From positions 1-64,000 of the forward strand of contig CANIBQ010000018.1 in NCBI GenBank assembly GCA_947465645.1: DNA of 64,000 nt, in the 5' to 3' direction. A program made the position numbers and the translations under genes. This document shows, in pieces, positions 1 through 64,000 of the stretch (position 1 is the stretch's first letter; every line of letters begins with the position of its first letter). The notes under the pieces were generated by a model. That model worked only from the letters and a program-made list of their open reading frames with translations. It made no database searches and was not told the DNA's origin. Origin of the DNA: Acidobacteriota bacterium. GTDB lineage: Bacteria; Acidobacteriota; Vicinamibacteria; Vicinamibacterales; UBA2999.

Positions 1-1098
1 CCTCGCCGCCGGGCTCAAGCGGGCCGGATCGATGCGGTTGCCGACGAAGGGGGCGCCGAGGGTGATCTGCCGCCCGGCGTTGCACGCCGGCGACGCGAGC
101 GTCGTGAAGTCGCCCGCGAGCATCTGCGCCGTCGGCACGTACGAAATGTTGCTGGTCGGCACCTGGCGCAGGATGGTGCCCTGGTAGCCGGCAAAAAAGA
201 ACAGCCTATCGCGGACGATGGGGCCGCCAATCGTGCCGCCGAACTGGTTGCGCCGGAGGCCGTCGTCCTTCTGCTTGCCATCGGGTCCAATCGCAGCAAA
301 ATGTTCCGGCGCGTTGAACCGCCGATCGCGCAGGAACTCGAAGCCGCCCCCGTGGAACACATTGGTCCCCGATCTGGTCACGGCGTTTACCGACGCGCCC
401 GACTTCACGCCGTTGTCGGCGGAGAGGCCGCTGGTCGCTACCTGGAACTCCTGGAGCGCATCGGGGAACGGCATCGGCAGCCCGGCGTTGGTCTGCGGGT
501 TGTTGTGCTCCGCCCCGTCCAGCGTGTAGGCCACGCCGCCCGGCAGACCGCCGGCGACCGATATGTACACGCCGCCCGGCACGCCACGTTCCGTCGCGCC
601 CGTCTGCACGGCGGCGCCGGCGAGCACGATCAGGTCGGTGACCTGGCGTCCCTGCAGCGGGAGTTCGAGAATGTTCTCGTTGGAGACGACCGAGCTGATG
701 CCGGCGCTGCGGACGTCGACGAGCGGCGCCGCGGCGTCGACGGTGACCGACTCCTCCAACGAGCCAACGGCAAGCGACGCGTTGACGGTCGGCGCCCCGC
801 CCACCTGCAGGACGATGCCCGTCTGCACGTAGGTCTTGAATCCCTGGAGCGCGACTTCGAGTCGGTACGGCCCGGTCGGAAGGTTCGTCAGCAGGTAGCC
901 TCCCGTTTCGTCGCTCACGGCCGTGCGAACGAGGCCCGTGTCGGTCTGCGTCACGGTGACGGTCACGCCGGGCAGCACGGCGCTGCTTTCATCGCGAACC
1001 GTGCCGCTCAGCTGCGCTGTTGCCTGGGCCCAGGCGGCGCCGGCGGTCAGCAGAAGGATCAACGCGCCGCGCGAACAATAGCTCAGACACCCATTCAT
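1..1098 (-). CDS. Oar-like TonB-dependent receptor, N-terminal part (cut by window edge)
   Basis: Reading leftwards from ATG at 1098, 366 codons stay open to the window edge. A signal peptide ends near AAWA-Q (residues 21-25). A carboxypeptidase-regulatory-like beta-sandwich domain follows at about 28-110, with motifs SGAVLPGVTV-like and LPTGPYRLEV. The plug region then carries ELPLQGRQVTDL and YTLDGAEHNNP, and the barrel begins with FGGTIGGPIVRDRLFFF. This is the same subfamily as the receptors at 34136, 37466, 42113 and 50020. Receptors of this type sit in the outer membrane and take up or display large substrates using TonB energy; the substrate is unknown. A GAGGA ribosome site lies 9 bases before the start. 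The C-terminus lies outside the window. Confidence 0.9.
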   Translation of the reverse strand, partial: MNGCLSYCSRGALILLLTAGAAWAQATAQLSGTVRDESSAVLPGVTVTVTQTDTGLVRTAVSDETGGYLLTNLPTGPYRLEVALQGFKTYVQTGIVLQVGGAPTVNASLAVGSLEESVTVDAAAPLVDVRSAGISSVVSNENILELPLQGRQVTDLIVLAGAAVQTGATERGVPGGVYISVAGGLPGGVAYTLDGAEHNNPQTNAGLPMPFPDALQEFQVATSGLSADNGVKSGASVNAVTRSGTNVFHGGGFEFLRDRRFNAPEHFAAIGPDGKQKDDGLRRNQFGGTIGGPIVRDRLFFFAGYQGTILRQVPTSNISYVPTAQMLAGDFTTLASPACNAGRQITLGAPFVGNRIDPARLSPAAR

Positions 1099-1524
1099 GA
1101 TGTGAAATCCTCGTGTCCTCTGGTAGGCATACGGTCACTCACGGAGCGTCGGCTGTGACGCATCCGGACCCTTATTGGCTTATTGGCAGAACTGGGATTA
1201 GCCGAACGACGGGATATCGGAGGGTATCCACCGTTTCGGAAGGCCCTTATACCACTTATGGCGTGAAGTGCCAAGCCAGAGGTCGGCTTGCCGCCGCTGA
1301 TACCCACTCGCTGCGCTCGACGGATTATTGCGCAGTTCCTTCTCGGCGGCATCAACCTTAATGGTTGCTCTCTTCACCGCCGAATGCGGTCAGATGGTCA
1401 CCATCCGGGCAGCAAACGCCCATCAGGTTCGTCAGAAGTCGCAGCGAGCTGGGGGTGTGTATCCCACTGGTGGCTTGACGCGCAAGGAAGAGTGACAGGA
1501 AGCGATACAGTGACTTGAACATGA
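1099..1524. other. Intergenic region, no gene seen
   Basis: Several short open frames cross this 426-base stretch but none has a signal peptide, a recognisable motif or a convincing ribosome site. On the minus strand it must hold the promoter of the receptor starting at 1098; I see a doubled CCAATAAG motif (about 1168-1185 when read on the minus strand) but no clear -35/-10 pair. It precedes the cytochrome remnant at 1525. Confidence 0.5.
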
Positions 1525-1728
1525 AGCGGCGCCGGTGTAGACTGCGCCGCGCGCCAGCCGGCAGTCATCTACGCAAGCCAGACAGTCACCTCTTCGGATT
1601 ACCGCGCCCTTCCGTGGGTCGGCGTAACGATTTCCGTCAGCTGCCAGGTGACGTGGGTGGACTGGTCAATCACGATCAACGTGGCGTCCGTGCAGCCGAA
1701 TGCGGCGATCGACGCGGCGCGGTGTGCG
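1525..1728 (+). pseudogene. Decayed 3' end of a reaction-centre-type diheme cytochrome gene
   Basis: The frame reading through 1525-1728 has no start and no heme motif, but its translation aligns without gaps to the last about 60 residues of the intact cytochrome at 4525-5688. It has SDYRALPWVGV against SDYRDIPGLGV, QVTWVDW against EVTWTNG, and SVQPNAAIDAAR against SLQPNVAIDDAR. The next residue is a stop (TAA 1729-1731) where the intact gene has R-P, and a Pro-rich tail follows in frame. The heme-binding N-terminal half is missing. The remnant ends about 50 bases before the DUF6152 gene at 1779. A small cytochrome fragment with its own function is possible but unlikely without start or heme. 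Confidence 0.7.
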
Positions 1729-1778
1729 TAACCCGCACCGCCGCGGTGAATCTGGTGACTGTGTAACCGAGGTATGAC

Positions 1779-2204
1779 ATGAAAAGCTATCTGTTCGTGG
1801 CCGGCGTGTTGAGTCTTGGGGTGCTGGCGAGCGTGCCGGCCTTGGCGCATCATGGCAATGCGGCGTATGCCGACGAGATCACGGAGTTCAAGCAGGCCAC
1901 GGTCACGAAGTTCGCGTGGGCCAATCCGCACGTGCTGATCAATTTCGACGCAACGGATGCGAAGGGCAACGTCGTCCAGATGGTCGTCGAGAGCGCGGCG
2001 CCCCAGGCGCTCCGGCTGATTGGTTGGGAGAAGGCGTCACTCATGCCCGGCGACGTCATCACCGTTCGGATGTACGTCGTCAAGAACGGCAACAACGCCG
2101 GCCGGCTGCAGAAGATCACCCTTGCCGATGGCAGCGAGCTACGTGACACGCAGCTTGGCGGAGATGCGCCAAAGACTCGGTACGATCCCGAGGCCGGGAA
2201 GTAG
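1779..2204 (+). CDS. DUF6152 family exported protein
   Basis: A 141-residue protein of a family with no assigned function. The signal peptide ends at A-L-A, so the mature protein would start with His24-His25. The family core follows: an NPH motif at 49-51, a conserved GW before a basic-threonine stretch, then PGD and a glycine-rich beta region ending in LADGSELRDTQ. The predicted fold is a small all-beta domain; I think OB-like or beta-sandwich, but cannot test it. A GAGG ribosome site (1769-1772) lies 6 bases before ATG. Three bases separate it from the DLSGxW gene downstream, so the two are very likely co-translated. It most resembles the DUF6152 protein at 4019. Confidence 0.9.
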   Translation: MKSYLFVAGVLSLGVLASVPALAHHGNAAYADEITEFKQATVTKFAWANPHVLINFDATDAKGNVVQMVVESAAPQALRLIGWEKASLMPGDVITVRMYVVKNGNNAGRLQKITLADGSELRDTQLGGDAPKTRYDPEAGK

Positions 2205-2207
2205 CAC

Positions 2208-3032
2208 ATGAGAACGCATTCCATCGTCGTCGCGGTCGTCGTGCTGGCGTGCCTGGCCACTATGGCGGGTCGCGCTCAGCAGCGCAGAGGCCCCGAGGGG
2301 TTCCTTCGCGAGGGCATCCCCAGGATGCCGAATCCTCCTGGACCGGCTCCCACCCGCGATCTCTCAGGGGTGTGGGTTGGACCGATAGACAACAAGCCCG
2401 ATCCGGTGCCGCCGATGACGCCGGCCGGCGAGGCGCTGTTCAAGGAGCGGAAAGCCTACGGGGACGCCAGCAGGAACGCCGTGGGAGCGTCCAACGATCC
2501 GTTCGTCACCTGCGATCCTCTCGGGTTCCCTCGCAATCTGCTGGCCCATGCCATTAGCAGCCGCGGGCGCTTTATTTTCGGTTCCGCCCCGGACCGTCTC
2601 CTTGTCGCCTACGAGCATCAGCGCGTCTGGCGTGAGATCTGGATGGACGGACGGGCGCTCCCAAAAGCCGTGGACGTGAGGGGTGCGCCCGAGTCCAGAT
2701 ATTACGGCCATTCAGTTGGTCGCTGGGAAAACAACAATACGCTGGTCATCGATACGACCGGCGTGGATGAACGACCCTGGCTGGATGAAGCCGGTCGCCC
2801 GCGCAGTTCCTCAGCACGCATCCAGGAGCGGTACACGCGTCTCGACCAGTACAACCTGCAACTGACGGTCACGATCGACGATCCAAAGTTCTACGCGAAG
2901 CCGTGGACGTGGATGCGGGCGAACTTCTACTGGGTGATGGGCCAGGAATTTGCCGAGACGTTCTGCATCCCGTCAGAGGGGATCTCGTATCGCGACTCGC
3001 TCGCCAGGCCGTCGGGGATCGAGATCCGATAG
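2208..3032 (+). CDS. DLSGxW-family exported protein
   Basis: 274 residues, with a signal peptide cut near GRAQ. It is the first member in this window of a family I cannot name. Family features: DLSGVW near residue 50; NDPxxxCxPxGxPR with one conserved Cys; an EIWMDGRALP motif; GHSVGRWENNNTLVIDT; a TIDDPKxxxKPWT segment; and a final Cys near the C-terminus (ETFCIP). The GxW near the start followed by many short beta strands recalls lipocalin-like barrels, which is inference. It is a close relative of the next gene; the gap to the DUF6152 stop upstream is 3 bases. No catalytic motif is apparent, so a binding or chaperone role is as plausible as an enzyme. Confidence 0.85.
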   Translation: MRTHSIVVAVVVLACLATMAGRAQQRRGPEGFLREGIPRMPNPPGPAPTRDLSGVWVGPIDNKPDPVPPMTPAGEALFKERKAYGDASRNAVGASNDPFVTCDPLGFPRNLLAHAISSRGRFIFGSAPDRLLVAYEHQRVWREIWMDGRALPKAVDVRGAPESRYYGHSVGRWENNNTLVIDTTGVDERPWLDEAGRPRSSSARIQERYTRLDQYNLQLTVTIDDPKFYAKPWTWMRANFYWVMGQEFAETFCIPSEGISYRDSLARPSGIEIR

Positions 3033-3117
3033 CGAGCCGCCGTCAATGCGTTGACCGCTGGTTTAGTCGAGCGTTGCTCTGCCGGGTTGAGTGCGCGGAA
3101 CAGACAGGGAGCAGATG

Positions 3118-3978
3118 ATGCGAAAGACGAGCACGGGCATACTTGCAGGCGTCGCGGGCGTGGTGTTCCTTTCGGCGCTGGCAGCCGCTCAGGCCGCTCC
3201 AGACAATGCGCCACGTTCGCCGTGGAAATATTATCCGGAGGATGCGAGGGCGAACGTCGGACCCGGCGGGCCCGCGCCCAGGCGCGATCTCACCGGGACA
3301 TGGGCAGGAGAGTCATCTGGCGCGGGTGTGAAGAGGCTCGTCCCCCCCGAAAGGCCGGCACCGCTGACGCCGTTGGGCAAGGAGTTGTTCGATCGGAACA
3401 AGGCGGAAAGCAGTGGGGTCCTCATCGGCCAGTCGAACGATCCTCATGTCCGATACTGCGATCCGTTTGGTTTTCCCCGGAACATGAACGACCAGATTCG
3501 TTCGATGACGATCGCGGCCGGGCCGGACCGGACCTTTATCATGCTGAAGTTCATGACCATCTGGCGTGAGATCTGGATGGACGGGCGAGCTCTTCCTACC
3601 AATGTCGGCGGCAGGGGCAGGGACGCCCACGATCCGACCTACAATGGCTACTCGGTGGGCCGCTGGGAGGACGATTACACCTTCGTGGCGGAGACCACCG
3701 GCATGGCCGCGGAGACCTGGGCCACCGAAGGTGGGTATCCCCATAGCGTCGATGCGCGCGTGACCGAACGCTTTCATCGCTCCAGCAAGAACGATCTGAC
3801 GCTGACGATGACCATGGACGACCCGAAGCTCTACACCAGGCCGTTGCGTCTCGGGGAAGTGCATTTCCGGTGGATTCCGAGCCAGACCTTCTTCGACTTT
3901 ACCTGCATTCCATCGTCGGTCCAGCAGTACTTGAGGGAAGTGGCCGATCCGGCCAGCAATCCCGGTGCGGCACGCTAG
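3118..3978 (+). CDS. DLSGxW-family exported protein
   Basis: 286 residues from the second of two adjacent ATGs (3115 and 3118). The AGGGAG at 3106-3111 gives better spacing to 3118, and the signal peptide (RKTSTGILAGVAG, cut near AAAQA) starts there. Conserved points are DLTGTWAGES, SNDPHVRYCDPFGFPRN, EIWMDGRALP, GYSVGRWEDDYTF, MDDPKLYTRPL and FTCIPSS. It is the nearest relative of the gene at 2208 (shared CDPFGFPRN/CDPLGFPRN and C-terminal CIPS), so the two look like a tandem duplication. A C7 run at 3342-3348 lies early in the gene. Its stop overlaps a repeated intercistronic leader that leads into the DUF6152 gene at 4019. Confidence 0.85.
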   Translation: MRKTSTGILAGVAGVVFLSALAAAQAAPDNAPRSPWKYYPEDARANVGPGGPAPRRDLTGTWAGESSGAGVKRLVPPERPAPLTPLGKELFDRNKAESSGVLIGQSNDPHVRYCDPFGFPRNMNDQIRSMTIAAGPDRTFIMLKFMTIWREIWMDGRALPTNVGGRGRDAHDPTYNGYSVGRWEDDYTFVAETTGMAAETWATEGGYPHSVDARVTERFHRSSKNDLTLTMTMDDPKLYTRPLRLGEVHFRWIPSQTFFDFTCIPSSVQQYLREVADPASNPGAAR

Positions 3979-3980
3979 CG

Positions 3981-4000
3981 AATCCGCCGTCGCGCGGATT
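3981..4000 (+). promoter_or_regulatory. Leader hairpin in front of DUF6152 gene
   Basis: AATCCGC and GCGGATT form a perfect 7-bp stem around a 6-base loop, 7 bases before the GGAGG ribosome site (4008-4012) of the gene at 4019. The surrounding leader, starting at the TAG stop of the previous gene, has related copies at 3030-3055 and 4479-4509. It could tune translation or mRNA stability; it has no T-run and is not a terminator. Confidence 0.4.
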
Positions 4001-4018
4001 GATTTCTGGAGGTCCAGG

Positions 4019-4447
4019 GTGAAAAAACAAATTCTGATGGTGGTGGTCTTGGTCGCCGGACTCGCGGTGATTGACACTCCATCGTTTGCGCATCACGGTA
4101 ACGCGGCGTTCGACCTGGGCAAGCCGGTCGTGTTGAAGGGCGCCGTGGTGACGGAGTTCCGCTGGATCAATCCCCACCCGCTCATCAAGGCGGATTACAA
4201 AGACGAAAAGGGCAACGTCCAGCAGTGGACGATGGAACTGGGTAGCACGGTGTCGGCTCAGCTCATCGGCTGGAGCAGAACGACGCTTCAGCCCGGAGAC
4301 GTCGTCACGCTGTACGTCTGGCAGGCGAAGACGGGCGTTCACGTTGGACGCTTCAACAAGGTCGACCTTGCCGACGGCACGACGATGCGCGATACCCAGA
4401 CCGGCGGCGACGACGGCGGGCGCGCGGACTCGGGCCTGCGTCAGTAA
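4019..4447 (+). CDS. DUF6152 family exported protein (GTG start)
   Basis: 142 residues from GTG at 4019, chosen because GGAGG (4008-4012) sits 6 bases upstream and the signal peptide begins there (VKKQILMVVVLVAG). The more upstream ATG at 3965 would add a charged extension overlapping the previous gene. The cleavage site S-F-A gives a mature start of His25-His26. NPH lies at 51-53, followed by GWSRTTLQPGDVV and LADGTTMRDTQTGGDD. The C-terminal DTQ-GGD block is shared only with the protein at 1779. Here the pair order is reversed, DLSGxW first and DUF6152 second. It is the last gene of the plus-strand group 1779-4447; the cytochrome gene at 4525 is convergent. Confidence 0.88.
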   Translation: MKKQILMVVVLVAGLAVIDTPSFAHHGNAAFDLGKPVVLKGAVVTEFRWINPHPLIKADYKDEKGNVQQWTMELGSTVSAQLIGWSRTTLQPGDVVTLYVWQAKTGVHVGRFNKVDLADGTTMRDTQTGGDDGGRADSGLRQ

Positions 4448-4466
4448 GCACGCAGGCCGCTTTACA

Positions 4467-4510
4467 GCGGGGAGCAGATGCGACCGCCAGACGAATTGAT
4501 TTCCGGAGCG
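4467..4510 (+). other. Possible deletion scar: leader sequences of neighbours without a gene
   Basis: The 77-base gap between convergent genes holds GGGAGCAGATG at 4470-4480, matching the ribosome site and start of the gene at 3118. This runs straight into GCGACCGCC...AATTGATTTCCGGAG (4479-4508), which matches the leader of the gene at 4019 (GCGAATCCGCC...ATTGATTTCTGGAG, 3978-4011). The only frame from the ATG at 4478 is 15 codons long. I read this as the joined remains of a lost neighbouring unit; chance similarity is possible because the matches are short. Confidence 0.3.
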
Positions 4511-4524
4511 CCGCAACTTCTACA

Positions 4525-5688
4525 TTAGCGAGCGGCCACTGGCGCCGTGGGTCTGACGAACCTGGCGTCGTCAATGGCGACGTTCGGCTGCAACGACGTG
4601 ATCTTGTACGTGGACCGCCCATTGGTCCACGTCACCTCCCACGTATAGGGAAGCTTCACGCCTAGGCCAGGGATGTCGCGGTAATCGGAATACACGACAC
4701 TAATCGGCACCGTGCCCACGGCCGTCGTGGAATACCGCACGGATCGCACCAGCAAGCCTGTCTCTTTGTCGAAATACAGTTTGACGCTGGACCCTGCCGG
4801 TGTCTTTCCTTCGATCACATCCACCGGGCGGCCGTCAATCCTGAGCGACGGGAAGCCGGTTCGCCAGTTCGTCAGGACCTGCTTGATCTGACCGGGGAAC
4901 GCCAGTTGGGCGTCCAGACGGGCTCCCTCCAGTGCCGCCCCTACCAGCGAGATCAGCGGCACGGGCGTCAGGTCAGAGGGACCCGCAGCCCACGCCTCCC
5001 GCCCAGCAGAGGTGGTCGTGCTGTCGCCAGCGCGCATGTGAACCACCGCGGCGCGCCTGTCCGGCGCCTTGGCGTATACGTCCATCGGAACTTGCTCGAA
5101 GTCGGAATCAAACCCCTCGGACGTCCCCTTGGCCGTATAGCTGGTGAGCCTGGCCGCAGCCGCGGCGCCGCCGATGGCCTGGATGTACCGATCCAGGATT
5201 TGCTCGGCCGTAATCGTGATGCGCACGTTCGCATTCGGTGCGATCTCATCGGGATCGTCGTCCGGCGGCACGGAGTACTGCACCGCCAGGCTGGGGATGG
5301 CTTTGGGCCTTGGGCTGCCGCGATGGCAGGTGTAGCAGGTTACGGTCGGTGCCCCACTGAAGTTGGCGCGATTGATCGCGTTCACCATCAGGATCATCCG
5401 GAGCGTTGTCTGCTTGAGGGGTGTATCCTCGGCGTAGCTCGCCCAATCGCCGCCGCCGGCGTGGCAATCCGAGCAGTTCAGAGCCAGTGAGGCTGAGAAA
5501 AAGCCCATCGTCTCCATGAATTCCTTGACGGGAATCCCACGGAGTAGCCGGACGTTCTTGAAGGCCTGCTCCGACAACATCGGCTTCGGCTCGGCTGGAG
5601 CGGCAGGGCCAGTCTGGCCGCGAGCGAGCGTCGCTCCCAGCAGGCAGAGTGTCAGCGTTCCCGCCAAATACAAGCGCCGTCCGCTCAC
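4525..5688 (-). CDS. Diheme c-type cytochrome, reaction-centre-cytochrome-like family
   Basis: 387 residues with a signal peptide ending near ARGQ. Two heme c motifs, CSDCH (72-76) and CYTCH (118-122), lie in the arrangement LSEQAFKNVRLLRGIPVKEF...MGFFSASLALNC. This is typical of the proteins databases label photosynthetic reaction centre cytochrome c subunit family, which also occur widely in non-phototrophs. Residues from about 160 on form a second domain (EQILDRYIQAIGG, then beta-rich, YFDKETGLLVRSVRY, YSDYRDIPGLGV) resembling outer-membrane lipoprotein-sorting/LolA-like folds. It is probably a periplasmic electron carrier or redox sensor; the partner is unknown. Paralogues are the intact gene at 19434 and the remnant at 1525. 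Confidence 0.88.
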   Translation of the reverse strand: MSGRRLYLAGTLTLCLLGATLARGQTGPAAPAEPKPMLSEQAFKNVRLLRGIPVKEFMETMGFFSASLALNCSDCHAGGGDWASYAEDTPLKQTTLRMILMVNAINRANFSGAPTVTCYTCHRGSPRPKAIPSLAVQYSVPPDDDPDEIAPNANVRITITAEQILDRYIQAIGGAAAAARLTSYTAKGTSEGFDSDFEQVPMDVYAKAPDRRAAVVHMRAGDSTTTSAGREAWAAGPSDLTPVPLISLVGAALEGARLDAQLAFPGQIKQVLTNWRTGFPSLRIDGRPVDVIEGKTPAGSSVKLYFDKETGLLVRSVRYSTTAVGTVPISVVYSDYRDIPGLGVKLPYTWEVTWTNGRSTYKITSLQPNVAIDDARFVRPTAPVAAR

Positions 5689-5899
5689 CAGGTCCTCCCA
5701 TCAACCGAGAATATCGAGAATATGTAGAGCCGCAGGACGCCCCTGTCCGGCGCGCTCAACGTGGCCGCCGGCAAAGCGAGCAGGGCATGTACACTAGGGC
5801 AATATACAATCGTTTCCGCCAGCCTGCGCAACGCGTTGCAGCCGCGCACACAGCGGATTCGTTCAAGGGCCGCTCGAAGAGGCGGCTTCGGAATCGCAT

Positions 5900-6331
5900 A
5901 TGACTTCCAGGACAATATCCGGGTTCATCCTTGGCGTGTTCGCGGTCGCCTGCGCGGCCACCGCTCCCGTGTCGGCGCACCACTCGTTCAGCGCGGAGTT
6001 CGACGAGAAGAAATGCGGTGAGTACACGGGCACCCTGGTCGGCGTCGACTGGCAGAACCCGCATCCGTATTTCTTCGTCGAAGGCAAGGGCGCGACCGGC
6101 GCGCAGGCGAAGCTGACGTTCCAGACCTCGTCGATCGCGAACATGACCCGCGGCGGCACGCCGAGGGCGTACTTCATGAAGAACATGGGGAAGACCGTGA
6201 TTGTCAGGGCCTGCTCGTCGTTGAACGGCACCGACAACCGGTTCGCCGCCTCGTGGGTCAAGCTGCCCGAGGAAACCGTCCCGCACCGCACCGGCCAGGA
6301 CGTCGAACGTATCTTCGGCTCGAATAATTAG
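5900..6331 (+). CDS. DUF6152 family exported protein, two-cysteine subtype
   Basis: 143 residues. The signal peptide is cut after V-S-A, giving a mature start of His27-His28. NPH is at 53-55. Unlike the copies at 1779 or 7342 it has a cysteine at 39 (EKKCGEY) and another in VRACSSLNGTDNRFA, and ends with the TGQDVERIFG motif. This subtype is shared with the pair at 45422 and 53338, so a disulfide in the mature protein is likely. The next gene begins 64 bases on; the gap is filled by an inverted pair of REP-like hairpins, and the TAG stop abuts the first hairpin. Confidence 0.9.
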   Translation: MTSRTISGFILGVFAVACAATAPVSAHHSFSAEFDEKKCGEYTGTLVGVDWQNPHPYFFVEGKGATGAQAKLTFQTSSIANMTRGGTPRAYFMKNMGKTVIVRACSSLNGTDNRFAASWVKLPEETVPHRTGQDVERIFGSNN

Positions 6332-6384
6332 GCGGGTCCGAAAGGACCCGCCCCTACGTGTAGGCCGGGTCCTGCGGACACGGC
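6331..6384. repeat. Inverted pair of GTAG-headed REP-like palindromes
   Basis: The first hairpin is GGCGGGTCC/GGACCCGCC (6331-6339 and 6344-6352) with a GAAA loop, followed by CTAC (6354-6357). The second is headed by GTAG (6360-6363), with stem GCCGGGTCC/GGACACGGC (6364-6372 and 6376-6384). The heads meet at the palindrome CCTACGTGTAGG. A GTAG head followed by an imperfect palindrome, in head-to-head pairs, is the usual form of REP elements mobilised by RAYT transposases. The second stem ends exactly at the GGGAG ribosome site (6385-6389) of the next gene, so it could affect its translation. Confidence 0.7.
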
Positions 6385-6395
6385 GGGAGTGTCAC

Positions 6396-7256
6396 ATGAG
6401 ATTGCGAGTCGGCAATCGGGCGCAGGTGTTCGGGGTTCTTGGCGCGGTCGCTCTGCTGTCCAGCGTGGCGGTGGCCCAGCGCCCGGCGGCGCCGGCAGGG
6501 GCGGACCAGAAGCCGCTGGTCGAGGCGATCGGCACGACCGATCCGGGTCCGCTCCCTCCGGGTGGACCGACGCCGAGGATGTCCGACGGCAAGCCGGATT
6601 TCTCGGGCATCTGGTTCTCCGGCGTCATCGGTCGCCCAAGTGCGTGGAGCCGGACGCGGCCGGAGCGGATCGTCGAGGATCCGGTGCCGTTCAAGCCCGA
6701 GGTCGCCGCGAAGATCAAGAGCCTCACCCGCGCCGAGCTGGAGGCGCTGGATCCCACGGTCAACTGCCTGCCGCGTGGCGTACCGGGCATGTTCACCATG
6801 AACCCGCACCCGAGCGAGATCGTCACCAAGCCCGGCACCTTCATCCAGCTGGTCGAAGCGGGCAACCAGTGGCGGAAGATCCACACCGACAAGCGGCCGC
6901 ATCCGGAGTACCCCGACCCGCTGTTCAACGGCAACAGCAGCGCGTGGTGGGACGGTGACACGCTGGTCATCGACTCGGTTGGCTTCGACGAGCGCACCTG
7001 GGTGTCGGGCGGCGCCTGGCACCATAGCGACGAGCTGCGGGTGATCGAGCGAATCCGCCGCCCCTCGCTTAACTACCTCGAATATCAGTTCTCGGTGACT
7101 GACCCCAAGGTCCTCACCAAGCCATGGACCTCCGGCTGGCGGAAGTTCTCGCTGGCACAGGTCGACGATCGGCTGCTCGAGAACTACTGCACCAACGAAC
7201 AGAATTCTGACCAGTTCCGCAAGCTGGTCGACCAGGAGGCCGGGAAGAAAGAGTGA
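6396..7256 (+). CDS. DLSGxW-family exported protein
   Basis: 286 residues. GGGAG (6385-6389) is 6 bases before ATG. The signal peptide is cut near VAVAQ, followed by a Pro-rich linker with PLPPGGPTPRMSDGKPD and then DFSGIWFSG. Other family points are NCLPRGVPGMF (conserved Cys), KIHTDKRPHPEYPDP, the variant WWDGDTLVIDSVGFDERTW, VSGGAWHHSDELRVIERIRR, VTDPKVLTKPWTSGW and ENYCTNEQN. The PPGGPTPR linker and the YCTNEQN end place it with the proteins at 45850 and 53766, which also follow two-cysteine DUF6152 genes. This partner-subtype matching suggests the two proteins contact each other. Confidence 0.87.
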   Translation: MRLRVGNRAQVFGVLGAVALLSSVAVAQRPAAPAGADQKPLVEAIGTTDPGPLPPGGPTPRMSDGKPDFSGIWFSGVIGRPSAWSRTRPERIVEDPVPFKPEVAAKIKSLTRAELEALDPTVNCLPRGVPGMFTMNPHPSEIVTKPGTFIQLVEAGNQWRKIHTDKRPHPEYPDPLFNGNSSAWWDGDTLVIDSVGFDERTWVSGGAWHHSDELRVIERIRRPSLNYLEYQFSVTDPKVLTKPWTSGWRKFSLAQVDDRLLENYCTNEQNSDQFRKLVDQEAGKKE

Positions 7257-7341
7257 ACAGCGGCGCCCCCTGACGCGGAAAACACACGAAATTGACAGCA
7301 AGAGCGGGGGATGACACACTCCCCCAGAGGAGAACGCTGCT

Positions 7342-7725
7342 ATGAAATGGAAGCCCTTTCTGCTGGTAGTGGCCGCCGTCGCGGTGGCGATTGGTTCGCA
7401 GTCCGCTCTCGCACATCACGGTGGCGCGGCCTTCGACCAGTCCAAGCAGGTCACGTTCCAAGGCACTGTCACCGAGATGCAGTACGCCAATCCGCACGTC
7501 CTCGTGTACTTCGACGTGAAGGACGGCGAGGCCGCGGGACAGAAATGGTCAGGCTGGCTGACGGCGCCCAACAAGCTTGCGCGCGCGGGCTGGAACAAGC
7601 GGACGCTGAACCCCGGCGACCAGATCACGATTAGCGGCACTCCGCACAAGGATGGCAGCCACATCATCCAGATCCGGAAGCTCGTAGGTCCGGCGGGCGC
7701 TGCACTGCCGCTCTCCGAGAACTAG
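7342..7725 (+). CDS. DUF6152 family exported protein
   Basis: 127 residues, no cysteine in the mature part. The signal peptide is cut after A-L-A, so the mature protein begins His25-His26-Gly-Gly. NPH is at 50-52, followed by GWNKRTLNPGDQITISG and an HKDGSHIIQIRKL strand. A CAGAGGAG ribosome site lies upstream. It is the shortest typical member here, lacking the DTQ-type tail. Ten bases separate it from the DLSGxW gene at 7736. Confidence 0.9.
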   Translation: MKWKPFLLVVAAVAVAIGSQSALAHHGGAAFDQSKQVTFQGTVTEMQYANPHVLVYFDVKDGEAAGQKWSGWLTAPNKLARAGWNKRTLNPGDQITISGTPHKDGSHIIQIRKLVGPAGAALPLSEN

Positions 7726-7735
7726 GGGGACGCGC

Positions 7736-8551
7736 GTGACCACCGGCGTCATCCGTTGCGGACTTGCGGGCGCCGCGGTCCTGGCTGTTTCGGTGGCGCT
7801 GATCGCGCAAACCGCTCCGGCGCCGCAGGGCGGCCGTGGCGCCGTCGTCAGCGCGACCCCCGTGCTGCCGTCGCCGCCCGCGCCGCCGCGCGACATCTCC
7901 GGCGTCTGGATGATGCGAAATCCTCCCGGGTCAAACCGCGGCTGGACCAACTTCACCTTCACCGACCCGGCGCTGCAGGCCAAAGGCATTCCCGCTCTTA
8001 CCCCCTGGGGGGAGGCGCGGAAAAAGGAAGCCAAGGACTCCAACGGCGGCACCTACCGCCTGGACGAGACCAACGACCCGGTACTGACCAAGTGCCACCC
8101 GCCGGGCGTGCCGCGCGTCTATTTTCATCCCTACCCGTTCGAAGTCGTCCATACGCCGAAGCAGACGCTGCTGATTTTCGAGTACGACCACTTCCTCCGG
8201 CGCGTCCACACCGACGGGCGCGCGCTGCCGACCGATCCCGAGGCGCTGTGGATGGGGACGTCGGTCGGACGGTGGGAGAACCCGACGACGTTCGTCGTCG
8301 AGAGCAACGGGTTCAATGACCGGACGTGGCTCGATCGGATCGGCCATGCGCATACCGAGGAGCTGAAAGTCACCGAGCGCTTCCGGCGCATCGACCGTGA
8401 CCACCTGCACCTCGATATCACGATGGAAGACCCGAAGGCGCTGGCAAAGCCCTGGACCACGACGTTCTTCTACGAGCTGCGCCCAGGCTGGGAGCTCGGC
8501 GAGATCTCCTGCTCCGGCGACTACCTCGATTACTCGAAAGTCGAAAAGTAA
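7736..8551 (+). CDS. DLSGxW-family exported protein (GTG start)
   Basis: 271 residues from GTG at 7736, with AGGGGGA (7724-7730) 5 bases upstream. The signal peptide is cut near IAQT. Motifs are DISGVWMMRN, MTPWGEARKK-like (LTPWGEARKK), NDPVLTKCHPPGVPRVYFHP, RRVHTDGRALP, GTSVGRWENPTTFVVES, RTWLDRIGHAHTEELKVTERFRR, MEDPKALAKPWTT and EISCSGDYLDY. It is almost the same type as the minus-strand gene at 13512-14303 (shared NDPVLTKCHPPGVPR or CYPPGVPR, GTSV, CSGDYL), although that one sits between two TBDT genes and has no DUF6152 neighbour. It closes the plus-strand group that ends in the terminator at 8588. Confidence 0.87.
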   Translation: MTTGVIRCGLAGAAVLAVSVALIAQTAPAPQGGRGAVVSATPVLPSPPAPPRDISGVWMMRNPPGSNRGWTNFTFTDPALQAKGIPALTPWGEARKKEAKDSNGGTYRLDETNDPVLTKCHPPGVPRVYFHPYPFEVVHTPKQTLLIFEYDHFLRRVHTDGRALPTDPEALWMGTSVGRWENPTTFVVESNGFNDRTWLDRIGHAHTEELKVTERFRRIDRDHLHLDITMEDPKALAKPWTTTFFYELRPGWELGEISCSGDYLDYSKVEK

Positions 8552-8587
8552 GGCGGGACGTCGATAGGGCGGGGGCGTCGAGAGATG

Positions 8588-8621
8588 GTAGGCGGAGGCC
8601 TTCAGGCCTCCGCCTTTTTTT
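8588..8621 (+). terminator. Rho-independent terminator built from a GTAG-headed REP palindrome
   Basis: GTAG at 8588-8591 runs into GGCGGAGGCC (8591-8600), a short loop, GGCCTCCGCC (8605-8614) and seven T residues (8615-8621). This ends transcription of the plus-strand group 5900-8551. The stop codon of the convergent amidohydrolase gene (8620-8622) overlaps the T-run. The same GTAG-palindrome form occurs at 6331, 40795 and 58394. Confidence 0.8.
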
Positions 8622-9648
8622 ATGCCCTGAGTCTCGGCAGCAGCGTGAGGGCGTTGTCGCGCTCGATCGCGCGCAGCTCGGTTGCGGTGAACCCGCCGTT
8701 GTCGATCAAGCCCCTGGCCACGAGCGCCGCCGACCCGCCGCCGAGCGGGAAGTCGGTGCCGAAGAGGATCTGCGACGTCGGCACGAACTTCTTGAACGAC
8801 GGCAGCGTGTAGGGGTTGAAGGCCTGCGCCGTGTCGTAATAGAACTTCTGCAGCTCGAAGATCGCGCCTTTCGGCAGCAGCTTCTGCCCGGCGCCGCCGA
8901 GCCGGCTCGTGATGTAGGGCACCGTCCCCCCGCCGTGCGACCAGATGAAGCGGATGTCCGGGAAGCGCGCCACCGTTCCCGTCTGCAGCAGGCTCAGGAT
9001 CGTGCGGGTGGTGTCGAACACGAACTCCACCCCTCGGTTCTGGGCATCGGTCAGCGTCGTCTGGACGCCGCACGCCGCGCAGAAGGGATGGCAGTAGACC
9101 ACGGCCTTGCGGCGGTTGAGTTCCTCCATCAGCGGGGTGTACAAGGGGTTGCCGAGGTACTTGCCCTCGTAGCTTGACAGCACGCCGATGCCGTCGACTT
9201 TCAAGGTATCGAGCGCGTACTCGGCTTCGCGCAGCGCGCCTTCCACGTCCGGCAACGGCAGCACCGCGAACAGCCCGAACCGCCCGGGATAATCGCGCAC
9301 CACCCTGGCGCCGTACTCATTGCAGTCACGCGCGAGCGCCCGCGCCGCGGCGTTGTCGCCGAAATGCACTCCGGGGTCGCTGATCGAGAAGATCGATGTG
9401 GCCACCGCGCCCTCGGCCATCTGGGCCAGCATCTTCTCCGGGCTCCAGTCCTTGAGCGTCGCCTGGTTGACCCCGCGCGCGGCCGCCAGGTCGTAGAGCT
9501 TCGGAATCGAGAAGTGCGAGTGCGTGTCGATCCGGAACGGCCGGACCGCCGCTGGCGGGCCCTGGGCCGCCGTTCTCATCTGGTGGACGATCGCCGCGCC
9601 GCCAAGCGCCGCAGCGCCTGCCAGGAACTCCCGCCGGTCGAGGAACAT
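8620..9648 (-). CDS. Tat-exported amidohydrolase (amidohydrolase_2 / ACMSD-like)
   Basis: 342 residues from ATG at 9648; an AAAGGGG ribosome site lies upstream, and a longer in-frame start at 9762 lacks support. The N-terminus DRREFLAGAAALGG is a Tat signal, so the enzyme is exported folded, probably with its metal. Metal-site motifs of the TIM-barrel amidohydrolase superfamily are DTHSH (about residues 41-45), VVYCHPF, WSHGGG and LFGTDFP. The family includes decarboxylases and hydrolases acting on small carboxylated or lactone substrates; the substrate here cannot be told. It is divergent from the gene at 9705 and convergent with the 5900-8551 group. Confidence 0.88.
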   Translation of the reverse strand: MFLDRREFLAGAAALGGAAIVHQMRTAAQGPPAAVRPFRIDTHSHFSIPKLYDLAAARGVNQATLKDWSPEKMLAQMAEGAVATSIFSISDPGVHFGDNAAARALARDCNEYGARVVRDYPGRFGLFAVLPLPDVEGALREAEYALDTLKVDGIGVLSSYEGKYLGNPLYTPLMEELNRRKAVVYCHPFCAACGVQTTLTDAQNRGVEFVFDTTRTILSLLQTGTVARFPDIRFIWSHGGGTVPYITSRLGGAGQKLLPKGAIFELQKFYYDTAQAFNPYTLPSFKKFVPTSQILFGTDFPLGGGSAALVARGLIDNGGFTATELRAIERDNALTLLPRLRA

Positions 9649-9704
9649 CGGGTGACCCCTTTCTGCTCGAATGGCGGACGAAGTATATATGCTCGGCACA
9701 CCAC

Positions 9705-10325
9705 ATGACCGAGCAAACGTCCGTACCCGCTCCGCCCTCCTCGCGTGCGCTCGGCCGCGCAATCGCCGTGGCCCTGGTGGTGGCGACCGTCGTCCTGGTG
9801 ACCACGGTGCTGCCCGCGGAGTTCGGCATCGATCCCCTGGGCACAGGTGAGGCGCTTGGCCTCTCGGGGCTCTCCGGCGGCGTCCCCGCCGCCGTCACGG
9901 TGCCGGTCGCGCCCGCCGCTGGCGGACCGCTCAAGCCGAGCGTCGCGTCTCTCAAGGCCGATACGACGGAGTTTGCGCTGCTGCCCTACGTGGGATTCGT
10001 CGAGTACCACTACCGGCTCGCCGAGGGGGACGCGATGGTCTACGCCTGGACAGCGACGGGGAAGCTGCAGGTCGATTTCCACACGCAGCCCGACGGCAAG
10101 CCGCCGGACGCGTCGGAGACTTTCGAGAAGGGCGAGAGTGACAGCGGGAAGGGGTCGTTCACGGCGCCCTATGACGGGCTGCACGGGTGGTATTGGGAAA
10201 ACCGGACCGACCAGGTGGTGCGGATCACGGTGTCGACGAGCGGTTTCTATACCGAGGCGATCGAATACAAGGATAACGGGACCAGCGTCCAGCACGAGCT
10301 GAAGGCCGATCCCGTTTTACCGTAA
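9705..10325 (+). CDS. Single-pass membrane-anchored protein (transmembrane anchor protein type)
   Basis: 206 residues. There is a short cytoplasmic N-terminus and one membrane helix at about 17-37 (GRAIAVALVVATVVLVTTVL). The conserved LPAEFGIDPLGTGEALGL follows, then a periplasmic beta domain with YHYRLAEGDAMVYAWTATG, VDFHTQPDG and HGWYWENRTD. This pattern matches proteins annotated only as transmembrane anchor protein, sometimes found near metal-efflux systems; the role is not established. The start is supported by the helix position; a TATATAT at 9684-9690 may be the -10 region. Its stop is 6 bases from the stop of the convergent TBDT gene. Confidence 0.78.
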   Translation: MTEQTSVPAPPSSRALGRAIAVALVVATVVLVTTVLPAEFGIDPLGTGEALGLSGLSGGVPAAVTVPVAPAAGGPLKPSVASLKADTTEFALLPYVGFVEYHYRLAEGDAMVYAWTATGKLQVDFHTQPDGKPPDASETFEKGESDSGKGSFTAPYDGLHGWYWENRTDQVVRITVSTSGFYTEAIEYKDNGTSVQHELKADPVLP

Positions 10326-10331
10326 GGAGGG

Positions 10332-13300
10332 TCAGAAGTCTATCTGGGTGCTCAGCTTAATCATCCGGCCGCCGATGGTCTGCAGCACGTTGAGCCACTG
10401 CGGCCCGTAGCGGCGGTTGACGGCCAGCACGTTCGCGGAGTTCATCAGGTTGGCGACGTCGATGTTGCCTTTGACCCTCACCGCGTTCAGCCGGAACGTG
10501 CGGGTAAACCGGAGGTCGACCTGCTGCACCCGCGGTTCGAACATCGTCTGCGCCGGGATCAGATCCAGCGTCACGTTTGCGTTGCAGACGGCAGCGGTGC
10601 CGCAGGCCGCGAGGTTGCGGCCGAGCGACGGCGCGATCTGCGCGTTCGGGATCACGATGTCCGCCCCGGTCTGGATGCCGGCGAAGTTCTGGTAGACGAC
10701 GCTCGCCTGGAGATCCCAGAACATCGGGTAGACGACCAGGAACTTCGCCTGCGTGCCGGACGACCACGGCGGGGTGATCGCGCAATATCCCTTGCGCGCG
10801 GTGACGCCCAGGGACACAGCCTCGCCAGGTGAATCGACAACGCTGCAGTTGTCGGTCGTCGTCCGGCCGACGCTGAAGCCGCCGGCGATCTGCCCGCCCT
10901 GCAGGAATCGCGCGTTGATGTTCACGTCGACGCCGTTGTACACCTCCGACCGCTTCCCGTAGTGCGCCTGCTGCGTGATCAGGTTGTTCACCTGGCCGAA
11001 CTTCGCGGGATTGAGGTCGTAGAGCCCGCACAGGCGCTGGCCGCTCACGCCGCCCAGCCTGGTATCGGTCGGCGCCGTGATGCAGTACTCGCTGTAGTCG
11101 CCGGGGGTTACCGCAAGGTTGTCCGTGACGATGAAGTTGCCGTACCACGTCCGGAAGTACCCGACGTTGACGCCGAGGCCCGGCCGCAGCTCATGCTGGA
11201 CCGACGCGGAGCCCTGCCAGTTGTAGTCCTGCTGGTTGAACCCCTCGTTCGAGTCGGGGGCGTTGCGGGACGTGAGGATCACGTTCTGCCCGAAGTTGCG
11301 GTCCGACCATGGGCCGATGCATTCACCGTTGGCCACCGGATTGAGCAGGTCGCAGTCCGGCTTGAAGTTTCCCGTGCGCGGGTCGCCCGGACCGTAGAAG
11401 CTGTCGTTCCAGTTGCGGTTCGTGCTCGGCGACTGGCTGTGTTCGGCGGACGGCAGCCCGGTCGCCCTGATCGCGGGGTTGTAGCGGCCGAGCGCGACCT
11501 TCACCGCGGTCTTGCCGGTGCCGAACAGGTCGTAGGCGCCACCGATGCGTGGATTGAGGTTCTGCCAGTGCGGGTGGTTCCGCACCTCCGGCAGCTTGCG
11601 CTCCGGCACGAACGGGCCCGCCGCCAGCGTCACCGGGTCGAGGTGCTGCGCCACGTCGTTGTACCGGATGCCCAGGTTGAGCGTCAGCTTCCGGATGCTC
11701 CACTGGTCCTGCACGTAGAGGACCTTTTCGACCGCGTGGTCCTCCCACGCGAAGGGCACGGCCCAGATCCGCACCGCGACAGGGACACGGTTGTTGAACG
11801 TGAAATCCATCCCCTGGTGGATCTGGTTGGGATCGGTATTCAGGCTCGCGTCGCCGGTCTTCACGTAGCGGTACTCGACCCCGCTCTTGAACTGGTGAGC
11901 ACCGGAGACGCGCGACACCGAGAAGTTCCCCTGGTGCTGGACGCGCGGAATGTAGATGTAGGAGCCGGTGTTGCCGGTGTTCAGCGCGCGCGAGCCGTAC
12001 CGGTAGTTGGTGGCCTGCTCGAGGATCTGGACCGGGAACGAGGCGCCCGTTTCCGGACGCCGCCTGTTGGTCTGCACCTGCTTCTGCGTGGTGATGCCGC
12101 CCTCGAGGAGAAACTTGTTGCTTGCGGGATAGGTCCACCGGTTACTCGAGATGATCTGCGGCTTGTAGTGATGCTCGCCGGTCGCCTCGGGTGCCGTCGG
12201 GATGTTGTTGGTCGGCGTCAGCAGCCCGAAGGGGCAGTTGCAGTTCGGCTGCGAAGACGTCGATGACGAGAAGCGGTGCTGCCCGGCCTGCAGCGTCACG
12301 CGCAGCGAGTAGTCCCTCGAGAACGGCGCGTAAATCGCCGGGCGGGTCAGGTCAGCCTCGTAGAAGAGCGGATTGGTCGCCTGCAGCTTGTTGTAGTAGT
12401 TGCCCTGTTGCACCTGCTCGGTGGTGCCTCTGCGCGTCGAGGAGAAGAACCACAGGCGATCGCGCATGATCGGGCCGCCAAACGCGCCGGCCAGGTCGTA
12501 ATGTTTCCTGAGCGACGCATTCTGCCGCAGGCCGCGCGCCGCGTTCTCGGGCGTCAGGTTGCTGGCAATCAGGTCCGGCGAGGTGTAGGCATAGGTCAGT
12601 CCGCCGGAGAACCGGTTGCCACCGTCGCGCTGGATGATGTTCACGGCCGCGCCGCCCACCGAGCGGTCGGCGCCGATGCCGCCGGTCTCGACGACGACTT
12701 CCTGGAACGTCAGCTGGTTGTAGATGAACACGCCCGACACGAGCGACCCGATCGCCTGGTTGGTGCCGTCCACGATCGCGTCGGCCTCGGGCGCGCCGTG
12801 CACCCGGAACCGGAGTTGGGCGCTGTCATCGACGCCGCCCACGCTGTAGGTGGTCGGGTTGACGAGGGTGGCGCCGGGGATGACCGCCGCCAGGCCGGTG
12901 ATGCGGCCGGTGCCCGGGAGCGCCTGCAGCGTCTCGCGCTCGAACTGGACCTGTTGCTGCGTCCGCTGGACGTCGACGATCGGCGCCTCGCCCGACACGG
13001 TGACGGTCTCTTCGAGCGAGCCGACGCTCAAATCGGCATTGACGGTGGCAGTGAAGTTGGCAGGCAGTGCCATCCCGTCGCGCTTGAAGGTCCTGAAGCC
13101 GGGGAGCGTGAAGGTGACGGAATAGTCGCCAGGCCGCAGGTCCACGATGCGATACAGGCCCTGGCTATCGGACGTCGCCGTCCGAACTTTGTCGATCAAC
13201 GCCGGGCTGGCTGCTTCGACGGTCACGCCGGGAAGTACGGCGCCGGACGTGTCGCGCACGACCCCGGCGATGGTGCTGTCCGCTCCCTGCGCGCTCGCCT

Positions 13301-13361
13301 CAGACGGCCAGCACCCGAGGGCGACGGTGAGGATCAGACCTGTGAATCGCCAAAACTTCAT
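10332..13361 (-). CDS. Oar-like TonB-dependent receptor, subfamily B
   Basis: 1009 residues. The signal peptide is cut near ASAQG; a carboxypeptidase-regulatory-like domain occupies about 28-115 (DTSGAVLPGVTVEAASP, LRPGDYSVTFTLPGF). The plug region has QALPGTGRITGLAAVIPGA, IYNQLTFQEVVVETGGIG and VNIIQRDGGNRFSG. A long beta-barrel ends in IKLSTQIDF, whose terminal Phe is the usual outer-membrane insertion signal. It is very close to the receptor at 14319. This pair differs from the other TBDTs here by the YSVGGVDD and IIQRDGGN blocks. It is the last gene of the minus-strand group starting at 20642; a 150-base gap with a strong hairpin separates it from the DLSGxW gene upstream. Confidence 0.92.
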   Translation of the reverse strand: MKFWRFTGLILTVALGCWPSEASAQGADSTIAGVVRDTSGAVLPGVTVEAASPALIDKVRTATSDSQGLYRIVDLRPGDYSVTFTLPGFRTFKRDGMALPANFTATVNADLSVGSLEETVTVSGEAPIVDVQRTQQQVQFERETLQALPGTGRITGLAAVIPGATLVNPTTYSVGGVDDSAQLRFRVHGAPEADAIVDGTNQAIGSLVSGVFIYNQLTFQEVVVETGGIGADRSVGGAAVNIIQRDGGNRFSGGLTYAYTSPDLIASNLTPENAARGLRQNASLRKHYDLAGAFGGPIMRDRLWFFSSTRRGTTEQVQQGNYYNKLQATNPLFYEADLTRPAIYAPFSRDYSLRVTLQAGQHRFSSSTSSQPNCNCPFGLLTPTNNIPTAPEATGEHHYKPQIISSNRWTYPASNKFLLEGGITTQKQVQTNRRRPETGASFPVQILEQATNYRYGSRALNTGNTGSYIYIPRVQHQGNFSVSRVSGAHQFKSGVEYRYVKTGDASLNTDPNQIHQGMDFTFNNRVPVAVRIWAVPFAWEDHAVEKVLYVQDQWSIRKLTLNLGIRYNDVAQHLDPVTLAAGPFVPERKLPEVRNHPHWQNLNPRIGGAYDLFGTGKTAVKVALGRYNPAIRATGLPSAEHSQSPSTNRNWNDSFYGPGDPRTGNFKPDCDLLNPVANGECIGPWSDRNFGQNVILTSRNAPDSNEGFNQQDYNWQGSASVQHELRPGLGVNVGYFRTWYGNFIVTDNLAVTPGDYSEYCITAPTDTRLGGVSGQRLCGLYDLNPAKFGQVNNLITQQAHYGKRSEVYNGVDVNINARFLQGGQIAGGFSVGRTTTDNCSVVDSPGEAVSLGVTARKGYCAITPPWSSGTQAKFLVVYPMFWDLQASVVYQNFAGIQTGADIVIPNAQIAPSLGRNLAACGTAAVCNANVTLDLIPAQTMFEPRVQQVDLRFTRTFRLNAVRVKGNIDVANLMNSANVLAVNRRYGPQWLNVLQTIGGRMIKLSTQIDF

Positions 13362-13467
13362 TTACGCGTTCCTCCTGTATGCGAACTCCGGGGAACCGAT
13401 GGACGACAACCAAGCAGAGAGAGGAGAGGGAGAGGGTGAGCGGCGAGTGCTGCCGCCGGAGGGTGCG

Positions 13468-13494
13468 GCCGGCGGTGACTGCGTCACCGCCGGC
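13468..13494. other. Strong intercistronic hairpin
   Basis: GCCGGCGGTGAC and GTCACCGCCGGC form a perfect 12-bp stem with a 3-base loop, in the leader between the DLSGxW gene (ending 13512) and the TBDT start at 13361. Neither strand has a T-run after it. It may protect or separate the two parts of a shared transcript. A purine-rich tract (about 13412-13435) follows it in the minus-strand leader as a pyrimidine run. Confidence 0.5.
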
Positions 13495-13511
13495 TATCTT
13501 ACGTGAAGACG

Positions 13512-14303
13512 CTAGGCCCCGGGCCAGCTGAGATAGTCGCCGGAGCAGGTAATTTCGCCGAGCTCCCAGCCTGGGCGCAGCTCGAAATAGCCCGTGGCGG
13601 TCCACGGCCTGGTCAGCACCTTGGGATCGTCCATCGTGACGTCGAGCTCGAGCTTGTCGAACGACGGACGGCGGAAGACCTCGGTGACCTTCAGGTCAGT
13701 GGTGTGCGGCGCCCCGGCCCGATCCAGCCAGGTCTTGTCGTTGAAGCCGATCGTCACGACCTCCAGGGTCGTGTTGTTGATCCACTTGGCGACCGACGTC
13801 CCCATCCAGAGCGCTTCGGGATCGGTCGGCAGCGCGCGGCCGTCGGTCCACATCCGCCGCATGAAATGGTCGTATTCGAAGACCTGCAGGACCGCGTTCG
13901 GCGTCTGGATGATCTCGAAGGGGTAGGGATGGAAATAGACACGCGGGACACCGGGCGGATAGCACTTGGTGAGCACCGGGTCGTTGGTTTCGTGGAGCTG
14001 GTACTCACCCGAGTTGTTGGGTTTGTTCTTGGCCTTCTCCGCCAGCCCGAACGCGGTCAGCGGGGGAGGTACGCCCGGGGTCCAGGTAGAGCCGTCGAAC
14101 TGCTTGACTCCAGGGGGCGTGCTCTTCATCCAGACGCCGGTCAGGTCGCGCACCGGCGCGGGGCGCGACGGCGCCGCGGGTGCGGCCCCCGCACCGCGAC
14201 CGCGGCCCTGCGCAACCGCCTGCGGCGCTTGCGCGAATGTTACCCATCCCAATGCGAGCGCCGCGGCCGCCGCAGCCATCGCACGAATCTTTTTCTGCCG
14301 CAT
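13512..14303 (-). CDS. DLSGxW-family exported protein between two receptor genes
   Basis: 263 residues. An AAAGAGG ribosome site is found just upstream of ATG, within the 15-base gap after the TBDT stop. The signal peptide is cut near TFAQA; a Gly/Ala/Arg-rich linker is followed by DLTGVWMKSTPPG. Then come LHETNDPVLTKCYPPGVPR, MWTDGRALP, MGTSVAKWINNTTLEVVTIGF, DKTWLDRAGAPHTTDLKVTE, TMDDPKVLTRPWTATG and EITCSGDYLSW. It is the same type as 7736-8551 but has no DUF6152 partner. Its place directly between two paralogous receptors suggests it works with one of them. Confidence 0.87.
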   Translation of the reverse strand: MRQKKIRAMAAAAAALALGWVTFAQAPQAVAQGRGRGAGAAPAAPSRPAPVRDLTGVWMKSTPPGVKQFDGSTWTPGVPPPLTAFGLAEKAKNKPNNSGEYQLHETNDPVLTKCYPPGVPRVYFHPYPFEIIQTPNAVLQVFEYDHFMRRMWTDGRALPTDPEALWMGTSVAKWINNTTLEVVTIGFNDKTWLDRAGAPHTTDLKVTEVFRRPSFDKLELDVTMDDPKVLTRPWTATGYFELRPGWELGEITCSGDYLSWPGA

Positions 14304-14318
14304 GTATAAGCCTCTTTC

Positions 14319-17300
14319 TTAGAAGTCGAGCTGCACGCCGAGCTTCACCAGCCGCCCGCCCATGATCTGCAGGACGTTGAGATAGGTAGGACCGAACTGG
14401 CGCTGAAGGTTGAGGACGTTGCCGGCGTTGAAGAGGTTGGCGACGTCGACATTGCCCTTGACCCTCAGCCGATCCAGCCGGAACTGCCGGCTGACCCGGA
14501 TGTCCACCTGCTGCAACCGCGGCTCGAACCTCGTTCCCGGGGGGTCGAGGGGGATCGTCACGGTCCCATTGCAGACCGCCGCCGTACCGCACTGGCCCAG
14601 GTTGCGGCCGAGCGACGGCGCGATCTGGGCGTTGGTGGCGGTGATGGTGGCGCCGTTCTCGATGCCTCCGAAGTTCTGGTAGATGGCGCTGGTCTGCAGG
14701 CCCCATGGCAGCGGGTAGACCACCAGGAACTTGACCTGCGTCCCCGCGGACCACGGCGGCGAGTTCCTGCAGTACCCCTCCCGCGCCTCCTGCGGAGAGT
14801 CAACGACGACGCAGTTGTCGTCGACGGTTCGCCCGACGCTGACGCCGCCGGAGAACTGCCCGCCCTGGCCGAACCGGGCGTTCAGCGTCGCGTCGACGCC
14901 GTTGTAGATCTGGGTGTGATCGCCGTAGTTGGCCTGCTGCGTCACGAGGCTGTCGACCTGGCCGAACCGGGCCGGCCGCAGGTCGTACAGGCCACAGAGC
15001 TGCTTGCCGCTGACATCTGAGGACAGGCGGCTGTCGGTTGGTGCCGTGATGCAGTACGGGTCGTAGTCGCCGGGCGTGGTCGCCAGGTTATCCGTGACGA
15101 GGAAGCCGCCGTACCAGGTGCGGAAGTATCCGACGTTGACCCCGACGCCGGGGCTGAGCTCGTGCTGGACTGACACCGAGCCCTGCCAGTTGTAGTTCTG
15201 GCGATTGAAGCCGGAGATCGCATCGGGCGCGTTCTTCGACGGGACGATGTTCCTTCCGAACGCGAGGTCGGACCAGGGTCCGCACTCACCGTTGGCGACC
15301 GGGTTCAGCAGGTCGCAGTCCGGCACGAAATTCCCCCGGCGGGCATCCCCCGCCGCAAAGAGGGTGTCGTTCCAGGTGCGATTGGTGCTCGGTGAGATGC
15401 CTGCCGCGGCAGGATTGGTCGTCGTCGATCGGAGCGCGGGGTTGTACCGGCCGAGCGAGGCCTTGAGCGCGGTGCGGCCGTTGCCGCCCACGTCATGCGC
15501 GGCGCCGACCCGGAGATTCAGGTTGCGCCAGTGCGGTTCGTTCTTGACCGCCGGAAGCACGCGCGCGGGGACAAACGGGCCAGCCGCGAGGTGGACCTCC
15601 GGGAGCGACGTCGCGGTGTCGTTATAGCGGACGCCAAGGTTCAGCGTGGTCCGGCTGAGCGTCCACTGATCCTGCGCGAAGAACGAGTTGTCGGTCCCGT
15701 CCTCTTCCCAGGCGTAAGGGACGGCCCAGATGCGGACGTTGGTCGGCACGCCGTTGCGGAAGGTATAGTCCCGCGCCTGGTTGATCTGGTTCGGATTGAC
15801 GTTCCGGCTGCCGTCGCCGGTGTGGAAGTACCGCAGCAGCACGCCGGTCTTGAACACGTGCGACCCCGTGACGTACGACATCGTGAAGGCCGGCTGCGCC
15901 TGCCAGCGCGGCACGAAGATGTACGAGCCGGTGGTGCCCAGGTTGAGCGCGCGCGATCCGTAGCGATAGTTCAGGCCGGTATCGGTGACCATCGGCGCGA
16001 GCCCGGTCTCTTCCTGCCGCTTGGTCTGCTGGTTGTTCGTGAGGTACGCGAACATGGTCTCGAACAGCAGCTTGTTGCTCGCCGGATACCGCCACGACAT
16101 GTTGGTGTTCGCCTGCGGATTGTAGCGATGCTGCGCTGACACCTCGGGCGCCCACGGAATGCCGCCGGTCGGATTCAGCAGGTTGAAGAAGCAGTTGCAG
16201 TTGGGCTGGACCGACGTCGCGCTCACAATCTTGTGCTTCTGCGCGACCTGCCAGGTCAGGCGAAGCGTGTAGTCCTTGGACCACTGGTCGGTGAACGCCG
16301 GCCGGCTCTCGTCGGCCTCATAGAAGAGCGTCCCCTGCTGCTTGTTGTAGAAGTTCCCCTGTTGCAGCTGCTGGTTGTCACCGGCGCGGAAGGCGCTGAA
16401 GAACCACACGCTGTCCCGCCTGACCGGGCCGCCGATCGCAAATGCGAGGTCGTAGTACTTCTGAAGCCCGCCCACCTGCGTCGGCCGGAGGCCGCGCGCG
16501 ACCAGCCCGTCGCTGATGTTGCCGCTCTCCAGGCTCGGGCCGCTGTAGCTGTAGGACATCCCGCCCGAGAAGACGTTGCCGCCGTCGCGCTGGATGATGT
16601 TCATCTGCATGCCGCCGGTCTCGCGGTCGGCGCCGACGCCGCTGGTCTCGACGACAACTTCCTGGAACGTGAGCTGGTTGTAAATGAACACCCCGTTGGT
16701 CAAGCCGCCAACCAGCTGGCTCATGCCGTCGACGATCGGTTCCGACGTCGGTGCGCCGTGCACGCTGAACGTGAACTGGGACGAGTCGTTGACGCCGCCG
16801 ACGCTGTACTGCTGCGGGGTGAGCAGGGCGGCCCCTGGAATCACCGCGGCCAGCGCGGTAATCCGGCCGGTGCCCGGCATCGATTCCAGCGTCTCGCGCT
16901 GGAACTGCGTCTGCTGGCGGGTGCTCTGCACGTCGACGACGGGCGCTTCGCCGGTCACCGTGATCGTTTCCTCGAGCGCGCCGAGGCTCATGTCGGCGTT
17001 CACGGCCGCCGTGAAGTTCGCCGGCAGCGCCATGCCGTCGCGCCTGAAGGTCTTGAACCCGGCCAGGGTGAAGGTCACGGAGTAGTCGCCGGGCCGCAGG
17101 TCGACGATGCGATACAGCCCTTCGCCGTCGGTGACTGCCGATCGCACTTTCTCAATCAACGCCGGGCTCGCGGCTTCGACTGTGACACCGGGGAGGACCG
17201 CACCGGACGTATCACGCACGACGCCGGTGATGGTGCTGGTGGCGCTCTGCCCCAGGACCTCGGAGGGCACGCACGCCAAAGCGGCCGCAACGACAAATGC

Positions 17301-17321
17301 GGCTGTTCGCCAAACCTTCAT
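14319..17321 (-). CDS. Oar-like TonB-dependent receptor, subfamily B
   Basis: 1000 residues. The signal peptide is cut near VLGQS, followed by a carboxypeptidase-regulatory-like domain (DTSGAVLPGVTVEAASP) and a plug with SMPGTGRITALAAVIPGA, IYNQLTFQEVVVETSGVG and MNIIQRDGGNVFSG. The barrel ends in VKLGVQLDF. It aligns along its whole length with the receptor at 10332 (shared FKTGVLLRY/FKSGVEYRY, GVNVGYFRTWYG, NLRVGAAHD/NPRIGGAYD), so the two are tandem duplicates split by the DLSGxW gene. AAGGAGA is in front of the start. It has its own likely promoter at 17372-17400 although it is also in line with the gene at 17421. Confidence 0.92.
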   Translation of the reverse strand: MKVWRTAAFVVAAALACVPSEVLGQSATSTITGVVRDTSGAVLPGVTVEAASPALIEKVRSAVTDGEGLYRIVDLRPGDYSVTFTLAGFKTFRRDGMALPANFTAAVNADMSLGALEETITVTGEAPVVDVQSTRQQTQFQRETLESMPGTGRITALAAVIPGAALLTPQQYSVGGVNDSSQFTFSVHGAPTSEPIVDGMSQLVGGLTNGVFIYNQLTFQEVVVETSGVGADRETGGMQMNIIQRDGGNVFSGGMSYSYSGPSLESGNISDGLVARGLRPTQVGGLQKYYDLAFAIGGPVRRDSVWFFSAFRAGDNQQLQQGNFYNKQQGTLFYEADESRPAFTDQWSKDYTLRLTWQVAQKHKIVSATSVQPNCNCFFNLLNPTGGIPWAPEVSAQHRYNPQANTNMSWRYPASNKLLFETMFAYLTNNQQTKRQEETGLAPMVTDTGLNYRYGSRALNLGTTGSYIFVPRWQAQPAFTMSYVTGSHVFKTGVLLRYFHTGDGSRNVNPNQINQARDYTFRNGVPTNVRIWAVPYAWEEDGTDNSFFAQDQWTLSRTTLNLGVRYNDTATSLPEVHLAAGPFVPARVLPAVKNEPHWRNLNLRVGAAHDVGGNGRTALKASLGRYNPALRSTTTNPAAAGISPSTNRTWNDTLFAAGDARRGNFVPDCDLLNPVANGECGPWSDLAFGRNIVPSKNAPDAISGFNRQNYNWQGSVSVQHELSPGVGVNVGYFRTWYGGFLVTDNLATTPGDYDPYCITAPTDSRLSSDVSGKQLCGLYDLRPARFGQVDSLVTQQANYGDHTQIYNGVDATLNARFGQGGQFSGGVSVGRTVDDNCVVVDSPQEAREGYCRNSPPWSAGTQVKFLVVYPLPWGLQTSAIYQNFGGIENGATITATNAQIAPSLGRNLGQCGTAAVCNGTVTIPLDPPGTRFEPRLQQVDIRVSRQFRLDRLRVKGNVDVANLFNAGNVLNLQRQFGPTYLNVLQIMGGRLVKLGVQLDF

Positions 17322-17371
17322 AGACCTGTGTCTCCTTGTATTTATAGCGACGTGAGAATGAGCTCGTGCGG

Positions 17372-17400
17372 ACGCTACACCGCGCCCCTGAGCGTGTCAA
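17372..17400 (-). promoter_or_regulatory. Sigma70-type promoter for TBDT gene
   Basis: On the minus strand TTGACA (17400-17395) is followed after 17 bases by TAGCGT (17377-17372). The -35 is a perfect consensus; the -10 is weak. It lies about 50 bases before the start at 17321 in the gap after the gene at 17421. Confidence 0.45.
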
Positions 17401-17420
17401 GAGAGTCGTAAGCCGTCCGT

Positions 17421-19421
17421 TTATTGCTTGAGCGGTCGAAGTAGATCCATCGCCGCTGCCGCCAGCCGCGCAGGCCCACACTGCTCGGCCGTCTCGCCGT
17501 CCGCGCAGACGTTCTGAAGCACCGTCGCCGGCATCGGCGGCTGCGCCCCCTCGTCGAAAAACACCATGTCCACCCCCACGGTGGGCGGCACGGGGGAGTT
17601 GATCAGGCTCCTCGCCGTCTCGACCAGCACCGCCACTGCCACCGCATCGTCCGAGCGCGCCGCGAGCACCACGCGCGTGGGCTCGCTCTGGAAGAACTGC
17701 GCGGTGACGCTGGCCGGTTGCGATGTGACCTCCTGGGCGATCCCTCCCATTTCGGCGAGGAGAAAGTCGCGGACCTTGCGCTGGCCGGGGGTGCCGGCGC
17801 CACTGGGCCCGTAGCGCAGCAGTTGATCGGCGACGGCGCGCATCTCCTCGCCGTCTACCTCGGTGGGCTCGTCAAACGCCCGGCGCAGGACGCGGGCGGT
17901 CAAGTACTCGACCGGGGAGAAGTTGTCCGTCAGGACTGGGTACGGGGACAACTCGAACCGGCGCGCGACGTCTACGACCTTGTAGCGAAGGAATCGAATG
18001 AGCTGGTCGGGATGCGTGGTCACCGGCGGCCCGAAAACGTCGACCTTCCGGCTGCTGTTGTAGCCGACCAGCGTGATGTTCTGCAGCTGGTCGGTCCGTT
18101 CCGCCGACTCCACCGCGAAGAAATAGCTGTTCGGAAACACCGTCAGGAAGGTCTTGATCTCCGCCATGATCAGTGACGGCTCGCGCCGCGACAGGTCGCC
18201 GATCATGTTGGCGATGAAGACACCCTCGGGGCGCAGCTTGTTCTTGGCCAGCGCGAAGAACTCCTGGGTGGTGAAGTGCGGCGGCACCGAGAAGTAGGAG
18301 TAGTAGACGTCGCCGAAGATCAGGTCGTACTGCGTGTCGGCGTCGTGCAGGTAGCGGCGGCCATCCTCGACGTAGTTGCGCAGCCGGGGATTGTCTGCCG
18401 CGCCGAAGTACTGCTTCGCCAGGTCGAGGAAGGACGGCTCGATCTCCGCGACGTCAACTACCGCGTTGGGGAGCTCGTGGAGGAGCGCCTTGGGGATCGA
18501 ATAGGCGCCGCCGCCGAGCACCAGCGCGTTGTCCACCTTCGGCGTGAAGATCTTATAGAGCGAGTAGTACTTGGTGTAGTCGTACACCAGCTCGCTCGGG
18601 TTGCTGGAGTCGAGGAACATCGCCCCCGACTCGCTGCGGTCGAGGAGCAGGAACCGCGCCGGCCGTCCCAGGTACCCGCCCTCATACACCGTGATCCGCT
18701 GGTAGACGCCGTCGGTGCGATAGACGATTGTCTCGTCCTCGGCGGCCGGTTCGGCGGCGAAGCGCGGGGCGCCGAACACCAGGACCGCCGCGATCAGTGC
18801 CGAGGTGTAGAGCTTCCGGGTCCTCACCCCGAGGATCAGGAGCGGCACGAAGCCGAGCGCGAACAGCAGCACGCCCACCGCGATCAGCACGCGATCGATC
18901 CCGACGTTGGGGATCAGCACGAAGCCCGCGAGCAGGCTTCCGGTGATGCTGCCGAGGGTGGACCAGAAGAAGATCGTGCCCGCGACGCTGCCCACACCCT
19001 GGTTCGGGAAGTGCAGGCTCTGGAGCTTCACCGCGTAGGGCGACAGCATGCCGAGCAGGAGCGCCGGCAGCAGAAACAGCAGCGCCGCGGAGACCAGCGG
19101 GCCGACCTCGATCGAGAGCGATTCGCTCAGCGCCGGCAGCGCCAGCGTGCCGAGGAAATAGAACAGCAGCAGCACCAGGCCGCTGCTGAGGATCAGGCCG
19201 AAGAACCATTGCAGCGTCGGGCGGCGATCGGCGGCGATCCCGCCGACGTAGTAGCCCAGGCTCAGCGCGAATAACACCACGCTGATGACGCTCGAGACGG
19301 TGAAGATCGTGTTCCCGTAATAGGGCGACAGCACGCGGACGGCGAGCACCTCGACGACGAGGACGCTCGCCCCCGTGAGGAACACGATCAGCGGGAGCAG
19401 GAAGCGGTGAATCGCCGGCAT
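17421..19421 (-). CDS. Membrane-bound spermidine-synthase-like protein with C-terminal peptidase-like domain
   Basis: 666 residues. About 1-225 form seven or more hydrophobic segments (e.g. GASVLVVEVLAVRVLSPYYG). About 230-520 resemble aminopropyltransferase/SAM-binding proteins: ALVLGGGAYSIPKAL, VDVAEIEPSFLDLA, VEDGRRYL, YDLIFGDVYYS. The last about 120 residues look like an M28 / glutaminyl-cyclase-type peptidase core (YGPSGAGTPGQRKVRDFL, then SDDAVAVAVLVETAR and VDMVFFDEG). The first metal ligands expected there are replaced (VVLAARSDD instead of a His-containing strand), so this part is probably not a working peptidase. It follows the cytochrome gene by 12 bases. Whether it makes polyamines or modifies another molecule is unknown. 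Confidence 0.82.
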   Translation of the reverse strand: MPAIHRFLLPLIVFLTGASVLVVEVLAVRVLSPYYGNTIFTVSSVISVVLFALSLGYYVGGIAADRRPTLQWFFGLILSSGLVLLLFYFLGTLALPALSESLSIEVGPLVSAALLFLLPALLLGMLSPYAVKLQSLHFPNQGVGSVAGTIFFWSTLGSITGSLLAGFVLIPNVGIDRVLIAVGVLLFALGFVPLLILGVRTRKLYTSALIAAVLVFGAPRFAAEPAAEDETIVYRTDGVYQRITVYEGGYLGRPARFLLLDRSESGAMFLDSSNPSELVYDYTKYYSLYKIFTPKVDNALVLGGGAYSIPKALLHELPNAVVDVAEIEPSFLDLAKQYFGAADNPRLRNYVEDGRRYLHDADTQYDLIFGDVYYSYFSVPPHFTTQEFFALAKNKLRPEGVFIANMIGDLSRREPSLIMAEIKTFLTVFPNSYFFAVESAERTDQLQNITLVGYNSSRKVDVFGPPVTTHPDQLIRFLRYKVVDVARRFELSPYPVLTDNFSPVEYLTARVLRRAFDEPTEVDGEEMRAVADQLLRYGPSGAGTPGQRKVRDFLLAEMGGIAQEVTSQPASVTAQFFQSEPTRVVLAARSDDAVAVAVLVETARSLINSPVPPTVGVDMVFFDEGAQPPMPATVLQNVCADGETAEQCGPARLAAAAMDLLRPLKQ

Positions 19422-19433
19422 TGCGACCGACCG

Positions 19434-20642
19434 CTAGCGCGCCGGCGCGGCCGGGGCTGCCGGGGCTGACGGTGCCGCAGGGCGGGCGAAGCGGGCCGCG
19501 TCCACCGGCACGTTCGCCTGCACGTCCTCGATTTCGAACTTGCCTTGCCCGGACTGCCACGCCCACGTCCACTTGAACGGCATCTTGACGCCGGCGACGT
19601 CCTTGTAGTCGTCGTAGTCAATCTGCGTCATGTTGCGGCCGAGGGCACCCTCGGTGTACCGGATCTGCCGGACCAGCAGGAATGATTCCGAGTCGAAGTA
19701 CAGCTTCACGGGGAGGCCGCTCGCCGAGGTCCCCTGGATGACGTACAGATCCTTGTCGTCGCCGAGGGTAGCGGGCATGGCGCCGCGCCAATCGGTGAGA
19801 AACGCTTTCACGTCGAGCGGGAATGCGAACTGCCCGTCGAGCCGCGCGCCCTCGAGCTCGCCGCCGAACAACTGGCGCAGCGGAATCGGCGTTTCCGCGT
19901 CGGGCACCGCGCTCCAGGCGTCACGTCCGTTGTAGACCGAGGAGCTCAGGCCGTTGCGCGTCCGGATCACCTTCGCGAGCTGGTCCGGCGACTTCGCGTA
20001 GATCTCGACCGGCACCGTCTCCGCGTCGCCGTAGCCGATGTAGTTGCCCTTGGCGACGAAGCTCGTGAGGCGGCGGACACGATCCGCCCCGCCGATCGCG
20101 TCGATGTACTTGGCGAGCACCTCGTCTACCGTCGGCGACCCGGGCGCCTGGCGCGCCACCATGTCAGGCTCATCGGTGGTCGGCGTGCCGTAGACGGCGT
20201 CCAGTTTCGTGTTCGTCGCCGGGATGTTCCGGCCGTTGTGGCACGAGACGCAGGTGACGACGCGGCGTCCCGCGAAGTTGGTGCGGTTGATCGCGTTCAT
20301 CATCACGATCATGCGGCGGGCCATCTGCTTCTTGTCGTTGTCCCTGGCGTACTCGGCCCAGCCGCCGCCGCCTTCGCCGAGGTGGCAGTAGGTGCAGTTC
20401 ACCGCCAGCGCGTTGGAGATGAACCCCATGGATCCAAGGAATTCGTCGACCGGGACGCCCTTCATCACCTGGATGTTCTTGAAGACCTCTTCGGCCATCG
20501 GTTGCCGTGGCGGCGGCGGAGCCTGCGCCGCCTGCGCCGGGGCTTCGGCGCCTGAACCCGCGGCGCGCACCGCGCCGGCCAGAAAAACGGCCGTCAGCAG
20601 CGCCACGGCGCCGGAAATCATCCAGTGTGTCCTGCGGGTCAT
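19434..20642 (-). CDS. Diheme c-type cytochrome, reaction-centre-cytochrome-like family
   Basis: 402 residues from ATG at 20642 (GGAG 6-9 bases upstream); the frame stays open further upstream but that part has no signal-like sequence. One N-terminal hydrophobic segment (HWMISGAVALLTAVFLAG) is a signal peptide or anchor. The heme c motifs are CTYCH (83-87) and CVSCH (131-135), flanked by EEVFKNIQVMKGVPVDEF and MMNAINRTNF. The second half (from about 175) is the same beta-rich domain as in the cytochrome at 4525, ending in Pro/Ala-rich repeats. It is the first gene of the minus-strand run down to 10332. A membrane-tethered or soluble periplasmic electron carrier is the likely role. Confidence 0.87.
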   Translation of the reverse strand: MTRRTHWMISGAVALLTAVFLAGAVRAAGSGAEAPAQAAQAPPPPRQPMAEEVFKNIQVMKGVPVDEFLGSMGFISNALAVNCTYCHLGEGGGGWAEYARDNDKKQMARRMIVMMNAINRTNFAGRRVVTCVSCHNGRNIPATNTKLDAVYGTPTTDEPDMVARQAPGSPTVDEVLAKYIDAIGGADRVRRLTSFVAKGNYIGYGDAETVPVEIYAKSPDQLAKVIRTRNGLSSSVYNGRDAWSAVPDAETPIPLRQLFGGELEGARLDGQFAFPLDVKAFLTDWRGAMPATLGDDKDLYVIQGTSASGLPVKLYFDSESFLLVRQIRYTEGALGRNMTQIDYDDYKDVAGVKMPFKWTWAWQSGQGKFEIEDVQANVPVDAARFARPAAPSAPAAPAAPAR

Positions 20643-20851
20643 TCTCGCTCCATCGATTGCCCGTAAAGCGCGGTCGCTAACGGAGTTGCGCGACGACTCT
20701 ACCATAGGCACAGCGGTGCGACCGTGCCGCCTCGACAGTGTAGACAAGGGGGTTGCCGAGGACGTATTCTCCGAGTCGCACTACTGTATTCGTCCGCCCG
20801 CTCTTACTCGCGACACTGTTTCCTCGCGACGACCCATTGGAGGGTTTGCAG

Positions 20852-21217
20852 ATGACGAAGCCGTTTCTCGCCGTGGCTCTTGGTGTTGTGCTCGCCTCGG
20901 GTGCCGTCCTCGCGCACCACGGTGGCAACCTGTACGACACCACCAAGGCTGTCGAACTGAAGGCCACCATCACCAAGTTCGAATGGGGTACCCCGCACAA
21001 CCAGATTTACTTCGACGTGAAGACCGAGAAGGGCGACGTCCAGAAGTGGGTCGGCTCGACCGAGCCCGCGGGCGTGATGCTGGAACGCGGCTGGACCCGC
21101 CGGTCGCTCGTGCCCGGCGAAGCCGTCACGGTCTTCATCTTCGCCGCCAAGAACGGCGCGACCGTCGGCAACATCCAGAGCGTGGTCAAGGCAGACGGGA
21201 AAAAGCTCGGGTCATGA
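20852..21217 (+). CDS. DUF6152 family exported protein
   Basis: 121 residues from ATG at 20852, with GGAGGG 8 bases upstream; an upstream in-frame start at 20753 would bury the signal peptide. Cleavage after V-L-A leaves His22-His23-Gly-Gly. The usual NPH is TPH here (47-49), the only such variant in the window. GWTRRSLVPGEAVTVF follows, then a short tail. The stop overlaps the start of the next gene in an ATGA, so translation is coupled. Confidence 0.88.
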   Translation: MTKPFLAVALGVVLASGAVLAHHGGNLYDTTKAVELKATITKFEWGTPHNQIYFDVKTEKGDVQKWVGSTEPAGVMLERGWTRRSLVPGEAVTVFIFAAKNGATVGNIQSVVKADGKKLGS

Positions 21218-22095
21218 GCGCCCGATTCTTCTCCGTCGTTGCGCTCGTGACGGCGATTGCCCTCCCGGCCTCGGCCGGGGCGCAGGCGCCCGCGTCCCCC
21301 GAATCCATCCTGCCGCCGATGGACGTGACGACGCTGAAGAACTACCTGCCGACGACGCGCCCGGCTGGCGTCAAGTCGGCGGTGCCGGATCTATCGGGCG
21401 ACTGGGGCCCTGATACCAAGCGCGGCGGGTTCGGGCAGAGCCTGAGCGCCGCCGACCCGGGCGGCAGGATGCGCGGCAAGGAGCCGGACATCAAGTACCT
21501 GCCGTGGGCCCTTCAGCGGACGCTGGCCGAAGTGCCGCCGACCGGACCTGACGCGAGGTACGAGGCGACCACCGACCCCCAGATGCACTTCTGCGAGCCG
21601 CACGGCGTCGGCCGCGTCTTCATGCACCCGGTGAAGATCCGGTTCGTCCAGACCCCGGAGGCGGTCTACCTCCTCCATGAGATGGGGGCGGCGTTCAGGA
21701 TGATCCGGATGAACGAGAATCACCCGGAGGATCCCGATCCGCAGTACTGGGGTCATTCGATCGGCTGGTACGAGAACGGCGACACGCTGGTCGTCGACAC
21801 CGTCGGCTACAACGATCGTTCATGGCTCGACCAGGTCGGCCATCCCCACACCGAGAAACTCCACACCGTCGAGCGCTACAGGAAGGTGGACGCGAACACC
21901 CTCGAATTCGACATCGTCGTCGACGATCCGGGGGCCTACGCCGCGCCGTGGCCGGGCCACCGCAACTTCACGAAGTCGACGACGGGCTTCATGCGCTATA
22001 TGTGGATTTGTTCGGTGCGCGACAACGTGGCGCACTACGAGAAGACGACGGGCGCGGCCAACGACGGCGCGACGACGTTCAAAAAAGAAGAATAG
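21214..22095 (+). CDS. DLSGxW-family exported protein, translationally coupled
   Basis: 293 residues starting at ATG 21214 inside the ATGA overlap with the DUF6152 gene. The frame is open far upstream, but the signal peptide (FFSVVALVTAIALPASAGAQ) begins here. Motifs are PDLSGDWGPD, DPQMHFCEPHGVGRVFMHP, the unusual MIRMNENHPEDPDPQYWGHSIG in place of the DGR block, YENGDTLVVDTVGYNDRSWLDQVGHPHTE, IVVDDPGAYAAPW and MWICSVRDN. The CEP, GHSIGWYENGDTL and CSVRDN signatures are shared with the minus-strand gene at 23921, which has no partner. A loop between 65 and 100 (GRMRGKEPDIKYLPW) is also specific to these two. Confidence 0.87.
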   Translation: MSARFFSVVALVTAIALPASAGAQAPASPESILPPMDVTTLKNYLPTTRPAGVKSAVPDLSGDWGPDTKRGGFGQSLSAADPGGRMRGKEPDIKYLPWALQRTLAEVPPTGPDARYEATTDPQMHFCEPHGVGRVFMHPVKIRFVQTPEAVYLLHEMGAAFRMIRMNENHPEDPDPQYWGHSIGWYENGDTLVVDTVGYNDRSWLDQVGHPHTEKLHTVERYRKVDANTLEFDIVVDDPGAYAAPWPGHRNFTKSTTGFMRYMWICSVRDNVAHYEKTTGAANDGATTFKKEE

Positions 22096-22103
22096 CGGCG
22101 CAG

Positions 22104-22700
22104 CTAATCGACGATGTAGGTCTGCGAGCCTGAGTCAGGGAACACCCTGAAGCTGGCCGTCCGGCCGAAGGCGTCGATGGCGGTCATCGTGTAGCTGATC
22201 ATCCCCGTCGTCGCGTCCTGGGGAACAACCCAGAACCCCGTCCAGAGCTCCGTCGGAGGCCGCACGTAGCCGCGGGGTGCGGGGACGTTGGGGCCGGCTT
22301 CGCCGCGGTAGCGCATCGGTTCGTCCACCGTCCTGCCGTTGTACGAGACGTGCGCGGTGATCGTGGCCGTCTGTTCCGTCTCCCCCGTACCGCCGTCGAT
22401 CGCCGTCATGCGGAAGCCCATGCGCATGCCGCGCTTGAATCGGCTCATCAGGATGCAGTTGATCGGATTGGCGGGCGTGTCGAAGAGGGCGGTATCGCCC
22501 CAGATGATCAGCTTGCCTGTCCCGTGGCCGGGTTGCTTGGCCATCACCGGCGCCGGGGCACGGCCGCGCCCGGGCGCGGCGCCTTGTACCGGGCCTGCGC
22601 CCTGTCGTCCTGCCGGTGCGGTCTGCGCGACGAGCACCGCCGTGAACATCGTGACGGCCGCAAGACAGATCGGGACTGCGAGGCGGGACGGCTTCTTCAT
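22104..22700 (-). CDS. Exported protein of unknown function
   Basis: 198 residues. The signal peptide (AVPICLAAVTMFTAVLVAQ) is followed by a Gly/Ala/Arg/Pro-rich linker. The domain has KLIIWGDTALFDTPANPINC, RMGFRMTAIDGGTGETEQTATITAHVSY, LWTGFWVVPQDATTG and MISYTMTAIDAFGRTASFRVF. The MTAIDxxGRTA and strand pattern suggest an Ig-like beta-sandwich, with one cysteine. I do not recognise the family. It stands alone, convergent with the DLSGxW gene (8-base gap) and divergent from the DUF6152 gene at 22768; in this island a role in the same envelope system is possible. Confidence 0.75.
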   Translation of the reverse strand: MKKPSRLAVPICLAAVTMFTAVLVAQTAPAGRQGAGPVQGAAPGRGRAPAPVMAKQPGHGTGKLIIWGDTALFDTPANPINCILMSRFKRGMRMGFRMTAIDGGTGETEQTATITAHVSYNGRTVDEPMRYRGEAGPNVPAPRGYVRPPTELWTGFWVVPQDATTGMISYTMTAIDAFGRTASFRVFPDSGSQTYIVD

Positions 22701-22767
22701 ACGGCGGGACTATAGCCCATTTTCACAGGGCTTTACACCCGCCAGGTGAGGGTATAGATTGCGCCCC

Positions 22768-23124
22768 ATGCGAAGGAATGTCCTGGCGGCGTGCGTCCTG
22801 TTCGCGATCGCGGCGCCTCTCCACGCCCACCACGGCGATACCAACTTCGAGCTCACCAAGGAGACCAGCGTCGAGGGCGTCGTCACGGATTTCAAGTTCG
22901 TGAATCCGCACATCCTGATCACCTTCGAGGTCACCGACGCCGGCACCGTCACGAAATGGATGGCGCAGGGCACAAGCCCGAACATGCTCGTGCACCGCGG
23001 CTGGACCCACACCACGATCAAGCCGGGCGACAAGATTGCGCTGACCGGCAATCGCGCCAGGAACGGCGCCCCGGCGATGAAGGTCGGCAAACTTCTCGTC
23101 AACGGGAAAGACCCGAACCAGTGA
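22768..23124 (+). CDS. DUF6152 family exported protein
   Basis: 118 residues from ATG at 22768. A TTG three codons earlier (22759) has the better spacing to GAGGG (22748-22752), so the true start may be there; the mature protein is the same. Cleavage after L-H-A gives His21-His22-Gly-Asp. NPH is at 46-48 (FVNPHILITF), and GWTHTTIKPGDKIALTG with a short basic tail follows. The stop lies within GTGA, the start of the next gene. Confidence 0.87.
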   Translation: MRRNVLAACVLFAIAAPLHAHHGDTNFELTKETSVEGVVTDFKFVNPHILITFEVTDAGTVTKWMAQGTSPNMLVHRGWTHTTIKPGDKIALTGNRARNGAPAMKVGKLLVNGKDPNQ

Positions 23125-23858
23125 CGCGAATCCTCACCCTTCTCATCACGCTTGCGATGTCGGGCACCGCGTTCGCCCAGGCGGCGCCGCCGGCGGATCT
23201 GTCCGGATTGTGGCTGCGCGAGGTGACCCCCGACATGCGCGGCTGGTACCTGCATGGCTTCCAGGCGGGGGAGCCGGCGATGACGCCCTTCGGGGAGGCG
23301 AAGTACAAGGAGGCCAGGTCCTCTTTCGGATCGCGGCAGGTGCCGGTCGAGCAGACCAACGACCCCGTCTACAACGGCTGCCATCCGCCCGGTGTGCCGC
23401 GGGCGTACATCCATCCGTTCCCGATCCAGATCGTCAACGTACCCGGGCGCGAGGTGATCATCCTCTACGAGTACGACCACCTGGTCCGGCACGTCTACAC
23501 CGACGGGCGGCCCCACGACACGAGTCCGGGCCCGACGTGGATGGGCGACTCGATCGGTAAATGGGAAGGCGACACGCTGGTCGTCGATACGGTCGGATTC
23601 AACGACAAGACGTGGGTTGACCGGCTGGGGCACCCGCACACCGAGGATCTTCACATCGTCGAGCGCATCCGGCGCGTGGCGCCAGACACGCTGCAGATCG
23701 ATCTAACGATCAACGATCCAAAGATCTACTCGAAGCCGTGGACCGCGCAGATGCGCTTCACGCGGCGGCCCAACTCGTGGCGGATGCTGGAGCTGGCGTG
23801 CGAAGACGACGCGAGCTTCGACGAGTTCGAGAAGCTCACGGCGCAGCCCGCCAAGTAA
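23121..23858 (+). CDS. DLSGxW-family exported protein, GTG start, translationally coupled
   Basis: 245 residues, the shortest typical family member here. GTG at 23121 overlaps the DUF6152 stop by 4 bases, and the signal peptide (RILTLLITLAMSGTAFAQ) starts there. Motifs are ADLSGLWLREV, MTPFGEAKYKEAR, NDPVYNGCHPPGVPRAYIHPF, HVYTDGRPH, MGDSIGKWEGDTLVVDTVGFNDKTWVDRLGHPHTE, INDPKIYSKPWTAQ and LELACEDDASFDEF. It has the cleanest consensus of the WEGDTLVVDTVGFNDKTW block in the window and makes a good query for family searches. A pair of 25-base direct repeats follows its stop. Confidence 0.87.
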   Translation: MTRILTLLITLAMSGTAFAQAAPPADLSGLWLREVTPDMRGWYLHGFQAGEPAMTPFGEAKYKEARSSFGSRQVPVEQTNDPVYNGCHPPGVPRAYIHPFPIQIVNVPGREVIILYEYDHLVRHVYTDGRPHDTSPGPTWMGDSIGKWEGDTLVVDTVGFNDKTWVDRLGHPHTEDLHIVERIRRVAPDTLQIDLTINDPKIYSKPWTAQMRFTRRPNSWRMLELACEDDASFDEFEKLTAQPAK

Positions 23859-23911
23859 CCCTGGGCGCCGAAGCCTTGGCGAATGGCCCTGGGCGCCGAA
23901 GCCTTGGCGAA
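23859..23911. repeat. Two 25-base direct repeats
   Basis: CCCTGGGCGCCGAAGCCTTG and the next five bases occur at 23859-23883 and again at 23887-23911, in the gap between convergent genes. Each copy contains the imperfect palindrome CGCCGAAGCCTTGGCG. It resembles short intergenic repeats and differs from the GTAG-headed palindromes elsewhere in the window. Confidence 0.6.
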
Positions 23912-23920
23912 GGCGGCGGC

Positions 23921-24703
23921 TTATTTCGCGGGGGTCGCGGCCGTGTCGAGCAGCGTGTTGGTGAACGTCGAGTTGTCACGCACCGAGCAGTTCCACGGGC
24001 TCTGCATGAACGGCACCTTCGACTGCTGGAACACCCGCTTGAGGCCGAACGGCTTCGTGTACGCGCCCGGGTCGTCGATGGTGACGTCGTATTCGAGCTT
24101 GTCAGGGTCGAGCCGCCGGTAGCGCTCGATCACGTGCAGCTTCTCGGTGGTCGGCTTTCCCTGCTGGTCCAGCCAGGTCCTGCCGTTGGTGCCGATGATG
24201 TCGACGACGAGGGTGTTGCCGTTCTCGTAGTGGCCGATCGCGTCGCCCCAGTAGGTCGGATCCAGATCCTCGAGCGGCGGGTGCGCGCTGTTCAACCGGA
24301 CGATCCGGAACTGCTGCATCACCTCGTGCAGGATCAGGACCTTGTCGGGAAGCTGCACGAACGACGTCCTGCCGGGGTGCGCGTAGACGCGGATGGGACC
24401 GTTCGGCTCGCAGTACCGGATCCAGGGATCGGTGGTCTTGTCGGGTTGGCCGAAGGGGCCGGTCGGAGGGATTTCGGAGAGCATCTTTTCGCGCGCCCAG
24501 GGCTGATAGGGAATGTCCGGTTCCTGGCCTCGCGCCTTGCCCGGGGGGTCGATCGTGCTGACGCTCATCAGCGGGCGGCCAAGCCACGTGCCCGACAGGT
24601 CCGGGATGCCCGACGCGTTGGCGGGGCCCTGGGCGTTGACGGCGGCGGTGGCGGTGAGAGCTCCGGCCAGCGCGCACGCAAAAAGAAACACCCGATGCCG
24701 CAT
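23921..24703 (-). CDS. DLSGxW-family exported protein, unpaired
   Basis: 260 residues. The signal peptide (VFLFACALAGALTATAAVNAQ) is followed by PDLSGTWLGRPL, ARGQEPDIPYQPWAREKML, DPWIRYCEPNGPIRVYAHPG, RIVRLNSAHPPLEDLDPTYWG, HYENGNTLVVDIIGTNGRTWLDQQGKPTTEKLHVIERYRR, TIDDPGAYTKPF and WNCSVRDNSTF. It belongs to the same subgroup as 21214-22095 (EPDIxYxPW loop, CSVRDN end, no DGR motif) but is on the other strand with no adjacent DUF6152 gene. It is divergent from the NHL-repeat gene at 24756. Confidence 0.85.
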   Translation of the reverse strand: MRHRVFLFACALAGALTATAAVNAQGPANASGIPDLSGTWLGRPLMSVSTIDPPGKARGQEPDIPYQPWAREKMLSEIPPTGPFGQPDKTTDPWIRYCEPNGPIRVYAHPGRTSFVQLPDKVLILHEVMQQFRIVRLNSAHPPLEDLDPTYWGDAIGHYENGNTLVVDIIGTNGRTWLDQQGKPTTEKLHVIERYRRLDPDKLEYDVTIDDPGAYTKPFGLKRVFQQSKVPFMQSPWNCSVRDNSTFTNTLLDTAATPAK

Positions 24704-24755
24704 GCCGCGTAGTCTATACCGCGTAGTTTGCGCCTACAACGCCAGGAGCCGATAG

Positions 24756-25763
24756 ATGCCTCACTCACCGTCATGCTCGCGCGTCATTCTCGTATCGGCG
24801 ATCGTCGCGCTGTCGGCCGTGGGCCACGCGCAAACGGTCCCCGCGCCCAACTCGCAACCCAATCCGTACCCGAACATCGCGAAGTTCGGCCAGCTTCCTG
24901 CCGGCAGGGTCTATGGGAACACCAGCGCGATCGACGTCGACGCGCAGGGGCACGTCTGGATCGCCGACAAGTGCGGTGCGCTGCTGTGCACTGGGCGCAC
25001 CGAAGACCCGGTGATGGAGTTCGACGCGTCGGGGAAGCTCCTCAGGACCTTCGGCGGCGGGCTGTTCGTGTCACCGCATGGGATTCACGTCGACCGCGAC
25101 GGCAACGTCTGGGTCACTGACGGCGCCGGTGAAGGCGGCAAGGGACACCAGGTCATCAAGTTCAGCAGGGATGGGAAAGTCATGCTGGCGCTCGGGAAGG
25201 CCGGCGTCAGCGGCAGCGATTCCGAGACCTTCAACCAGCCGACCGACGTCGCCGTCGCCCCCAACGGCGACATCTTCATCTCCGACGGGCACACCAACGC
25301 CCGCGTCGTGAAGTTTTCCAGGGACGGGAAGTTCCTGAAGGAATGGGGAAAGAAGGGCGCCGCGCCCGGTGACTTCGACCTGCCCCACGCGCTGGCGTTC
25401 GACTCGCAGGGCCGCCTCTTTGTCGGGGACCGCAGCAACAGCCGCATCCAGATCTTCGACCAGGAGGGCAGGTTCCTCGCCGAGTGGAAGCAGTTCGGCC
25501 GGCCGAGCGGCATCCACATCGATCGCAACGACGTGATCTACGTCGCCGACTCCGAGTCGAATCCCAAGCGGAATCCGGCTTACGGCCGGGGGTTGCGCGT
25601 GGGCAGCGCGAAGGACGGCTCGGTGACTGCCTTCGTGCCGATCCCCGGGACCAATCCCGAGGCCACTGCGAGCGGGCCCGAAGGCATCGCCGCCAACGAG
25701 AGCGGCATCATCTACGGCGCCGAAACCGGCGGCCGCGACATCAAGGTCTACACCAAGCGCTAA
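24756..25763 (+). CDS. Exported NHL-repeat protein, peptidyl-hydroxyglycine amidating-lyase-like
   Basis: 335 residues. AGGAG (24743-24747) is 8 bases before ATG and the signal peptide is cut near GHAQT. Repeated NHL beta-propeller blades follow: SAIDVDAQGHVWIAD, SPHGIHVDRDGNVWVTDG, QPTDVAVAPNGDIFISDG, LPHALAFDSQGRLFVGDRSN, RPSGIHIDRNDVIYVADSES. Blades ending in FSRDGKFLKEWGKKG are typical of proteins annotated as alpha-amidating lyase family, though in bacteria the activity is rarely shown. It has 2 or 3 Cys (KCGALLC in the first blade). It is probably a periplasmic six-bladed propeller, a lyase, lactonase or binding scaffold. The gene stands alone between divergent and convergent neighbours. 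Confidence 0.85.
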   Translation: MPHSPSCSRVILVSAIVALSAVGHAQTVPAPNSQPNPYPNIAKFGQLPAGRVYGNTSAIDVDAQGHVWIADKCGALLCTGRTEDPVMEFDASGKLLRTFGGGLFVSPHGIHVDRDGNVWVTDGAGEGGKGHQVIKFSRDGKVMLALGKAGVSGSDSETFNQPTDVAVAPNGDIFISDGHTNARVVKFSRDGKFLKEWGKKGAAPGDFDLPHALAFDSQGRLFVGDRSNSRIQIFDQEGRFLAEWKQFGRPSGIHIDRNDVIYVADSESNPKRNPAYGRGLRVGSAKDGSVTAFVPIPGTNPEATASGPEGIAANESGIIYGAETGGRDIKVYTKR

Positions 25764-25775
25764 GCAGCCTCGCGC

Positions 25776-25791
25776 AGGTCAAATTTGACCT
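25776..25791. terminator. Palindrome between convergent genes, possible bidirectional terminator
   Basis: AGGTCAAATTTGACCT is a perfect 16-base palindrome followed by TTTACCTTTGACTTCTGACCT. It lies in the 65-base gap between the convergent NHL-repeat and TBDT genes. The T-rich flank on the plus side fits weak termination; the TTTGACTTCTGACC heptamer-like run resembles low-complexity spacers. Confidence 0.45.
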
Positions 25792-25828
25792 TTTACCTTT
25801 GACTTCTGACCTACGCGTTTCTGTCTAC

Positions 25829-28066
25829 CTACGGCAGCGTGACCACCACCCCCGCGCGCATGGCGCGCGGCAGGCCGGTCGTCAGCGTCGGCGTCCGCCC
25901 GACGTCGTAGACCGCGTCGAAGAGATTCTCTGCGGCCACGAATGTGCTGATCCTCCGCGCGATGGTCCGGCTCACGAACACGTCGAGCACCGTCGCGCGC
26001 CGCAGCGTCAACAGGTTCTGGTCGTCTTCGAATTGCGCCCCGGTCACACGCAATTGTGCCGACGTCGTCCAGGGGCCGGGCGTGTGGCGGAGGTCGAGGC
26101 CGAGGTTGTAGCCAGGCACCTGCGGCACCCGCTTGCCCCGGAGCGTCGTGTCGCTCGTGAAGATCGAGCGCATGAACCCGCCGGCGAACGCGACCGATAC
26201 CGACGAGGGGAGCCGCACGGTGGTCTCGACTTCAAGGCCCGTGGCGCGTAGCGTGTCGGCGTTCGCCCGCTCCCGGAGAATGAGCTGGGGTGTGGCCGAC
26301 AGCGTCTTGGCGGTGATCGCGTCGCGCAGCACGTTCGCGAACGCCGTGACGCGCGCCGATGTCCGACCCCGGCTGAACGCCACCCCGGCATCGCCGCCGA
26401 TCAGCCGCTCGGGGTTGAGCGCCTCGTTGGGCCTGGTCTGCGTGTTGCCGGCGCTGAAGTTGCGGTAGAACTCGCTCAGCGTCGGCGCCCGGAAGCCGCG
26501 ATAGAGCGCACCACGCACCGTGACGCCGCTCTCCCCGGCGCGGTACGCCGCCGAGAGCCGCGGGTTGAACGATCCCGAGGACTTCTCGAACCCGGTGAGC
26601 CGCGAGTTCGACTGCCACCCATCGCCGTGCGCGCCGATCACCACCGTCAGCCGCTCGCTGATCCGCATCGTGTCCTGCAGGAACGCCGACCCGAGACGCT
26701 GCGTCCCTCCGGGTGCGACCGCCGGCTGCGCCCGCCCCTGCACGTAGGGGACTTCGTCCGCCCGTCCCTCGATGTAGCGGGCTTCCGCGCCGGCGAGCAG
26801 CATGTGGCGACCCCGCTCGCGAAACCATTGGGCACCGGCTCCGCCGAACGTGGTGAGAATGCGCTGGTCGCGATTGACCGCTTCGGCGGTTCGCGTGGCG
26901 TTGACCGTGACGAAGACCTGCCGGTACTGCTGCGTTCCGCCGAACCCGCGTGCCGTCAACAGCCCCCCACCCAAGGCGCCGGCGACCTCGACGGCTCCCT
27001 GGCGTGACGCGGTGCCATTGATCGCCGCGGGGGTGGCGTTGGTGCGGTTCTCGGTATAGGCGTTCGCGGACAGGTCGGCACGCCACCCGTTCGCCCCTTG
27101 GTACCCGCTCGAGGCCATCGCCGATCGGTGCCTCGACCCGAGAAGGCTGTCGATCGGGCCGCGCGGGGCAATGCCCGGATCCTGTTGCTCGGCGATGGGA
27201 ATGTAGCCGTCGATCGCGAACCACTCGCCGCCGCCGCTGTAACGCCAGCCTTGCGCCCGGCCTCCGCCAAACAGCGACACCCGGCCGGTGCCGAGGTTCC
27301 CGCCCTCGATCAACGCCCGCGCGCTCGGCTGCGTCGGCCGGCGAGTGAGCAGCTGCACGACGCCGCCGACCGCGTCGGCGCCATAGAGATCGCTGCCGCT
27401 GCCGCGCTGGACCTCGATCCGGTCGATCGCGGCCTGCGGGATCTTGTTCCAGTAGACCCATCCGCCAAATGCGTCGTTGAGCGGCACGCCGTCGGCGAGC
27501 ACGAGCGACCGGCTCTGCGCGGTGCCGCCGATGCCGCGCAATGCGACCCCCTGCGCCGTCGGATTCGCGGTCCGCGACGACGTGCGGCGAAAGAGCATGA
27601 AGCCCGGGACCATCTTCAGCGCATCGTCGATCGTCACCGCCGCGCTGGTCAGCAGCTGGGCCGAGGAGATGACCGTCACCGTCAGGCTGGGGTCACCCCG
27701 CGGCACGTCAGACCTCGAGGAGGTGACGTTGACGGCTTCGAAGAATGGCGCCGGCTGAAGGGTGATTTCCACCACCCGCGACCCCGGAGTGAGGACATGC
27801 GTCGCCTGCGAGAAGCCGGCAGCCGTCACCACGACGCGGAGGAGATCGGCGGGGGAGACCGCTACGTCGAAGCGCCCGTCGCGAGCGGTGATGAACTCCG
27901 CGACCGTGGCGGTCGCCGTTTCGACGCGCACGGTGGCATCAGGAACCGGCGCGCCCGATGGATCGACGACGGTTCCGGCGAGCGGTATCTGCGCCGCGGC
28001 GGTGCCGGGGACGAGAAGCAGGAGAAGGAGAGACGCAAGGAAAGACACCATCACGGTTGCCACCAT
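25829..28066 (-). CDS. Classical TonB-dependent receptor (siderophore/cobalamin type)
   Basis: 745 residues from ATG at 28066; another ATG at 28051 is possible, and the open frame continues 300 codons further upstream without a signal peptide. The signal is cut near TAAAQ. A short carboxypeptidase-regulatory-like domain (AGTVVDPSGAPVPDATV) precedes a standard plug: TVISSAQLL, DALKMVPGFMLFRR, GVALRGIGGTAQSRSLVLAD, IDRIEVQRGSGSDLYGADAV. The barrel ends in LPRAMRAGVVVTLP, without the terminal Phe of the other receptors. Shorter loops and the LYGADAVGG motif set it apart from the nine Oar-like proteins; a small metal-chelate substrate is likely. It is divergent from the respiratory operon at 28154. 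Confidence 0.88.
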   Translation of the reverse strand: MVATVMVSFLASLLLLLLVPGTAAAQIPLAGTVVDPSGAPVPDATVRVETATATVAEFITARDGRFDVAVSPADLLRVVVTAAGFSQATHVLTPGSRVVEITLQPAPFFEAVNVTSSRSDVPRGDPSLTVTVISSAQLLTSAAVTIDDALKMVPGFMLFRRTSSRTANPTAQGVALRGIGGTAQSRSLVLADGVPLNDAFGGWVYWNKIPQAAIDRIEVQRGSGSDLYGADAVGGVVQLLTRRPTQPSARALIEGGNLGTGRVSLFGGGRAQGWRYSGGGEWFAIDGYIPIAEQQDPGIAPRGPIDSLLGSRHRSAMASSGYQGANGWRADLSANAYTENRTNATPAAINGTASRQGAVEVAGALGGGLLTARGFGGTQQYRQVFVTVNATRTAEAVNRDQRILTTFGGAGAQWFRERGRHMLLAGAEARYIEGRADEVPYVQGRAQPAVAPGGTQRLGSAFLQDTMRISERLTVVIGAHGDGWQSNSRLTGFEKSSGSFNPRLSAAYRAGESGVTVRGALYRGFRAPTLSEFYRNFSAGNTQTRPNEALNPERLIGGDAGVAFSRGRTSARVTAFANVLRDAITAKTLSATPQLILRERANADTLRATGLEVETTVRLPSSVSVAFAGGFMRSIFTSDTTLRGKRVPQVPGYNLGLDLRHTPGPWTTSAQLRVTGAQFEDDQNLLTLRRATVLDVFVSRTIARRISTFVAAENLFDAVYDVGRTPTLTTGLPRAMRAGVVVTLP

Positions 28067-28153
28067 TGGCACCAATTCTCGTGGAAAGTTGACTCCACGC
28101 CAAGTCGGCCCCGGTAATAAAAGTACGCCTGACTGTCGTATAGTTAGTAAAAC

Positions 28154-28567
28154 ATGCCGAACCCATTCAGGATTGTCTGCGCGCTGGCTCTGGCGTCCCT
28201 CGTCGCCGCGGCGAGCGCGACGGCGCAGAGCCCCGGTGGAAACCCCGCCGCTGCGAAGATGAAGAATCCGGTCGCTACCAGCGCCGCGTCGGTGACGGCG
28301 GGTGCTGCCGCGTACAAGAAATACTGCGCCTTCTGCCATGGCGCCGCGGCCAAGGGCGACGGCCCGCTGGCCCCGAAGGGCTCTGCCCCCGCCGACCTGA
28401 CCGACGCGAAGTGGAGCCACGGCGGCACCGACGGTGAAATCTACGTAGCGATCCAGGACGGCCTCGGCGCGACCTCCCCGATGAAGGGATTCAAGGGGAA
28501 GATGCCGGACCAGGACGTATGGAACATCGTCAACTATCTCCGCAGTCTCGCAGCGAAGAAATCCTGA
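28154..28567 (+). CDS. Monoheme c-type cytochrome of alternative complex III operon (ActE-like)
   Basis: 137 residues with a signal peptide cut near ATAQS. One heme c motif, CAFCH (58-62), lies in a class I cytochrome fold (AAAYKKYCAFCHGAAAKGDGP, then PMKGFKGKMPDQDVWNIVNY). Met110 or Met117 is the likely second heme ligand. In known alternative complex III operons a monoheme subunit (ActE) passes electrons to the oxidase. Here it is the first gene instead of a later one. ActA follows closely (16 bases to the proposed CTG start). Confidence 0.85.
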   Translation: MPNPFRIVCALALASLVAAASATAQSPGGNPAAAKMKNPVATSAASVTAGAAAYKKYCAFCHGAAAKGDGPLAPKGSAPADLTDAKWSHGGTDGEIYVAIQDGLGATSPMKGFKGKMPDQDVWNIVNYLRSLAAKKS

Positions 28568-28583
28568 CGCCGGAGCTCTGATC

Positions 28584-29204
28584 CTGTCACGCTGGACGCG
28601 CCTGATCGCAGCTCTCGCCGTGTGTCTCGCGGCTGTTGGCACCGCTGCCGGCTGTCGCGTGTTCGATCCCCGGCCAACCGAGGTCGCGTCGGCCACGCCG
28701 GCGCTGCCGGGCCAGTCAACCGACGTGTTCACGACCGCCAATCCGACGCTCGCCGTCGCGTTCAACGACTTCCTCGGCCGTCGTCCGGACGCGGTGCAGC
28801 CGATCGAGTTCCCGCACGACGTCCACGTCGGCAAGCAGATCGCATGCGACACCTGCCACGAGGGCGTGGCCACCGGGCCGGTCGCCGGCCTTCCGAGCGT
28901 GCGGACCTGCATGATCTGCCACGAAGCGATTGCCACGGACCGCCCGCGCATCCAGCAGATCACCGCGATGCGCGACAAGGGGCTCGACCTGGCGTGGCAG
29001 CGGGTCTACGGTTTCACCGACGAAGCGCACGTCAAGTTCAACCACGCGCCGCACGTCCGCGCCAAGGTCGAGTGCTCGACGTGCCACGGCAACGTGGCCG
29101 AGCAGACGGTGGCGCAGCGCTCCGTCGATCACACGATGGGCTTCTGCGTGAACTGCCACAACGAGAAGAAGGCGTCGATCGACTGCCTCACCTGTCATTT
29201 CTGA
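28584..29204 (+). CDS. actA: Pentaheme cytochrome ActA of alternative complex III (probable CTG start)
   Basis: Five CXXCH motifs, at 88-92 (CDTCH), 109-113 (CMICH), 164-168 (CSTCH), 188-192 (CVNCH) and 201-205 (CLTCH), match the pentaheme ActA subunit that takes electrons from the quinol-oxidising core. The first conventional start is GTG at 28620, but it has no ribosome site and cuts the signal peptide. The in-frame CTG at 28584, with CGGAG 8 bases before it, gives basic SRWTR, a hydrophobic stretch and an AAGC lipobox at Cys24. The protein would then be a lipoprotein anchored to the membrane. The gene for ActB1 begins 2 bases after its stop. Confidence 0.85.
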   Translation: MSRWTRLIAALAVCLAAVGTAAGCRVFDPRPTEVASATPALPGQSTDVFTTANPTLAVAFNDFLGRRPDAVQPIEFPHDVHVGKQIACDTCHEGVATGPVAGLPSVRTCMICHEAIATDRPRIQQITAMRDKGLDLAWQRVYGFTDEAHVKFNHAPHVRAKVECSTCHGNVAEQTVAQRSVDHTMGFCVNCHNEKKASIDCLTCHF

Positions 29205-29205
29205 C

Positions 29206-31479
29206 ATGGATAGACGATCCTTCATCAAGCTGACGGCGATTACCGGGACGAGCGCGACGCTCGCGGCCTGCGGCAATCCTGAGAACACGCTCATCCGCTT
29301 CGTGCCCGATGAAGACATCGTGCCCGGCATCGCCGTGTGGAAGCCCGGGATCTGCCCGCTGTGTGCCGCCGGCTGCGGGCTGACCGTCCGGGTGATGGAC
29401 GCCGACGCAGACATCGTGCGTGAGGGCCAGGCCGGGGTGAAGCGGATCGCGGCGGCGAAGAAGCTCGAAGGGAGTGCCTCGCACCCGGTCAACCAGGGCG
29501 GGCTGTGCGCGCGCGGGCAGGCGGCGATCCAGGTGACGTATCACCCCGACCGCATCACCCAGCCGCTCAAGCGATCGGGCACGCGCGGCGACGGCCGCTA
29601 CGAAGCGATCACCTGGGATCAGGCGATCGCGGAGCTGGTCGGCCGCCTCGACGCGCTGGCGTCTGCGGGCAACCAGGCGACGCTGGCATTTGCCACGCGG
29701 CCTGGCCTGAGCCACCGCCGCGCGCTGGTCGAGCGGTTTCTCGCGGGCTTCGGCGCGCCCGCCCCGATCGTGTATGAGCTGTTCGGCGACGAGGTGCTGC
29801 GGCGCGCCAACGCGATCAGCTTCGGGCGCGATCAGCTTCCCACGTTCGACCTCGCCAACGCGCGCTCGGTGATCAGCTTCGGCGCCGACTTCCTCGGCAC
29901 GTGGAACTCGCCGGTCTCGCAGGCCGCCGCGTATGGACACATGCGGCAGGGCCGGCCGGGCGTTCGCGGCTTGTTCGTGCAGGTCGAGGCGCGGATGTCC
30001 CAGACCGGGGCGAACGCGGACCACTGGGTGCCGGTCACGCCGGGCACCGAGGGTGTCCTGGCGCTCGGGCTCGCGCACGCGATCGTCGCCGGCAAGCTTC
30101 GGGCGGGCGACGCGGCCGGCCGGGCCGGCGCGCAGATCGACGGCTGGGCCGGCGGGTTGACCGCCTACACGCCCGCGGACGTCGAGAAGGTGACCGGTGT
30201 CGCGGCACGCCGCGTCGAGGAGATCGCCCGCGACCTGGCCGAACGGTCGCCGTCGGTCGCGATCATCGCCGGGCCGCCGCTCGCCCACACCAACGGTCTC
30301 TTCAACGCGCTGGCGGTCAACGCGCTCAACGCGCTGCTTGGCGCGGTCGAGCAGCCGGGCGGCATGTTCTTCACCCCGCAGATCAATTTGGGGTCCGGCC
30401 CGGCCGCGGGAGCGCCCGCGGGCCCCGCCGGCGCCGCGCCGGCCCGCCGCCGCGCCGCGGAGGTCCTGAGTGGCGGCGCCCCGGCGATCCAGCTGCTGCT
30501 GGTTGACGGCGCGAACCCGGTCTTCACGGCGCCTGCCGCGTGGAAGGTTCGCGAGACCTTCGAGAAGATCCCGTTCATTGCCAGCTTCGGCAGCTTTCTC
30601 GACGAGACCAGCGGTCTCGCCGACCTGATCCTCCCCGACCACTCGTTCCTCGAGTCGTGGATGGACGCGACGCCGGAGTCAGGCTCACTGATGTCGGTGG
30701 CCAGCGTCGCGCCTCCGGTGATGAGGCCGTTGCACCAGACGCGCGCGATGCCCGACGTGCTGCTCGACGTGGGGCGGCGCCTCGCCACCCCGGTGGCGCT
30801 GCCGTGGCAGACCTTCGACGAGATGCTCGGCGCCACGTTCGCGAAGCTTCCTCCGGCGGCCGAGGGCGGCGACGCGTGGAGCGAGTCGCAGGCGCAGGGC
30901 GGATGGTGGGGCCAATTGCCCGCCGGCGTGGCGACAGTATCTGGACCTGCAACGACGGCCGCTCCGGCCGCAGCCGCGCAACCGCAGTTCGACGGCGACG
31001 CGCAGCAGTTCCCGCTGCACTTCCTGCCGTATCCCTCGTCAAACTTCCTCGACGGCTCGCTCGCGCACCTGCCGTGGCTGCAGGAGATGCCCGATCCCCT
31101 GACCTCCGCGATGTGGAGCAGCTGGGTGGAAATCAACCCCCGCACCGCCGAGCGGATGGGCATCGCGCAGGGCGACGTGATCGAGATCGCCTCGACCCAG
31201 GGAACGCTCCGGGCGCCGGCGTATATCTCGCCTGGAATCGCGCCCGGGATCGTGGCCATGCCAGTCGGGCAGGGGCACCGAATGTTCACGCGCTACGCGA
31301 GCGGCCGCGGCTCGAATCCGGTGACGCTGCTGGCGCCGCTCACCGAAAGCACCACCGGGGCGCTCGCATGGGCGGCGACCCGCGTGAAGATTTCACGCGT
31401 CAGCGGGCCCGACGGCAGTCTCATCCTGTTTGCCGGCGGCGACCGCGAACATCCGTACGAAGAACTGGGACGGGGATAA
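29206..31479 (+). CDS. Alternative complex III molybdopterin-oxidoreductase-like subunit ActB1 (split ActB)
   Basis: 757 residues. The N-terminus DRRSFIKL is a Tat signal followed by LAAC with Cys22, a Tat lipoprotein signature. An Fe-S motif of the molybdopterin oxidoreductase family is intact: C50-x2-C53-x3-C57 and C101 (GGLCARG). In characterised ActB proteins the corresponding B1 half carries no cofactor, so this variant is unusual. SFGADFLGTWNSPV and HWVPVTPGTEGVLALGLAHA are typical of ActB. A molybdopterin dinucleotide-binding domain occupies the last about 120 residues (VEINPRTAERMGIAQGDVIEI). With the next gene (229 residues) the sum is close to the length of a normal fused ActB. Confidence 0.85.
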   Translation: MDRRSFIKLTAITGTSATLAACGNPENTLIRFVPDEDIVPGIAVWKPGICPLCAAGCGLTVRVMDADADIVREGQAGVKRIAAAKKLEGSASHPVNQGGLCARGQAAIQVTYHPDRITQPLKRSGTRGDGRYEAITWDQAIAELVGRLDALASAGNQATLAFATRPGLSHRRALVERFLAGFGAPAPIVYELFGDEVLRRANAISFGRDQLPTFDLANARSVISFGADFLGTWNSPVSQAAAYGHMRQGRPGVRGLFVQVEARMSQTGANADHWVPVTPGTEGVLALGLAHAIVAGKLRAGDAAGRAGAQIDGWAGGLTAYTPADVEKVTGVAARRVEEIARDLAERSPSVAIIAGPPLAHTNGLFNALAVNALNALLGAVEQPGGMFFTPQINLGSGPAAGAPAGPAGAAPARRRAAEVLSGGAPAIQLLLVDGANPVFTAPAAWKVRETFEKIPFIASFGSFLDETSGLADLILPDHSFLESWMDATPESGSLMSVASVAPPVMRPLHQTRAMPDVLLDVGRRLATPVALPWQTFDEMLGATFAKLPPAAEGGDAWSESQAQGGWWGQLPAGVATVSGPATTAAPAAAAQPQFDGDAQQFPLHFLPYPSSNFLDGSLAHLPWLQEMPDPLTSAMWSSWVEINPRTAERMGIAQGDVIEIASTQGTLRAPAYISPGIAPGIVAMPVGQGHRMFTRYASGRGSNPVTLLAPLTESTTGALAWAATRVKISRVSGPDGSLILFAGGDREHPYEELGRG

Positions 31480-31481
31480 GC

Positions 31482-32171
31482 ATGGCTCGATGGGGCATGG
31501 CGGCCGACCTGGACCGCTGCACGGGATGTGGGGCGTGCGTGACGGCGTGTCACGCCGAGAACAACATCTCGACGGTCGGCGCCGAGCAGGCGGCGGTCGG
31601 CCGCGCCAAACACTGGATCCGCGTGGAGCGCTACTGGGAAGGCGAGTTCCCCGACGTCCGGCTCAAGTTCCGGCCGGTGATGTGCCAGCAGTGCGACCAC
31701 GCACCGTGCGAGCCGGTGTGCCCGACCTACGCGAGCCATCACACCGAAGACGGCCTCAACGCGCAGGTCTACAACCGCTGCATCGGCACCCGTTACTGCG
31801 CCAACGCCTGCCCGTACAACGTCCGCTTCTTCGACTTCTTCAACCCGACGTGGGACAAGCCGCTGCACCTGCAGCTCAACCCCGACGTCTCGCTCCGCGA
31901 GGTCGGGGTGATGGAGAAGTGCACCTTCTGCGTGCAGCGCATCAGGGGGACCCAGACCCAGGTCAAGGCCGAGGGGCGCGAGCTGCGCGACGGCGACATC
32001 AAGCCGGCCTGCGTCCAGTCGTGCCCGGCCAAGGCGCTGGTCTTCGGCGATCTCGACGACCCGGAAAGTGAAGTCGCGCGCCTCTCGGAGTCGCCGCGCC
32101 ACACCCTGCTGCTCGAGGATCTCGGCACCCGTCCCAAGGTCGCCTACCTGCCAAGGGAAACAGAGGCATGA
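31482..32171 (+). CDS. Alternative complex III iron-sulfur subunit ActB2 (split ActB)
   Basis: 229 residues with no signal peptide, so it must be exported with its Tat-bearing partner ActB1. There are four ferredoxin-type cysteine sets: C13/C16/C19/C23, C68/C71/C76/C80, C100/T103/C106/C110 and C147/C150/C177/C181. Thr103 replaces the second cysteine of one set (CIGTRYCANACPYN), the known sign of a [3Fe-4S] cluster, giving three [4Fe-4S] and one [3Fe-4S] as in ActB. Start ATG 31482 follows the ActB1 stop by 2 bases with GGGACGGGGA upstream. It overlaps actC by 4 bases (ATGA). Confidence 0.88.
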   Translation: MARWGMAADLDRCTGCGACVTACHAENNISTVGAEQAAVGRAKHWIRVERYWEGEFPDVRLKFRPVMCQQCDHAPCEPVCPTYASHHTEDGLNAQVYNRCIGTRYCANACPYNVRFFDFFNPTWDKPLHLQLNPDVSLREVGVMEKCTFCVQRIRGTQTQVKAEGRELRDGDIKPACVQSCPAKALVFGDLDDPESEVARLSESPRHTLLLEDLGTRPKVAYLPRETEA

Positions 32172-33523
32172 GTCATCCGCCGTCCCAGCGGATCAACGAC
32201 GATCTCCTGCGGCCGCTGCTGCACACGTCGTGGAGGTTTTACCTCCTGGTGGCGATCCCCGGCCTGCTGGTGGCCGCCGGTCTCACGGCGTGGGCGACGC
32301 AGATGTACTTCGGCTTCGGGCTCTCCGGGATTAACTGGCCGATCTACTGGGGCTTCTACGTCACCAACTTCGTCTTCTGGATCGGCATCAGCCACGCGGG
32401 CACGCTGATCTCCGCGATCCTGCGGCTGGTCAATGCCGGCTGGCGCCGTCCCGTCACGCGCTGCGCCGAGGTCATCACCGTGTTCGCGCTGATGATCGGC
32501 GCGATGTTTCCGATCATCCACCTCGGCAAACCGTGGCTGGCGTTCTGGCTCTTCCCGTACCCGAGCGAGCGCCTCATCTGGCCGAACTTCCGCTCGCCGC
32601 TGGTCTGGGACTTCTTCGCGATCAACACCTATCTCACCGGCAGCGTGCTGTTTCTCTTCCTGCCGATGATTCCCGACTTCGCCGTCGTCCGCGACAAGTC
32701 CACCGGCCTGCGGCACAAAATTTATCGCGCCCTGGCGCTCGGGTGGCGCGGCACGCCGAAACAGTGGCACCGCCTCGAGTCCTCGATGCAGATCATGGCG
32801 ATCGCGATCATTCCGGTTGCGGTCTCGGTCCACACCATCGTCTCCTTCGACTTCTCGATGGCGCCGGTGCCGATGTGGCAGACGACGATCTTCGGCCCCT
32901 ACTTCGTCGCGGGCGCGATCTTCAGCGGCATCGCCGGCCTGATCATCGCGATGGCGCTGCTGCGCCGCTTCCTGCACCTCGAGGCGTACCTTCACCCGGT
33001 GCACTTCGAGAACCTCGGAAAGCTGATGCTGGTGATGGCCCTGCTGTGGGGCTACTTCGTCTTCAACGAGCGGCTGGTCACCTACTACGCCAACGGGCCC
33101 GCCGAGATGGCGGTGTTCTGGCAGACCCAGCGGGGCGCCTACGCACCGCTCTTCTGGACGATGGTGCTCGGCAACTTCGTACTGCCGCTGATCATCATGG
33201 GGATCCGCCGGTTCCGCACCATCACCGGCTGCGTGATCGCCTCGATCGGCGTCGTCATCGGCATGTGGCTCGAGCGCTACCTGATCATCGTTCCGTCGCT
33301 CGGCCACAAGTACCTCCCCTACAGCTTCGGCTCCTACAGCCCTCAGCCGGTGGAGATCGTCATCACCATCGCGACGTTTGCGGCGATGACCCTGCTCTAC
33401 GTCCTGTTCGCGAAGTTCATCCCGATCATCTCGATCTGGGAGCTCAAGGCCGGTGATCACGTGCCGCCGAAGCTGAGGCCGCCCGCGACCGAGGAGCACA
33501 AGCTGGGAGAGCTCCACCTGTGA
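32168..33523 (+). CDS. actC: Alternative complex III quinol-site membrane subunit ActC (NrfD/PsrC family)
   Basis: 451 residues with about ten membrane helices, e.g. FYLLVAIPGLLVAAGLTAWA, VITVFALMIGAMFPIIHLG, IMAIAIIPVAVSVHTIVSF, LMLVMALLWGYFVF. Family points are WGFYVTNFVFWIGISHAGTL at the quinone site, HLGKPW, and the SWxF-type start WRFYLLV. It anchors the complex and is expected to bind and oxidise menaquinol. It starts at ATG in the ATGA overlap with ActB2 and ends in the GTGA overlap with actD, so the whole block is translationally chained. Confidence 0.92.
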   Translation: MSHPPSQRINDDLLRPLLHTSWRFYLLVAIPGLLVAAGLTAWATQMYFGFGLSGINWPIYWGFYVTNFVFWIGISHAGTLISAILRLVNAGWRRPVTRCAEVITVFALMIGAMFPIIHLGKPWLAFWLFPYPSERLIWPNFRSPLVWDFFAINTYLTGSVLFLFLPMIPDFAVVRDKSTGLRHKIYRALALGWRGTPKQWHRLESSMQIMAIAIIPVAVSVHTIVSFDFSMAPVPMWQTTIFGPYFVAGAIFSGIAGLIIAMALLRRFLHLEAYLHPVHFENLGKLMLVMALLWGYFVFNERLVTYYANGPAEMAVFWQTQRGAYAPLFWTMVLGNFVLPLIIMGIRRFRTITGCVIASIGVVIGMWLERYLIIVPSLGHKYLPYSFGSYSPQPVEIVITIATFAAMTLLYVLFAKFIPIISIWELKAGDHVPPKLRPPATEEHKLGELHL

Positions 33524-34020
33524 AGGCCGTCTACGCGCTCTATCCGGATGGACAGTCGGCGCAGCAGGGCGTGAACCGGCTGCGCGCCGCGGGCGTTGCC
33601 GACCGCGACATCACCGTGATCTCGTCGCAGCCGATGGAAGACTACGAGTTCGGCCACATGGACAAGGCTACGTGGATGTGGTGGATCGCCTGCGGCGGCG
33701 GCCTGGTCGGCATGTCGCTCGCCTTCGCACTCGCGTGGATCACCGAGACATCCTGGCCGATGAACGTCGGTGGCCTTCCGACCTTCGCGTGGTGGCCGAA
33801 TATCATCATCATCTTCGAGCTGACGATGCTCGGCGCCATCGTCGCGACGGTCATCACCCTCATCGTCACCGCCAGCCTCGGCCGCGGCGGGAAGCTCTAC
33901 GATCCGGAAGTCACAGAAGGCAGCATCCTCGTCGGCGTCGAGAACCCGCCCCAGGATTCAGTGGAGGCCTTTCAACAGGCTCTGGCAGCGCCGCCCGGCG
34001 CACGTGTAAAGACGCTCTAG
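33520..34020 (+). CDS. actD: Alternative complex III membrane subunit ActD (DUF3341)
   Basis: 166 residues from GTG overlapping the actC stop (GTGA). The N-terminal alpha/beta domain (KAVYALYPDGQSAQQGVNRL, ITVISSQPMEDYEF) is followed by two membrane helices (WMWWIACGGGLVGMSLAFAL and NIIIIFELTMLGAIVATVIT). The C-terminal LYDPEVTEGSILVGV is typical of DUF3341. It is last in the operon; no ActF-type second quinol-like subunit and no cytochrome oxidase genes follow, unlike most such operons. Confidence 0.88.
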   Translation: MKAVYALYPDGQSAQQGVNRLRAAGVADRDITVISSQPMEDYEFGHMDKATWMWWIACGGGLVGMSLAFALAWITETSWPMNVGGLPTFAWWPNIIIIFELTMLGAIVATVITLIVTASLGRGGKLYDPEVTEGSILVGVENPPQDSVEAFQQALAAPPGARVKTL

Positions 34021-34051
34021 CGCCCCCCTTCTCACACGCGGTTGTTTACGT

Positions 34052-34080
34052 TTGACAACCCGCGGGATGCAGCATACGCT
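34052..34080 (+). promoter_or_regulatory. Sigma70-type promoter for TBDT gene at 34136
   Basis: TTGACA at 34052-34057 with, after 17 bases, TACGCT at 34075-34080. It is placed 55 bases before the start at 34136 and 30 bases after the stop of actD. The -35 is a perfect match; the -10 is moderate. It separates the receptor group from the respiratory operon. Confidence 0.45.
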
Positions 34081-34135
34081 GCGCCGAACCGTCGGTCTCG
34101 CCGGCGGTAAGTCTCTGATTCAGCAGGAGTATCCG

Positions 34136-37100
34136 ATGAAACGCATGCTGCGGACCTTGATAGGGTTGGCCGTCATCATGCTGTTCGCCAGCACGTCCGC
34201 CTGGGCGCAGGCGACCGCTCAACTTGGCGGCACCATAAGAGACGAGAGCGGGGCGGTGCTTCCCGGCGTGACCGTGACGGCGACGCAGACCGATACCGGC
34301 TTCTCGCGCACGGTTGTGACCGAGGGCAGCGGCACCTACCTGATGCCCAACCTTCCCACCGGACCGTACCGGCTGGAGGTGTCACTGCAGGGTTTCCGCA
34401 CCTATGTCCAAACCGGCATCGTGCTGCAGGTGGGCGGCACACCCACGATCAACGCGGTGCTCGGCGTTGGGAATCTCGAGGAAACGGTATCGGTCGAAGC
34501 GGCGACGCCGCTGGTGGACGTGCGCAGCGCGGGCATCAGCGACGTGGTCGAGAACGAGCGGATCGTCGAGCTGCCGCTGCAGGGGCGGCAGGTCACCGAC
34601 CTGATCGTGCTGGCGGGAGCGGCGGTCAACACCGGGAACGTCAGCGCGTTTCGCGGGATGCCCGGCACCGTGGCGATCTCCGTGGCGGGCGGCCTGCGCG
34701 TCGGCGTCGCCTACCTGCTCGACGGCGCCATGCACAACAACACCTACGACAACCAGAACCTGCCGCTGCCGTTCCCCGACGCGCTGCAGGAATTCAGCGT
34801 GGCGACCGGCGGCCTCTCGGCCGACAACGGCATGCACGCCGTGGCGTCGGTCAACGCGGTGACCAAGGCCGGCACCAACCGCTTCACTGGAAACGCCTTC
34901 GAGTTCTTCCGCGACAAGCGATTCAACGCGACCAACGCCTTCGCGCCGATCGGTCCCGATGGCAAGCGCCAGGACGATGCACTGCGGCGGAACCAGTTCG
35001 GTGGAACGCTGGGCGGCCCGATCGTCAGCGACCGGCTGTTTTTCTTCGGCGGCTACCAGGCGACCAGGACCATCGAGCGCCCGTCGGCGAACATCGCCTT
35101 CGTCCCAACCCCCGCGATGCTGGCGGGCGATTTCACCGCGCTCGCGTCACCGGCGTGCAATGCGGGGCGGCAGGTCACCCTGGCCGCGCCGTTCGTCGGC
35201 AATCGGGTGAGCCCGTCACAGCTCAGCCCCGCGGCGATGAAGATTGCCAATTCCGGGTTCCTGCCGATCTCGAGCGACCCGTGCGGGAGGCTCACCTATA
35301 CGGTGCCGCTCGATCGCAACGACTACCAGATCGTGTCGAGGGTCGACTACCAGGCCGGGACCAATCATTCAGTGTTCGGGCGCTACATGCAGACGTTCGA
35401 GTTCCGCCTGCCGTCGCTGGCCGCCACCCACAACGCCCTGACCGTCGGCCAGGCGTGGGGGACGAACCGCCGCGCGCGGGCGCACTCGCTGGCGTTCGGC
35501 GACACCCTGATTTTCGGGTCCAATACCGTCAACGCCTTTCGCGTGACCTGGAACAGCACCGCCGTCCGGATGAACGATCCCACCGACCCGTTCTTCGATG
35601 CGTCGACGCTCGGCATCAAGCTGCACAGCTACCTGCCCGGGGTGATCGCCATCGGCGCCACCAACGCGTTCCAGATGCACGGCGGCGACGCGGTGAAGAT
35701 GGTCCTCGACAATGCGGCGATCCAGGTCTCCGACGATCTGACGATCGTGCGAGGGGCGCACCAGATCGCCGTCGGCGGCAACCTGGCGCGCTGGACGTCG
35801 GCGACCGAGAACTACGCGCGCGCCGTCGGCGACCTGACCTTCGACGGCACGGCGACCGGGTTGGCGCTCGCCGACTTCATGACCGGCAACCTCTCCCTGC
35901 TGCGGCATTCCGCGCCGGGTCTGCTGCCGCTGCATCAGTGGTACATGGGACTCTACGCGCAGGACTCCTGGCGGGCGACCAGTCGGATCACGCTGAACGC
36001 CGGCTTGAGATGGGAACCGTTCTTCGGCCAGCAGATCGAGAACGGCTCGATCGCCAATTTCAGCCGCGATAACTTCCGTACCGGCGTCAAGAGCGGCGTG
36101 TTCCTCAACGCGCCGCCGGGGCTGCTCTACCCGGGTGACCCCGGGTTCCCGGACGGGAAGTCGGGGATGAAGACGCAGTGGTTGAATTTCTCGCCGCGCG
36201 CCGGCTTCGCGTGGGATGTCACCGGCGACGGACGGATGGCGGTGCGCTCCTCGTACGGACTCGCCTACGACTTCGTCAGCGCCCAGTACCTGTACATCGC
36301 CGGATCGGCGCCGCCGTTCAGCAACCGCATCGAGCTGCGCGGGCGGCTGCTGTTCGAGGACCCGTATGCCACCGTCCCCGGCGGAGAGACGCACCCGGTG
36401 CCGAGGGACCCGCCGGCCAACGCGCCCTACCCGGGCTTCGGCGCGTTCGGCACCATCGACCCGGAGAACAATTCGCCGCGGGTGCAGAACTGGAACGTGA
36501 CCGTCGAACGGCAGATCGGCAGCGTCTGGCAGGCGTCGGTCAGCTACCTCGGAAGCTACGCCGACCGTCTGTGGGGCGGCGTGCAGGTCAACCCCGGCGT
36601 TTTTCTCGGTCTCGCGCCGTGCACCCTCAACGGCGTGACCTATCCGACCTGTACCACCGCCGCCAATTTGAACCAGCGGCGCTCGCTGATCCTCGAGAAC
36701 CCGGCCACCGGCCAGTTCTACGGCGCGCTCGACGTCCACTCCGATGTCGGCAGCCAGAGCTATCGCGGGTTAAAACTCTCGTTCCAGCGCCGTGCCGCGA
36801 GCGGCGTCAGTCTCAACGGCAACTACACGCGATCTCACTGCGAAGGAGACACGGAATCGGGCTTTTCGTTTGCCCAGTTCAGCGCCGGGTATCTCAACCC
36901 CGACGACCCGTCGTTCGATCGGGGCAACTGCTCCCAGAACCGCACCCACATCGCCAACCTCTCAGTCGGAGCGCAGACGCCGCAGTTTACCAACGCGGCG
37001 TTGCGCGCGGTGGCGTCCAACTGGAGACTGTCAGGGATTTTCAACGCGCGCTCGGGCGGCTGGCTCACCGTCACCACGACCACCGACACGGCGGCGACCG

Positions 37101-37453
37101 GGATCACCGGCCAGCGGCCCAACCAGGTGCTCGACGATCCGTATGGCGAAAAGACGCTCGACACCTACCTGAACCGGGCCGCGTTCGCGCTGCCTGCCGC
37201 GGGGACGCTGGGGAGTCACCAGCGGAACAGCATCGAAGGTCCCGCGTTCTGGACCATCGACCTGTCGCTGTCCAAGCGCGTGCCGATTGTGGCGCGTCAG
37301 ACGCTGGAGCTGCGCGTCGAGACCTTCAACCTTCTCAACAATTTCAACTGGGGCAACCCGGTCACCAATTTCAACGCGGCGACGTTCGGCCGTATCCTGA
37401 CCCAGTCGGGCGATCCGCGGATCATGCAGTTCGGAATCAAGTATGAGTTTTAA
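34136..37453 (+). CDS. Oar-like TonB-dependent receptor, subfamily A
   Basis: 1105 residues from ATG at 34136 (AGGAG 34125-34129, spacer 6); an upstream start at 34052 lies on the promoter. The signal is cut near SAWAQ. A carboxypeptidase-regulatory-like domain (SGAVLPGVTVTATQTDTG) is followed by a plug with ISDVVENERIVELPLQGRQV, AYLLDGAMHNN, FPDALQEFSVATGG and SVNAVTKAGTN. Barrel motifs are FGGTLGGPIVSDRLFFF, TLNAGLRWEPFFG and SPRAGFAWDVTGDG. It ends in MQFGIKYEF with the terminal Phe. It is a tandem duplicate of the next gene, 12 bases downstream; their first 200 residues are nearly the same. Confidence 0.93.
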   Translation: MKRMLRTLIGLAVIMLFASTSAWAQATAQLGGTIRDESGAVLPGVTVTATQTDTGFSRTVVTEGSGTYLMPNLPTGPYRLEVSLQGFRTYVQTGIVLQVGGTPTINAVLGVGNLEETVSVEAATPLVDVRSAGISDVVENERIVELPLQGRQVTDLIVLAGAAVNTGNVSAFRGMPGTVAISVAGGLRVGVAYLLDGAMHNNTYDNQNLPLPFPDALQEFSVATGGLSADNGMHAVASVNAVTKAGTNRFTGNAFEFFRDKRFNATNAFAPIGPDGKRQDDALRRNQFGGTLGGPIVSDRLFFFGGYQATRTIERPSANIAFVPTPAMLAGDFTALASPACNAGRQVTLAAPFVGNRVSPSQLSPAAMKIANSGFLPISSDPCGRLTYTVPLDRNDYQIVSRVDYQAGTNHSVFGRYMQTFEFRLPSLAATHNALTVGQAWGTNRRARAHSLAFGDTLIFGSNTVNAFRVTWNSTAVRMNDPTDPFFDASTLGIKLHSYLPGVIAIGATNAFQMHGGDAVKMVLDNAAIQVSDDLTIVRGAHQIAVGGNLARWTSATENYARAVGDLTFDGTATGLALADFMTGNLSLLRHSAPGLLPLHQWYMGLYAQDSWRATSRITLNAGLRWEPFFGQQIENGSIANFSRDNFRTGVKSGVFLNAPPGLLYPGDPGFPDGKSGMKTQWLNFSPRAGFAWDVTGDGRMAVRSSYGLAYDFVSAQYLYIAGSAPPFSNRIELRGRLLFEDPYATVPGGETHPVPRDPPANAPYPGFGAFGTIDPENNSPRVQNWNVTVERQIGSVWQASVSYLGSYADRLWGGVQVNPGVFLGLAPCTLNGVTYPTCTTAANLNQRRSLILENPATGQFYGALDVHSDVGSQSYRGLKLSFQRRAASGVSLNGNYTRSHCEGDTESGFSFAQFSAGYLNPDDPSFDRGNCSQNRTHIANLSVGAQTPQFTNAALRAVASNWRLSGIFNARSGGWLTVTTTTDTAATGITGQRPNQVLDDPYGEKTLDTYLNRAAFALPAAGTLGSHQRNSIEGPAFWTIDLSLSKRVPIVARQTLELRVETFNLLNNFNWGNPVTNFNAATFGRILTQSGDPRIMQFGIKYEF

Positions 37454-37465
37454 GGGGAATTTGTG

Positions 37466-40400
37466 ATGACGTGCTTCCTACGAGTGATCTCCGCGATCGC
37501 GCTGATGCTGGCGATCGGCGCCCCCGCCTGGGCGCAGGCGACGGCGCAGATGGCCGGTACTGTCCGGGACGAGAGCGGCGCGGTGCTGCCCGGCGTCACC
37601 GTCACGGTCACCCAGACCGACACCGGGTTCACGCGGACCGTCGTCACCGAGGACGCCGGGTCCTACGTGATCCCGAACCTGCCGACCGGCCCGTACCGGT
37701 TGGAGGTTTCGCTGCAGGGATTCCGCACCTATGCGCAGACCGGCATCGTGCTGCAGGTCGGCGGCACGCCGACGATCAACGCGGTGCTCGGCGTCGGTAA
37801 CCTCGAGGAGACGGTCTCGGTGGAAGCGGCCGCGCCACTGGTGGACGTCCGCAGCGCGGGCATCAGCGAGGTGGTCGAGAACGAGCGCATCGTCGAGCTG
37901 CCGCTGCAGGGACGCCAGGTGACCAACCTGATCGTGCTGGCGGGCGCGGCGGTGAACACCGGGGACGTCAGCGGGCAGCGGAACCGCAACGACTCGGTGG
38001 CGATTTCGGTCGCCGGCGGGCTGCGAACCGGCGTCTCGTACGTCCTCGACGGCGCGATGCACAACGATCCGTACGACAACACCAACATGCCGTTCCCGTT
38101 CCCGGACGCGCTGCAGGAATTCAGCGTCGCCACCGGCGGATTGGCCGCACAGAGCGGCATGCACTCCGCCGCGTCGGTCAGCGCGGTGACGCGCTCGGGG
38201 ACCAACAGCTTCCACGGCAATGCCTTCGAGTTCCTTCGCGACAAGCGCTTCAATGCGTCCGACGCCTTCGCGCCGATCGGCCCCGACGGCAAGAAGGTGA
38301 ACGACGGCCTGGTGCGCAACCAGTTCGGCGGCACGCTCGGCGGGCCGGTGCTCCGGGACAAGCTGTTCTTCTTCGGCGGCTACCAGGGAACCCGCGTCCG
38401 CCAGACGCCCGCCGCCTTTGTCGGCTTCGTGCCGACGGCGGCGATGCTGGCGGGCGACTTCACGGCGATTGCCTCGCCGGCGTGCAACGCCGGCCGGCAG
38501 GTGGCCCTGCGCGCGCCGTTTGTCAACAACCGGATCGATCCTGCGCTCTTCAGCAACGCGGCGGTCGCGGTATCCAAGCGGCTGCCGACGGCCGTCGACC
38601 CCTGCGGCGAGATCAGGTACAGCGTGCCGCTCGACAACGACGACTCGCAGTACGTCGGCCGCGGCGACTACCAGATGAGCGCCAATCACAGCATCTTCGG
38701 GCGCTATATCGACGCCTTCGAGAATCGCCTGCCGACGCTGTCGCGCACCGGCAACATCCTGACGGTCAGGCGCGAGTTCGGCGCCAACAAGCATGCCCGC
38801 GCGCAGTCACTCGCGCTCGGCGACACGATGGTGTTCGGCTCCAACACGGTGAATGCGTTCCGCCTGACCGTGAACCGCACCACCAACCGCCTGAACGATC
38901 CGCCGGATCCGTTCTTCGATGCGGCCGATCTCGGCATCAAGCTTCACAGCTACGTGCCCGACGTGATCGGACTCAACGTGACCAACGGCTTCACCATCTC
39001 GGGCGGCAACTCGGTCAAGGTCCGGATCCTGAGCAAGGCGTATCAGGCGGCCAACGATCTGTCGATCGTCCGCGGCCGGCACCAGATGTCATTCGGCGGC
39101 AACGCGTCGTACTGGATGGTCGACAGCGAAGACAATGCCCGCGCCGCCGGCGACTTCAACTTCAACGGTCAGGCCACCGGCATCGGGCTGGCCGACTTCC
39201 TGACCGGGCAGACGTCGCTGGTGCGCCACGGCGCGCCGGGCCTGCTGCAGATGGAACAGTGGTACCTCGGGCTCTACGCACAGGACACCTGGAGGATGAC
39301 CGACCGCGTGACGCTCAACGCCGGGCTTCGCTGGGAGCCGTATCTCGGCCAGAACATGAAGAACGGCGCCGTCACCAATTTTTCGGTGGAGAACTTCCGG
39401 CAGGGGATCAAGAGCAAGCGGTTCCTCAACGCGCCAGCCGGCATGATGTATCCCGGCGACCCGGGCGTCCCCGGCGGCAACTCGGGCATCAACAAGCAGT
39501 GGCTGAACCTGTCGCCCCGCGTCGGCCTGGCCTGGGACGTGTCGGGGGACGGCCGCACGGCGGTGCGGACCTCGTATGCGATGAACTACGACCTTCCGAG
39601 CGCGGTGTTCCTCTACATCGCCGCCTCCTCGTCGCCGTTCGGCAACCGCGTCGAACTGGCGGGCGTCCCGTTCGAGGATCCGTATCGCAACGTGCCCGGC
39701 GGCGACACGCATCCGTTGTCTCCAGTCCCGCCCTTCGACGCGCAGTACCCGGCGTTTGGCGCCTACGGCGCCATGGATCCGACCATCAACTCCTCGCGCG
39801 TGCAGTCGTGGAATGTGACCGTGGAGCGCCAGCTCGGCACCGCGTGGCAGGCGTCGGCGAGTTATCTCGGCAGCTACGCGGATCGCCTCTGGGGTCAGGT
39901 GCACCTCAACCCGGGCACGTTCATGGGGCTTGGTCCCTGCGCGATCGCGGGAGTGGCGTATCCGTCATGCACGGTCACCGGCAACGTCGATCGGCGCCGG
40001 CCGTTGTACCTGGAGAATCCGGCCCTGGGCCAGGCGCTCGGCCCCGTCGTCCGATTCTCCGACGTCGGCGAGCAGGCTTACCGTGGCCTCAAGCTGTCGT
40101 TCCGCCGCCGCGCGGCCACGGGCCTCAGCGTGGCGGGCAACTACACGCTGTCGCATTGCGAGGCCGATACCGAGGTCACCGGCAGCTTCGGGCAGTTTGC
40201 CAACGGCTACCAGGACCCGAACAATCCGTCGTTCGACCGCGGCAACTGCTCGCAGAATCGCCGGCAGATTGGCAACATCTCGCTCGGCGCGCAGAGCCCG
40301 CATTTCGACAACGCGCTCGGCGTCCTGGTGTCCGACTGGCGGCTCTCGGGCATCCTCAACGCCCGCTCGGGCAGCTGGCTGACGGTGACCACCGGCCGCG

Positions 40401-40780
40401 ATATCGCGGGCACGGGCATCGCCGCGCAACGCGTCAACCAGGTCCTGGACAATCCCTACGGCGACAAGTCGTCCCTGACCAGCTACCTGAACCCCGCGGC
40501 GTTCGCTTACCCCGCGGCTGGCACGCTGGGCAATCACAAGGCCTTCAGCATCGAAGGTCCGGGATTCTGGACGGCCGATCTCGCGCTGTCGCGGCTGGTC
40601 CCGTTCGGGGCGCAGCAGTCGCTGGAATTCCGGGTGGAAGTGTTCAACGTGTTCAACAACTTCAACTGGGGCAACCCGAACACGAATCTCGATGCGGGCA
40701 CGTTCGGCCGCATTACGACGGCGGCGCTGGCGACCGACAATCCCCGGATCATGCAGTTCGGGCTCAAATACGGGTTTTAA
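37466..40780 (+). CDS. Oar-like TonB-dependent receptor, subfamily A
   Basis: 1104 residues. GTG at 37463 and ATG at 37466 are both possible starts behind AAGGGGA (37453-37459); I chose ATG. The signal is cut near PAWAQ. Domain order is as in the preceding gene; distinctive parts are the NDSVAISVAGGLRTGVSYV strand and a YVPDVIGLNVTNGFTISG extracellular strand. The barrel ends in MQFGLKYGF. Divergence from its neighbour is concentrated in the middle of the barrel (loops between about 400 and 700), where substrate contacts are expected, so the copies may recognise different ligands. An inverted pair of REP hairpins lies directly downstream. Confidence 0.93.
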   Translation: MTCFLRVISAIALMLAIGAPAWAQATAQMAGTVRDESGAVLPGVTVTVTQTDTGFTRTVVTEDAGSYVIPNLPTGPYRLEVSLQGFRTYAQTGIVLQVGGTPTINAVLGVGNLEETVSVEAAAPLVDVRSAGISEVVENERIVELPLQGRQVTNLIVLAGAAVNTGDVSGQRNRNDSVAISVAGGLRTGVSYVLDGAMHNDPYDNTNMPFPFPDALQEFSVATGGLAAQSGMHSAASVSAVTRSGTNSFHGNAFEFLRDKRFNASDAFAPIGPDGKKVNDGLVRNQFGGTLGGPVLRDKLFFFGGYQGTRVRQTPAAFVGFVPTAAMLAGDFTAIASPACNAGRQVALRAPFVNNRIDPALFSNAAVAVSKRLPTAVDPCGEIRYSVPLDNDDSQYVGRGDYQMSANHSIFGRYIDAFENRLPTLSRTGNILTVRREFGANKHARAQSLALGDTMVFGSNTVNAFRLTVNRTTNRLNDPPDPFFDAADLGIKLHSYVPDVIGLNVTNGFTISGGNSVKVRILSKAYQAANDLSIVRGRHQMSFGGNASYWMVDSEDNARAAGDFNFNGQATGIGLADFLTGQTSLVRHGAPGLLQMEQWYLGLYAQDTWRMTDRVTLNAGLRWEPYLGQNMKNGAVTNFSVENFRQGIKSKRFLNAPAGMMYPGDPGVPGGNSGINKQWLNLSPRVGLAWDVSGDGRTAVRTSYAMNYDLPSAVFLYIAASSSPFGNRVELAGVPFEDPYRNVPGGDTHPLSPVPPFDAQYPAFGAYGAMDPTINSSRVQSWNVTVERQLGTAWQASASYLGSYADRLWGQVHLNPGTFMGLGPCAIAGVAYPSCTVTGNVDRRRPLYLENPALGQALGPVVRFSDVGEQAYRGLKLSFRRRAATGLSVAGNYTLSHCEADTEVTGSFGQFANGYQDPNNPSFDRGNCSQNRRQIGNISLGAQSPHFDNALGVLVSDWRLSGILNARSGSWLTVTTGRDIAGTGIAAQRVNQVLDNPYGDKSSLTSYLNPAAFAYPAAGTLGNHKAFSIEGPGFWTADLALSRLVPFGAQQSLEFRVEVFNVFNNFNWGNPNTNLDAGTFGRITTAALATDNPRIMQFGLKYGF

Positions 40781-40794
40781 CGGGATCCCTGCCC

Positions 40795-40859
40795 CCGGAA
40801 GCCTGAAGGCTTCCGGCTACCGGCGATCGCATCGGTAGCCGGAGACCTTTAGGTCTCCG
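40795..40859. repeat. Inverted pair of GTAG-headed REP-like palindromes
   Basis: The left hairpin is CCGGAAGCCT/AGGCTTCCGG (40795-40804, 40807-40816), closed by CTAC at 40817-40820. The right one is headed by GTAG at 40835-40838, with CCGGAGACCT/AGGTCTCCG (40839-40848, 40851-40859). A 14-base spacer with CGATCG lies between the heads. The arrangement is the same as at 6331-6384 with different stem sequence, as expected for BIME-type REP pairs. Placed between the TBDT gene and the DUF6152 gene at 40897, it could end or attenuate the receptor transcript. Confidence 0.72.
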
Positions 40860-40896
40860 TGGTTTAATCTAAGGTAACGATTTCAGGAGGACGGCA

Positions 40897-41286
40897 ATGA
40901 CAATCATGTTTCGAGCCCTCGTCGCCACTTTCGCCCTTATCGCCCTGTCTGTGCCGGCGATTGCCCATCACTCGTGGACCGCGGAGTACGACGCGAAGAA
41001 GCCGATCAAGGTGGAAGGCGTCGTCTCGAAGGTCGAGTGGACCAATCCGCACACGCACTTCTACGTCGACGCCAAGGACGACAAGGGCGTGGTCACGACC
41101 TGGAACTTCGAGATGGCCAGCACGCTGTCGCTCGAGCGCGGCGGGTGGACCCGGAAGACGCTTCCCGTCGGTGAGAAGGTGACAATCAACGGATTCGGCG
41201 GCCGGGCCGTGACCACCCGGGCGATTGCCAACTCGATCATCACCTCAGACGGCAAGGCGCTGTTCGTCGCGCCCGCGGGGAACTGA
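40897..41286 (+). CDS. DUF6152 family exported protein
   Basis: 129 residues. CAGGAGGAC lies in front of ATG and the signal is cut after A-I-A, leaving His24-His25-Ser-Trp. NPH is at 50-52 (TNPHTHFYV, with a further His two residues on). ERGGWTRKTLPVGEKVTING follows, and the tail ends in SDGKALFVAP. It has no cysteine and is separated from the next start by one base. It is the first pair gene behind the tandem receptors 34136/37466. Confidence 0.9.
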   Translation: MTIMFRALVATFALIALSVPAIAHHSWTAEYDAKKPIKVEGVVSKVEWTNPHTHFYVDAKDDKGVVTTWNFEMASTLSLERGGWTRKTLPVGEKVTINGFGGRAVTTRAIANSIITSDGKALFVAPAGN

Positions 41287-41287
41287 C

Positions 41288-42076
41288 GTGAAGCGAATCG
41301 TCATCGTCGCGGCCGCGGTGATGGGCCTGACGTTGCCGCTGCTGTCACAGACACTCCCCCCCCGCCTCGGGGGTCCCAACGGTCCGCCCACGGCGGACAA
41401 GGCCCTTGCCAACCAGCCTGTCAGGAAGCTGGCCGACGGCACGGTGGACTTGTCGGGGGTCTGGACTGACGGCGGCTCCGCCCCGGTTGGCCGCCTCCTG
41501 AAGCCGGGCGAGCTCGACAGCCTGCTGCTGCCCTGGGCGAAGCAGACGCTGACGACCCGGCTTGCGGACGAGGGGAAAGATCCCTACTTCCTGTGCATGC
41601 CCGGCGGGCCGCTGCGCATCACCGGCGGCTTCGCGTGGCGGCTGGTGCAGCACCCGACGGTCAACGCGACCCACATCTTCATGCTCCAGGAGGGGAACGC
41701 CCACTCCTACCGCCAGATCCTCATGAACGGCAAACACCCTGACGACCCGAGCCCGACCTGGTACGGCCACTCGATCGGACGGTGGGACGGGGACACGCTG
41801 GTCGTCGACACTGTCGGGCTGAACGACAAGTTCTGGCTCGATAGCGACGGCACGCCGCACACGGAGAAGCTGCACCTGGTCGAGCGGTGGACGCGGCCCA
41901 ATTTCACGACGCTGCGACGCGTCGTGACGATCGACGACCCCGGCGCGTTCACCAAGCCCTTCGACGTGACCTACACAGCGAGGCTGAGCGCCCCCGGCAG
42001 CGAGATCATGGAGTACTTCTGTATCGAGAACGAGCAGTGGGGTGCCCGGCACCTTCCTGACGCGACCGCGAAGTAG
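41288..42076 (+). CDS. DLSGxW-family exported protein (GTG start)
   Basis: 262 residues from GTG at 41288; GGGGAA lies 5-6 bases upstream inside the end of the DUF6152 gene. The signal peptide is VKRIVIVAAAVMGLTLPLLSQ. A C8 run (41355-41362) falls just after it, in codons for PPR. Motifs are VDLSGVWTDGG, DPYFLCMPGGPLRITG, MNGKHPDDPSPTWYGHSIG in place of the DGR block, RWDGDTLVVDTVGLNDKFWLD, GTPHTEKLHLVERW, TIDDPGAFTKPFDV and EYFCIENEQW. It is intermediate between the CSVRDN subgroup (no DGR) and the typical type. The start of the next TBDT is 36 bases on, so a common transcript is likely. Confidence 0.87.
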   Translation: MKRIVIVAAAVMGLTLPLLSQTLPPRLGGPNGPPTADKALANQPVRKLADGTVDLSGVWTDGGSAPVGRLLKPGELDSLLLPWAKQTLTTRLADEGKDPYFLCMPGGPLRITGGFAWRLVQHPTVNATHIFMLQEGNAHSYRQILMNGKHPDDPSPTWYGHSIGRWDGDTLVVDTVGLNDKFWLDSDGTPHTEKLHLVERWTRPNFTTLRRVVTIDDPGAFTKPFDVTYTARLSAPGSEIMEYFCIENEQWGARHLPDATAK

Positions 42077-42112
42077 ATCGTTCGTCAACATCCAATTCAG
42101 AGGAAGAACACG

Positions 42113-45100
42113 ATGATGCGTGTTGTACGGCAGTGCTGTGCCCTTGCGTCTCTTGTGGTCCTGTTCACTGCGCCCGCCTGGGCGCAGCTTGCCACGGCCG
42201 AACTCAATGGCCGGGTGACCGATTCAAGCGGTGCCGTGCTCCCCGGAGTCACTGTCACCGCGACGCAGACAGCGACCGGACTGACGCGCAGCGTGGTGAC
42301 CGACGGGGAAGGGAACTACCTGATCTCCAACCTGCCGACCGGGCCGTACCGGCTGGACGTCTCGCTCCAGGGATTCAAGAGTTACGTCCAGACCGGCCTC
42401 GTCCTCCAGGTCGGCGCCACACCGACGGTGAACGCGGCGCTCGAGCTCGGCTCGCTCGAGGAGTCGATCACGGTTGAAGCCGCGGCACCGATTGTCGACG
42501 TCCGCAGCGCCGGCATCAGCGAGGTCGTCGAGAACGAGCGCATCGTCGAACTGCCCCTGCAGGGACGCCAGGTCACCGACCTGCTGGTCATCTCGGGCGC
42601 GGCCGTCAACACCGGGGCGGTGAGCAGCCGGGGCACACCCGGCGGCGTGAACATCTCGGTCGCGGGCGGATTGTCGACCGGCGTCGGCTACAGCCTCGAC
42701 GGCGCGGTGCACAGCAACCCGCAGCAGAACGCGAACCTACCGCTGCCGTTCCCGGACGCGCTGCAGGAGTTCCGCGTGGCGACCAGCGGCCTGACCGCGC
42801 AGAACGGGGTGCACTCGGGCGCGTCGGTAAGTGCCGTGACCAAGTCGGGCACCAACCGCTTCTCGGGAAACGCCTTTGAGTTCCTGCGCCACCATCGATT
42901 CAATGCGACCAGCCCGTTTGCCGGGATCGGTCCCGACGGCAAGCGGTTTGACGACGGCCTCAAGCGCAATCAGTTCGGCGGCACGTTCGGCGGGCCGATT
43001 CTCAAGGACAGGATGTTCTTCTTCGTCGCCTACCAGGGCACCGCGCTCCGGCAGCGCCCGGCGTCGAACGTCGCCTTCGTGCCCACCGCGGCGATGCTGG
43101 CGGGCGACTTCACCACCTTCGCCTCGCCCCAGTGCAACGGCGGCCGCCAGGTGACATTGCGGGCGCCGTTCGTGAACAACCAGATCAACCCCGCGCTCTA
43201 CAGTCCCGCCGCGATGAATCTCGCCAGGCGGTTGCCGAGCACGACCGACCCGTGCGGTCTGGTCACGTTCGACGTCAAGTCCGACCGCGACGAGGGGCAG
43301 CCGATCGTCCGGGTCGACTACCAGCTGGGGCAGTCGCACTCGATCTTCGGTCGTTACATGGGCAGCAAGTATTCGCAGCCGCCTGGCTATGGCGGCGGCT
43401 CCGACAGCCTCCTGAAAACCGACGTCCCCGGAGCGGAAGACATGGTTCACTCGACGACGGTGGGCGAGACCACCGTGTTCAGCTCGTCGGTGGTCAACTC
43501 GCTCCGCCTCGCGGTCAACAAAGCCACGGTCGACAACTATCAGACGCCGTTCTTTTCGCCCTCCGACCTCGGCATCAAGATGCACAGCTACCTGCCGGGC
43601 TTCATGTCGGTGAACGTGACCGGCGGGTTCATCCTGTATTCGGGGACCAATACCAACGCGCTGTTCTTCAATGACACCTACCAGGTCGCCGACGATCTCA
43701 CGATCGTGAAGGGCAACCACCAGTTCGGCGTGGGCGCGAACGTGCAGTACTGGAAGGGCGACTACACCTCCAGCTCGCGAGCCAACGGCAACTGGATTTT
43801 CAACGGTTCGGCAACCGGACTCGGACTGGCCGACCTGCTCACCGGCCGCGTGACGACCGTCGAACACGGCGGGTTGGGGAAGCTCCCGGTGAACAGCACC
43901 TATGTCGGCGTCTACGCGCAGGACGCCTGGCGCGTGACCAGCCGCGTGACGGTGAACGCCGGATTCCGCTGGGAGCCCTTCTTCGGGCAGAACGTCGAGA
44001 ACGGCGTGATCTCCGTCTTCAACATGGACAACTTCCGGAACGGCGTGAAGAGCAAGGTGTTCCTCAATGCGCCCGCCGGCCTCCTCTACGCGGGGGACGA
44101 GGGATTCCCGAAGAACGGGAAAACGGGACTGGATAAGCAGTGGTGGAATATCTCGCCGCGCGGCGGGGTTGCGTGGGATGTGCGCGGAGACGGCCGCCTG
44201 GCCGTGCGCTCCTCCTACGCCATGGCCTACGACTTCATGTCGGGCGAGTACCACAACATCAACGCCAATGCGCCGCCGTTCGGTAACCGCTCGCTGATCA
44301 CCGATCCGCCCGGGCGCATGGACGACCCGTACGGGCACATCGGCGGCGACCCGCATCCGATCGTGACCGGCCCGACCACTGCGTATGTGCCGTTCGGCAC
44401 GTTCGGGACGATGGACCCGGGCATCAACTCGCCGCGGATTCAGTCGTGGAATCTCACCGTCGAACAGCAGCTCGGTTCGCAGTGGGGCGTCGCGGCCAGC
44501 TATCTCGGGAGCCACTCGGACCGTCTCTGGGCACAGGTCGCGCTCAATCCAGGCATCTACATGGGCCTCGGCCCCTGCGCGATCAACGGGGTGTCGTACC
44601 CGGTCTGTTCGACCAATGCCAACTTGAGCCAGCGCCGCGTGCTCTTCCAGCAGAACCCGCGGGAAGCGGCGTTCATCGGCGCGCTCGATCTCAACACCGA
44701 CGTCGGCTACCAGAACTATCGCGGGTTGAAGCTGTCGGCGCAGCGCCGCTCGGCTGGCGGGTTGAGCCTCAACGGCAACTACACCCTGTCGCGCTGCACG
44801 GGCACGCCGACCGCCGAGACATTCAACCAGCAGAGCGCCGGCTACCTGAAGCCGGACGACCCGTCGTTCGACGACGGCTACTGCAACCAGGATCGGACGC
44901 ACCTGGCGACGCTGACGATGGGCTACGAGACGCCCGAGTTCGGACCCGCGGCGGTCCGCGCGGTCGCCTCCCACTGGAGGGTCTCGGGGATCCTGTCCGC
45001 GCGGTCAGGGCAGCGGCTCAACATCATCACCGGGCAGGACAACGCGTTCACGGGGCTGGCCAACCAGCGGCCGAACCAGGTCAGCGATGACTTCTACGCG

Positions 45101-45409
45101 GCCAACCCCTCGCTGACGAACTACTTCAACCGTGACGCGTTCGCGCAGCCGGCGCCTGGCACGCTGGGCGATCTCGAGCGCAATGCCGTGGTTGGACCGA
45201 GTTACTGGAACGTCGACCTCGCCCTGTCGAAGCTCATTCCGGTGAGCGCGACCCAAAGAGTGGAGCTGCGGCTGGAGTCCTTCAACCTGCTCAACCAGTT
45301 CAACTGGGGCAACCCGCTCGTCAACCTGAACGCGGGCACCTTCGGCCGCATCACGACGCAGCAGGGCGCGCCACGGATCATGCAGTTCGGCATCAAGTAC
45401 GATTTCTAG
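42113..45409 (+). CDS. Oar-like TonB-dependent receptor, subfamily A (first copy of duplicated triplet)
   Basis: 1098 residues. AGAGGAAG precedes two adjacent ATGs (42113, 42116). The signal is cut near PAWAQ, followed by a carboxypeptidase-regulatory-like domain (SSGAVLPGVTVTATQTATG). The plug has ISEVVENERIVELPLQGRQV and GYSLDGAVHSNPQQN, and the barrel FEFLRHHRFNATSPFAGIG, YHNINANAPPFGNRS and YVPFGTFGTMDPGINSPRIQ. It ends in MQFGIKYDF, with the TAG stop forming part of the next gene's TAGGAGGT ribosome site. It aligns end to end with the receptor at 50020, and both are followed by the same two genes. Confidence 0.93.
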   Translation: MMRVVRQCCALASLVVLFTAPAWAQLATAELNGRVTDSSGAVLPGVTVTATQTATGLTRSVVTDGEGNYLISNLPTGPYRLDVSLQGFKSYVQTGLVLQVGATPTVNAALELGSLEESITVEAAAPIVDVRSAGISEVVENERIVELPLQGRQVTDLLVISGAAVNTGAVSSRGTPGGVNISVAGGLSTGVGYSLDGAVHSNPQQNANLPLPFPDALQEFRVATSGLTAQNGVHSGASVSAVTKSGTNRFSGNAFEFLRHHRFNATSPFAGIGPDGKRFDDGLKRNQFGGTFGGPILKDRMFFFVAYQGTALRQRPASNVAFVPTAAMLAGDFTTFASPQCNGGRQVTLRAPFVNNQINPALYSPAAMNLARRLPSTTDPCGLVTFDVKSDRDEGQPIVRVDYQLGQSHSIFGRYMGSKYSQPPGYGGGSDSLLKTDVPGAEDMVHSTTVGETTVFSSSVVNSLRLAVNKATVDNYQTPFFSPSDLGIKMHSYLPGFMSVNVTGGFILYSGTNTNALFFNDTYQVADDLTIVKGNHQFGVGANVQYWKGDYTSSSRANGNWIFNGSATGLGLADLLTGRVTTVEHGGLGKLPVNSTYVGVYAQDAWRVTSRVTVNAGFRWEPFFGQNVENGVISVFNMDNFRNGVKSKVFLNAPAGLLYAGDEGFPKNGKTGLDKQWWNISPRGGVAWDVRGDGRLAVRSSYAMAYDFMSGEYHNINANAPPFGNRSLITDPPGRMDDPYGHIGGDPHPIVTGPTTAYVPFGTFGTMDPGINSPRIQSWNLTVEQQLGSQWGVAASYLGSHSDRLWAQVALNPGIYMGLGPCAINGVSYPVCSTNANLSQRRVLFQQNPREAAFIGALDLNTDVGYQNYRGLKLSAQRRSAGGLSLNGNYTLSRCTGTPTAETFNQQSAGYLKPDDPSFDDGYCNQDRTHLATLTMGYETPEFGPAAVRAVASHWRVSGILSARSGQRLNIITGQDNAFTGLANQRPNQVSDDFYAANPSLTNYFNRDAFAQPAPGTLGDLERNAVVGPSYWNVDLALSKLIPVSATQRVELRLESFNLLNQFNWGNPLVNLNAGTFGRITTQQGAPRIMQFGIKYDF

Positions 45410-45421
45410 GAGGTCCCCATC

Positions 45422-45847
45422 ATGAGAATCACACTTGGCTTCTTATTCGCGGTGCTGCTGGCGTCGGTGTTGGCGCCGTCGCCGGCCTCGGCACATCACG
45501 CCTTTGCGGTGGAGTTCGACGCCAAGAACTGCTCCGACATCGCCGGGGTGCTGACCAAGGTTGACTACCAGAACCCGCACGCCTACATCTTCGTGGACGC
45601 GAAGGAAAACGGGCAGACGGTGCCGAAGACCTTCCAGCTGTCGTCCACGTCGAATCTCAAGCGGGGGGGCGCGACGCTGCCGGTGATGAATGCGAGCCTG
45701 GGCAAGGACGTGATGGTCCGGGGCTGCGCCTCGAAGAACGGTACCGACAACCGCTACGCGGCGTCGTTCATCAAGCTCGCCGACGGCACGGTGCAGCGTC
45801 TCGGGCAGGACGTCGAAGGCGTGTTCGGTACCAAGATCTGGAGATAA
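45422..45847 (+). CDS. DUF6152 family exported protein, two-cysteine subtype (first copy)
   Basis: 141 residues. TAGGAGGT lies 7 bases upstream; the signal is cut after A-S-A, leaving His25-His26-Ala-Phe. NPH is at 51-53. Cys37 (KNCSDI) and the Cys in VRGCASKNGTDNRYA are shared with the protein at 5900, as is the RLGQDVEGVFG end. Compared with the copy at 53338 the protein differs at only four positions: residues 2, 5 and 16 (all in the signal peptide) and Asp96 against Glu96. The genes also agree at nearly all silent sites. The DLSGxW gene follows after 2 bases. Confidence 0.92.
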   Translation: MRITLGFLFAVLLASVLAPSPASAHHAFAVEFDAKNCSDIAGVLTKVDYQNPHAYIFVDAKENGQTVPKTFQLSSTSNLKRGGATLPVMNASLGKDVMVRGCASKNGTDNRYAASFIKLADGTVQRLGQDVEGVFGTKIWR

Positions 45848-45849
45848 CG

Positions 45850-46665
45850 ATGAAGACCTACGTTGGCGCCACTCTCGCGGCTGTCTGCCTGCTGTCGGTG
45901 GCCGCGGCCGCACAAGACCCTCCCAAGACCTTCGTCGAAGCGCGCGGCAACGTGAAGCCGGTGCCGTTGCCACCGGGAGGTCCGCCGCCGCGCATGTCGG
46001 ATGGCAAGGTCGATCTGTCTGGGGTCTGGTTCTCGGGGCCGACCGGCAAGGCGAACGCATGGAGCGTGGTGCCTGACGCACCACTGAAGCAGGAGCCGGT
46101 GCCGTTCCGCCCGGAGGCTGGCAAGAAGATCAACAGCATGACCCGGGCGGAGCAGGAGTTGGGCAGCGCCCAGGTCCAGTGCCGGCCACTCGGGGTCCCG
46201 GGGATGTGGACGAACAACCCCTACCCCCACCAGATCGTGATGAAGCCGGGGCTCTTCGTTCACCTGATCGAGAGCAACAACAACTGGCGCACCGTGCACA
46301 CCGACGGACGGCCTCACAAGCCGAAGGACGAGCAGGAGCCGCTGTTCATGGGCGATTCCGTGGGCCGGTGGGAGGGCGACACGCTGGTGCTCGACACCGT
46401 CTCCATCGACGACCGCACCTGGATCCAGGGCAACGGCTGGTACCACAGCGACCAGCTGCGCGTGATCGAACGCCTCCGGCGGCCGTCGAGGAACTATCTC
46501 GAATACCAATTCACGATCGAGGACCCGGAAGTGCTGACCAAGCCATGGACATCCGCCTGGCGCACCTACTCGCTCGGCAACGAAGATCTGACCGAGAACT
46601 TCTGCACCAACAACGAGAACGTCGAGCAGCTGAATAAGCTGCGCGAGGTCGAGACCGGCAAGTAG
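45850..46665 (+). CDS. DLSGxW-family exported protein (first copy)
   Basis: 271 residues. GGAGA is in front of ATG, inside the end of the DUF6152 gene; the signal is cut near AAAAQ. Motifs are PLPPGGPPPRMSDGKVDLSG, VDLSGVWFSGPTGKANAWS, VQCRPLGVPGMWTNNPYPHQ, TVHTDGRPHKPKDEQEPLFMG, DSVGRWEGDTLVLDTVSIDDR, NGWYHSDQLRVIERLRRPS, IEDPEVLTKPWTSAW and ENFCTNNENVEQLNK. It pairs with a two-cysteine DUF6152 protein, like the genes at 6396 and 53766. It differs from the copy at 53766 at many positions, in contrast to the near identity of the DUF6152 copies. Confidence 0.9.
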   Translation: MKTYVGATLAAVCLLSVAAAAQDPPKTFVEARGNVKPVPLPPGGPPPRMSDGKVDLSGVWFSGPTGKANAWSVVPDAPLKQEPVPFRPEAGKKINSMTRAEQELGSAQVQCRPLGVPGMWTNNPYPHQIVMKPGLFVHLIESNNNWRTVHTDGRPHKPKDEQEPLFMGDSVGRWEGDTLVLDTVSIDDRTWIQGNGWYHSDQLRVIERLRRPSRNYLEYQFTIEDPEVLTKPWTSAWRTYSLGNEDLTENFCTNNENVEQLNKLREVETGK

Positions 46666-46762
46666 AACCCCCGGCGGCGTCCCGCCCGTAACCCGGTGCC
46701 ATTCTTGCCATTGGTATATCTCAGGGAAGACCGGCCGCCATCTCCAGCGATAGCGCTGGCTG

Positions 46763-46791
46763 TTGGCAGCCGGTGAAATCCTGTCTAAAAT
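46763..46791 (+). promoter_or_regulatory. Sigma70-type promoter for TBDT gene at 46960
   Basis: TTGGCA (46763-46768), 17 bases, TAAAAT (46786-46791): one mismatch in each box. It lies in the 294-base gap after the DLSGxW gene and leaves a leader of about 160 bases before the start at 46960. I see no other gene or repeat in this gap apart from an alternating GC stretch near 46840-46850. Confidence 0.55.
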
Positions 46792-46959
46792 CACAGGTAA
46801 TCGAAGGAATCGTGCGGTGCGGCGTCGCGCCGCCTTCTCGCGCGCGCACGGATGAGCCGCCGTCTGGCGCTCAAAAAGTCGTATTTGTTGGAAGCCGAAT
46901 CCATTTGTTTGGAGTTGGCTCGGGTTGTACCTGAAGCACGTCAACGTTAGGGGGATTGC

Positions 46960-49845
46960 ATGGGACTGACCGCCGTGAAGCGGTTCTTGATACTCGCACT
47001 GGCACTCGTACTGGGACTTCCCTATGTGGCCGCGGCGCAGGAAGCGACGATTGCGGGCACGATCACTGATTCGACCGGGGGCGTGCTGCCCGGAGTCACG
47101 GTACGCGCGGTCAACGACGCGAATGGCAACTCGTTCGAAGCGGTGACGGACGAACAGGGCGTCTATCGCCTCCCGGTCCGGACCGGTAACTACAAAGTGA
47201 CCTTTGAGCTCGGTGGATTCGGGCCGGTGAGCCGCAGCGCGGAGCTGCTGGTCGGGCAGACGGTCAACGTCAACGCCCAGCTCGCGCTTTCGACCTTGAA
47301 CGAATCGATCACCGTGACCGGAGAGGCGCCGCTGCTTGACGTCTCGACGTCCTCGGTCGGTGGCAACATCGACCCCCGGCAGGTGCAGGAACTGCCGGTG
47401 CAGGGCGGCTCGTGGACCGCGCTGGCGCTGCTGGCGCCAGGCAATCGCAGCAACGCCCAGGGCGCGGTACCGATTGCCGACCGCAACGACGGTGAGTCGC
47501 GCGAGTTCCAGTTGAACATGGACGGGCAGCAGGTCTCCGCGGTGCTTGGCACCGGCGGGCAGCCGATGTTCAGCCGCGCGGCGATTGCCGAGTTCCAGTT
47601 CATCTCCAACCGCTTCGACGCCACGCAGGGGCGCTCCTCTGGTGTGCAGGTGAACGCGATCACCAAGTCGGGCACCAACAGCCTCTCGGGGCTGTTCCAG
47701 GCGCAGTTCCGCGATGACAAGTTCAACTCGGAGGATTTTTTCGAGAATCGCGTGCTGCCCTACTCCAACCAGCAGTACGCCGCCACGCTGGGCGGCCCGA
47801 TCGTCCGCGATCGCGTGCATTTCTTCGGCAACTACGAATACGAGCGCGAGCCGCGCCAGAGCGTCTGGCAGACGATCTATTCCGGCTTCAACGTCGCGCT
47901 CGACGGCGAGACGACACGCAAGATTGGCGGCGGCCGCGTCGACTACCAGATCTCGTCGCAGCACCGCCTGATGGGGAAGGCGCACGGCGGGAAGTCGTTC
48001 ACGCCGTTCGCGACGCCCAACGCCAACCACCCGGCCAGCACCAATGACACCCAGGAAAAGTCGAACGAGTACCTGGCGCAGTTCACGTCCGTGCTCTCGA
48101 ACTCGGCGGTCAACGAGATCAAGGTCGGCCGCGCCGAGTTCGGCCTGGCCAACAAGGGCCTGGCCAACTGGGATAACCACTGGCAGCGGGCCAATGGCAT
48201 CACCACCGGCGCGCCGCGCATCCAGTTCACCGGGTTCAACATCACGCCGAACCAGAACCACCCGCGCAACCGCACGCAGGAGGTCTGGAGCGTCCGCGAC
48301 GACTTCACGTTCTCCTATAACCTCGGCGGCCGCCACGACGTCAAGGCCGGCGCCGAGTACCTGAACCTCCACGAGCTGACGGTCAACTGCCGCCTCTGCG
48401 CCGGCCAGATCGACGCCCGCGGCGGCGCGCGTCCGGCTAACCTCGACACGCTGTTCCCCAACCCGTTCGACGTGGACACCTGGAACCTGAACGCGCTGGC
48501 CCCGATCACCCGCACCTACACCCTCGGCCTCGGCGAGTTCCCGATCGATTTCGACCAGCCGAAGTGGGGCGCGTGGTGGCAGGATGACTGGCGCCTGGCC
48601 TCCAACTTCACGCTCAACCTTGGGCTGCGCTACGACCTGACGCAGAACGCGTGGGCGAACGACTTCGCCGTGCCCTTCATCATGGAAGACGGACGGTCGG
48701 ATGACATGAACAACATCCAGCCGCGTGTCGGCTTCGCGTGGCAGCTCAACGACAAGACCGTGTTCCGCGGCGGATCGGGCCTCTATTACGGCGACGTGCT
48801 CTCCACCACGACGATGTGGGCGATCGGCAACACGCAGATCGCGACCATCGTCGTCAACAACGACGGCCGGCCCGATTTCGTGACCAACCCGTTCAACGGG
48901 CCGGCGCCGACCTACGCCCAGGCCGTGGCGCGGTTCTGCCACAACAACAACACCGCGGCGGGTTGCCTCCGGTTCGCGCCGTCAGAAGTGGCGCCGCCAG
49001 AGGAATACGCGCGGCTGCCGCGATCGGTCCAGAACTCGATCGGCTTCCAGCGCCAGGTTGGCAACAACATGTCGTTCGAATCCGACTACGTCTACAACCA
49101 CACGACCGGCGAGAAGGTCGTCATCCAGAACGTCAACCTGACCTACAACCCGGCGACGGGCGCGAACTACCCGTTCTCGGACATCTCGCGGCGGCCGTTC
49201 CCGGCGTTTGGCGAGATCTCGATGTGGGTGGCGGGCGGGCGGTCGTCCTACCACGCCGTGCAGAACGTGTTCACCAAGCGCTTCAGCGACAAGTGGCAGG
49301 CGTCGGCCAACTACACGCTCTCGTGGCTGTATAGCGCCGACCCGAAGCCGCTGAGCGGTCTCCAGCAGGTGACGATCCCGCTGGCGGACGACTTCGGCGG
49401 CGAGTGGACGCTCGCCGAAACCGACCAGCGCCACCGCGCGGTGTTCAACGGCGTCTACCAGGTGGGTCGCGGCTTCCAGGTGAGCGGCATCTACTTCTAC
49501 GGCTCGGGCGAGCGCTACGAGACGATCTACGGCGCCGACGGCCGTGGGCAGTCGCGCACCTTCAACGTGCCGCGCCTGCGCCCCGATGGCACGCTGGTGC
49601 CGCGCAACAACTTCGTCGGCGACGCCATTCACCGCGTCGACATGCGGTTCCAGCAGCGCATCCCGCTGGCCGGCCGCGCCTCGATCGACGGCATCTTCGA
49701 GGTGTTCAACCTGTTCAACCGGGAGAACTACGGCGCCTACAACACCGACGAGGCGAGCCCGCAGAACTACGGCCAGCCGTCGCAGAACAACAGCCTCTCG
49801 TACACGCCGCGCGCGATGCAGCTCGGCTTCCGCGTGACGTTCTGA
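46960..49845 (+). CDS. Oar-like TonB-dependent receptor, subfamily C
   Basis: 961 residues. AGGGGG lies before ATG and the signal is cut near AAAQE. A carboxypeptidase-regulatory-like domain (DSTGGVLPGVTVRAVNDANG) is followed by a plug with VGGNIDPRQVQELPVQGGSW, FQLNMDGQQVSAVLGTGG, AAIAEFQFISNRFDA and VNAITKSGTNSLSGLFQ. The barrel holds SVWQTIYSGFNVALDGETTR, LCAGQIDARGGARPANLDTL and WGAWWQDDWRLASNFTLNLG. It ends in MQLGFRVTF. It differs from subfamilies A and B in the plug (QGGSW) and is shorter. It has its own promoter and terminator and no DUF6152 or DLSGxW partner, so it looks like an insertion between the duplicated triplets. Confidence 0.92.
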   Translation: MGLTAVKRFLILALALVLGLPYVAAAQEATIAGTITDSTGGVLPGVTVRAVNDANGNSFEAVTDEQGVYRLPVRTGNYKVTFELGGFGPVSRSAELLVGQTVNVNAQLALSTLNESITVTGEAPLLDVSTSSVGGNIDPRQVQELPVQGGSWTALALLAPGNRSNAQGAVPIADRNDGESREFQLNMDGQQVSAVLGTGGQPMFSRAAIAEFQFISNRFDATQGRSSGVQVNAITKSGTNSLSGLFQAQFRDDKFNSEDFFENRVLPYSNQQYAATLGGPIVRDRVHFFGNYEYEREPRQSVWQTIYSGFNVALDGETTRKIGGGRVDYQISSQHRLMGKAHGGKSFTPFATPNANHPASTNDTQEKSNEYLAQFTSVLSNSAVNEIKVGRAEFGLANKGLANWDNHWQRANGITTGAPRIQFTGFNITPNQNHPRNRTQEVWSVRDDFTFSYNLGGRHDVKAGAEYLNLHELTVNCRLCAGQIDARGGARPANLDTLFPNPFDVDTWNLNALAPITRTYTLGLGEFPIDFDQPKWGAWWQDDWRLASNFTLNLGLRYDLTQNAWANDFAVPFIMEDGRSDDMNNIQPRVGFAWQLNDKTVFRGGSGLYYGDVLSTTTMWAIGNTQIATIVVNNDGRPDFVTNPFNGPAPTYAQAVARFCHNNNTAAGCLRFAPSEVAPPEEYARLPRSVQNSIGFQRQVGNNMSFESDYVYNHTTGEKVVIQNVNLTYNPATGANYPFSDISRRPFPAFGEISMWVAGGRSSYHAVQNVFTKRFSDKWQASANYTLSWLYSADPKPLSGLQQVTIPLADDFGGEWTLAETDQRHRAVFNGVYQVGRGFQVSGIYFYGSGERYETIYGADGRGQSRTFNVPRLRPDGTLVPRNNFVGDAIHRVDMRFQQRIPLAGRASIDGIFEVFNLFNRENYGAYNTDEASPQNYGQPSQNNSLSYTPRAMQLGFRVTF

Positions 49846-49864
49846 TCCTCTAATCGCGTCTCAC

Positions 49865-49902
49865 CACGAGGCCCAAGGCACGCTGTTGCCTTGGGCCTCG
49901 TG
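49865..49902 (+). terminator. Hairpin terminator with perfect 16-bp stem
   Basis: CACGAGGCCCAAGGCA (49865-49880) and its exact complement TGCCTTGGGCCTCGTG (49887-49902) enclose a 6-base loop, 20 bases after the stop of the TBDT gene. CCTCTTCT follows, a weak pyrimidine run rather than pure T. It most likely ends the 46960 transcript. Confidence 0.65.
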
Positions 49903-49927
49903 CCTCTTCTGGATGCTCCTCGGCGCG

Positions 49928-49957
49928 TTGACAGGCCAAATGGCCAAGTGTTCTAAT
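49928..49957 (+). promoter_or_regulatory. Sigma70-type promoter for TBDT gene at 50020
   Basis: TTGACA at 49928-49933, followed after 18 bases by TCTAAT at 49952-49957 (TTCTAA with a 17-base gap is the alternative reading). It lies directly behind the terminator hairpin and about 60 bases before the start codon. Confidence 0.55.
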
Positions 49958-50019
49958 GCGCCGCATTATTCCCGCCGGGTTCGTCCACGCAAACCGCCGA
50001 TTTTCGGAGAATTAACGAT

Positions 50020-53325
<3,306 letters not shown>

Positions 53326-53337
53326 GAGGAGGACGTC

Positions 53338-53763
53338 ATGAAAATCACATTCGGCTTCTTATTCGCCGTGCTGCTGGCGTCGGGGTTGGCGCCGTCGCCG
53401 GCCTCCGCGCATCACGCCTTTGCGGTGGAGTTCGACGCCAAGAACTGCTCCGACATCGCGGGGGTGCTGACCAAGGTCGACTACCAGAACCCGCACGCCT
53501 ACATCTTCGTGGACGCGAAGGAAAACGGGCAGACGGTGCCGAAGACCTTCCAGCTGTCGTCCACCTCGAATCTCAAGCGCGGCGGCGCGACGCTGCCGGT
53601 GATGAATGCGAGCCTCGGCAAGGAAGTGATGGTCCGGGGCTGCGCCTCGAAGAACGGGACCGACAACCGCTACGCGGCGTCGTTCATCAAGCTCGCCGAC
53701 GGCACCGTGCAGCGTCTCGGGCAGGATGTCGAAGGCGTCTTCGGCACCAAGATCTGGAGATAG
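53338..53763 (+). CDS. DUF6152 family exported protein, two-cysteine subtype (second copy)
   Basis: 141 residues; TAGGAGGAGG lies upstream, including the stop of the receptor gene. The mature form (from His25-His26) differs from the copy at 45422 only by Glu96 for Asp96; three other changes (K2, F5, G16) are in the signal peptide. NPH 51-53, Cys37 and the second Cys are conserved. DNA identity includes most third codon positions, although the receptor gene in front and the DLSGxW gene behind are clearly more diverged, which points to gene conversion. Two bases separate it from the next start. Confidence 0.92.
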   Translation: MKITFGFLFAVLLASGLAPSPASAHHAFAVEFDAKNCSDIAGVLTKVDYQNPHAYIFVDAKENGQTVPKTFQLSSTSNLKRGGATLPVMNASLGKEVMVRGCASKNGTDNRYAASFIKLADGTVQRLGQDVEGVFGTKIWR

Positions 53764-53765
53764 CC

Positions 53766-54605
53766 ATGAAGAGTCACATAGGCGTGCTGCTGGCCGCGAT
53801 CGTGATCCTGCCTTTTGCAGCCGCGGCTCAGGACCCCGCGAGCGGGGCAGGCAACAAGCCGTTCGTGGAAGCGCGGGGCAGCGTGAAGCCGGTGCCGCGC
53901 CCGCCCGGCGGGCCGACCCCGAGATTGGCCGATGGAAAGCCCGACTTCTCGGGCGTCTGGTTCCCCGGGCCGACCGGAAGGGCGAATGCCTGGAGCACCG
54001 AGCGTGAGGCGCCGGAGAAGCGAGACCCGATTCCGTTTCAGCCGTGGGCCGAGGCGAAGTTCAAGAGCCTGACGCGGGTTGACCTGGAGCTGGCCAGCCC
54101 GAACGTCAACTGCACGCCGGTCGGCACGCCGGGGATGTGGACCGACAACGCCTACGTGCACCAGATCGTCATGAAGCCGGGACTCTTCGTCCACCTGATC
54201 GAGAACAACAACCGATGGAAGGTGGTACACACCGACGGCCGTCCTCACAAGCCGCAGGAGGAACTGGAGCCGCTGTTCAACGGCGATTCCGTGGGGCGCT
54301 GGGAGGGCGATACGCTGGTGATCGACTCGATCTCCATCGACGAGCGCGCCCACATCCAGGACGGCTGGTTCCACAGCGATGCGCTGCACGTGGTCGAGCG
54401 CATTCGGCGCCCGTCGATGAACTACCTCGAGTACCAGTACACGATTGAGGATCCCAAGGTGCTGACCAAGCCCTGGACCTCGCCGTGGGAGCGGCTCTCG
54501 CTGTCGGTCAACAACGAAGATCTGACCGAGAACTTCTGCACCAACAACGAGAACGTCGAGGAGCTGAAGAAGCTGAGCGAGATCGAAGCGGCAAAGAAGA
54601 AATAG
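53766..54605 (+). CDS. DLSGxW-family exported protein (second copy)
   Basis: 279 residues. GGAGA is in front of ATG and the signal is cut near AAAAQ. Motifs are PRPPGGPTPRLADGKPDFSG, VNCTPVGTPGMWTDNAYVHQ, HQIVMKPGLFVHLIENNN, VVHTDGRPHKPQEELEPLF, DSVGRWEGDTLVIDSISIDE, DGWFHSDALHVVERIRRPS, IEDPKVLTKPWTSPW and ENFCTNNENVEELKK, with a Lys-rich tail. It is the partner of the nearly unchanged DUF6152 copy but has many substitutions against 45850-46665. It ends 10 bases from the stop of the convergent gene at 54616. Confidence 0.9.
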   Translation: MKSHIGVLLAAIVILPFAAAAQDPASGAGNKPFVEARGSVKPVPRPPGGPTPRLADGKPDFSGVWFPGPTGRANAWSTEREAPEKRDPIPFQPWAEAKFKSLTRVDLELASPNVNCTPVGTPGMWTDNAYVHQIVMKPGLFVHLIENNNRWKVVHTDGRPHKPQEELEPLFNGDSVGRWEGDTLVIDSISIDERAHIQDGWFHSDALHVVERIRRPSMNYLEYQYTIEDPKVLTKPWTSPWERLSLSVNNEDLTENFCTNNENVEELKKLSEIEAAKKK

Positions 54606-54615
54606 ATCGGCAGCG

Positions 54616-55626
54616 CTACCGGGGTTCGGACTGCGCGGCCGGTTGCTGGCCGCGCGGCCCGAGCTTCCCGAAGCCGCCGTCGTTGCAGGTGAGATTCGGC
54701 GCCCCGCCAGGCAGTCCCTGCCGCTCGATCCAGCCACAGCAATACCGATCGCACGACGTCGGCGGCTGGTAGCTGTTCCTGATCTTCTTGCGATACTCCG
54801 GGTACAGCGCTTCCGCGTAGCCCATCGCCGCTTCCCTCGGAATATTGAGCGTACGGGTCATGAAGTCCGCTTCAGGATTCTGGCCGGGCAGGTAGTGCGG
54901 CACGATGCCAGAGTCCTCTAACCGCGGGATCTCATTGGCGGTGTTGCAGATGACACGGCCGCCCCCCTGGCCGCCGCGAGGATCCAGCTCCCACACCCGG
55001 CTCACCACGTGTGGCTCGGTGAGATAGATGGGATCGTCCTGGATCGTCGTGACCGTCAGCATGTTGTCCTGCAGGGTGAGATGGGTCGTGAATGTCGTTC
55101 GATCGCTCCCGGGAATCCCGACCCCGCGGCGTATCCACTGCGTCTTGACGTGCGTCGTACGCGCCGTCAGGGTGTCCCCTTCCCACCGGCCGGTGGTGAA
55201 ACCCGCCGACAGGTGCTGCGCGTTTGGAGACGGGTGCGGCCGCCCGTCCATCCAGATCCGGATGTTGGCCCTCAGGTAGTCGCCGCCGAGCACCCACGCG
55301 AGCACGCGGCCGTCCGCGTCCACCTCGCTCCAGATCCGCAGTCCGAGCGGACGGTACTGGATGACCCACGGTGACTGCGCTAGGCACTGGCGCTCGAAGG
55401 TCGAAGGCAGGTTCGAGGTGTACAGCAGCGCCTTGGCGCGCCCTTCGTCGCTGAGCGCCATTCCCGTGTAATCACCGAGGTCCGAGCCCGGGCCGCGCTC
55501 GTTGAAGTCCTCGTACATCCGGATCTGGTAGGTGCCGTTGAGATCGACCTGCGCGTACGCCGGCCCGGCTGTAGGCAGCAGCGCGCACAGGAACGCCAGG
55601 GTTTGAGTCAGGGTGATTCGGTTCAT
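54616..55626 (-). CDS. Divergent DLSGxW-family exported protein with Cys-rich C-terminus
   Basis: 336 residues from ATG at 55626; an in-frame start at 55662 lies within the previous gene and lacks a signal. The signal is cut near AYAQ. The entry motif is VDLNGTYQIRMYEDF (Tyr in place of Trp). A loop ERGPGSDLGDYTGMALSDEG is specific to this subtype. The family core is seen as IRIWMDGRPHPSPNAQHLSA, GRWEGDTLTARTTHVKTQWI and QDDPIYLTEP. The C-terminal part is different: CNTANEIPRLEDSGIVPHYL, then CDRYCCGWIERQG and LTCNDGGFGKLG. Six Cys suggest disulfides or a metal site. It is a close duplicate of 58425-59417 and last of three minus-strand genes starting at 57397. Confidence 0.83.
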   Translation of the reverse strand: MNRITLTQTLAFLCALLPTAGPAYAQVDLNGTYQIRMYEDFNERGPGSDLGDYTGMALSDEGRAKALLYTSNLPSTFERQCLAQSPWVIQYRPLGLRIWSEVDADGRVLAWVLGGDYLRANIRIWMDGRPHPSPNAQHLSAGFTTGRWEGDTLTARTTHVKTQWIRRGVGIPGSDRTTFTTHLTLQDNMLTVTTIQDDPIYLTEPHVVSRVWELDPRGGQGGGRVICNTANEIPRLEDSGIVPHYLPGQNPEADFMTRTLNIPREAAMGYAEALYPEYRKKIRNSYQPPTSCDRYCCGWIERQGLPGGAPNLTCNDGGFGKLGPRGQQPAAQSEPR

Positions 55627-55628
55627 GG

Positions 55629-56393
55629 TCAGAACCTCGCGTCGCAGGGAGTGGGATCCCACTTGCCGCCGTCAGGCTCCTTCTTGAAATGCAGCGCCGT
55701 CATGAAGGGGTTCTGCAGGTAGGTCGGATCGACGACGTTGTTGGTGACGACCAGGTACTGATCGCCGTTGGCTTCCCGGTGCAGGTTCCAGTACTCGGTG
55801 AACACCGTGTTCGCGCTGTAGGGAACGCCGTTCTTGCGCAGGTATCCCGGCCGCAGGCGCGTGGTCACCGACTTCATCGATCCGAAACGGGGGGCGCCCG
55901 CCGCGCCCCGTCCACGTCCTCCGGCATTCACCCACTGGGCGGTCGAGGCGCCTTGCCACGTCGGGGCGCCTGACGCCGCCGGCGCGCCGCGGAACTCGAA
56001 CAGCCTGGTCTGCATCCCGTAGTCGGACTCGAGCTTCAACGTGTCATCGTCGAGCCAGGTGATGTGCAGGCGCGTCGGCCCGCGCATCAGGCCGGGCGCA
56101 CCGTAGGCGCGGCATTGCTCGCCCGCGGCTTCGTCCTTGGCCGGATCCCAGGCGTCGGCGACTTTCTGCGCCGCGAGGTTCATCGGGATGCTGGGATAGT
56201 CGCCCTTGGCGGGCGTGATCATCCGCCAGCGCCAGTCCTCCGAGATGATCGCCACCCAGTAACCGGTGAGATCGATCGGCGCCGTCGCGCGCGGCGTGGG
56301 CGCGGGCGGCTGGGCGGCGCGGCCCTGCGCTCCCATGCCCGTGGACGCCAGGATAACGAGACCGGCGAGCAGCGCTGCCTTGATGATGATCAC
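55629..56393 (-). CDS. Divergent DLSGxW-like exported protein (GTG start)
   Basis: 254 residues from GTG in a GTGA overlap with the gene upstream; the signal peptide is IIIKAALLAGLVILASTGMG. The entry motif is IDLTGYWVAIISEDWRWRMI, then QCRAYGAPGLMRGPTRLHI. The DGR block is missing; TLKLESDYGMQTRLFEF and WQGASTAQWVNAGGRGRGA stand at the place of the GxW block. TRLRPGYLRKNGVPYSANTV and EYWNLHREANGDQYLVVTNN follow. The end WDPTPCDARF holds a second Cys. It is the most remote relative in the window and membership rests mainly on DLTGYW, the C-x-GAPG motif and the neighbourhood. Confidence 0.78.
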   Translation of the reverse strand: MIIIKAALLAGLVILASTGMGAQGRAAQPPAPTPRATAPIDLTGYWVAIISEDWRWRMITPAKGDYPSIPMNLAAQKVADAWDPAKDEAAGEQCRAYGAPGLMRGPTRLHITWLDDDTLKLESDYGMQTRLFEFRGAPAASGAPTWQGASTAQWVNAGGRGRGAAGAPRFGSMKSVTTRLRPGYLRKNGVPYSANTVFTEYWNLHREANGDQYLVVTNNVVDPTYLQNPFMTALHFKKEPDGGKWDPTPCDARF

Positions 56394-57397
56394 GATTTCA
56401 CCGCCGGGTTCTTGAGCCCGTTGTAGATCGCCTCGACGAACATGTCAGTGGTCCAGGGTCCTGTGTCCGAGCCGTACCGCCGCCGGTAGCCCGCCGTTGG
56501 ATTCGCGGCTTTCACCTGCTGCAGCGTCTGGCCCTTGTCGATCAGGGCCTGGATGTTGTTCTTGATGATCGTGACCATGTCCCGGTATTCCACCAGCTCC
56601 GCGTAATCCGCCACGCGGCCATGTCCCGGCACCAGCAGCGTGCGGCCTTCCTTCAGGACCAGCGGCATCGCCGGCACGGTCAGCTCGAGAAGGCGGTTGA
56701 GCGCCTCGAGCTCGCCCTGGATGCTGCCGCCCTTCGCGGGATCGATCACCGGGAACTGGCGCAGGTCGATGATATCGCCGGTGGCAATGACGTCGGCGCG
56801 GCGGAACATCACCATGCTGTCGCCATCGGAATGCGCGCCCACCTGCCGCAGCATCTGCACCGCATCGTCATTCAGGTACATCGATCGATGGCGCGCGGTG
56901 TAGGTTTCGGTCGGCAGCGCCGCGGTGTCATAGGCCGGCTCGCTGCCGCTCGGCGCGCTCATCCGCAGCATCACGTTTTCATGCGACAGGATGGTGGCCT
57001 GCGGCGCGTCGCTGAACGTGTCAGGGTTGAGCTGCATGCCGGCCGCGCCGACGATCTCATTCCCGCCGACATGGTCCGCGTCCGCGCTGGTGTTGAGAAT
57101 CAGGCGTATCGGCTGCGACGAAATCGCCTTGACCGCCTCCACGACCCTGGCGGCGGTGGCCGCCGAACCGCTGTCGACGAGGATCACCCCGTCTTCGCCG
57201 ACGTGGACGGTGATATTGCCGCCGGCGCCGAAAATCACGTGGACGTTCGGCCGGATCTGGATCGTCTCGAGCGCGGGCGTGTCGGCGGCGCGCTGCTGGG
57301 CAAAGAGGCTCTGCGCCGCGAGGCCGCCTACAAGCACGAGCGCCAGCGCGACCGCCCACGGCCGCGCTGCCGTGGCACGTATCATTGGTGAGGTCAT
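56390..57397 (-). CDS. Exported metallo-beta-lactamase-fold protein with altered metal site
   Basis: 335 residues from ATG at 57397, chosen for the signal peptide (AVALALVLVGGLAAQSLFAQ) though no strong ribosome site is seen. The MBL-fold layout is clear: VHVIFGAGGNITVHVGEDG, VILVDSGSA, then LNTSADADHVGGN where active enzymes have HxHxDH; here it reads S104-x-D106-x-D108-H109. Later ligands are present: H189 in GAHSDGDSMV, D208 in GDIIDL, and PGHGRV. The first two His are thus Ser and Asp, so the usual two-zinc site is doubtful. It is first in a three-gene group with two divergent DLSGxW proteins, the next start overlapping its stop by 4 bases. Confidence 0.85.
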   Translation of the reverse strand: MTSPMIRATAARPWAVALALVLVGGLAAQSLFAQQRAADTPALETIQIRPNVHVIFGAGGNITVHVGEDGVILVDSGSAATAARVVEAVKAISSQPIRLILNTSADADHVGGNEIVGAAGMQLNPDTFSDAPQATILSHENVMLRMSAPSGSEPAYDTAALPTETYTARHRSMYLNDDAVQMLRQVGAHSDGDSMVMFRRADVIATGDIIDLRQFPVIDPAKGGSIQGELEALNRLLELTVPAMPLVLKEGRTLLVPGHGRVADYAELVEYRDMVTIIKNNIQALIDKGQTLQQVKAANPTAGYRRRYGSDTGPWTTDMFVEAIYNGLKNPAVKS

Positions 57398-57488
57398 GGT
57401 CGGCAGAGGATACCTACTTTGCCTCCGCGAGAGCAATCGCGGCGTTGCCTTCGCCCCGGCGTGTGCGTATGCTCAGCGCCGAGGATAT

Positions 57489-58397
57489 ATGAATCGAGCA
57501 TGGATGCGTTGGCCGCGTGCCGGCCGCGCGGCGCTGCTGACCCTGTTGCTTGCGCTCTCGAGTGAGCCGGCGCTGGCCCAGGTGGATCTCGCGGGTCTCT
57601 GGACCCCGTTGCCGCGCAACCAGGACGGGAGTGGGATGACCGGCGACGCCGCGGGCGTCCCGGTCACCGCGGAAGGCCGCTGGCGAGCCCAGGGGTGGTC
57701 GCCTGAGGAATTCGACGTAGCGGAATGGGTGTGCCGGCCGCACGCGTTTGATTATTCGCTAGAGGGCCCGCGTTCCTGGCTGCGATTCATCGCCGAAGTC
57801 GACCCCGCCACCCAGCAGCTGATCGCCTATCAAGGGCACATCGAGATGATGAGCCAGGCCGCGACGATCTGGATGGACGGCAGGCCGCACCCGCCGGCGG
57901 ATGCGCTCCATACGTGGAGTGGCTTCTCGACCGGAGTCTGGGAAGGCCCCGCGCTGGTCGTCACCACGACGCACCTCAAGGAGGCGTACATCCGGCGTTC
58001 AGGGCTGATGCGGAGCGACAAGGCGACCGTCCGCACACGATGGCGGAGGGTCGGCAACTACCTGCAGGCGACGTCGATCCTGTATGACCCGGTCTACCTC
58101 GCGGAGCCGTATGTGCGGAGCACGATGATGTGGGTCCACGACCCGACGATGGTGCTGCCTCCGTATCCCTGCGAAGAGGCGACTGAGACCGCGGTGCCGC
58201 GCGGCAAGGCGGCGCACTTCCTGCCGGGCCAAAGTCCATTGGCCGGGTTGGATCCGAAGGTGACCGATCGGTTTGGAACGCCCTACGAGGCGAGGCTCGG
58301 CGGACCGGAGTCGATGTACCCCGAGTACATCACCAAGATGAAGGCGTTTCCGCGGCCGGCCATCAGGGCAACGGGGGCCGCGGAAAGCGAGCCGTAG
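57489..58397 (+). CDS. Divergent DLSGxW-family exported protein
   Basis: 302 residues from ATG 57489 (GAGGA 57481-57485; a second ATG at 57504 has better spacing). The frame is open far upstream, across the divergent gene. The signal is cut near ALAQ. Motifs are VDLAGLWTPLPRNQDG, EWVCRPHAFDYSLEGPR, TIWMDGRPHPPADALHTWSG, FSTGVWEGPALVVTTTHLKE, LYDPVYLAEPYV, AHFLPGQSP and GPESMYPEYITKMKAFPRP. It shares the last blocks with the proteins at 54616 and 58425 (HYLPGQNP, YPEYRKKI) but lacks their Cys-rich end, so it is a shorter sister. The TAG stop belongs to the GTAG head of a REP-type hairpin. Confidence 0.83.
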   Translation: MNRAWMRWPRAGRAALLTLLLALSSEPALAQVDLAGLWTPLPRNQDGSGMTGDAAGVPVTAEGRWRAQGWSPEEFDVAEWVCRPHAFDYSLEGPRSWLRFIAEVDPATQQLIAYQGHIEMMSQAATIWMDGRPHPPADALHTWSGFSTGVWEGPALVVTTTHLKEAYIRRSGLMRSDKATVRTRWRRVGNYLQATSILYDPVYLAEPYVRSTMMWVHDPTMVLPPYPCEEATETAVPRGKAAHFLPGQSPLAGLDPKVTDRFGTPYEARLGGPESMYPEYITKMKAFPRPAIRATGAAESEP

Positions 58398-58419
58398 CCG
58401 GAGGCCGTAAGGCCTCCGG
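58394..58419 (+). repeat. GTAG-headed REP-like palindrome overlapping a stop codon
   Basis: GTAG (58394-58397) followed by CCGGAGGCC (58398-58406), GTAA loop and GGCCTCCGG (58411-58419). The TAG of the head is the stop codon of the gene at 57489. It lies in the 27-base gap between convergent genes and can act as a terminator hairpin, though without a T-run. Confidence 0.7.
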
Positions 58420-58424
58420 GGTCG

Positions 58425-59417
58425 TTACCGGTCGGTCGCCGCTGGCTGACCGCGGGGACCGAGAGCGCCGAAGCCGCCGTCGATGCAGGTCAGGTCCGGC
58501 GCGCCTCCGGGCCTGCCTTGCCGTTCGATCCAGCCGCAGCAGTACCGGCCGCACGACGCCGGCGGCGTGTAGCTGCCCTTAATCTTTTTGCGGAACTCGG
58601 GATAGAGCGACTCGGCGTAACCCATCGCCGCCTCTTTCGGGAGGTTGTAGGTGCGGATCATGTAGTCCGCTTCCGGGTTCTGGCCCGGAAGGTAATGCGG
58701 CACGATGCCGTTGTCCTCCAGCCGCGGGATTTCGTTGGCGGTGTTGCAGATGCCTTCCTGGCCCTGATCGCCTCGGGGATCCATCTCCCAGACCCGGCTC
58801 ACGACGTGAGGCTCGGTGAGATAAATCGGATCCTCCTGGATCGTGGTGATCGTCAGCATCGAGTCGTTGCGCGTGATGTGCCAGGTGATCGTCGACTGGT
58901 CGCTGCCGGGCAGGCCGACCCCGCGCCGGATCCAGGCGGTCTTGAGGTGCGTCGTCCGAGCGGTCAGCGTGTCGCCTTCCCACCTGCCCGTCGTGAACCC
59001 GCCGGTCAGGTGCATCGCGTTGGGCGACGGGTGCGGGCGGCCGTCCATCCAGATGGTGATGGCGCCCCGCAGGTTGTCGCCGCCGATGATCCAGGCCTTG
59101 ACGTTGTTGCCGTCTGCTTCCGCTTCGCTCCAGATCTTGATGCCGCGCGGCCGGTACTGGGTTATCCCGGCTGACTGGGCCAGGCACTGGCGCTCGATCG
59201 TCGAAATCGTGTTCGAGGTGTACAGCAGCGCCTTCGCGCGTCCCTCATCCGTCAGGGGCATCCCGGTGAAGTCGCCGAGATCGGAACCCGGCCCGCGCTC
59301 GATGTAGTCTTCGTACAGTCGCGGCGCGTACGAGCCGGTGAGCTCGATTTGCGCGAGCGCCGGGATGCTCATCGCCAGCAGGGCACAGGTGAACGTGACG
59401 ATCCTCACGCGTTGCAT
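58425..59417 (-). CDS. Divergent DLSGxW-family exported protein with Cys-rich C-terminus
   Basis: 330 residues from ATG at 59417; no good ribosome site is visible (TTCTCCCCAC before ATG), and a start at 59459 is no better. The signal is cut near ALAQ. It aligns along its whole length with 54616-55626: IELTGSYAPRLYEDYIERGP, DLGDFTGMPLTDEGRAKALL, TIWMDGRPHPSPNAMHLTGG, GRWEGDTLTARTTHLKTAWI, CNTANEIPRLEDNGIVPHYL, CGRYCCGWIERQG, LTCIDGGFGALG. The two copies flank the MBL-fold and 57489 genes. The high conservation of the C-terminal Cys set suggests it is functional. Confidence 0.83.
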   Translation of the reverse strand: MQRVRIVTFTCALLAMSIPALAQIELTGSYAPRLYEDYIERGPGSDLGDFTGMPLTDEGRAKALLYTSNTISTIERQCLAQSAGITQYRPRGIKIWSEAEADGNNVKAWIIGGDNLRGAITIWMDGRPHPSPNAMHLTGGFTTGRWEGDTLTARTTHLKTAWIRRGVGLPGSDQSTITWHITRNDSMLTITTIQEDPIYLTEPHVVSRVWEMDPRGDQGQEGICNTANEIPRLEDNGIVPHYLPGQNPEADYMIRTYNLPKEAAMGYAESLYPEFRKKIKGSYTPPASCGRYCCGWIERQGRPGGAPDLTCIDGGFGALGPRGQPAATDR

Positions 59418-59507
59418 GTGGGGAGAATATCCGAGTCCCGGTCCCTGTGCTACATTCACGGCCCGGTCGAGGCGGCGGCGTTCTCACCGCCATAGCGAGG
59501 TACGACT

Positions 59508-60122
59508 ATGAGCATGCGCGTATTCGGCGTTCTTCTCGTCGCTGGCTGTACGTTGGGAACGATACATGCGCAGCAAGGCGCGGCCGCGCAGGCGCCATTC
59601 GATCCGAACAACCGTCCGCCGGAAGCCGCGCGCCTGAGGCTGGGCAGCACCGCCTTTCCCGACGGCGGCCCGCTGCCCCTCCTGTTCTCCTGCTACGCCG
59701 ACGGAGGGAAAACCGTGTCGCCCCCACTCCAGTGGTCCAACGTGCCCAAGGAAGCGGTCAGCTTCACGTTGATGGTCAACGGGCCGGACAACCACCCGCA
59801 GAAGGGGCTCCTCGAGGAGTTCTTCTGGGTGCGCTGGAATATCCCGCCCACGACGACGCAGATTGCGCAGGGTGGGCCGGTCGGCGCGGAACTGCCGGAC
59901 GGAAGCCGGCAGGTGGCCGGTGGCAGGGGAATCATGGGATATCGGGGGCCCTGCGCGCCTGCCGGCGCCGGGCCGCTCCACTACCAGTTCAAGTTGTACG
60001 CGCTCGACCAGATGCTGAGCCTCCCCAGCACCGCGACGCGTCCGGAGGTTCTGAAGGCGATGGACGGGCACATTGTCGGTACGACGACCTACTACGCGTT
60101 CCTGGAGCGCTTGCCGCGCTAG
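59508..60122 (+). CDS. Exported YbhB/YbcL (PEBP, Raf-kinase-inhibitor-like) protein
   Basis: 204 residues, with a signal peptide cut near TIHAQ. PEBP-fold motifs are [40 protein letters not shown], a variant NGPDN for the ligand-site [38 protein letters not shown] and FKLYALD. Bacterial members bind small anionic ligands, and some inhibit kinases or peptidases; no function can be assigned. A loop around 100-125 is longer than in E. coli YbhB. It sits 59 bases before the DUF6152 gene and may share its transcript. Confidence 0.87.
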
Positions 60123-60181
60123 AGCGCAGGCGCTACGATAGTGATACGGAATCGTTACCCCTCGGAATCGAGGAGATCATC

Positions 60182-60580
60182 ATGAAGCGCTACCTCGTTG
60201 TGCCCCTTGCTCTTGCCGCGCTCGCCATCGGAGCGCAGGCGATGGCCCATCATTCCTTTGCGGCTACCTACCTCGAAGAGACCTCGGTCACGATCGAAGG
60301 CCAGCTCGTACAGTTCCTGTTGCGCAATCCGCACTCTTTCGTACACGTCAACGTGAAGGAAAAGGACGGCTCGACGGTCCGCTACGTCGTCGAATGGGGA
60401 TCCCCGGCGCAGCTGGGTGGCCAGGGCGTCACGCGGGACACTCTGAAGCCTGGCGATTTCGTCGTGATCAGCGGCAACCCCGGGCGTGACCCCGCAGACA
60501 AGCGCGTTCGCCTCCTCCAGTTCCGCCGTCCGAAGGATGGCTGGTCCTGGGGACTCCTCGCGAACGAGCGAGTCGACTAG
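60182..60580 (+). CDS. DUF6152 family exported protein
   Basis: 132 residues from ATG 60182 with GAGGAG about 10 bases upstream; the frame is open for a long way before, but the signal peptide (KRYLVVPLALAALAIGAQ) starts here. Cleavage after A-M-A leaves His23-His24-Ser-Phe. NPH is at 49-51 (RNPHSFVHVN, again a further His). GQGVTRDTLKPGDFVVISGN follows, then an unusual basic tail RVRLLQFRRPKDGWSWG. It has no DLSGxW partner; its neighbours are a PEBP-like gene and a TBDT. It resembles the cysteine-free copy at 40897 in the start of the mature part. Confidence 0.88.
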   Translation: MKRYLVVPLALAALAIGAQAMAHHSFAATYLEETSVTIEGQLVQFLLRNPHSFVHVNVKEKDGSTVRYVVEWGSPAQLGGQGVTRDTLKPGDFVVISGNPGRDPADKRVRLLQFRRPKDGWSWGLLANERVD

Positions 60581-60631
60581 AGAGCTCTCGCAGGGCAAAG
60601 GTCTCTTGACCTACGCGTCCTTAACGTTCAA

Positions 60632-60659
60632 TTGACAAGGCGTGGGTGGGGCGTATACT
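60632..60659 (+). promoter_or_regulatory. Sigma70-type promoter for TBDT gene at 60741
   Basis: TTGACA (60632-60637), 16 bases, TATACT (60654-60659): one mismatch in the -10. It is the best promoter match seen in the window. Leader of about 75 bases to the start. Confidence 0.65.
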
Positions 60660-60740
60660 CACCGCCGAACACCTCAGCTGTCATATCAGGTCCCCCTTCA
60701 CAGGGGGTTCGACGCACAGTCTCGGCCAGGAGGCTTTTGA

Positions 60741-63700
60741 ATGAATCGCTTTGTGCGACCGCTACTCGGCGCTCTGCTGGTTATCCTGCTCGGGGCCACC
60801 TCCGGGTGGGCCCAGGCCACCGCGCAAATCAACGGGACCGTTGCTGATTCGAGCGGCGCCGTCCTGCCGGGTGTCACCGTCATCGCCGTTCAGACCGAGA
60901 CCGGCTTCCGCCGCGAGGTGGTCACCGACGAATCGGGTTCGTACGCGCTGCTGAACCTGCCGACGGGGCCGTACCGCCTCGAAGCCTCGCTCTCCGGATT
61001 CCGCGCGTTCTCGCAGACGGGGATCGTGCTGCAGGTCGGGAGCAACCCGGTAATCCCGGTGGCGATGCAGCTTGGCAGCCTCGAGGAAACGGTGTCGGTC
61101 GAGGCCTCCGCTCCGCTGGTCGAGACCCGAAACCCATCGGTTGGCGCCACCATCGACAGTGAACAGGTGGAGGCGCTGCCGCTCGAAGGGCGCAACGCGG
61201 TGTCGCTGATCACGCTGGCCGGGGCCGCCGCGGACACGGGTAATACGAGCCGGAGCATGACCAGCAGCCGAGGCATCGCGATCTCGGGCGGCCAGGCCTT
61301 CGGCGTGGCCTATCTGCTCGACGGAGCGGGCCATAACAATGCGTTCGACGGCTTCAACATGCCGCTGCCGTTCCCGGACGCGTTGCAGGAATTCAAGGTC
61401 GAGACGAGCACGCAGAACGCGCAGAACGGCGTGCATGCGGGCGGCACCGTGAGCCTGGTGACGAAGTCGGGCACCAACGCGCTGCACGGCGACGTGTTCG
61501 AGTTCGCGCGTCACCACAGGTTCAATGCGACCTCGCCGTTTGCGGGTGTCGATCCCGCCACCGGCAAGCGCCGCAGCGACGGCCTGGTGCGCAACCAGTT
61601 CGGCGGTGTCGCGGGTGGGCCGATCCTGAGGGACAAGCTGTTCTTCTTCGGCGCGTACCAGACGTCCCGCTCGACCCAGACGCCGGCGGATCTCGTGGCG
61701 TTCGTGCCGACCGCGGCGATGATGGGCGGCGACTTCACCGCCTTCGCTTCGCCCGCGTGCAACCGGGGCACGCAGGTCACCCTACGGGCGCCGTTTGTCG
61801 GTAACCGCCTGACGCCCGCCCAGATCAGCCCGGCGGCCCTGGCGATTTCCAGGCAGCTGCCGGCGACGACCGATCCGTGCGGCCGCGTCACCTATTCGAG
61901 TCCGACCAAGCCGGTCGAGACGCAGTCGATCGGCAAAGTGGACTGGCAGATCAGCCAGAACCACTCGCTGTTTGGCCGCGCCATGCTGACGACGACCTTC
62001 TGGGACCCGCCGTTTGCGAACAACGGCAACCTCCTGTCGGCGTCGCTCGGCGGCCGCGACAGCGACGCGCGGTCACTGGCGATCGGCGACACGATGGTGT
62101 TGAGCAACACGATGGTCAACAACGTCCGGTTCACCTATCACTACACCAACGTGCACCGCACGCACACGGAGTATTTCGGACCCGAGGATGTCGGCATCAA
62201 GACGTTCAGCTATCTGGACGACGTCACCCTGATCGCGGTGTCGAATGCGTTCAACCTTGGCCTGGGGACCGAGTTCGATGCGTTCTACCGCCCGCACACC
62301 TACGCCTTCTCGGACGACCTGACGATGATCCGTGGGAACCATCAGTTCGGATTCGGCGGGAACCTCTCGCTGAACGACTGGAAGACGCGGTCGAACGTCC
62401 GTGCGGCTGGTGGCTTCACGATCAACGGCGGGGTGACCGGATTGAGCCTCGCGGACTTCATGGCGGGCAGCGTGTTCGAGTTCCGGCAGGCGACCCCCTT
62501 CGTGCTGGACGCGACCCAGAAGAACTTCGGCGTCTATGCCCAGGACACCTGGCGGGCGTCCGACAAGGTCACGGTGAACCTCGGCGTCCGCTGGGAGCCA
62601 TGGTTCCCGCAGCAGCATCAGAACGAGGCGATCTACAGCTTCGACACCGCCCGCTTCCTGGCGGGGGAGCGGAGCAAGGTGTATCCGGATGCGCTTCCAG
62701 GATTCACCTACCCGGGTGACCCGAACTTCCCGAGCAAGGCGGGACTGAATGCCGATTGGATGAACTTCCAGCCGCGGATGGGCGTGTCGTGGGATCCCTT
62801 CGGCGACGGCAAGACGTCGGTGCGTGCGGGCTACGGCCTGAGTGGCGATTTCATCTCCGGGCAGTTCTTCTTCGACGCCTCACAGGCATGGCCGTTCGGG
62901 TACGAGGAGCGGCTTACTGGTGCGGCGGTCGGACCGTTGGACGATCCATGGGGCGGCGCGGGCCGCGTCAACCCCTTCCCGGTCACGCTGGGTACCGGAC
63001 TCGCCAAAGTGCCGGGCGGTCTGTTCATCCAGGTACCGCCGGATCTCAACGGCACGCGTGTGCACACGTGGAACCTGGGGGTCCAGCGCCAGATCAGCGA
63101 CAGCACGGCTGTGTCCGCCACTTACCTGGGCAACCGGATGAACAACATCTGGGGTGACGTCACCGGCAACCCGGCGCTCCTGCCGGCGAATCCAACCGCG
63201 CCGTGCACGCTGCGGACGACCACGGGGACGCAGACGTTCCCGAACTGCTCGACCGCGCCGATCAACCTGCGCCGGGAGATTTCGCAGGCCAACCCCGTTG
63301 CCGGGCAGTTCATCGGCTATCTCGACTGGGTGACCGATCAGGGCTGGCAGCGGTATCACGGGGTGCTGCTGTCGGCGCAGCGGCGCTCGTCGAACGGGAT
63401 CAGCGCCAACGGGAATTACACGTGGTCGACGTGCGAGGGCACGGCGCAGAGCAACACCGGCGGCAACCCGTTGAACGTCGGCACCGGCTACACGCGGCCG
63501 CAATCGCTGCTCAATCCGCCGTCGAACGCGGACGAGTTGTACGAGCTGGACAAGGGACCGTGCAGTTCGTCGCCGACGCATATCTTCAACTTCATCGCCA
63601 GCGCCGAAACGCCGCAATTCGACAGCACCGCGGTGCGGCTCCTCGCATCGGGCTGGCGGTTGTCCGGGATCTTCCGCGCCTCGTCGGGGAACGCACTCCG

Positions 63701-64000
63701 GGTCACCACCGGCGTCGACCGATCGCTCGACGGGGTCGCAACCGGCACACAGCGCGTGAACCAGGTGATGGACAACGTCTACGGCGACAAGACGGTGACC
63801 AATTGGTTCAATCCGGCGGCGTTCGCGCAGCCGGCTCTGGGAACCCATGGCAATTCGACCTACAACGCCTATCTGGGGCCCACCAACAAGACTCTGGATC
63901 TCTCCCTGGTCCGGTCGTTCCGTTTCGGGAGCACCAAGCGGATTGAAGCGAGGGTTGAGGCGTTCAATGCGCTCAACTGGTTCCGGCCGGGGGATCCGGT
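60741..64000 (+). CDS. Oar-like TonB-dependent receptor, cut by window edge
   Basis: 1086 codons are in the window; CCAGGAGG (60726-60733) is 7 bases before ATG and the signal is cut near GWAQ. A carboxypeptidase-regulatory-like domain (SSGAVLPGVTVIAVQTETGF) is followed by a plug with VGATIDSEQVEALPLEGRNA, AYLLDGAGHNNAFDG, FPDALQEFKVETSTQNAQ and VSLVTKSGTNALHGDVF. The barrel has FGGVAGGPILRDKLFFF and YAQDTWRASDKVTVNLGVRW. Compared with subfamily A it has ETRNPSVGATIDSEQ instead of the ISxVVENERIVE block, so it is a side branch. The visible end EARVEAFNALNWFRPGDP is about 20-25 residues before the expected terminal Phe. Confidence 0.92.
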   Translation, partial: MNRFVRPLLGALLVILLGATSGWAQATAQINGTVADSSGAVLPGVTVIAVQTETGFRREVVTDESGSYALLNLPTGPYRLEASLSGFRAFSQTGIVLQVGSNPVIPVAMQLGSLEETVSVEASAPLVETRNPSVGATIDSEQVEALPLEGRNAVSLITLAGAAADTGNTSRSMTSSRGIAISGGQAFGVAYLLDGAGHNNAFDGFNMPLPFPDALQEFKVETSTQNAQNGVHAGGTVSLVTKSGTNALHGDVFEFARHHRFNATSPFAGVDPATGKRRSDGLVRNQFGGVAGGPILRDKLFFFGAYQTSRSTQTPADLVAFVPTAAMMGGDFTAFASPACNRGTQVTLRAPFVGNRLTPAQISPAALAISRQLPATTDPCGRVTYSSPTKPVETQSIGKVDWQISQNHSLFGRAMLTTTFWDPPFANNGNLLSASLGGRDSDARSLAIGDTMVLSNTMVNNVRFTYHYTNVHRTHTEYFGPEDVGIKTFSYLDDVTLIAVSNAFNLGLGTEFDAFYRPHTYAFSDDLTMIRGNHQFGFGGNLSLNDWKTRSNVRAAGGFTINGGVTGLSLADFMAGSVFEFRQATPFVLDATQKNFGVYAQDTWRASDKVTVNLGVRWEPWFPQQHQNEAIYSFDTARFLAGERSKVYPDALPGFTYPGDPNFPSKAGLNADWMNFQPRMGVSWDPFGDGKTSVRAGYGLSGDFISGQFFFDASQAWPFGYEERLTGAAVGPLDDPWGGAGRVNPFPVTLGTGLAKVPGGLFIQVPPDLNGTRVHTWNLGVQRQISDSTAVSATYLGNRMNNIWGDVTGNPALLPANPTAPCTLRTTTGTQTFPNCSTAPINLRREISQANPVAGQFIGYLDWVTDQGWQRYHGVLLSAQRRSSNGISANGNYTWSTCEGTAQSNTGGNPLNVGTGYTRPQSLLNPPSNADELYELDKGPCSSSPTHIFNFIASAETPQFDSTAVRLLASGWRLSGIFRASSGNALRVTTGVDRSLDGVATGTQRVNQVMDNVYGDKTVTNWFNPAAFAQPALGTHGNSTYNAYLGPTNKTLDLSLVRSFRFGSTKRIEARVEAFNALNWFRPGDP

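What the first reader, a model, noticed from the sequence alone, without database searches (positions are those of the whole stretch)
1..64000. A repeated three-part envelope module: Oar-like receptor + DUF6152 + DLSGxW protein
The window holds 10 receptors, 10 DUF6152 proteins and 15 DLSGxW-family proteins, with few other genes. Pairs are at 1779/2208, 5900/6396, 7342/7736, 20852/21214, 22768/23121, 40897/41288, 45422/45850 and 53338/53766; full triplets with a receptor in front are at 37466-42076, 42113-46665 and 50020-54605. All three parts are exported. I know of no described role for DUF6152 or the DLSGxW family. This looks like an uptake or sensing system with a diversified receptor and two conserved periplasmic partners.
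Basis: partly seen in the sequence, partly recalled or inferred. Interest (0 to 1): 0.8.

Follow-up and report, generated by a model that had tools for sequence, protein, structure and literature searches.

The report
Paired exported proteins, probably metal-binding
Two undescribed exported proteins, one that starts with two histidines (a likely metal grip) and one predicted to be shaped like a fat-carrying barrel, are made as pairs or as one fused protein in some environmental bacteria, in up to more than a hundred copies per genome.

Summary
In detail: 10 DUF6152 genes, 15 DLSGxW genes, 10 receptors; 9 of 10 DUF6152 have a same-strand DLSGxW within 600 bp. DUF6152 and DLSGxW are a real two-part unit: in 199 genomes of the window's likely phylum each was found in 22, 21 shared; copies reach >=150 and >=140 per genome; in proteobacterial relatives the two are fused, DUF6152 N-terminal in 50 of 50. 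The receptor is not part of it: found in 199 of 199 genomes, 0-4 matches in the six genomes richest in DUF6152, beside 11 of 146 pairs outside the window. Predicted folds: OB barrel (DUF6152) and calycin barrel (DLSGxW). In 235 of 235 DUF6152 with complete start, His-His follows the signal-peptide core; Pro-His follows in 232: a candidate metal site. A single-copy form pairs with a membrane protein, DUF6644 (17 of 17). Best reading: a secreted metal domain plus a ligand-binding barrel acting on small hydrophobic compounds. Metal, ligand and chemistry are inferred.

The parts
1779..2204 (+). DUF6152, paired with 2208
   Evidence: PF19649 9.3e-19; mature start HHG
2208..3032 (+). DLSGxW calycin
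   Evidence: A1
3118..3978 (+). DLSGxW calycin, upstream of DUF6152 4037
   Evidence: A1
4037..4447 (+). DUF6152 (start codon uncertain)
5900..6331 (+). DUF6152, paired with 6396
6396..7256 (+). DLSGxW calycin
7342..7725 (+). DUF6152, paired with 7736
7736..8551 (+). DLSGxW calycin
13512..14303 (-). DLSGxW calycin without DUF6152, between two receptors
20852..21217 (+). DUF6152, overlaps 21214
21214..22095 (+). DLSGxW calycin
22768..23124 (+). DUF6152, overlaps 23121
23121..23858 (+). DLSGxW calycin, query of the genome-contig scan
23921..24703 (-). DLSGxW calycin
40897..41286 (+). DUF6152; mature part 40966-41283 modelled as OB fold
41288..42076 (+). DLSGxW; 41351-42073 modelled as calycin
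45422..45847 (+). DUF6152, 97% identical to 53338
45850..46665 (+). DLSGxW calycin
53338..53763 (+). DUF6152
53766..54605 (+). DLSGxW calycin
54616..55626 (-). divergent DLSGxW (DLNGTY), long C-terminus
55629..56393 (-). divergent DLSGxW (DLTGYW)
   Evidence: this type seems fused to the 54616 type in P0125 and P0231 (read by eye)
57489..58397 (+). divergent DLSGxW (DLAGLW)
58425..59417 (-). divergent DLSGxW (ELTGSY)
60182..60580 (+). DUF6152 without DLSGxW; groups loosely with the DUF6644-type clade (weak fork)
37463..40780 (+). Oar-like receptor in front of pair 40897/41288 (occasional neighbour, not a constant part)
   Evidence: ORF; 56% identical to 42113; neighbour counts
42113..45409 (+). 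Oar-like receptor in front of pair 45422/45850 (occasional neighbour)
50020..53325 (+). Oar-like receptor in front of pair 53338/53766; diverged copy of 42113
56390..57397 (-). metallo-beta-lactamase-fold protein, a recurrent neighbour elsewhere
   Evidence: PF00753; 12 of 15 cluster members within 1 kb of a DUF6152 or DLSGxW gene against 356 of 1176 genes

Best explanation
DUF6152 and DLSGxW are the two halves of one exported unit. Shown: (1) they co-occur, lie side by side, and in proteobacterial relatives are fused as signal peptide - DUF6152 - linker - DLSGxW. Predicted with good model confidence: (2) DUF6152 is a small OB barrel and DLSGxW a calycin barrel of the fatty-acid-binding-protein type with its GxW at the N-terminal edge. 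Shown in sequence: (3) His-His follows directly on the signal-peptide core of DUF6152, and a Pro-His comes about 27 residues later. Inferred: (4) the freed N-terminal His chelates a metal ion, most likely Cu(II), as in histidine-brace and other N-terminal-His proteins; (5) the barrel holds a small hydrophobic compound; (6) the metal domain acts on, or binds together with, what the barrel holds, in the periplasm, as part of breakdown of many organic compounds, with one pair per compound class, which would explain the large copy numbers. A simpler, single-copy form works with the membrane protein DUF6644 instead. Receptors are occasional neighbours only.
For: Co-occurrence: DUF6152 and DLSGxW in 22 and 22 of 199 genomes, 21 shared (Fisher p 4e-26); in 249 Pseudomonadota DLSGxW in 6, all among the 7 with a strong DUF6152 match. 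Similar copy numbers in proteobacterial genomes, e.g. 125/133, 120/117, 56/51, 51/47 (some are lower bounds). Adjacency in contigs taken by number: 10 of 14 (6% expected) and 22 of 25 (8%) same strand or fused. Fusions: 50 of 218 unique DUF6152 domains, DUF6152 N-terminal in 50 of 50, although separate genes occur in both orders (73 and 55), as expected if a free N-terminal His is needed (the fusions are not independent events). Divergence of the separate partners is correlated (r 0.52, n 122, 0 of 500 shuffles). His-His after a hydrophobic core in 235 of 235 complete domains, 47 of 47 fused ones included; the residue before it is Ala in 208 and A, G, S or T in 233; Pro-His in 232. In the ten uncut window proteins the invariant columns are A-H-H, P-H and two G. 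Folds. Neighbours suggesting catabolism: MBL fold 8 of 109 and 5 of 115, PQQ dehydrogenase 5 and 4, sulfatase 5 of 109.
Confidence: 0.45

Rival explanations
1. Metal-scavenging module: the calycin binds a metal chelator (as siderocalin does, recalled) and the N-terminal-His OB domain takes the metal, as CopC does for CopD; DUF6644 or other membrane proteins carry it on.
For: The weak-match single-copy DUF6152 sits beside the membrane protein DUF6644 in 17 of 17 loci, an arrangement like CopC-CopD (recalled) or the N-His 'anglerase' domains joined to permeases (PMC12537917, Results part 2). DUF4198 and DUF6702 look like metal carriers there. Some pairs lie near TonB receptors.
Against: Among the 25 commonest Pfam families (of 96 and 116 found) of 109 and 115 neighbours no metal-homeostasis family appears; more than 100 copies per genome is hard to explain by metal supply; DUF6644 against CopD is inconclusive (probability 42% with a mixed set of 16 that also holds weak matches, 2.7% with the 9 best).
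Confidence: 0.22
2. No metal: His-His and Pro-His are a docking or structural motif, and the pair is a ligand-binding or envelope-protection unit without metal chemistry, like other periplasmic OB proteins (BOF type, recalled).
For: OB and calycin folds are mostly binding folds (recalled); metal binding is not measured; no Cys or Met is among the invariant columns.
Against: Three of the seven invariant residues of the uncut window proteins are His, two of them at the expected mature N-terminus, and His-His is in 235 of 235; the fused form has DUF6152 N-terminal in 50 of 50.
Confidence: 0.22
3. The first reader's three-part uptake or sensing system with a diversified receptor and two periplasmic partners.
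For: Three receptor-headed triplets in the window; 4 of 9 window pairs have a receptor within 1 kb.
Against: Receptors are universal in the sample and not linked to the pair; four genomes with 51-125 DUF6152 matches have none; 11 of 146 pairs elsewhere have one within 1 kb.
Confidence: 0.05

Closest known systems
Histidine-brace and N-terminal-His metalloproteins (LPMO, CopC, DUF4198, DUF6702, Ang-1, Ang-2)
   Same: Exported; His exposed as first residue by signal-peptide cleavage; further conserved His; Ang proteins are two-domain proteins with the N-His domain first (PMC12537917).
   Different: DUF4198 is a beta-sandwich and DUF6702 Ig-like (PMC12537917), here an OB barrel is predicted; His-His rather than a single His; partner is a calycin; very large paralogue numbers. 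DUF6152 is not named in any held paper.
Fatty-acid-binding / retinol-binding proteins (calycin superfamily)
   Different: Bacterial, exported, conserved Cys pair, about 240 residues with insertions, no detectable sequence match.
CopC-CopD copper proteins
   Same: Periplasmic N-His protein beside a multi-span membrane protein (DUF6152-DUF6644 form).
   Different: No CopC among the Pfam hits of the 10 window DUF6152 and a different fold; DUF6644 against CopD inconclusive.
LPMO with a carbohydrate-binding module (recalled)
   Same: N-terminal His-metal domain first, substrate-binding domain second, as in the natural fusions.
   Different: Different folds; no polysaccharide link was found or specially searched for.

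Membership tests
PF19649 DUF6152 | Pfam match over the curated cut-off | tested here: met
   10 of 10 window proteins match at E<=0.1, best 8.6e-28; the score against the cut-off was shown for one, 67.8 bits against 27
Histidine-brace proteins | His as first residue after signal-peptide cleavage | tested here: met
   His-His directly after a hydrophobic core in 235 of 235 complete domains, small residue before it in 233; judged by script, not by SignalP, and no cleavage was measured
Histidine-brace proteins | Second His close enough to share the metal | not testable with these tools
   model coordinates not available; Pro-His in 232 of 235
Histidine-brace proteins | Metal bound | not testable with these tools
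   needs protein
Histidine-brace proteins | Fold of a described class (Ig-like or beta-sandwich) | tested here: not met
Calycin / FABP-lipocalin superfamily | Up-and-down beta barrel of this type | tested here: met
Calycin / FABP-lipocalin superfamily | GxW at the first strand | tested here: met
   D-L-S-G-x-W at model 33-38; model 31 aligns with residue 1 of 5h9a; the GxW position in that family is recalled
Calycin / FABP-lipocalin superfamily | Sequence-profile match | tested here: not met
   0 of 15 match a calycin family of Pfam at E<=0.1; no PDB calycin hit
CopC-CopD | CopC domain in the periplasmic partner | tested here: not met
   no CopC among the Pfam hits of 10 members
CopC-CopD | CopD-type membrane partner | tested here: inconclusive
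   profile comparison 42% or 2.7% by CopD set
TonB-receptor uptake system (receptor plus periplasmic partners) | Receptor constantly linked to the partners | tested here: not met

The most novel reading that the evidence does not exclude
A new class of secreted metalloenzyme: an N-terminal His-His OB domain as the metal (copper) site, joined to or paired with a calycin that presents small hydrophobic molecules, amplified to more than 100 paralogues in single bacterial genomes as a 'one pair per substrate' toolkit for periplasmic breakdown.
Probability: 0.25. Interest if true: 0.9.

Novelty: new variant of a known kind. Interest (0 to 1): 0.7.

Why it matters
Three families without a known function (DUF6152, the unnamed DLSGxW family, DUF6644) are tied together by co-occurrence, adjacency and natural fusion, and the His-His start gives a concrete test. 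In six genomes of 2.6-4.6 Mb DUF6152 counts 120 to >=150 matches and DLSGxW 117 to >=140 (fused genes count in both), among the largest exported paralogue sets I know of (recalled), so whatever they do is central to these organisms. If metal-dependent, an OB fold would, as far as I recall, be a new scaffold for an N-terminal-His metal site.

Tried and rejected
Receptor as a constant third part: rejected. Enzyme identity for DLSGxW by sequence: no Pfam, NCBIfam or PDB match that means anything. DUF6644 as a CopD relative: inconclusive (one search used wrongly cut CopD pieces and is discarded). The window MBL protein as a quinoprotein-relay hydrolase: best TIGR04559 75.8 bits, cut-off 280, not met. 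Published work: 0 papers for DUF6152 / PF19649 and 0 for DUF6644 in the held open-licence library; DLSGxW has no name to search by; 'histidine brace' + copper + 'OB-fold' 0; two searches gave nothing relevant; two searches were seen as listings only, apart from PMC12537917 (abstract, Results parts 1-2 of 4) and PMC10952591 (12 passages). A conserved neighbour of the single-copy form other than DUF6644: none (best family 4 of 101; that scan took 101 of 102 neighbour genes). CusF and CcmE are not among the rows listed for DUF6152; that excludes nothing. The weak PDB sequence hit 6xi3 (an adhesin) for DUF6152 was not followed.

Limits: the whole genome of the window is not held; its phylum is inferred from G046. 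In the phylum surveys only part of the candidates was scored per genome (12, 23, 10, 4), so those are presence/absence counts and lower bounds. In one search, 150 is a cap, and only 140 candidates were scored, so DLSGxW counts of G001-G006, G008, G010, G016 and G017 are lower bounds, as are the DUF6152 counts of G003, G004, G005 and G008. One search took 18 of the 36 loci. Loci L001-L126 were chosen by a DLSGxW or DUF6152 match, some overlap (near-copies dropped: 13 of 231; not dropped); only L127-L166 were taken by contig number (G016 C1-C20; G008 C1-C22 without C15 and C16, where matches were already known). One search counts receptors of three sequence clusters only, and 26 of its 146 pairs lie in loci of about 3 kb. 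The Pfam neighbour scans took 109 of 150 (Pseudomonadota) and 115 of 115 (Acidobacteriota) neighbour genes, from script-made gene calls that contain some wrong frames. In A7 the window and locus rows were cut at the His, so H1 there is by construction; (uncut) and one search do not depend on it. The -1 statistics used the first His after a hydrophobic stretch; one search replaces them.
Full report
1. What is in the window. Gene models were rebuilt from codon-position GC. Ten ORFs match PF19649 DUF6152 (10 of 10). Fifteen DLSGxW proteins align with invariant G (of GxW), two Cys and D-P; four are divergent. None of the 15 matches NCBIfam, and the only Pfam hit at E<=0.1 is one chance-level SH3_4 (0.091). 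Of the ten receptors, five were given to Pfam: all five carry CarboxypepD_reg, three PF25183, one is a classical Plug + TonB receptor. Nine of ten DUF6152 have a same-strand DLSGxW within 600 bp (24% expected). Two of the three receptor-headed triplets are copies of one unit (79% DNA identity).

2. Is the pair real elsewhere? In 199 genomes drawn from the phylum of a Terriglobia genome (G001), DUF6152 is in 22 and DLSGxW in 22; 21 have both (G189 DUF6152 alone, G098 DLSGxW alone; Fisher p 4e-26). In 249 Pseudomonadota, DUF6152 is in 22 (7 strong, 15 weak single copies) and DLSGxW in 6, all among the strong 7 (G226 lacks it). None of 14 control genomes has DUF6152. In the 18 genomes behind 18 of the 36 named loci, matches (DUF6152/DLSGxW, G001 to G018) are: 45/115, 40/99, >=150/>=140, 148/133, >=150/>=140, 100/142, 25/21, >=150/>=140, 22/27, 120/117, 24/21, 14/22, 56/51, 51/47, 57/52, 125/133, 73/>=140, 2/26 (several are lower bounds, see limits). 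Where both counts are below the caps the proteobacterial genomes are near one to one, while several acidobacterial ones and G018 have a surplus of DLSGxW. The nearest genome to the window among 15 compared, G046 (87% identity of the NrfD-like protein), has 34 DUF6152 and belongs to the G001 sample, so the window is probably acidobacterial.

3. Adjacency and fusion. Over all loci fetched up to, 231 DUF6152 domains reduce to 218 unique ones: 50 fused in frame to a DLSGxW domain, 128 with a same-strand DLSGxW within 600 bp, 12 with one on the opposite strand, 28 with none. In contigs taken by number, 10 of 14 (G016) and 22 of 25 (G008) DUF6152 are fused to or beside a same-strand DLSGxW, against 6% and 8% expected. 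The fused proteins have signal peptide, OB domain, linker and barrel without a stop (ten printed; some are cut by contig ends). DUF6152 is N-terminal in 50 of 50, although separate genes come in both orders (73 DUF6152 first, 55 DLSGxW first). Fusions were seen only in Gammaproteobacteria, Rhodospirillaceae and other proteobacterial loci, none in acidobacterial loci or the window. On a DUF6152 tree (106 columns, 95 of 227 inner branches open) the fused label needs at least 12 changes, 4 of them forced by well-supported branches, so it arose or was lost several times. Divergence of separately encoded partners is correlated: all n=122 r 0.52, named loci n=32 r 0.82, other Pseudomonadota n=15 r 0.84, Acidobacteriota n=18 r 0.56, each with 0 of 500 shuffles as high; window n=9 r 0.83 (1 of 500); G003 n=17 only r 0.27 (7 of 500). 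Joint duplication alone could give this.

4. The receptor. PF25183 is in 199 of 199 of the same genome sample (198 over its cut-off; it also rings in 3 of 14 control genomes), so its presence says nothing about the pair. In the 18 genomes, 14 have a match, but G013-G016 (51-125 DUF6152) have none, and the six genomes with the most DUF6152 (G003, G004, G005, G008, G010, G016) have 0-4; the acidobacterial ones have 30 or more. Outside the window a receptor of any of three clusters lies within 1 kb of 11 of 146 pairs, against 4 of 9 in the window.

6. The His-His start. Of 255 DUF6152 hits, 15 near-copies and 5 without the domain start were dropped; in 235 of 235 left, fused forms included (47), His-His follows directly on a hydrophobic signal-peptide core, with Ala before it in 208 and A, G, S or T in 233, and Pro-His 18-45 residues later in 232. 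In the ten uncut window proteins the invariant columns are A-H-H, P-H and two G. In the SignalP training set His is the first mature residue in 2.6% (PMC12537917, Results part 1). The abstract of that paper reports four families, found by this feature, that are metalloproteins; DUF6702 had no significant and DUF4198 only weak redox activity (Results parts 1 and 2 of 4 read). The histidine-brace review (PMC10952591, passages seen) describes a Cu ion held by the N-terminal His and a second His.

7. A second partner. The weak-match single-copy DUF6152 of ordinary Pseudomonadota stand beside DUF6644 (PF20349), a small membrane protein with an invariant His in its first predicted span (span by eye), in 17 of 17 loci, same strand, tens of bases apart, without DLSGxW (L106, L170-L185). 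Exceptions outside that class: the single strong copy of G226 (L105) and two extra copies (L186, L187) have neither partner. In the 249-genome sample DUF6644 is in 16, all 16 among the 22 with DUF6152 (Fisher p 1e-20); five of the other six show it with a profile of my own. On the tree 16 of the 17 rows labelled as DUF6644-partnered fall in one 18-row clade (support 96); L173 and L185 were too short to enter. Plasmids of Novosphingobium, Sphingobium and Sinorhizobium carry mixed loci with DLSGxW and DUF6644; that of Croceibacterium has a TonB receptor beside the unit.

8. Neighbours. Within 700 bp: MBL fold 8 of 109 and 5 of 115, PQQ dehydrogenase 5 and 4, sulfatase 5 of 109, TonB barrel 6 and 3. 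The MBL cluster is within 1 kb in 12 of 15 against 356 of 1176 genes (p 1e-4). On the Sphingobium plasmid the pairs lie beside annotated monooxygenases. This points to catabolism, weakly.

9. How it most likely works. Inference, in order of strength: one functional unit (strong); DUF6152 holds a metal through its freed N-terminus (likely); DLSGxW holds a small hydrophobic molecule (likely from fold); the metal acts on that molecule (plausible; the rival is metal or chelate handling). The gene number is best explained by different ligands per pair.

10. Novelty. No paper in the held library names DUF6152 or DUF6644. The closest known kind is the N-terminal-His metalloprotein; predicted fold, doubled His, partner and copy number differ. 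Hence 'new variant of a known kind'; it would become categorically new if the pair proves to be an enzyme.

Noticed in passing
window 42113-46665 vs 50020-54605: Two copies of one receptor-DUF6152-DLSGxW unit: receptors 76% and DLSGxW 69% identical in protein with dS about 0.7, but DUF6152 97% with dS 0.16, which looks like gene conversion of the middle gene.
   Followed up: partly
window 28154-34020: Respiratory operon like Qrc / alternative complex III: cytochrome c and c7-type, molybdopterin subunit (QrcB 307 bits, cut-off 440) and FeS subunit (QrcC 231 bits, cut-off 400); NrfD-like and ActD-like subunits judged by eye.
   Followed up: partly
window 4525-5688 (-) and 19434-20747 (-): Two cytochromes of the photosynthetic reaction-centre type; the first matches PF02276 and NCBIfam only below cut-off, the second was judged by eye. 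A cluster of four such genes, L034 among them, lies within 1 kb of the pair in 4 of 4.
   Followed up: no
window 56390-57397 (-): Metallo-beta-lactamase-fold exported protein, recurrent neighbour of the pair.
   Followed up: partly
L161 (G008:C17): 15.6 kb contig with 11 DUF6152 and 10 DLSGxW domain hits, most of them in fused genes.
   Followed up: partly
P0121, P0122, P0124, P0125, P0231: By eye, tandem DLSGxW-DLSGxW proteins; P0125 and P0231 join the 54616 type to the 55629 type, the same two neighbours as in the window.
   Followed up: no
window 17421-19421 (-): Fused MFS / spermidine synthase membrane protein (NF037959).
   Followed up: no
window 60182-60580: The only window DUF6152 without DLSGxW groups with a G046 copy near the DUF6644-type clade, on a weakly supported fork; no DUF6644 was found in the window.
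   Followed up: partly
G018 and L036: A genome with 26 DLSGxW but only 2 DUF6152, an exception to the pairing rule.
   Followed up: no
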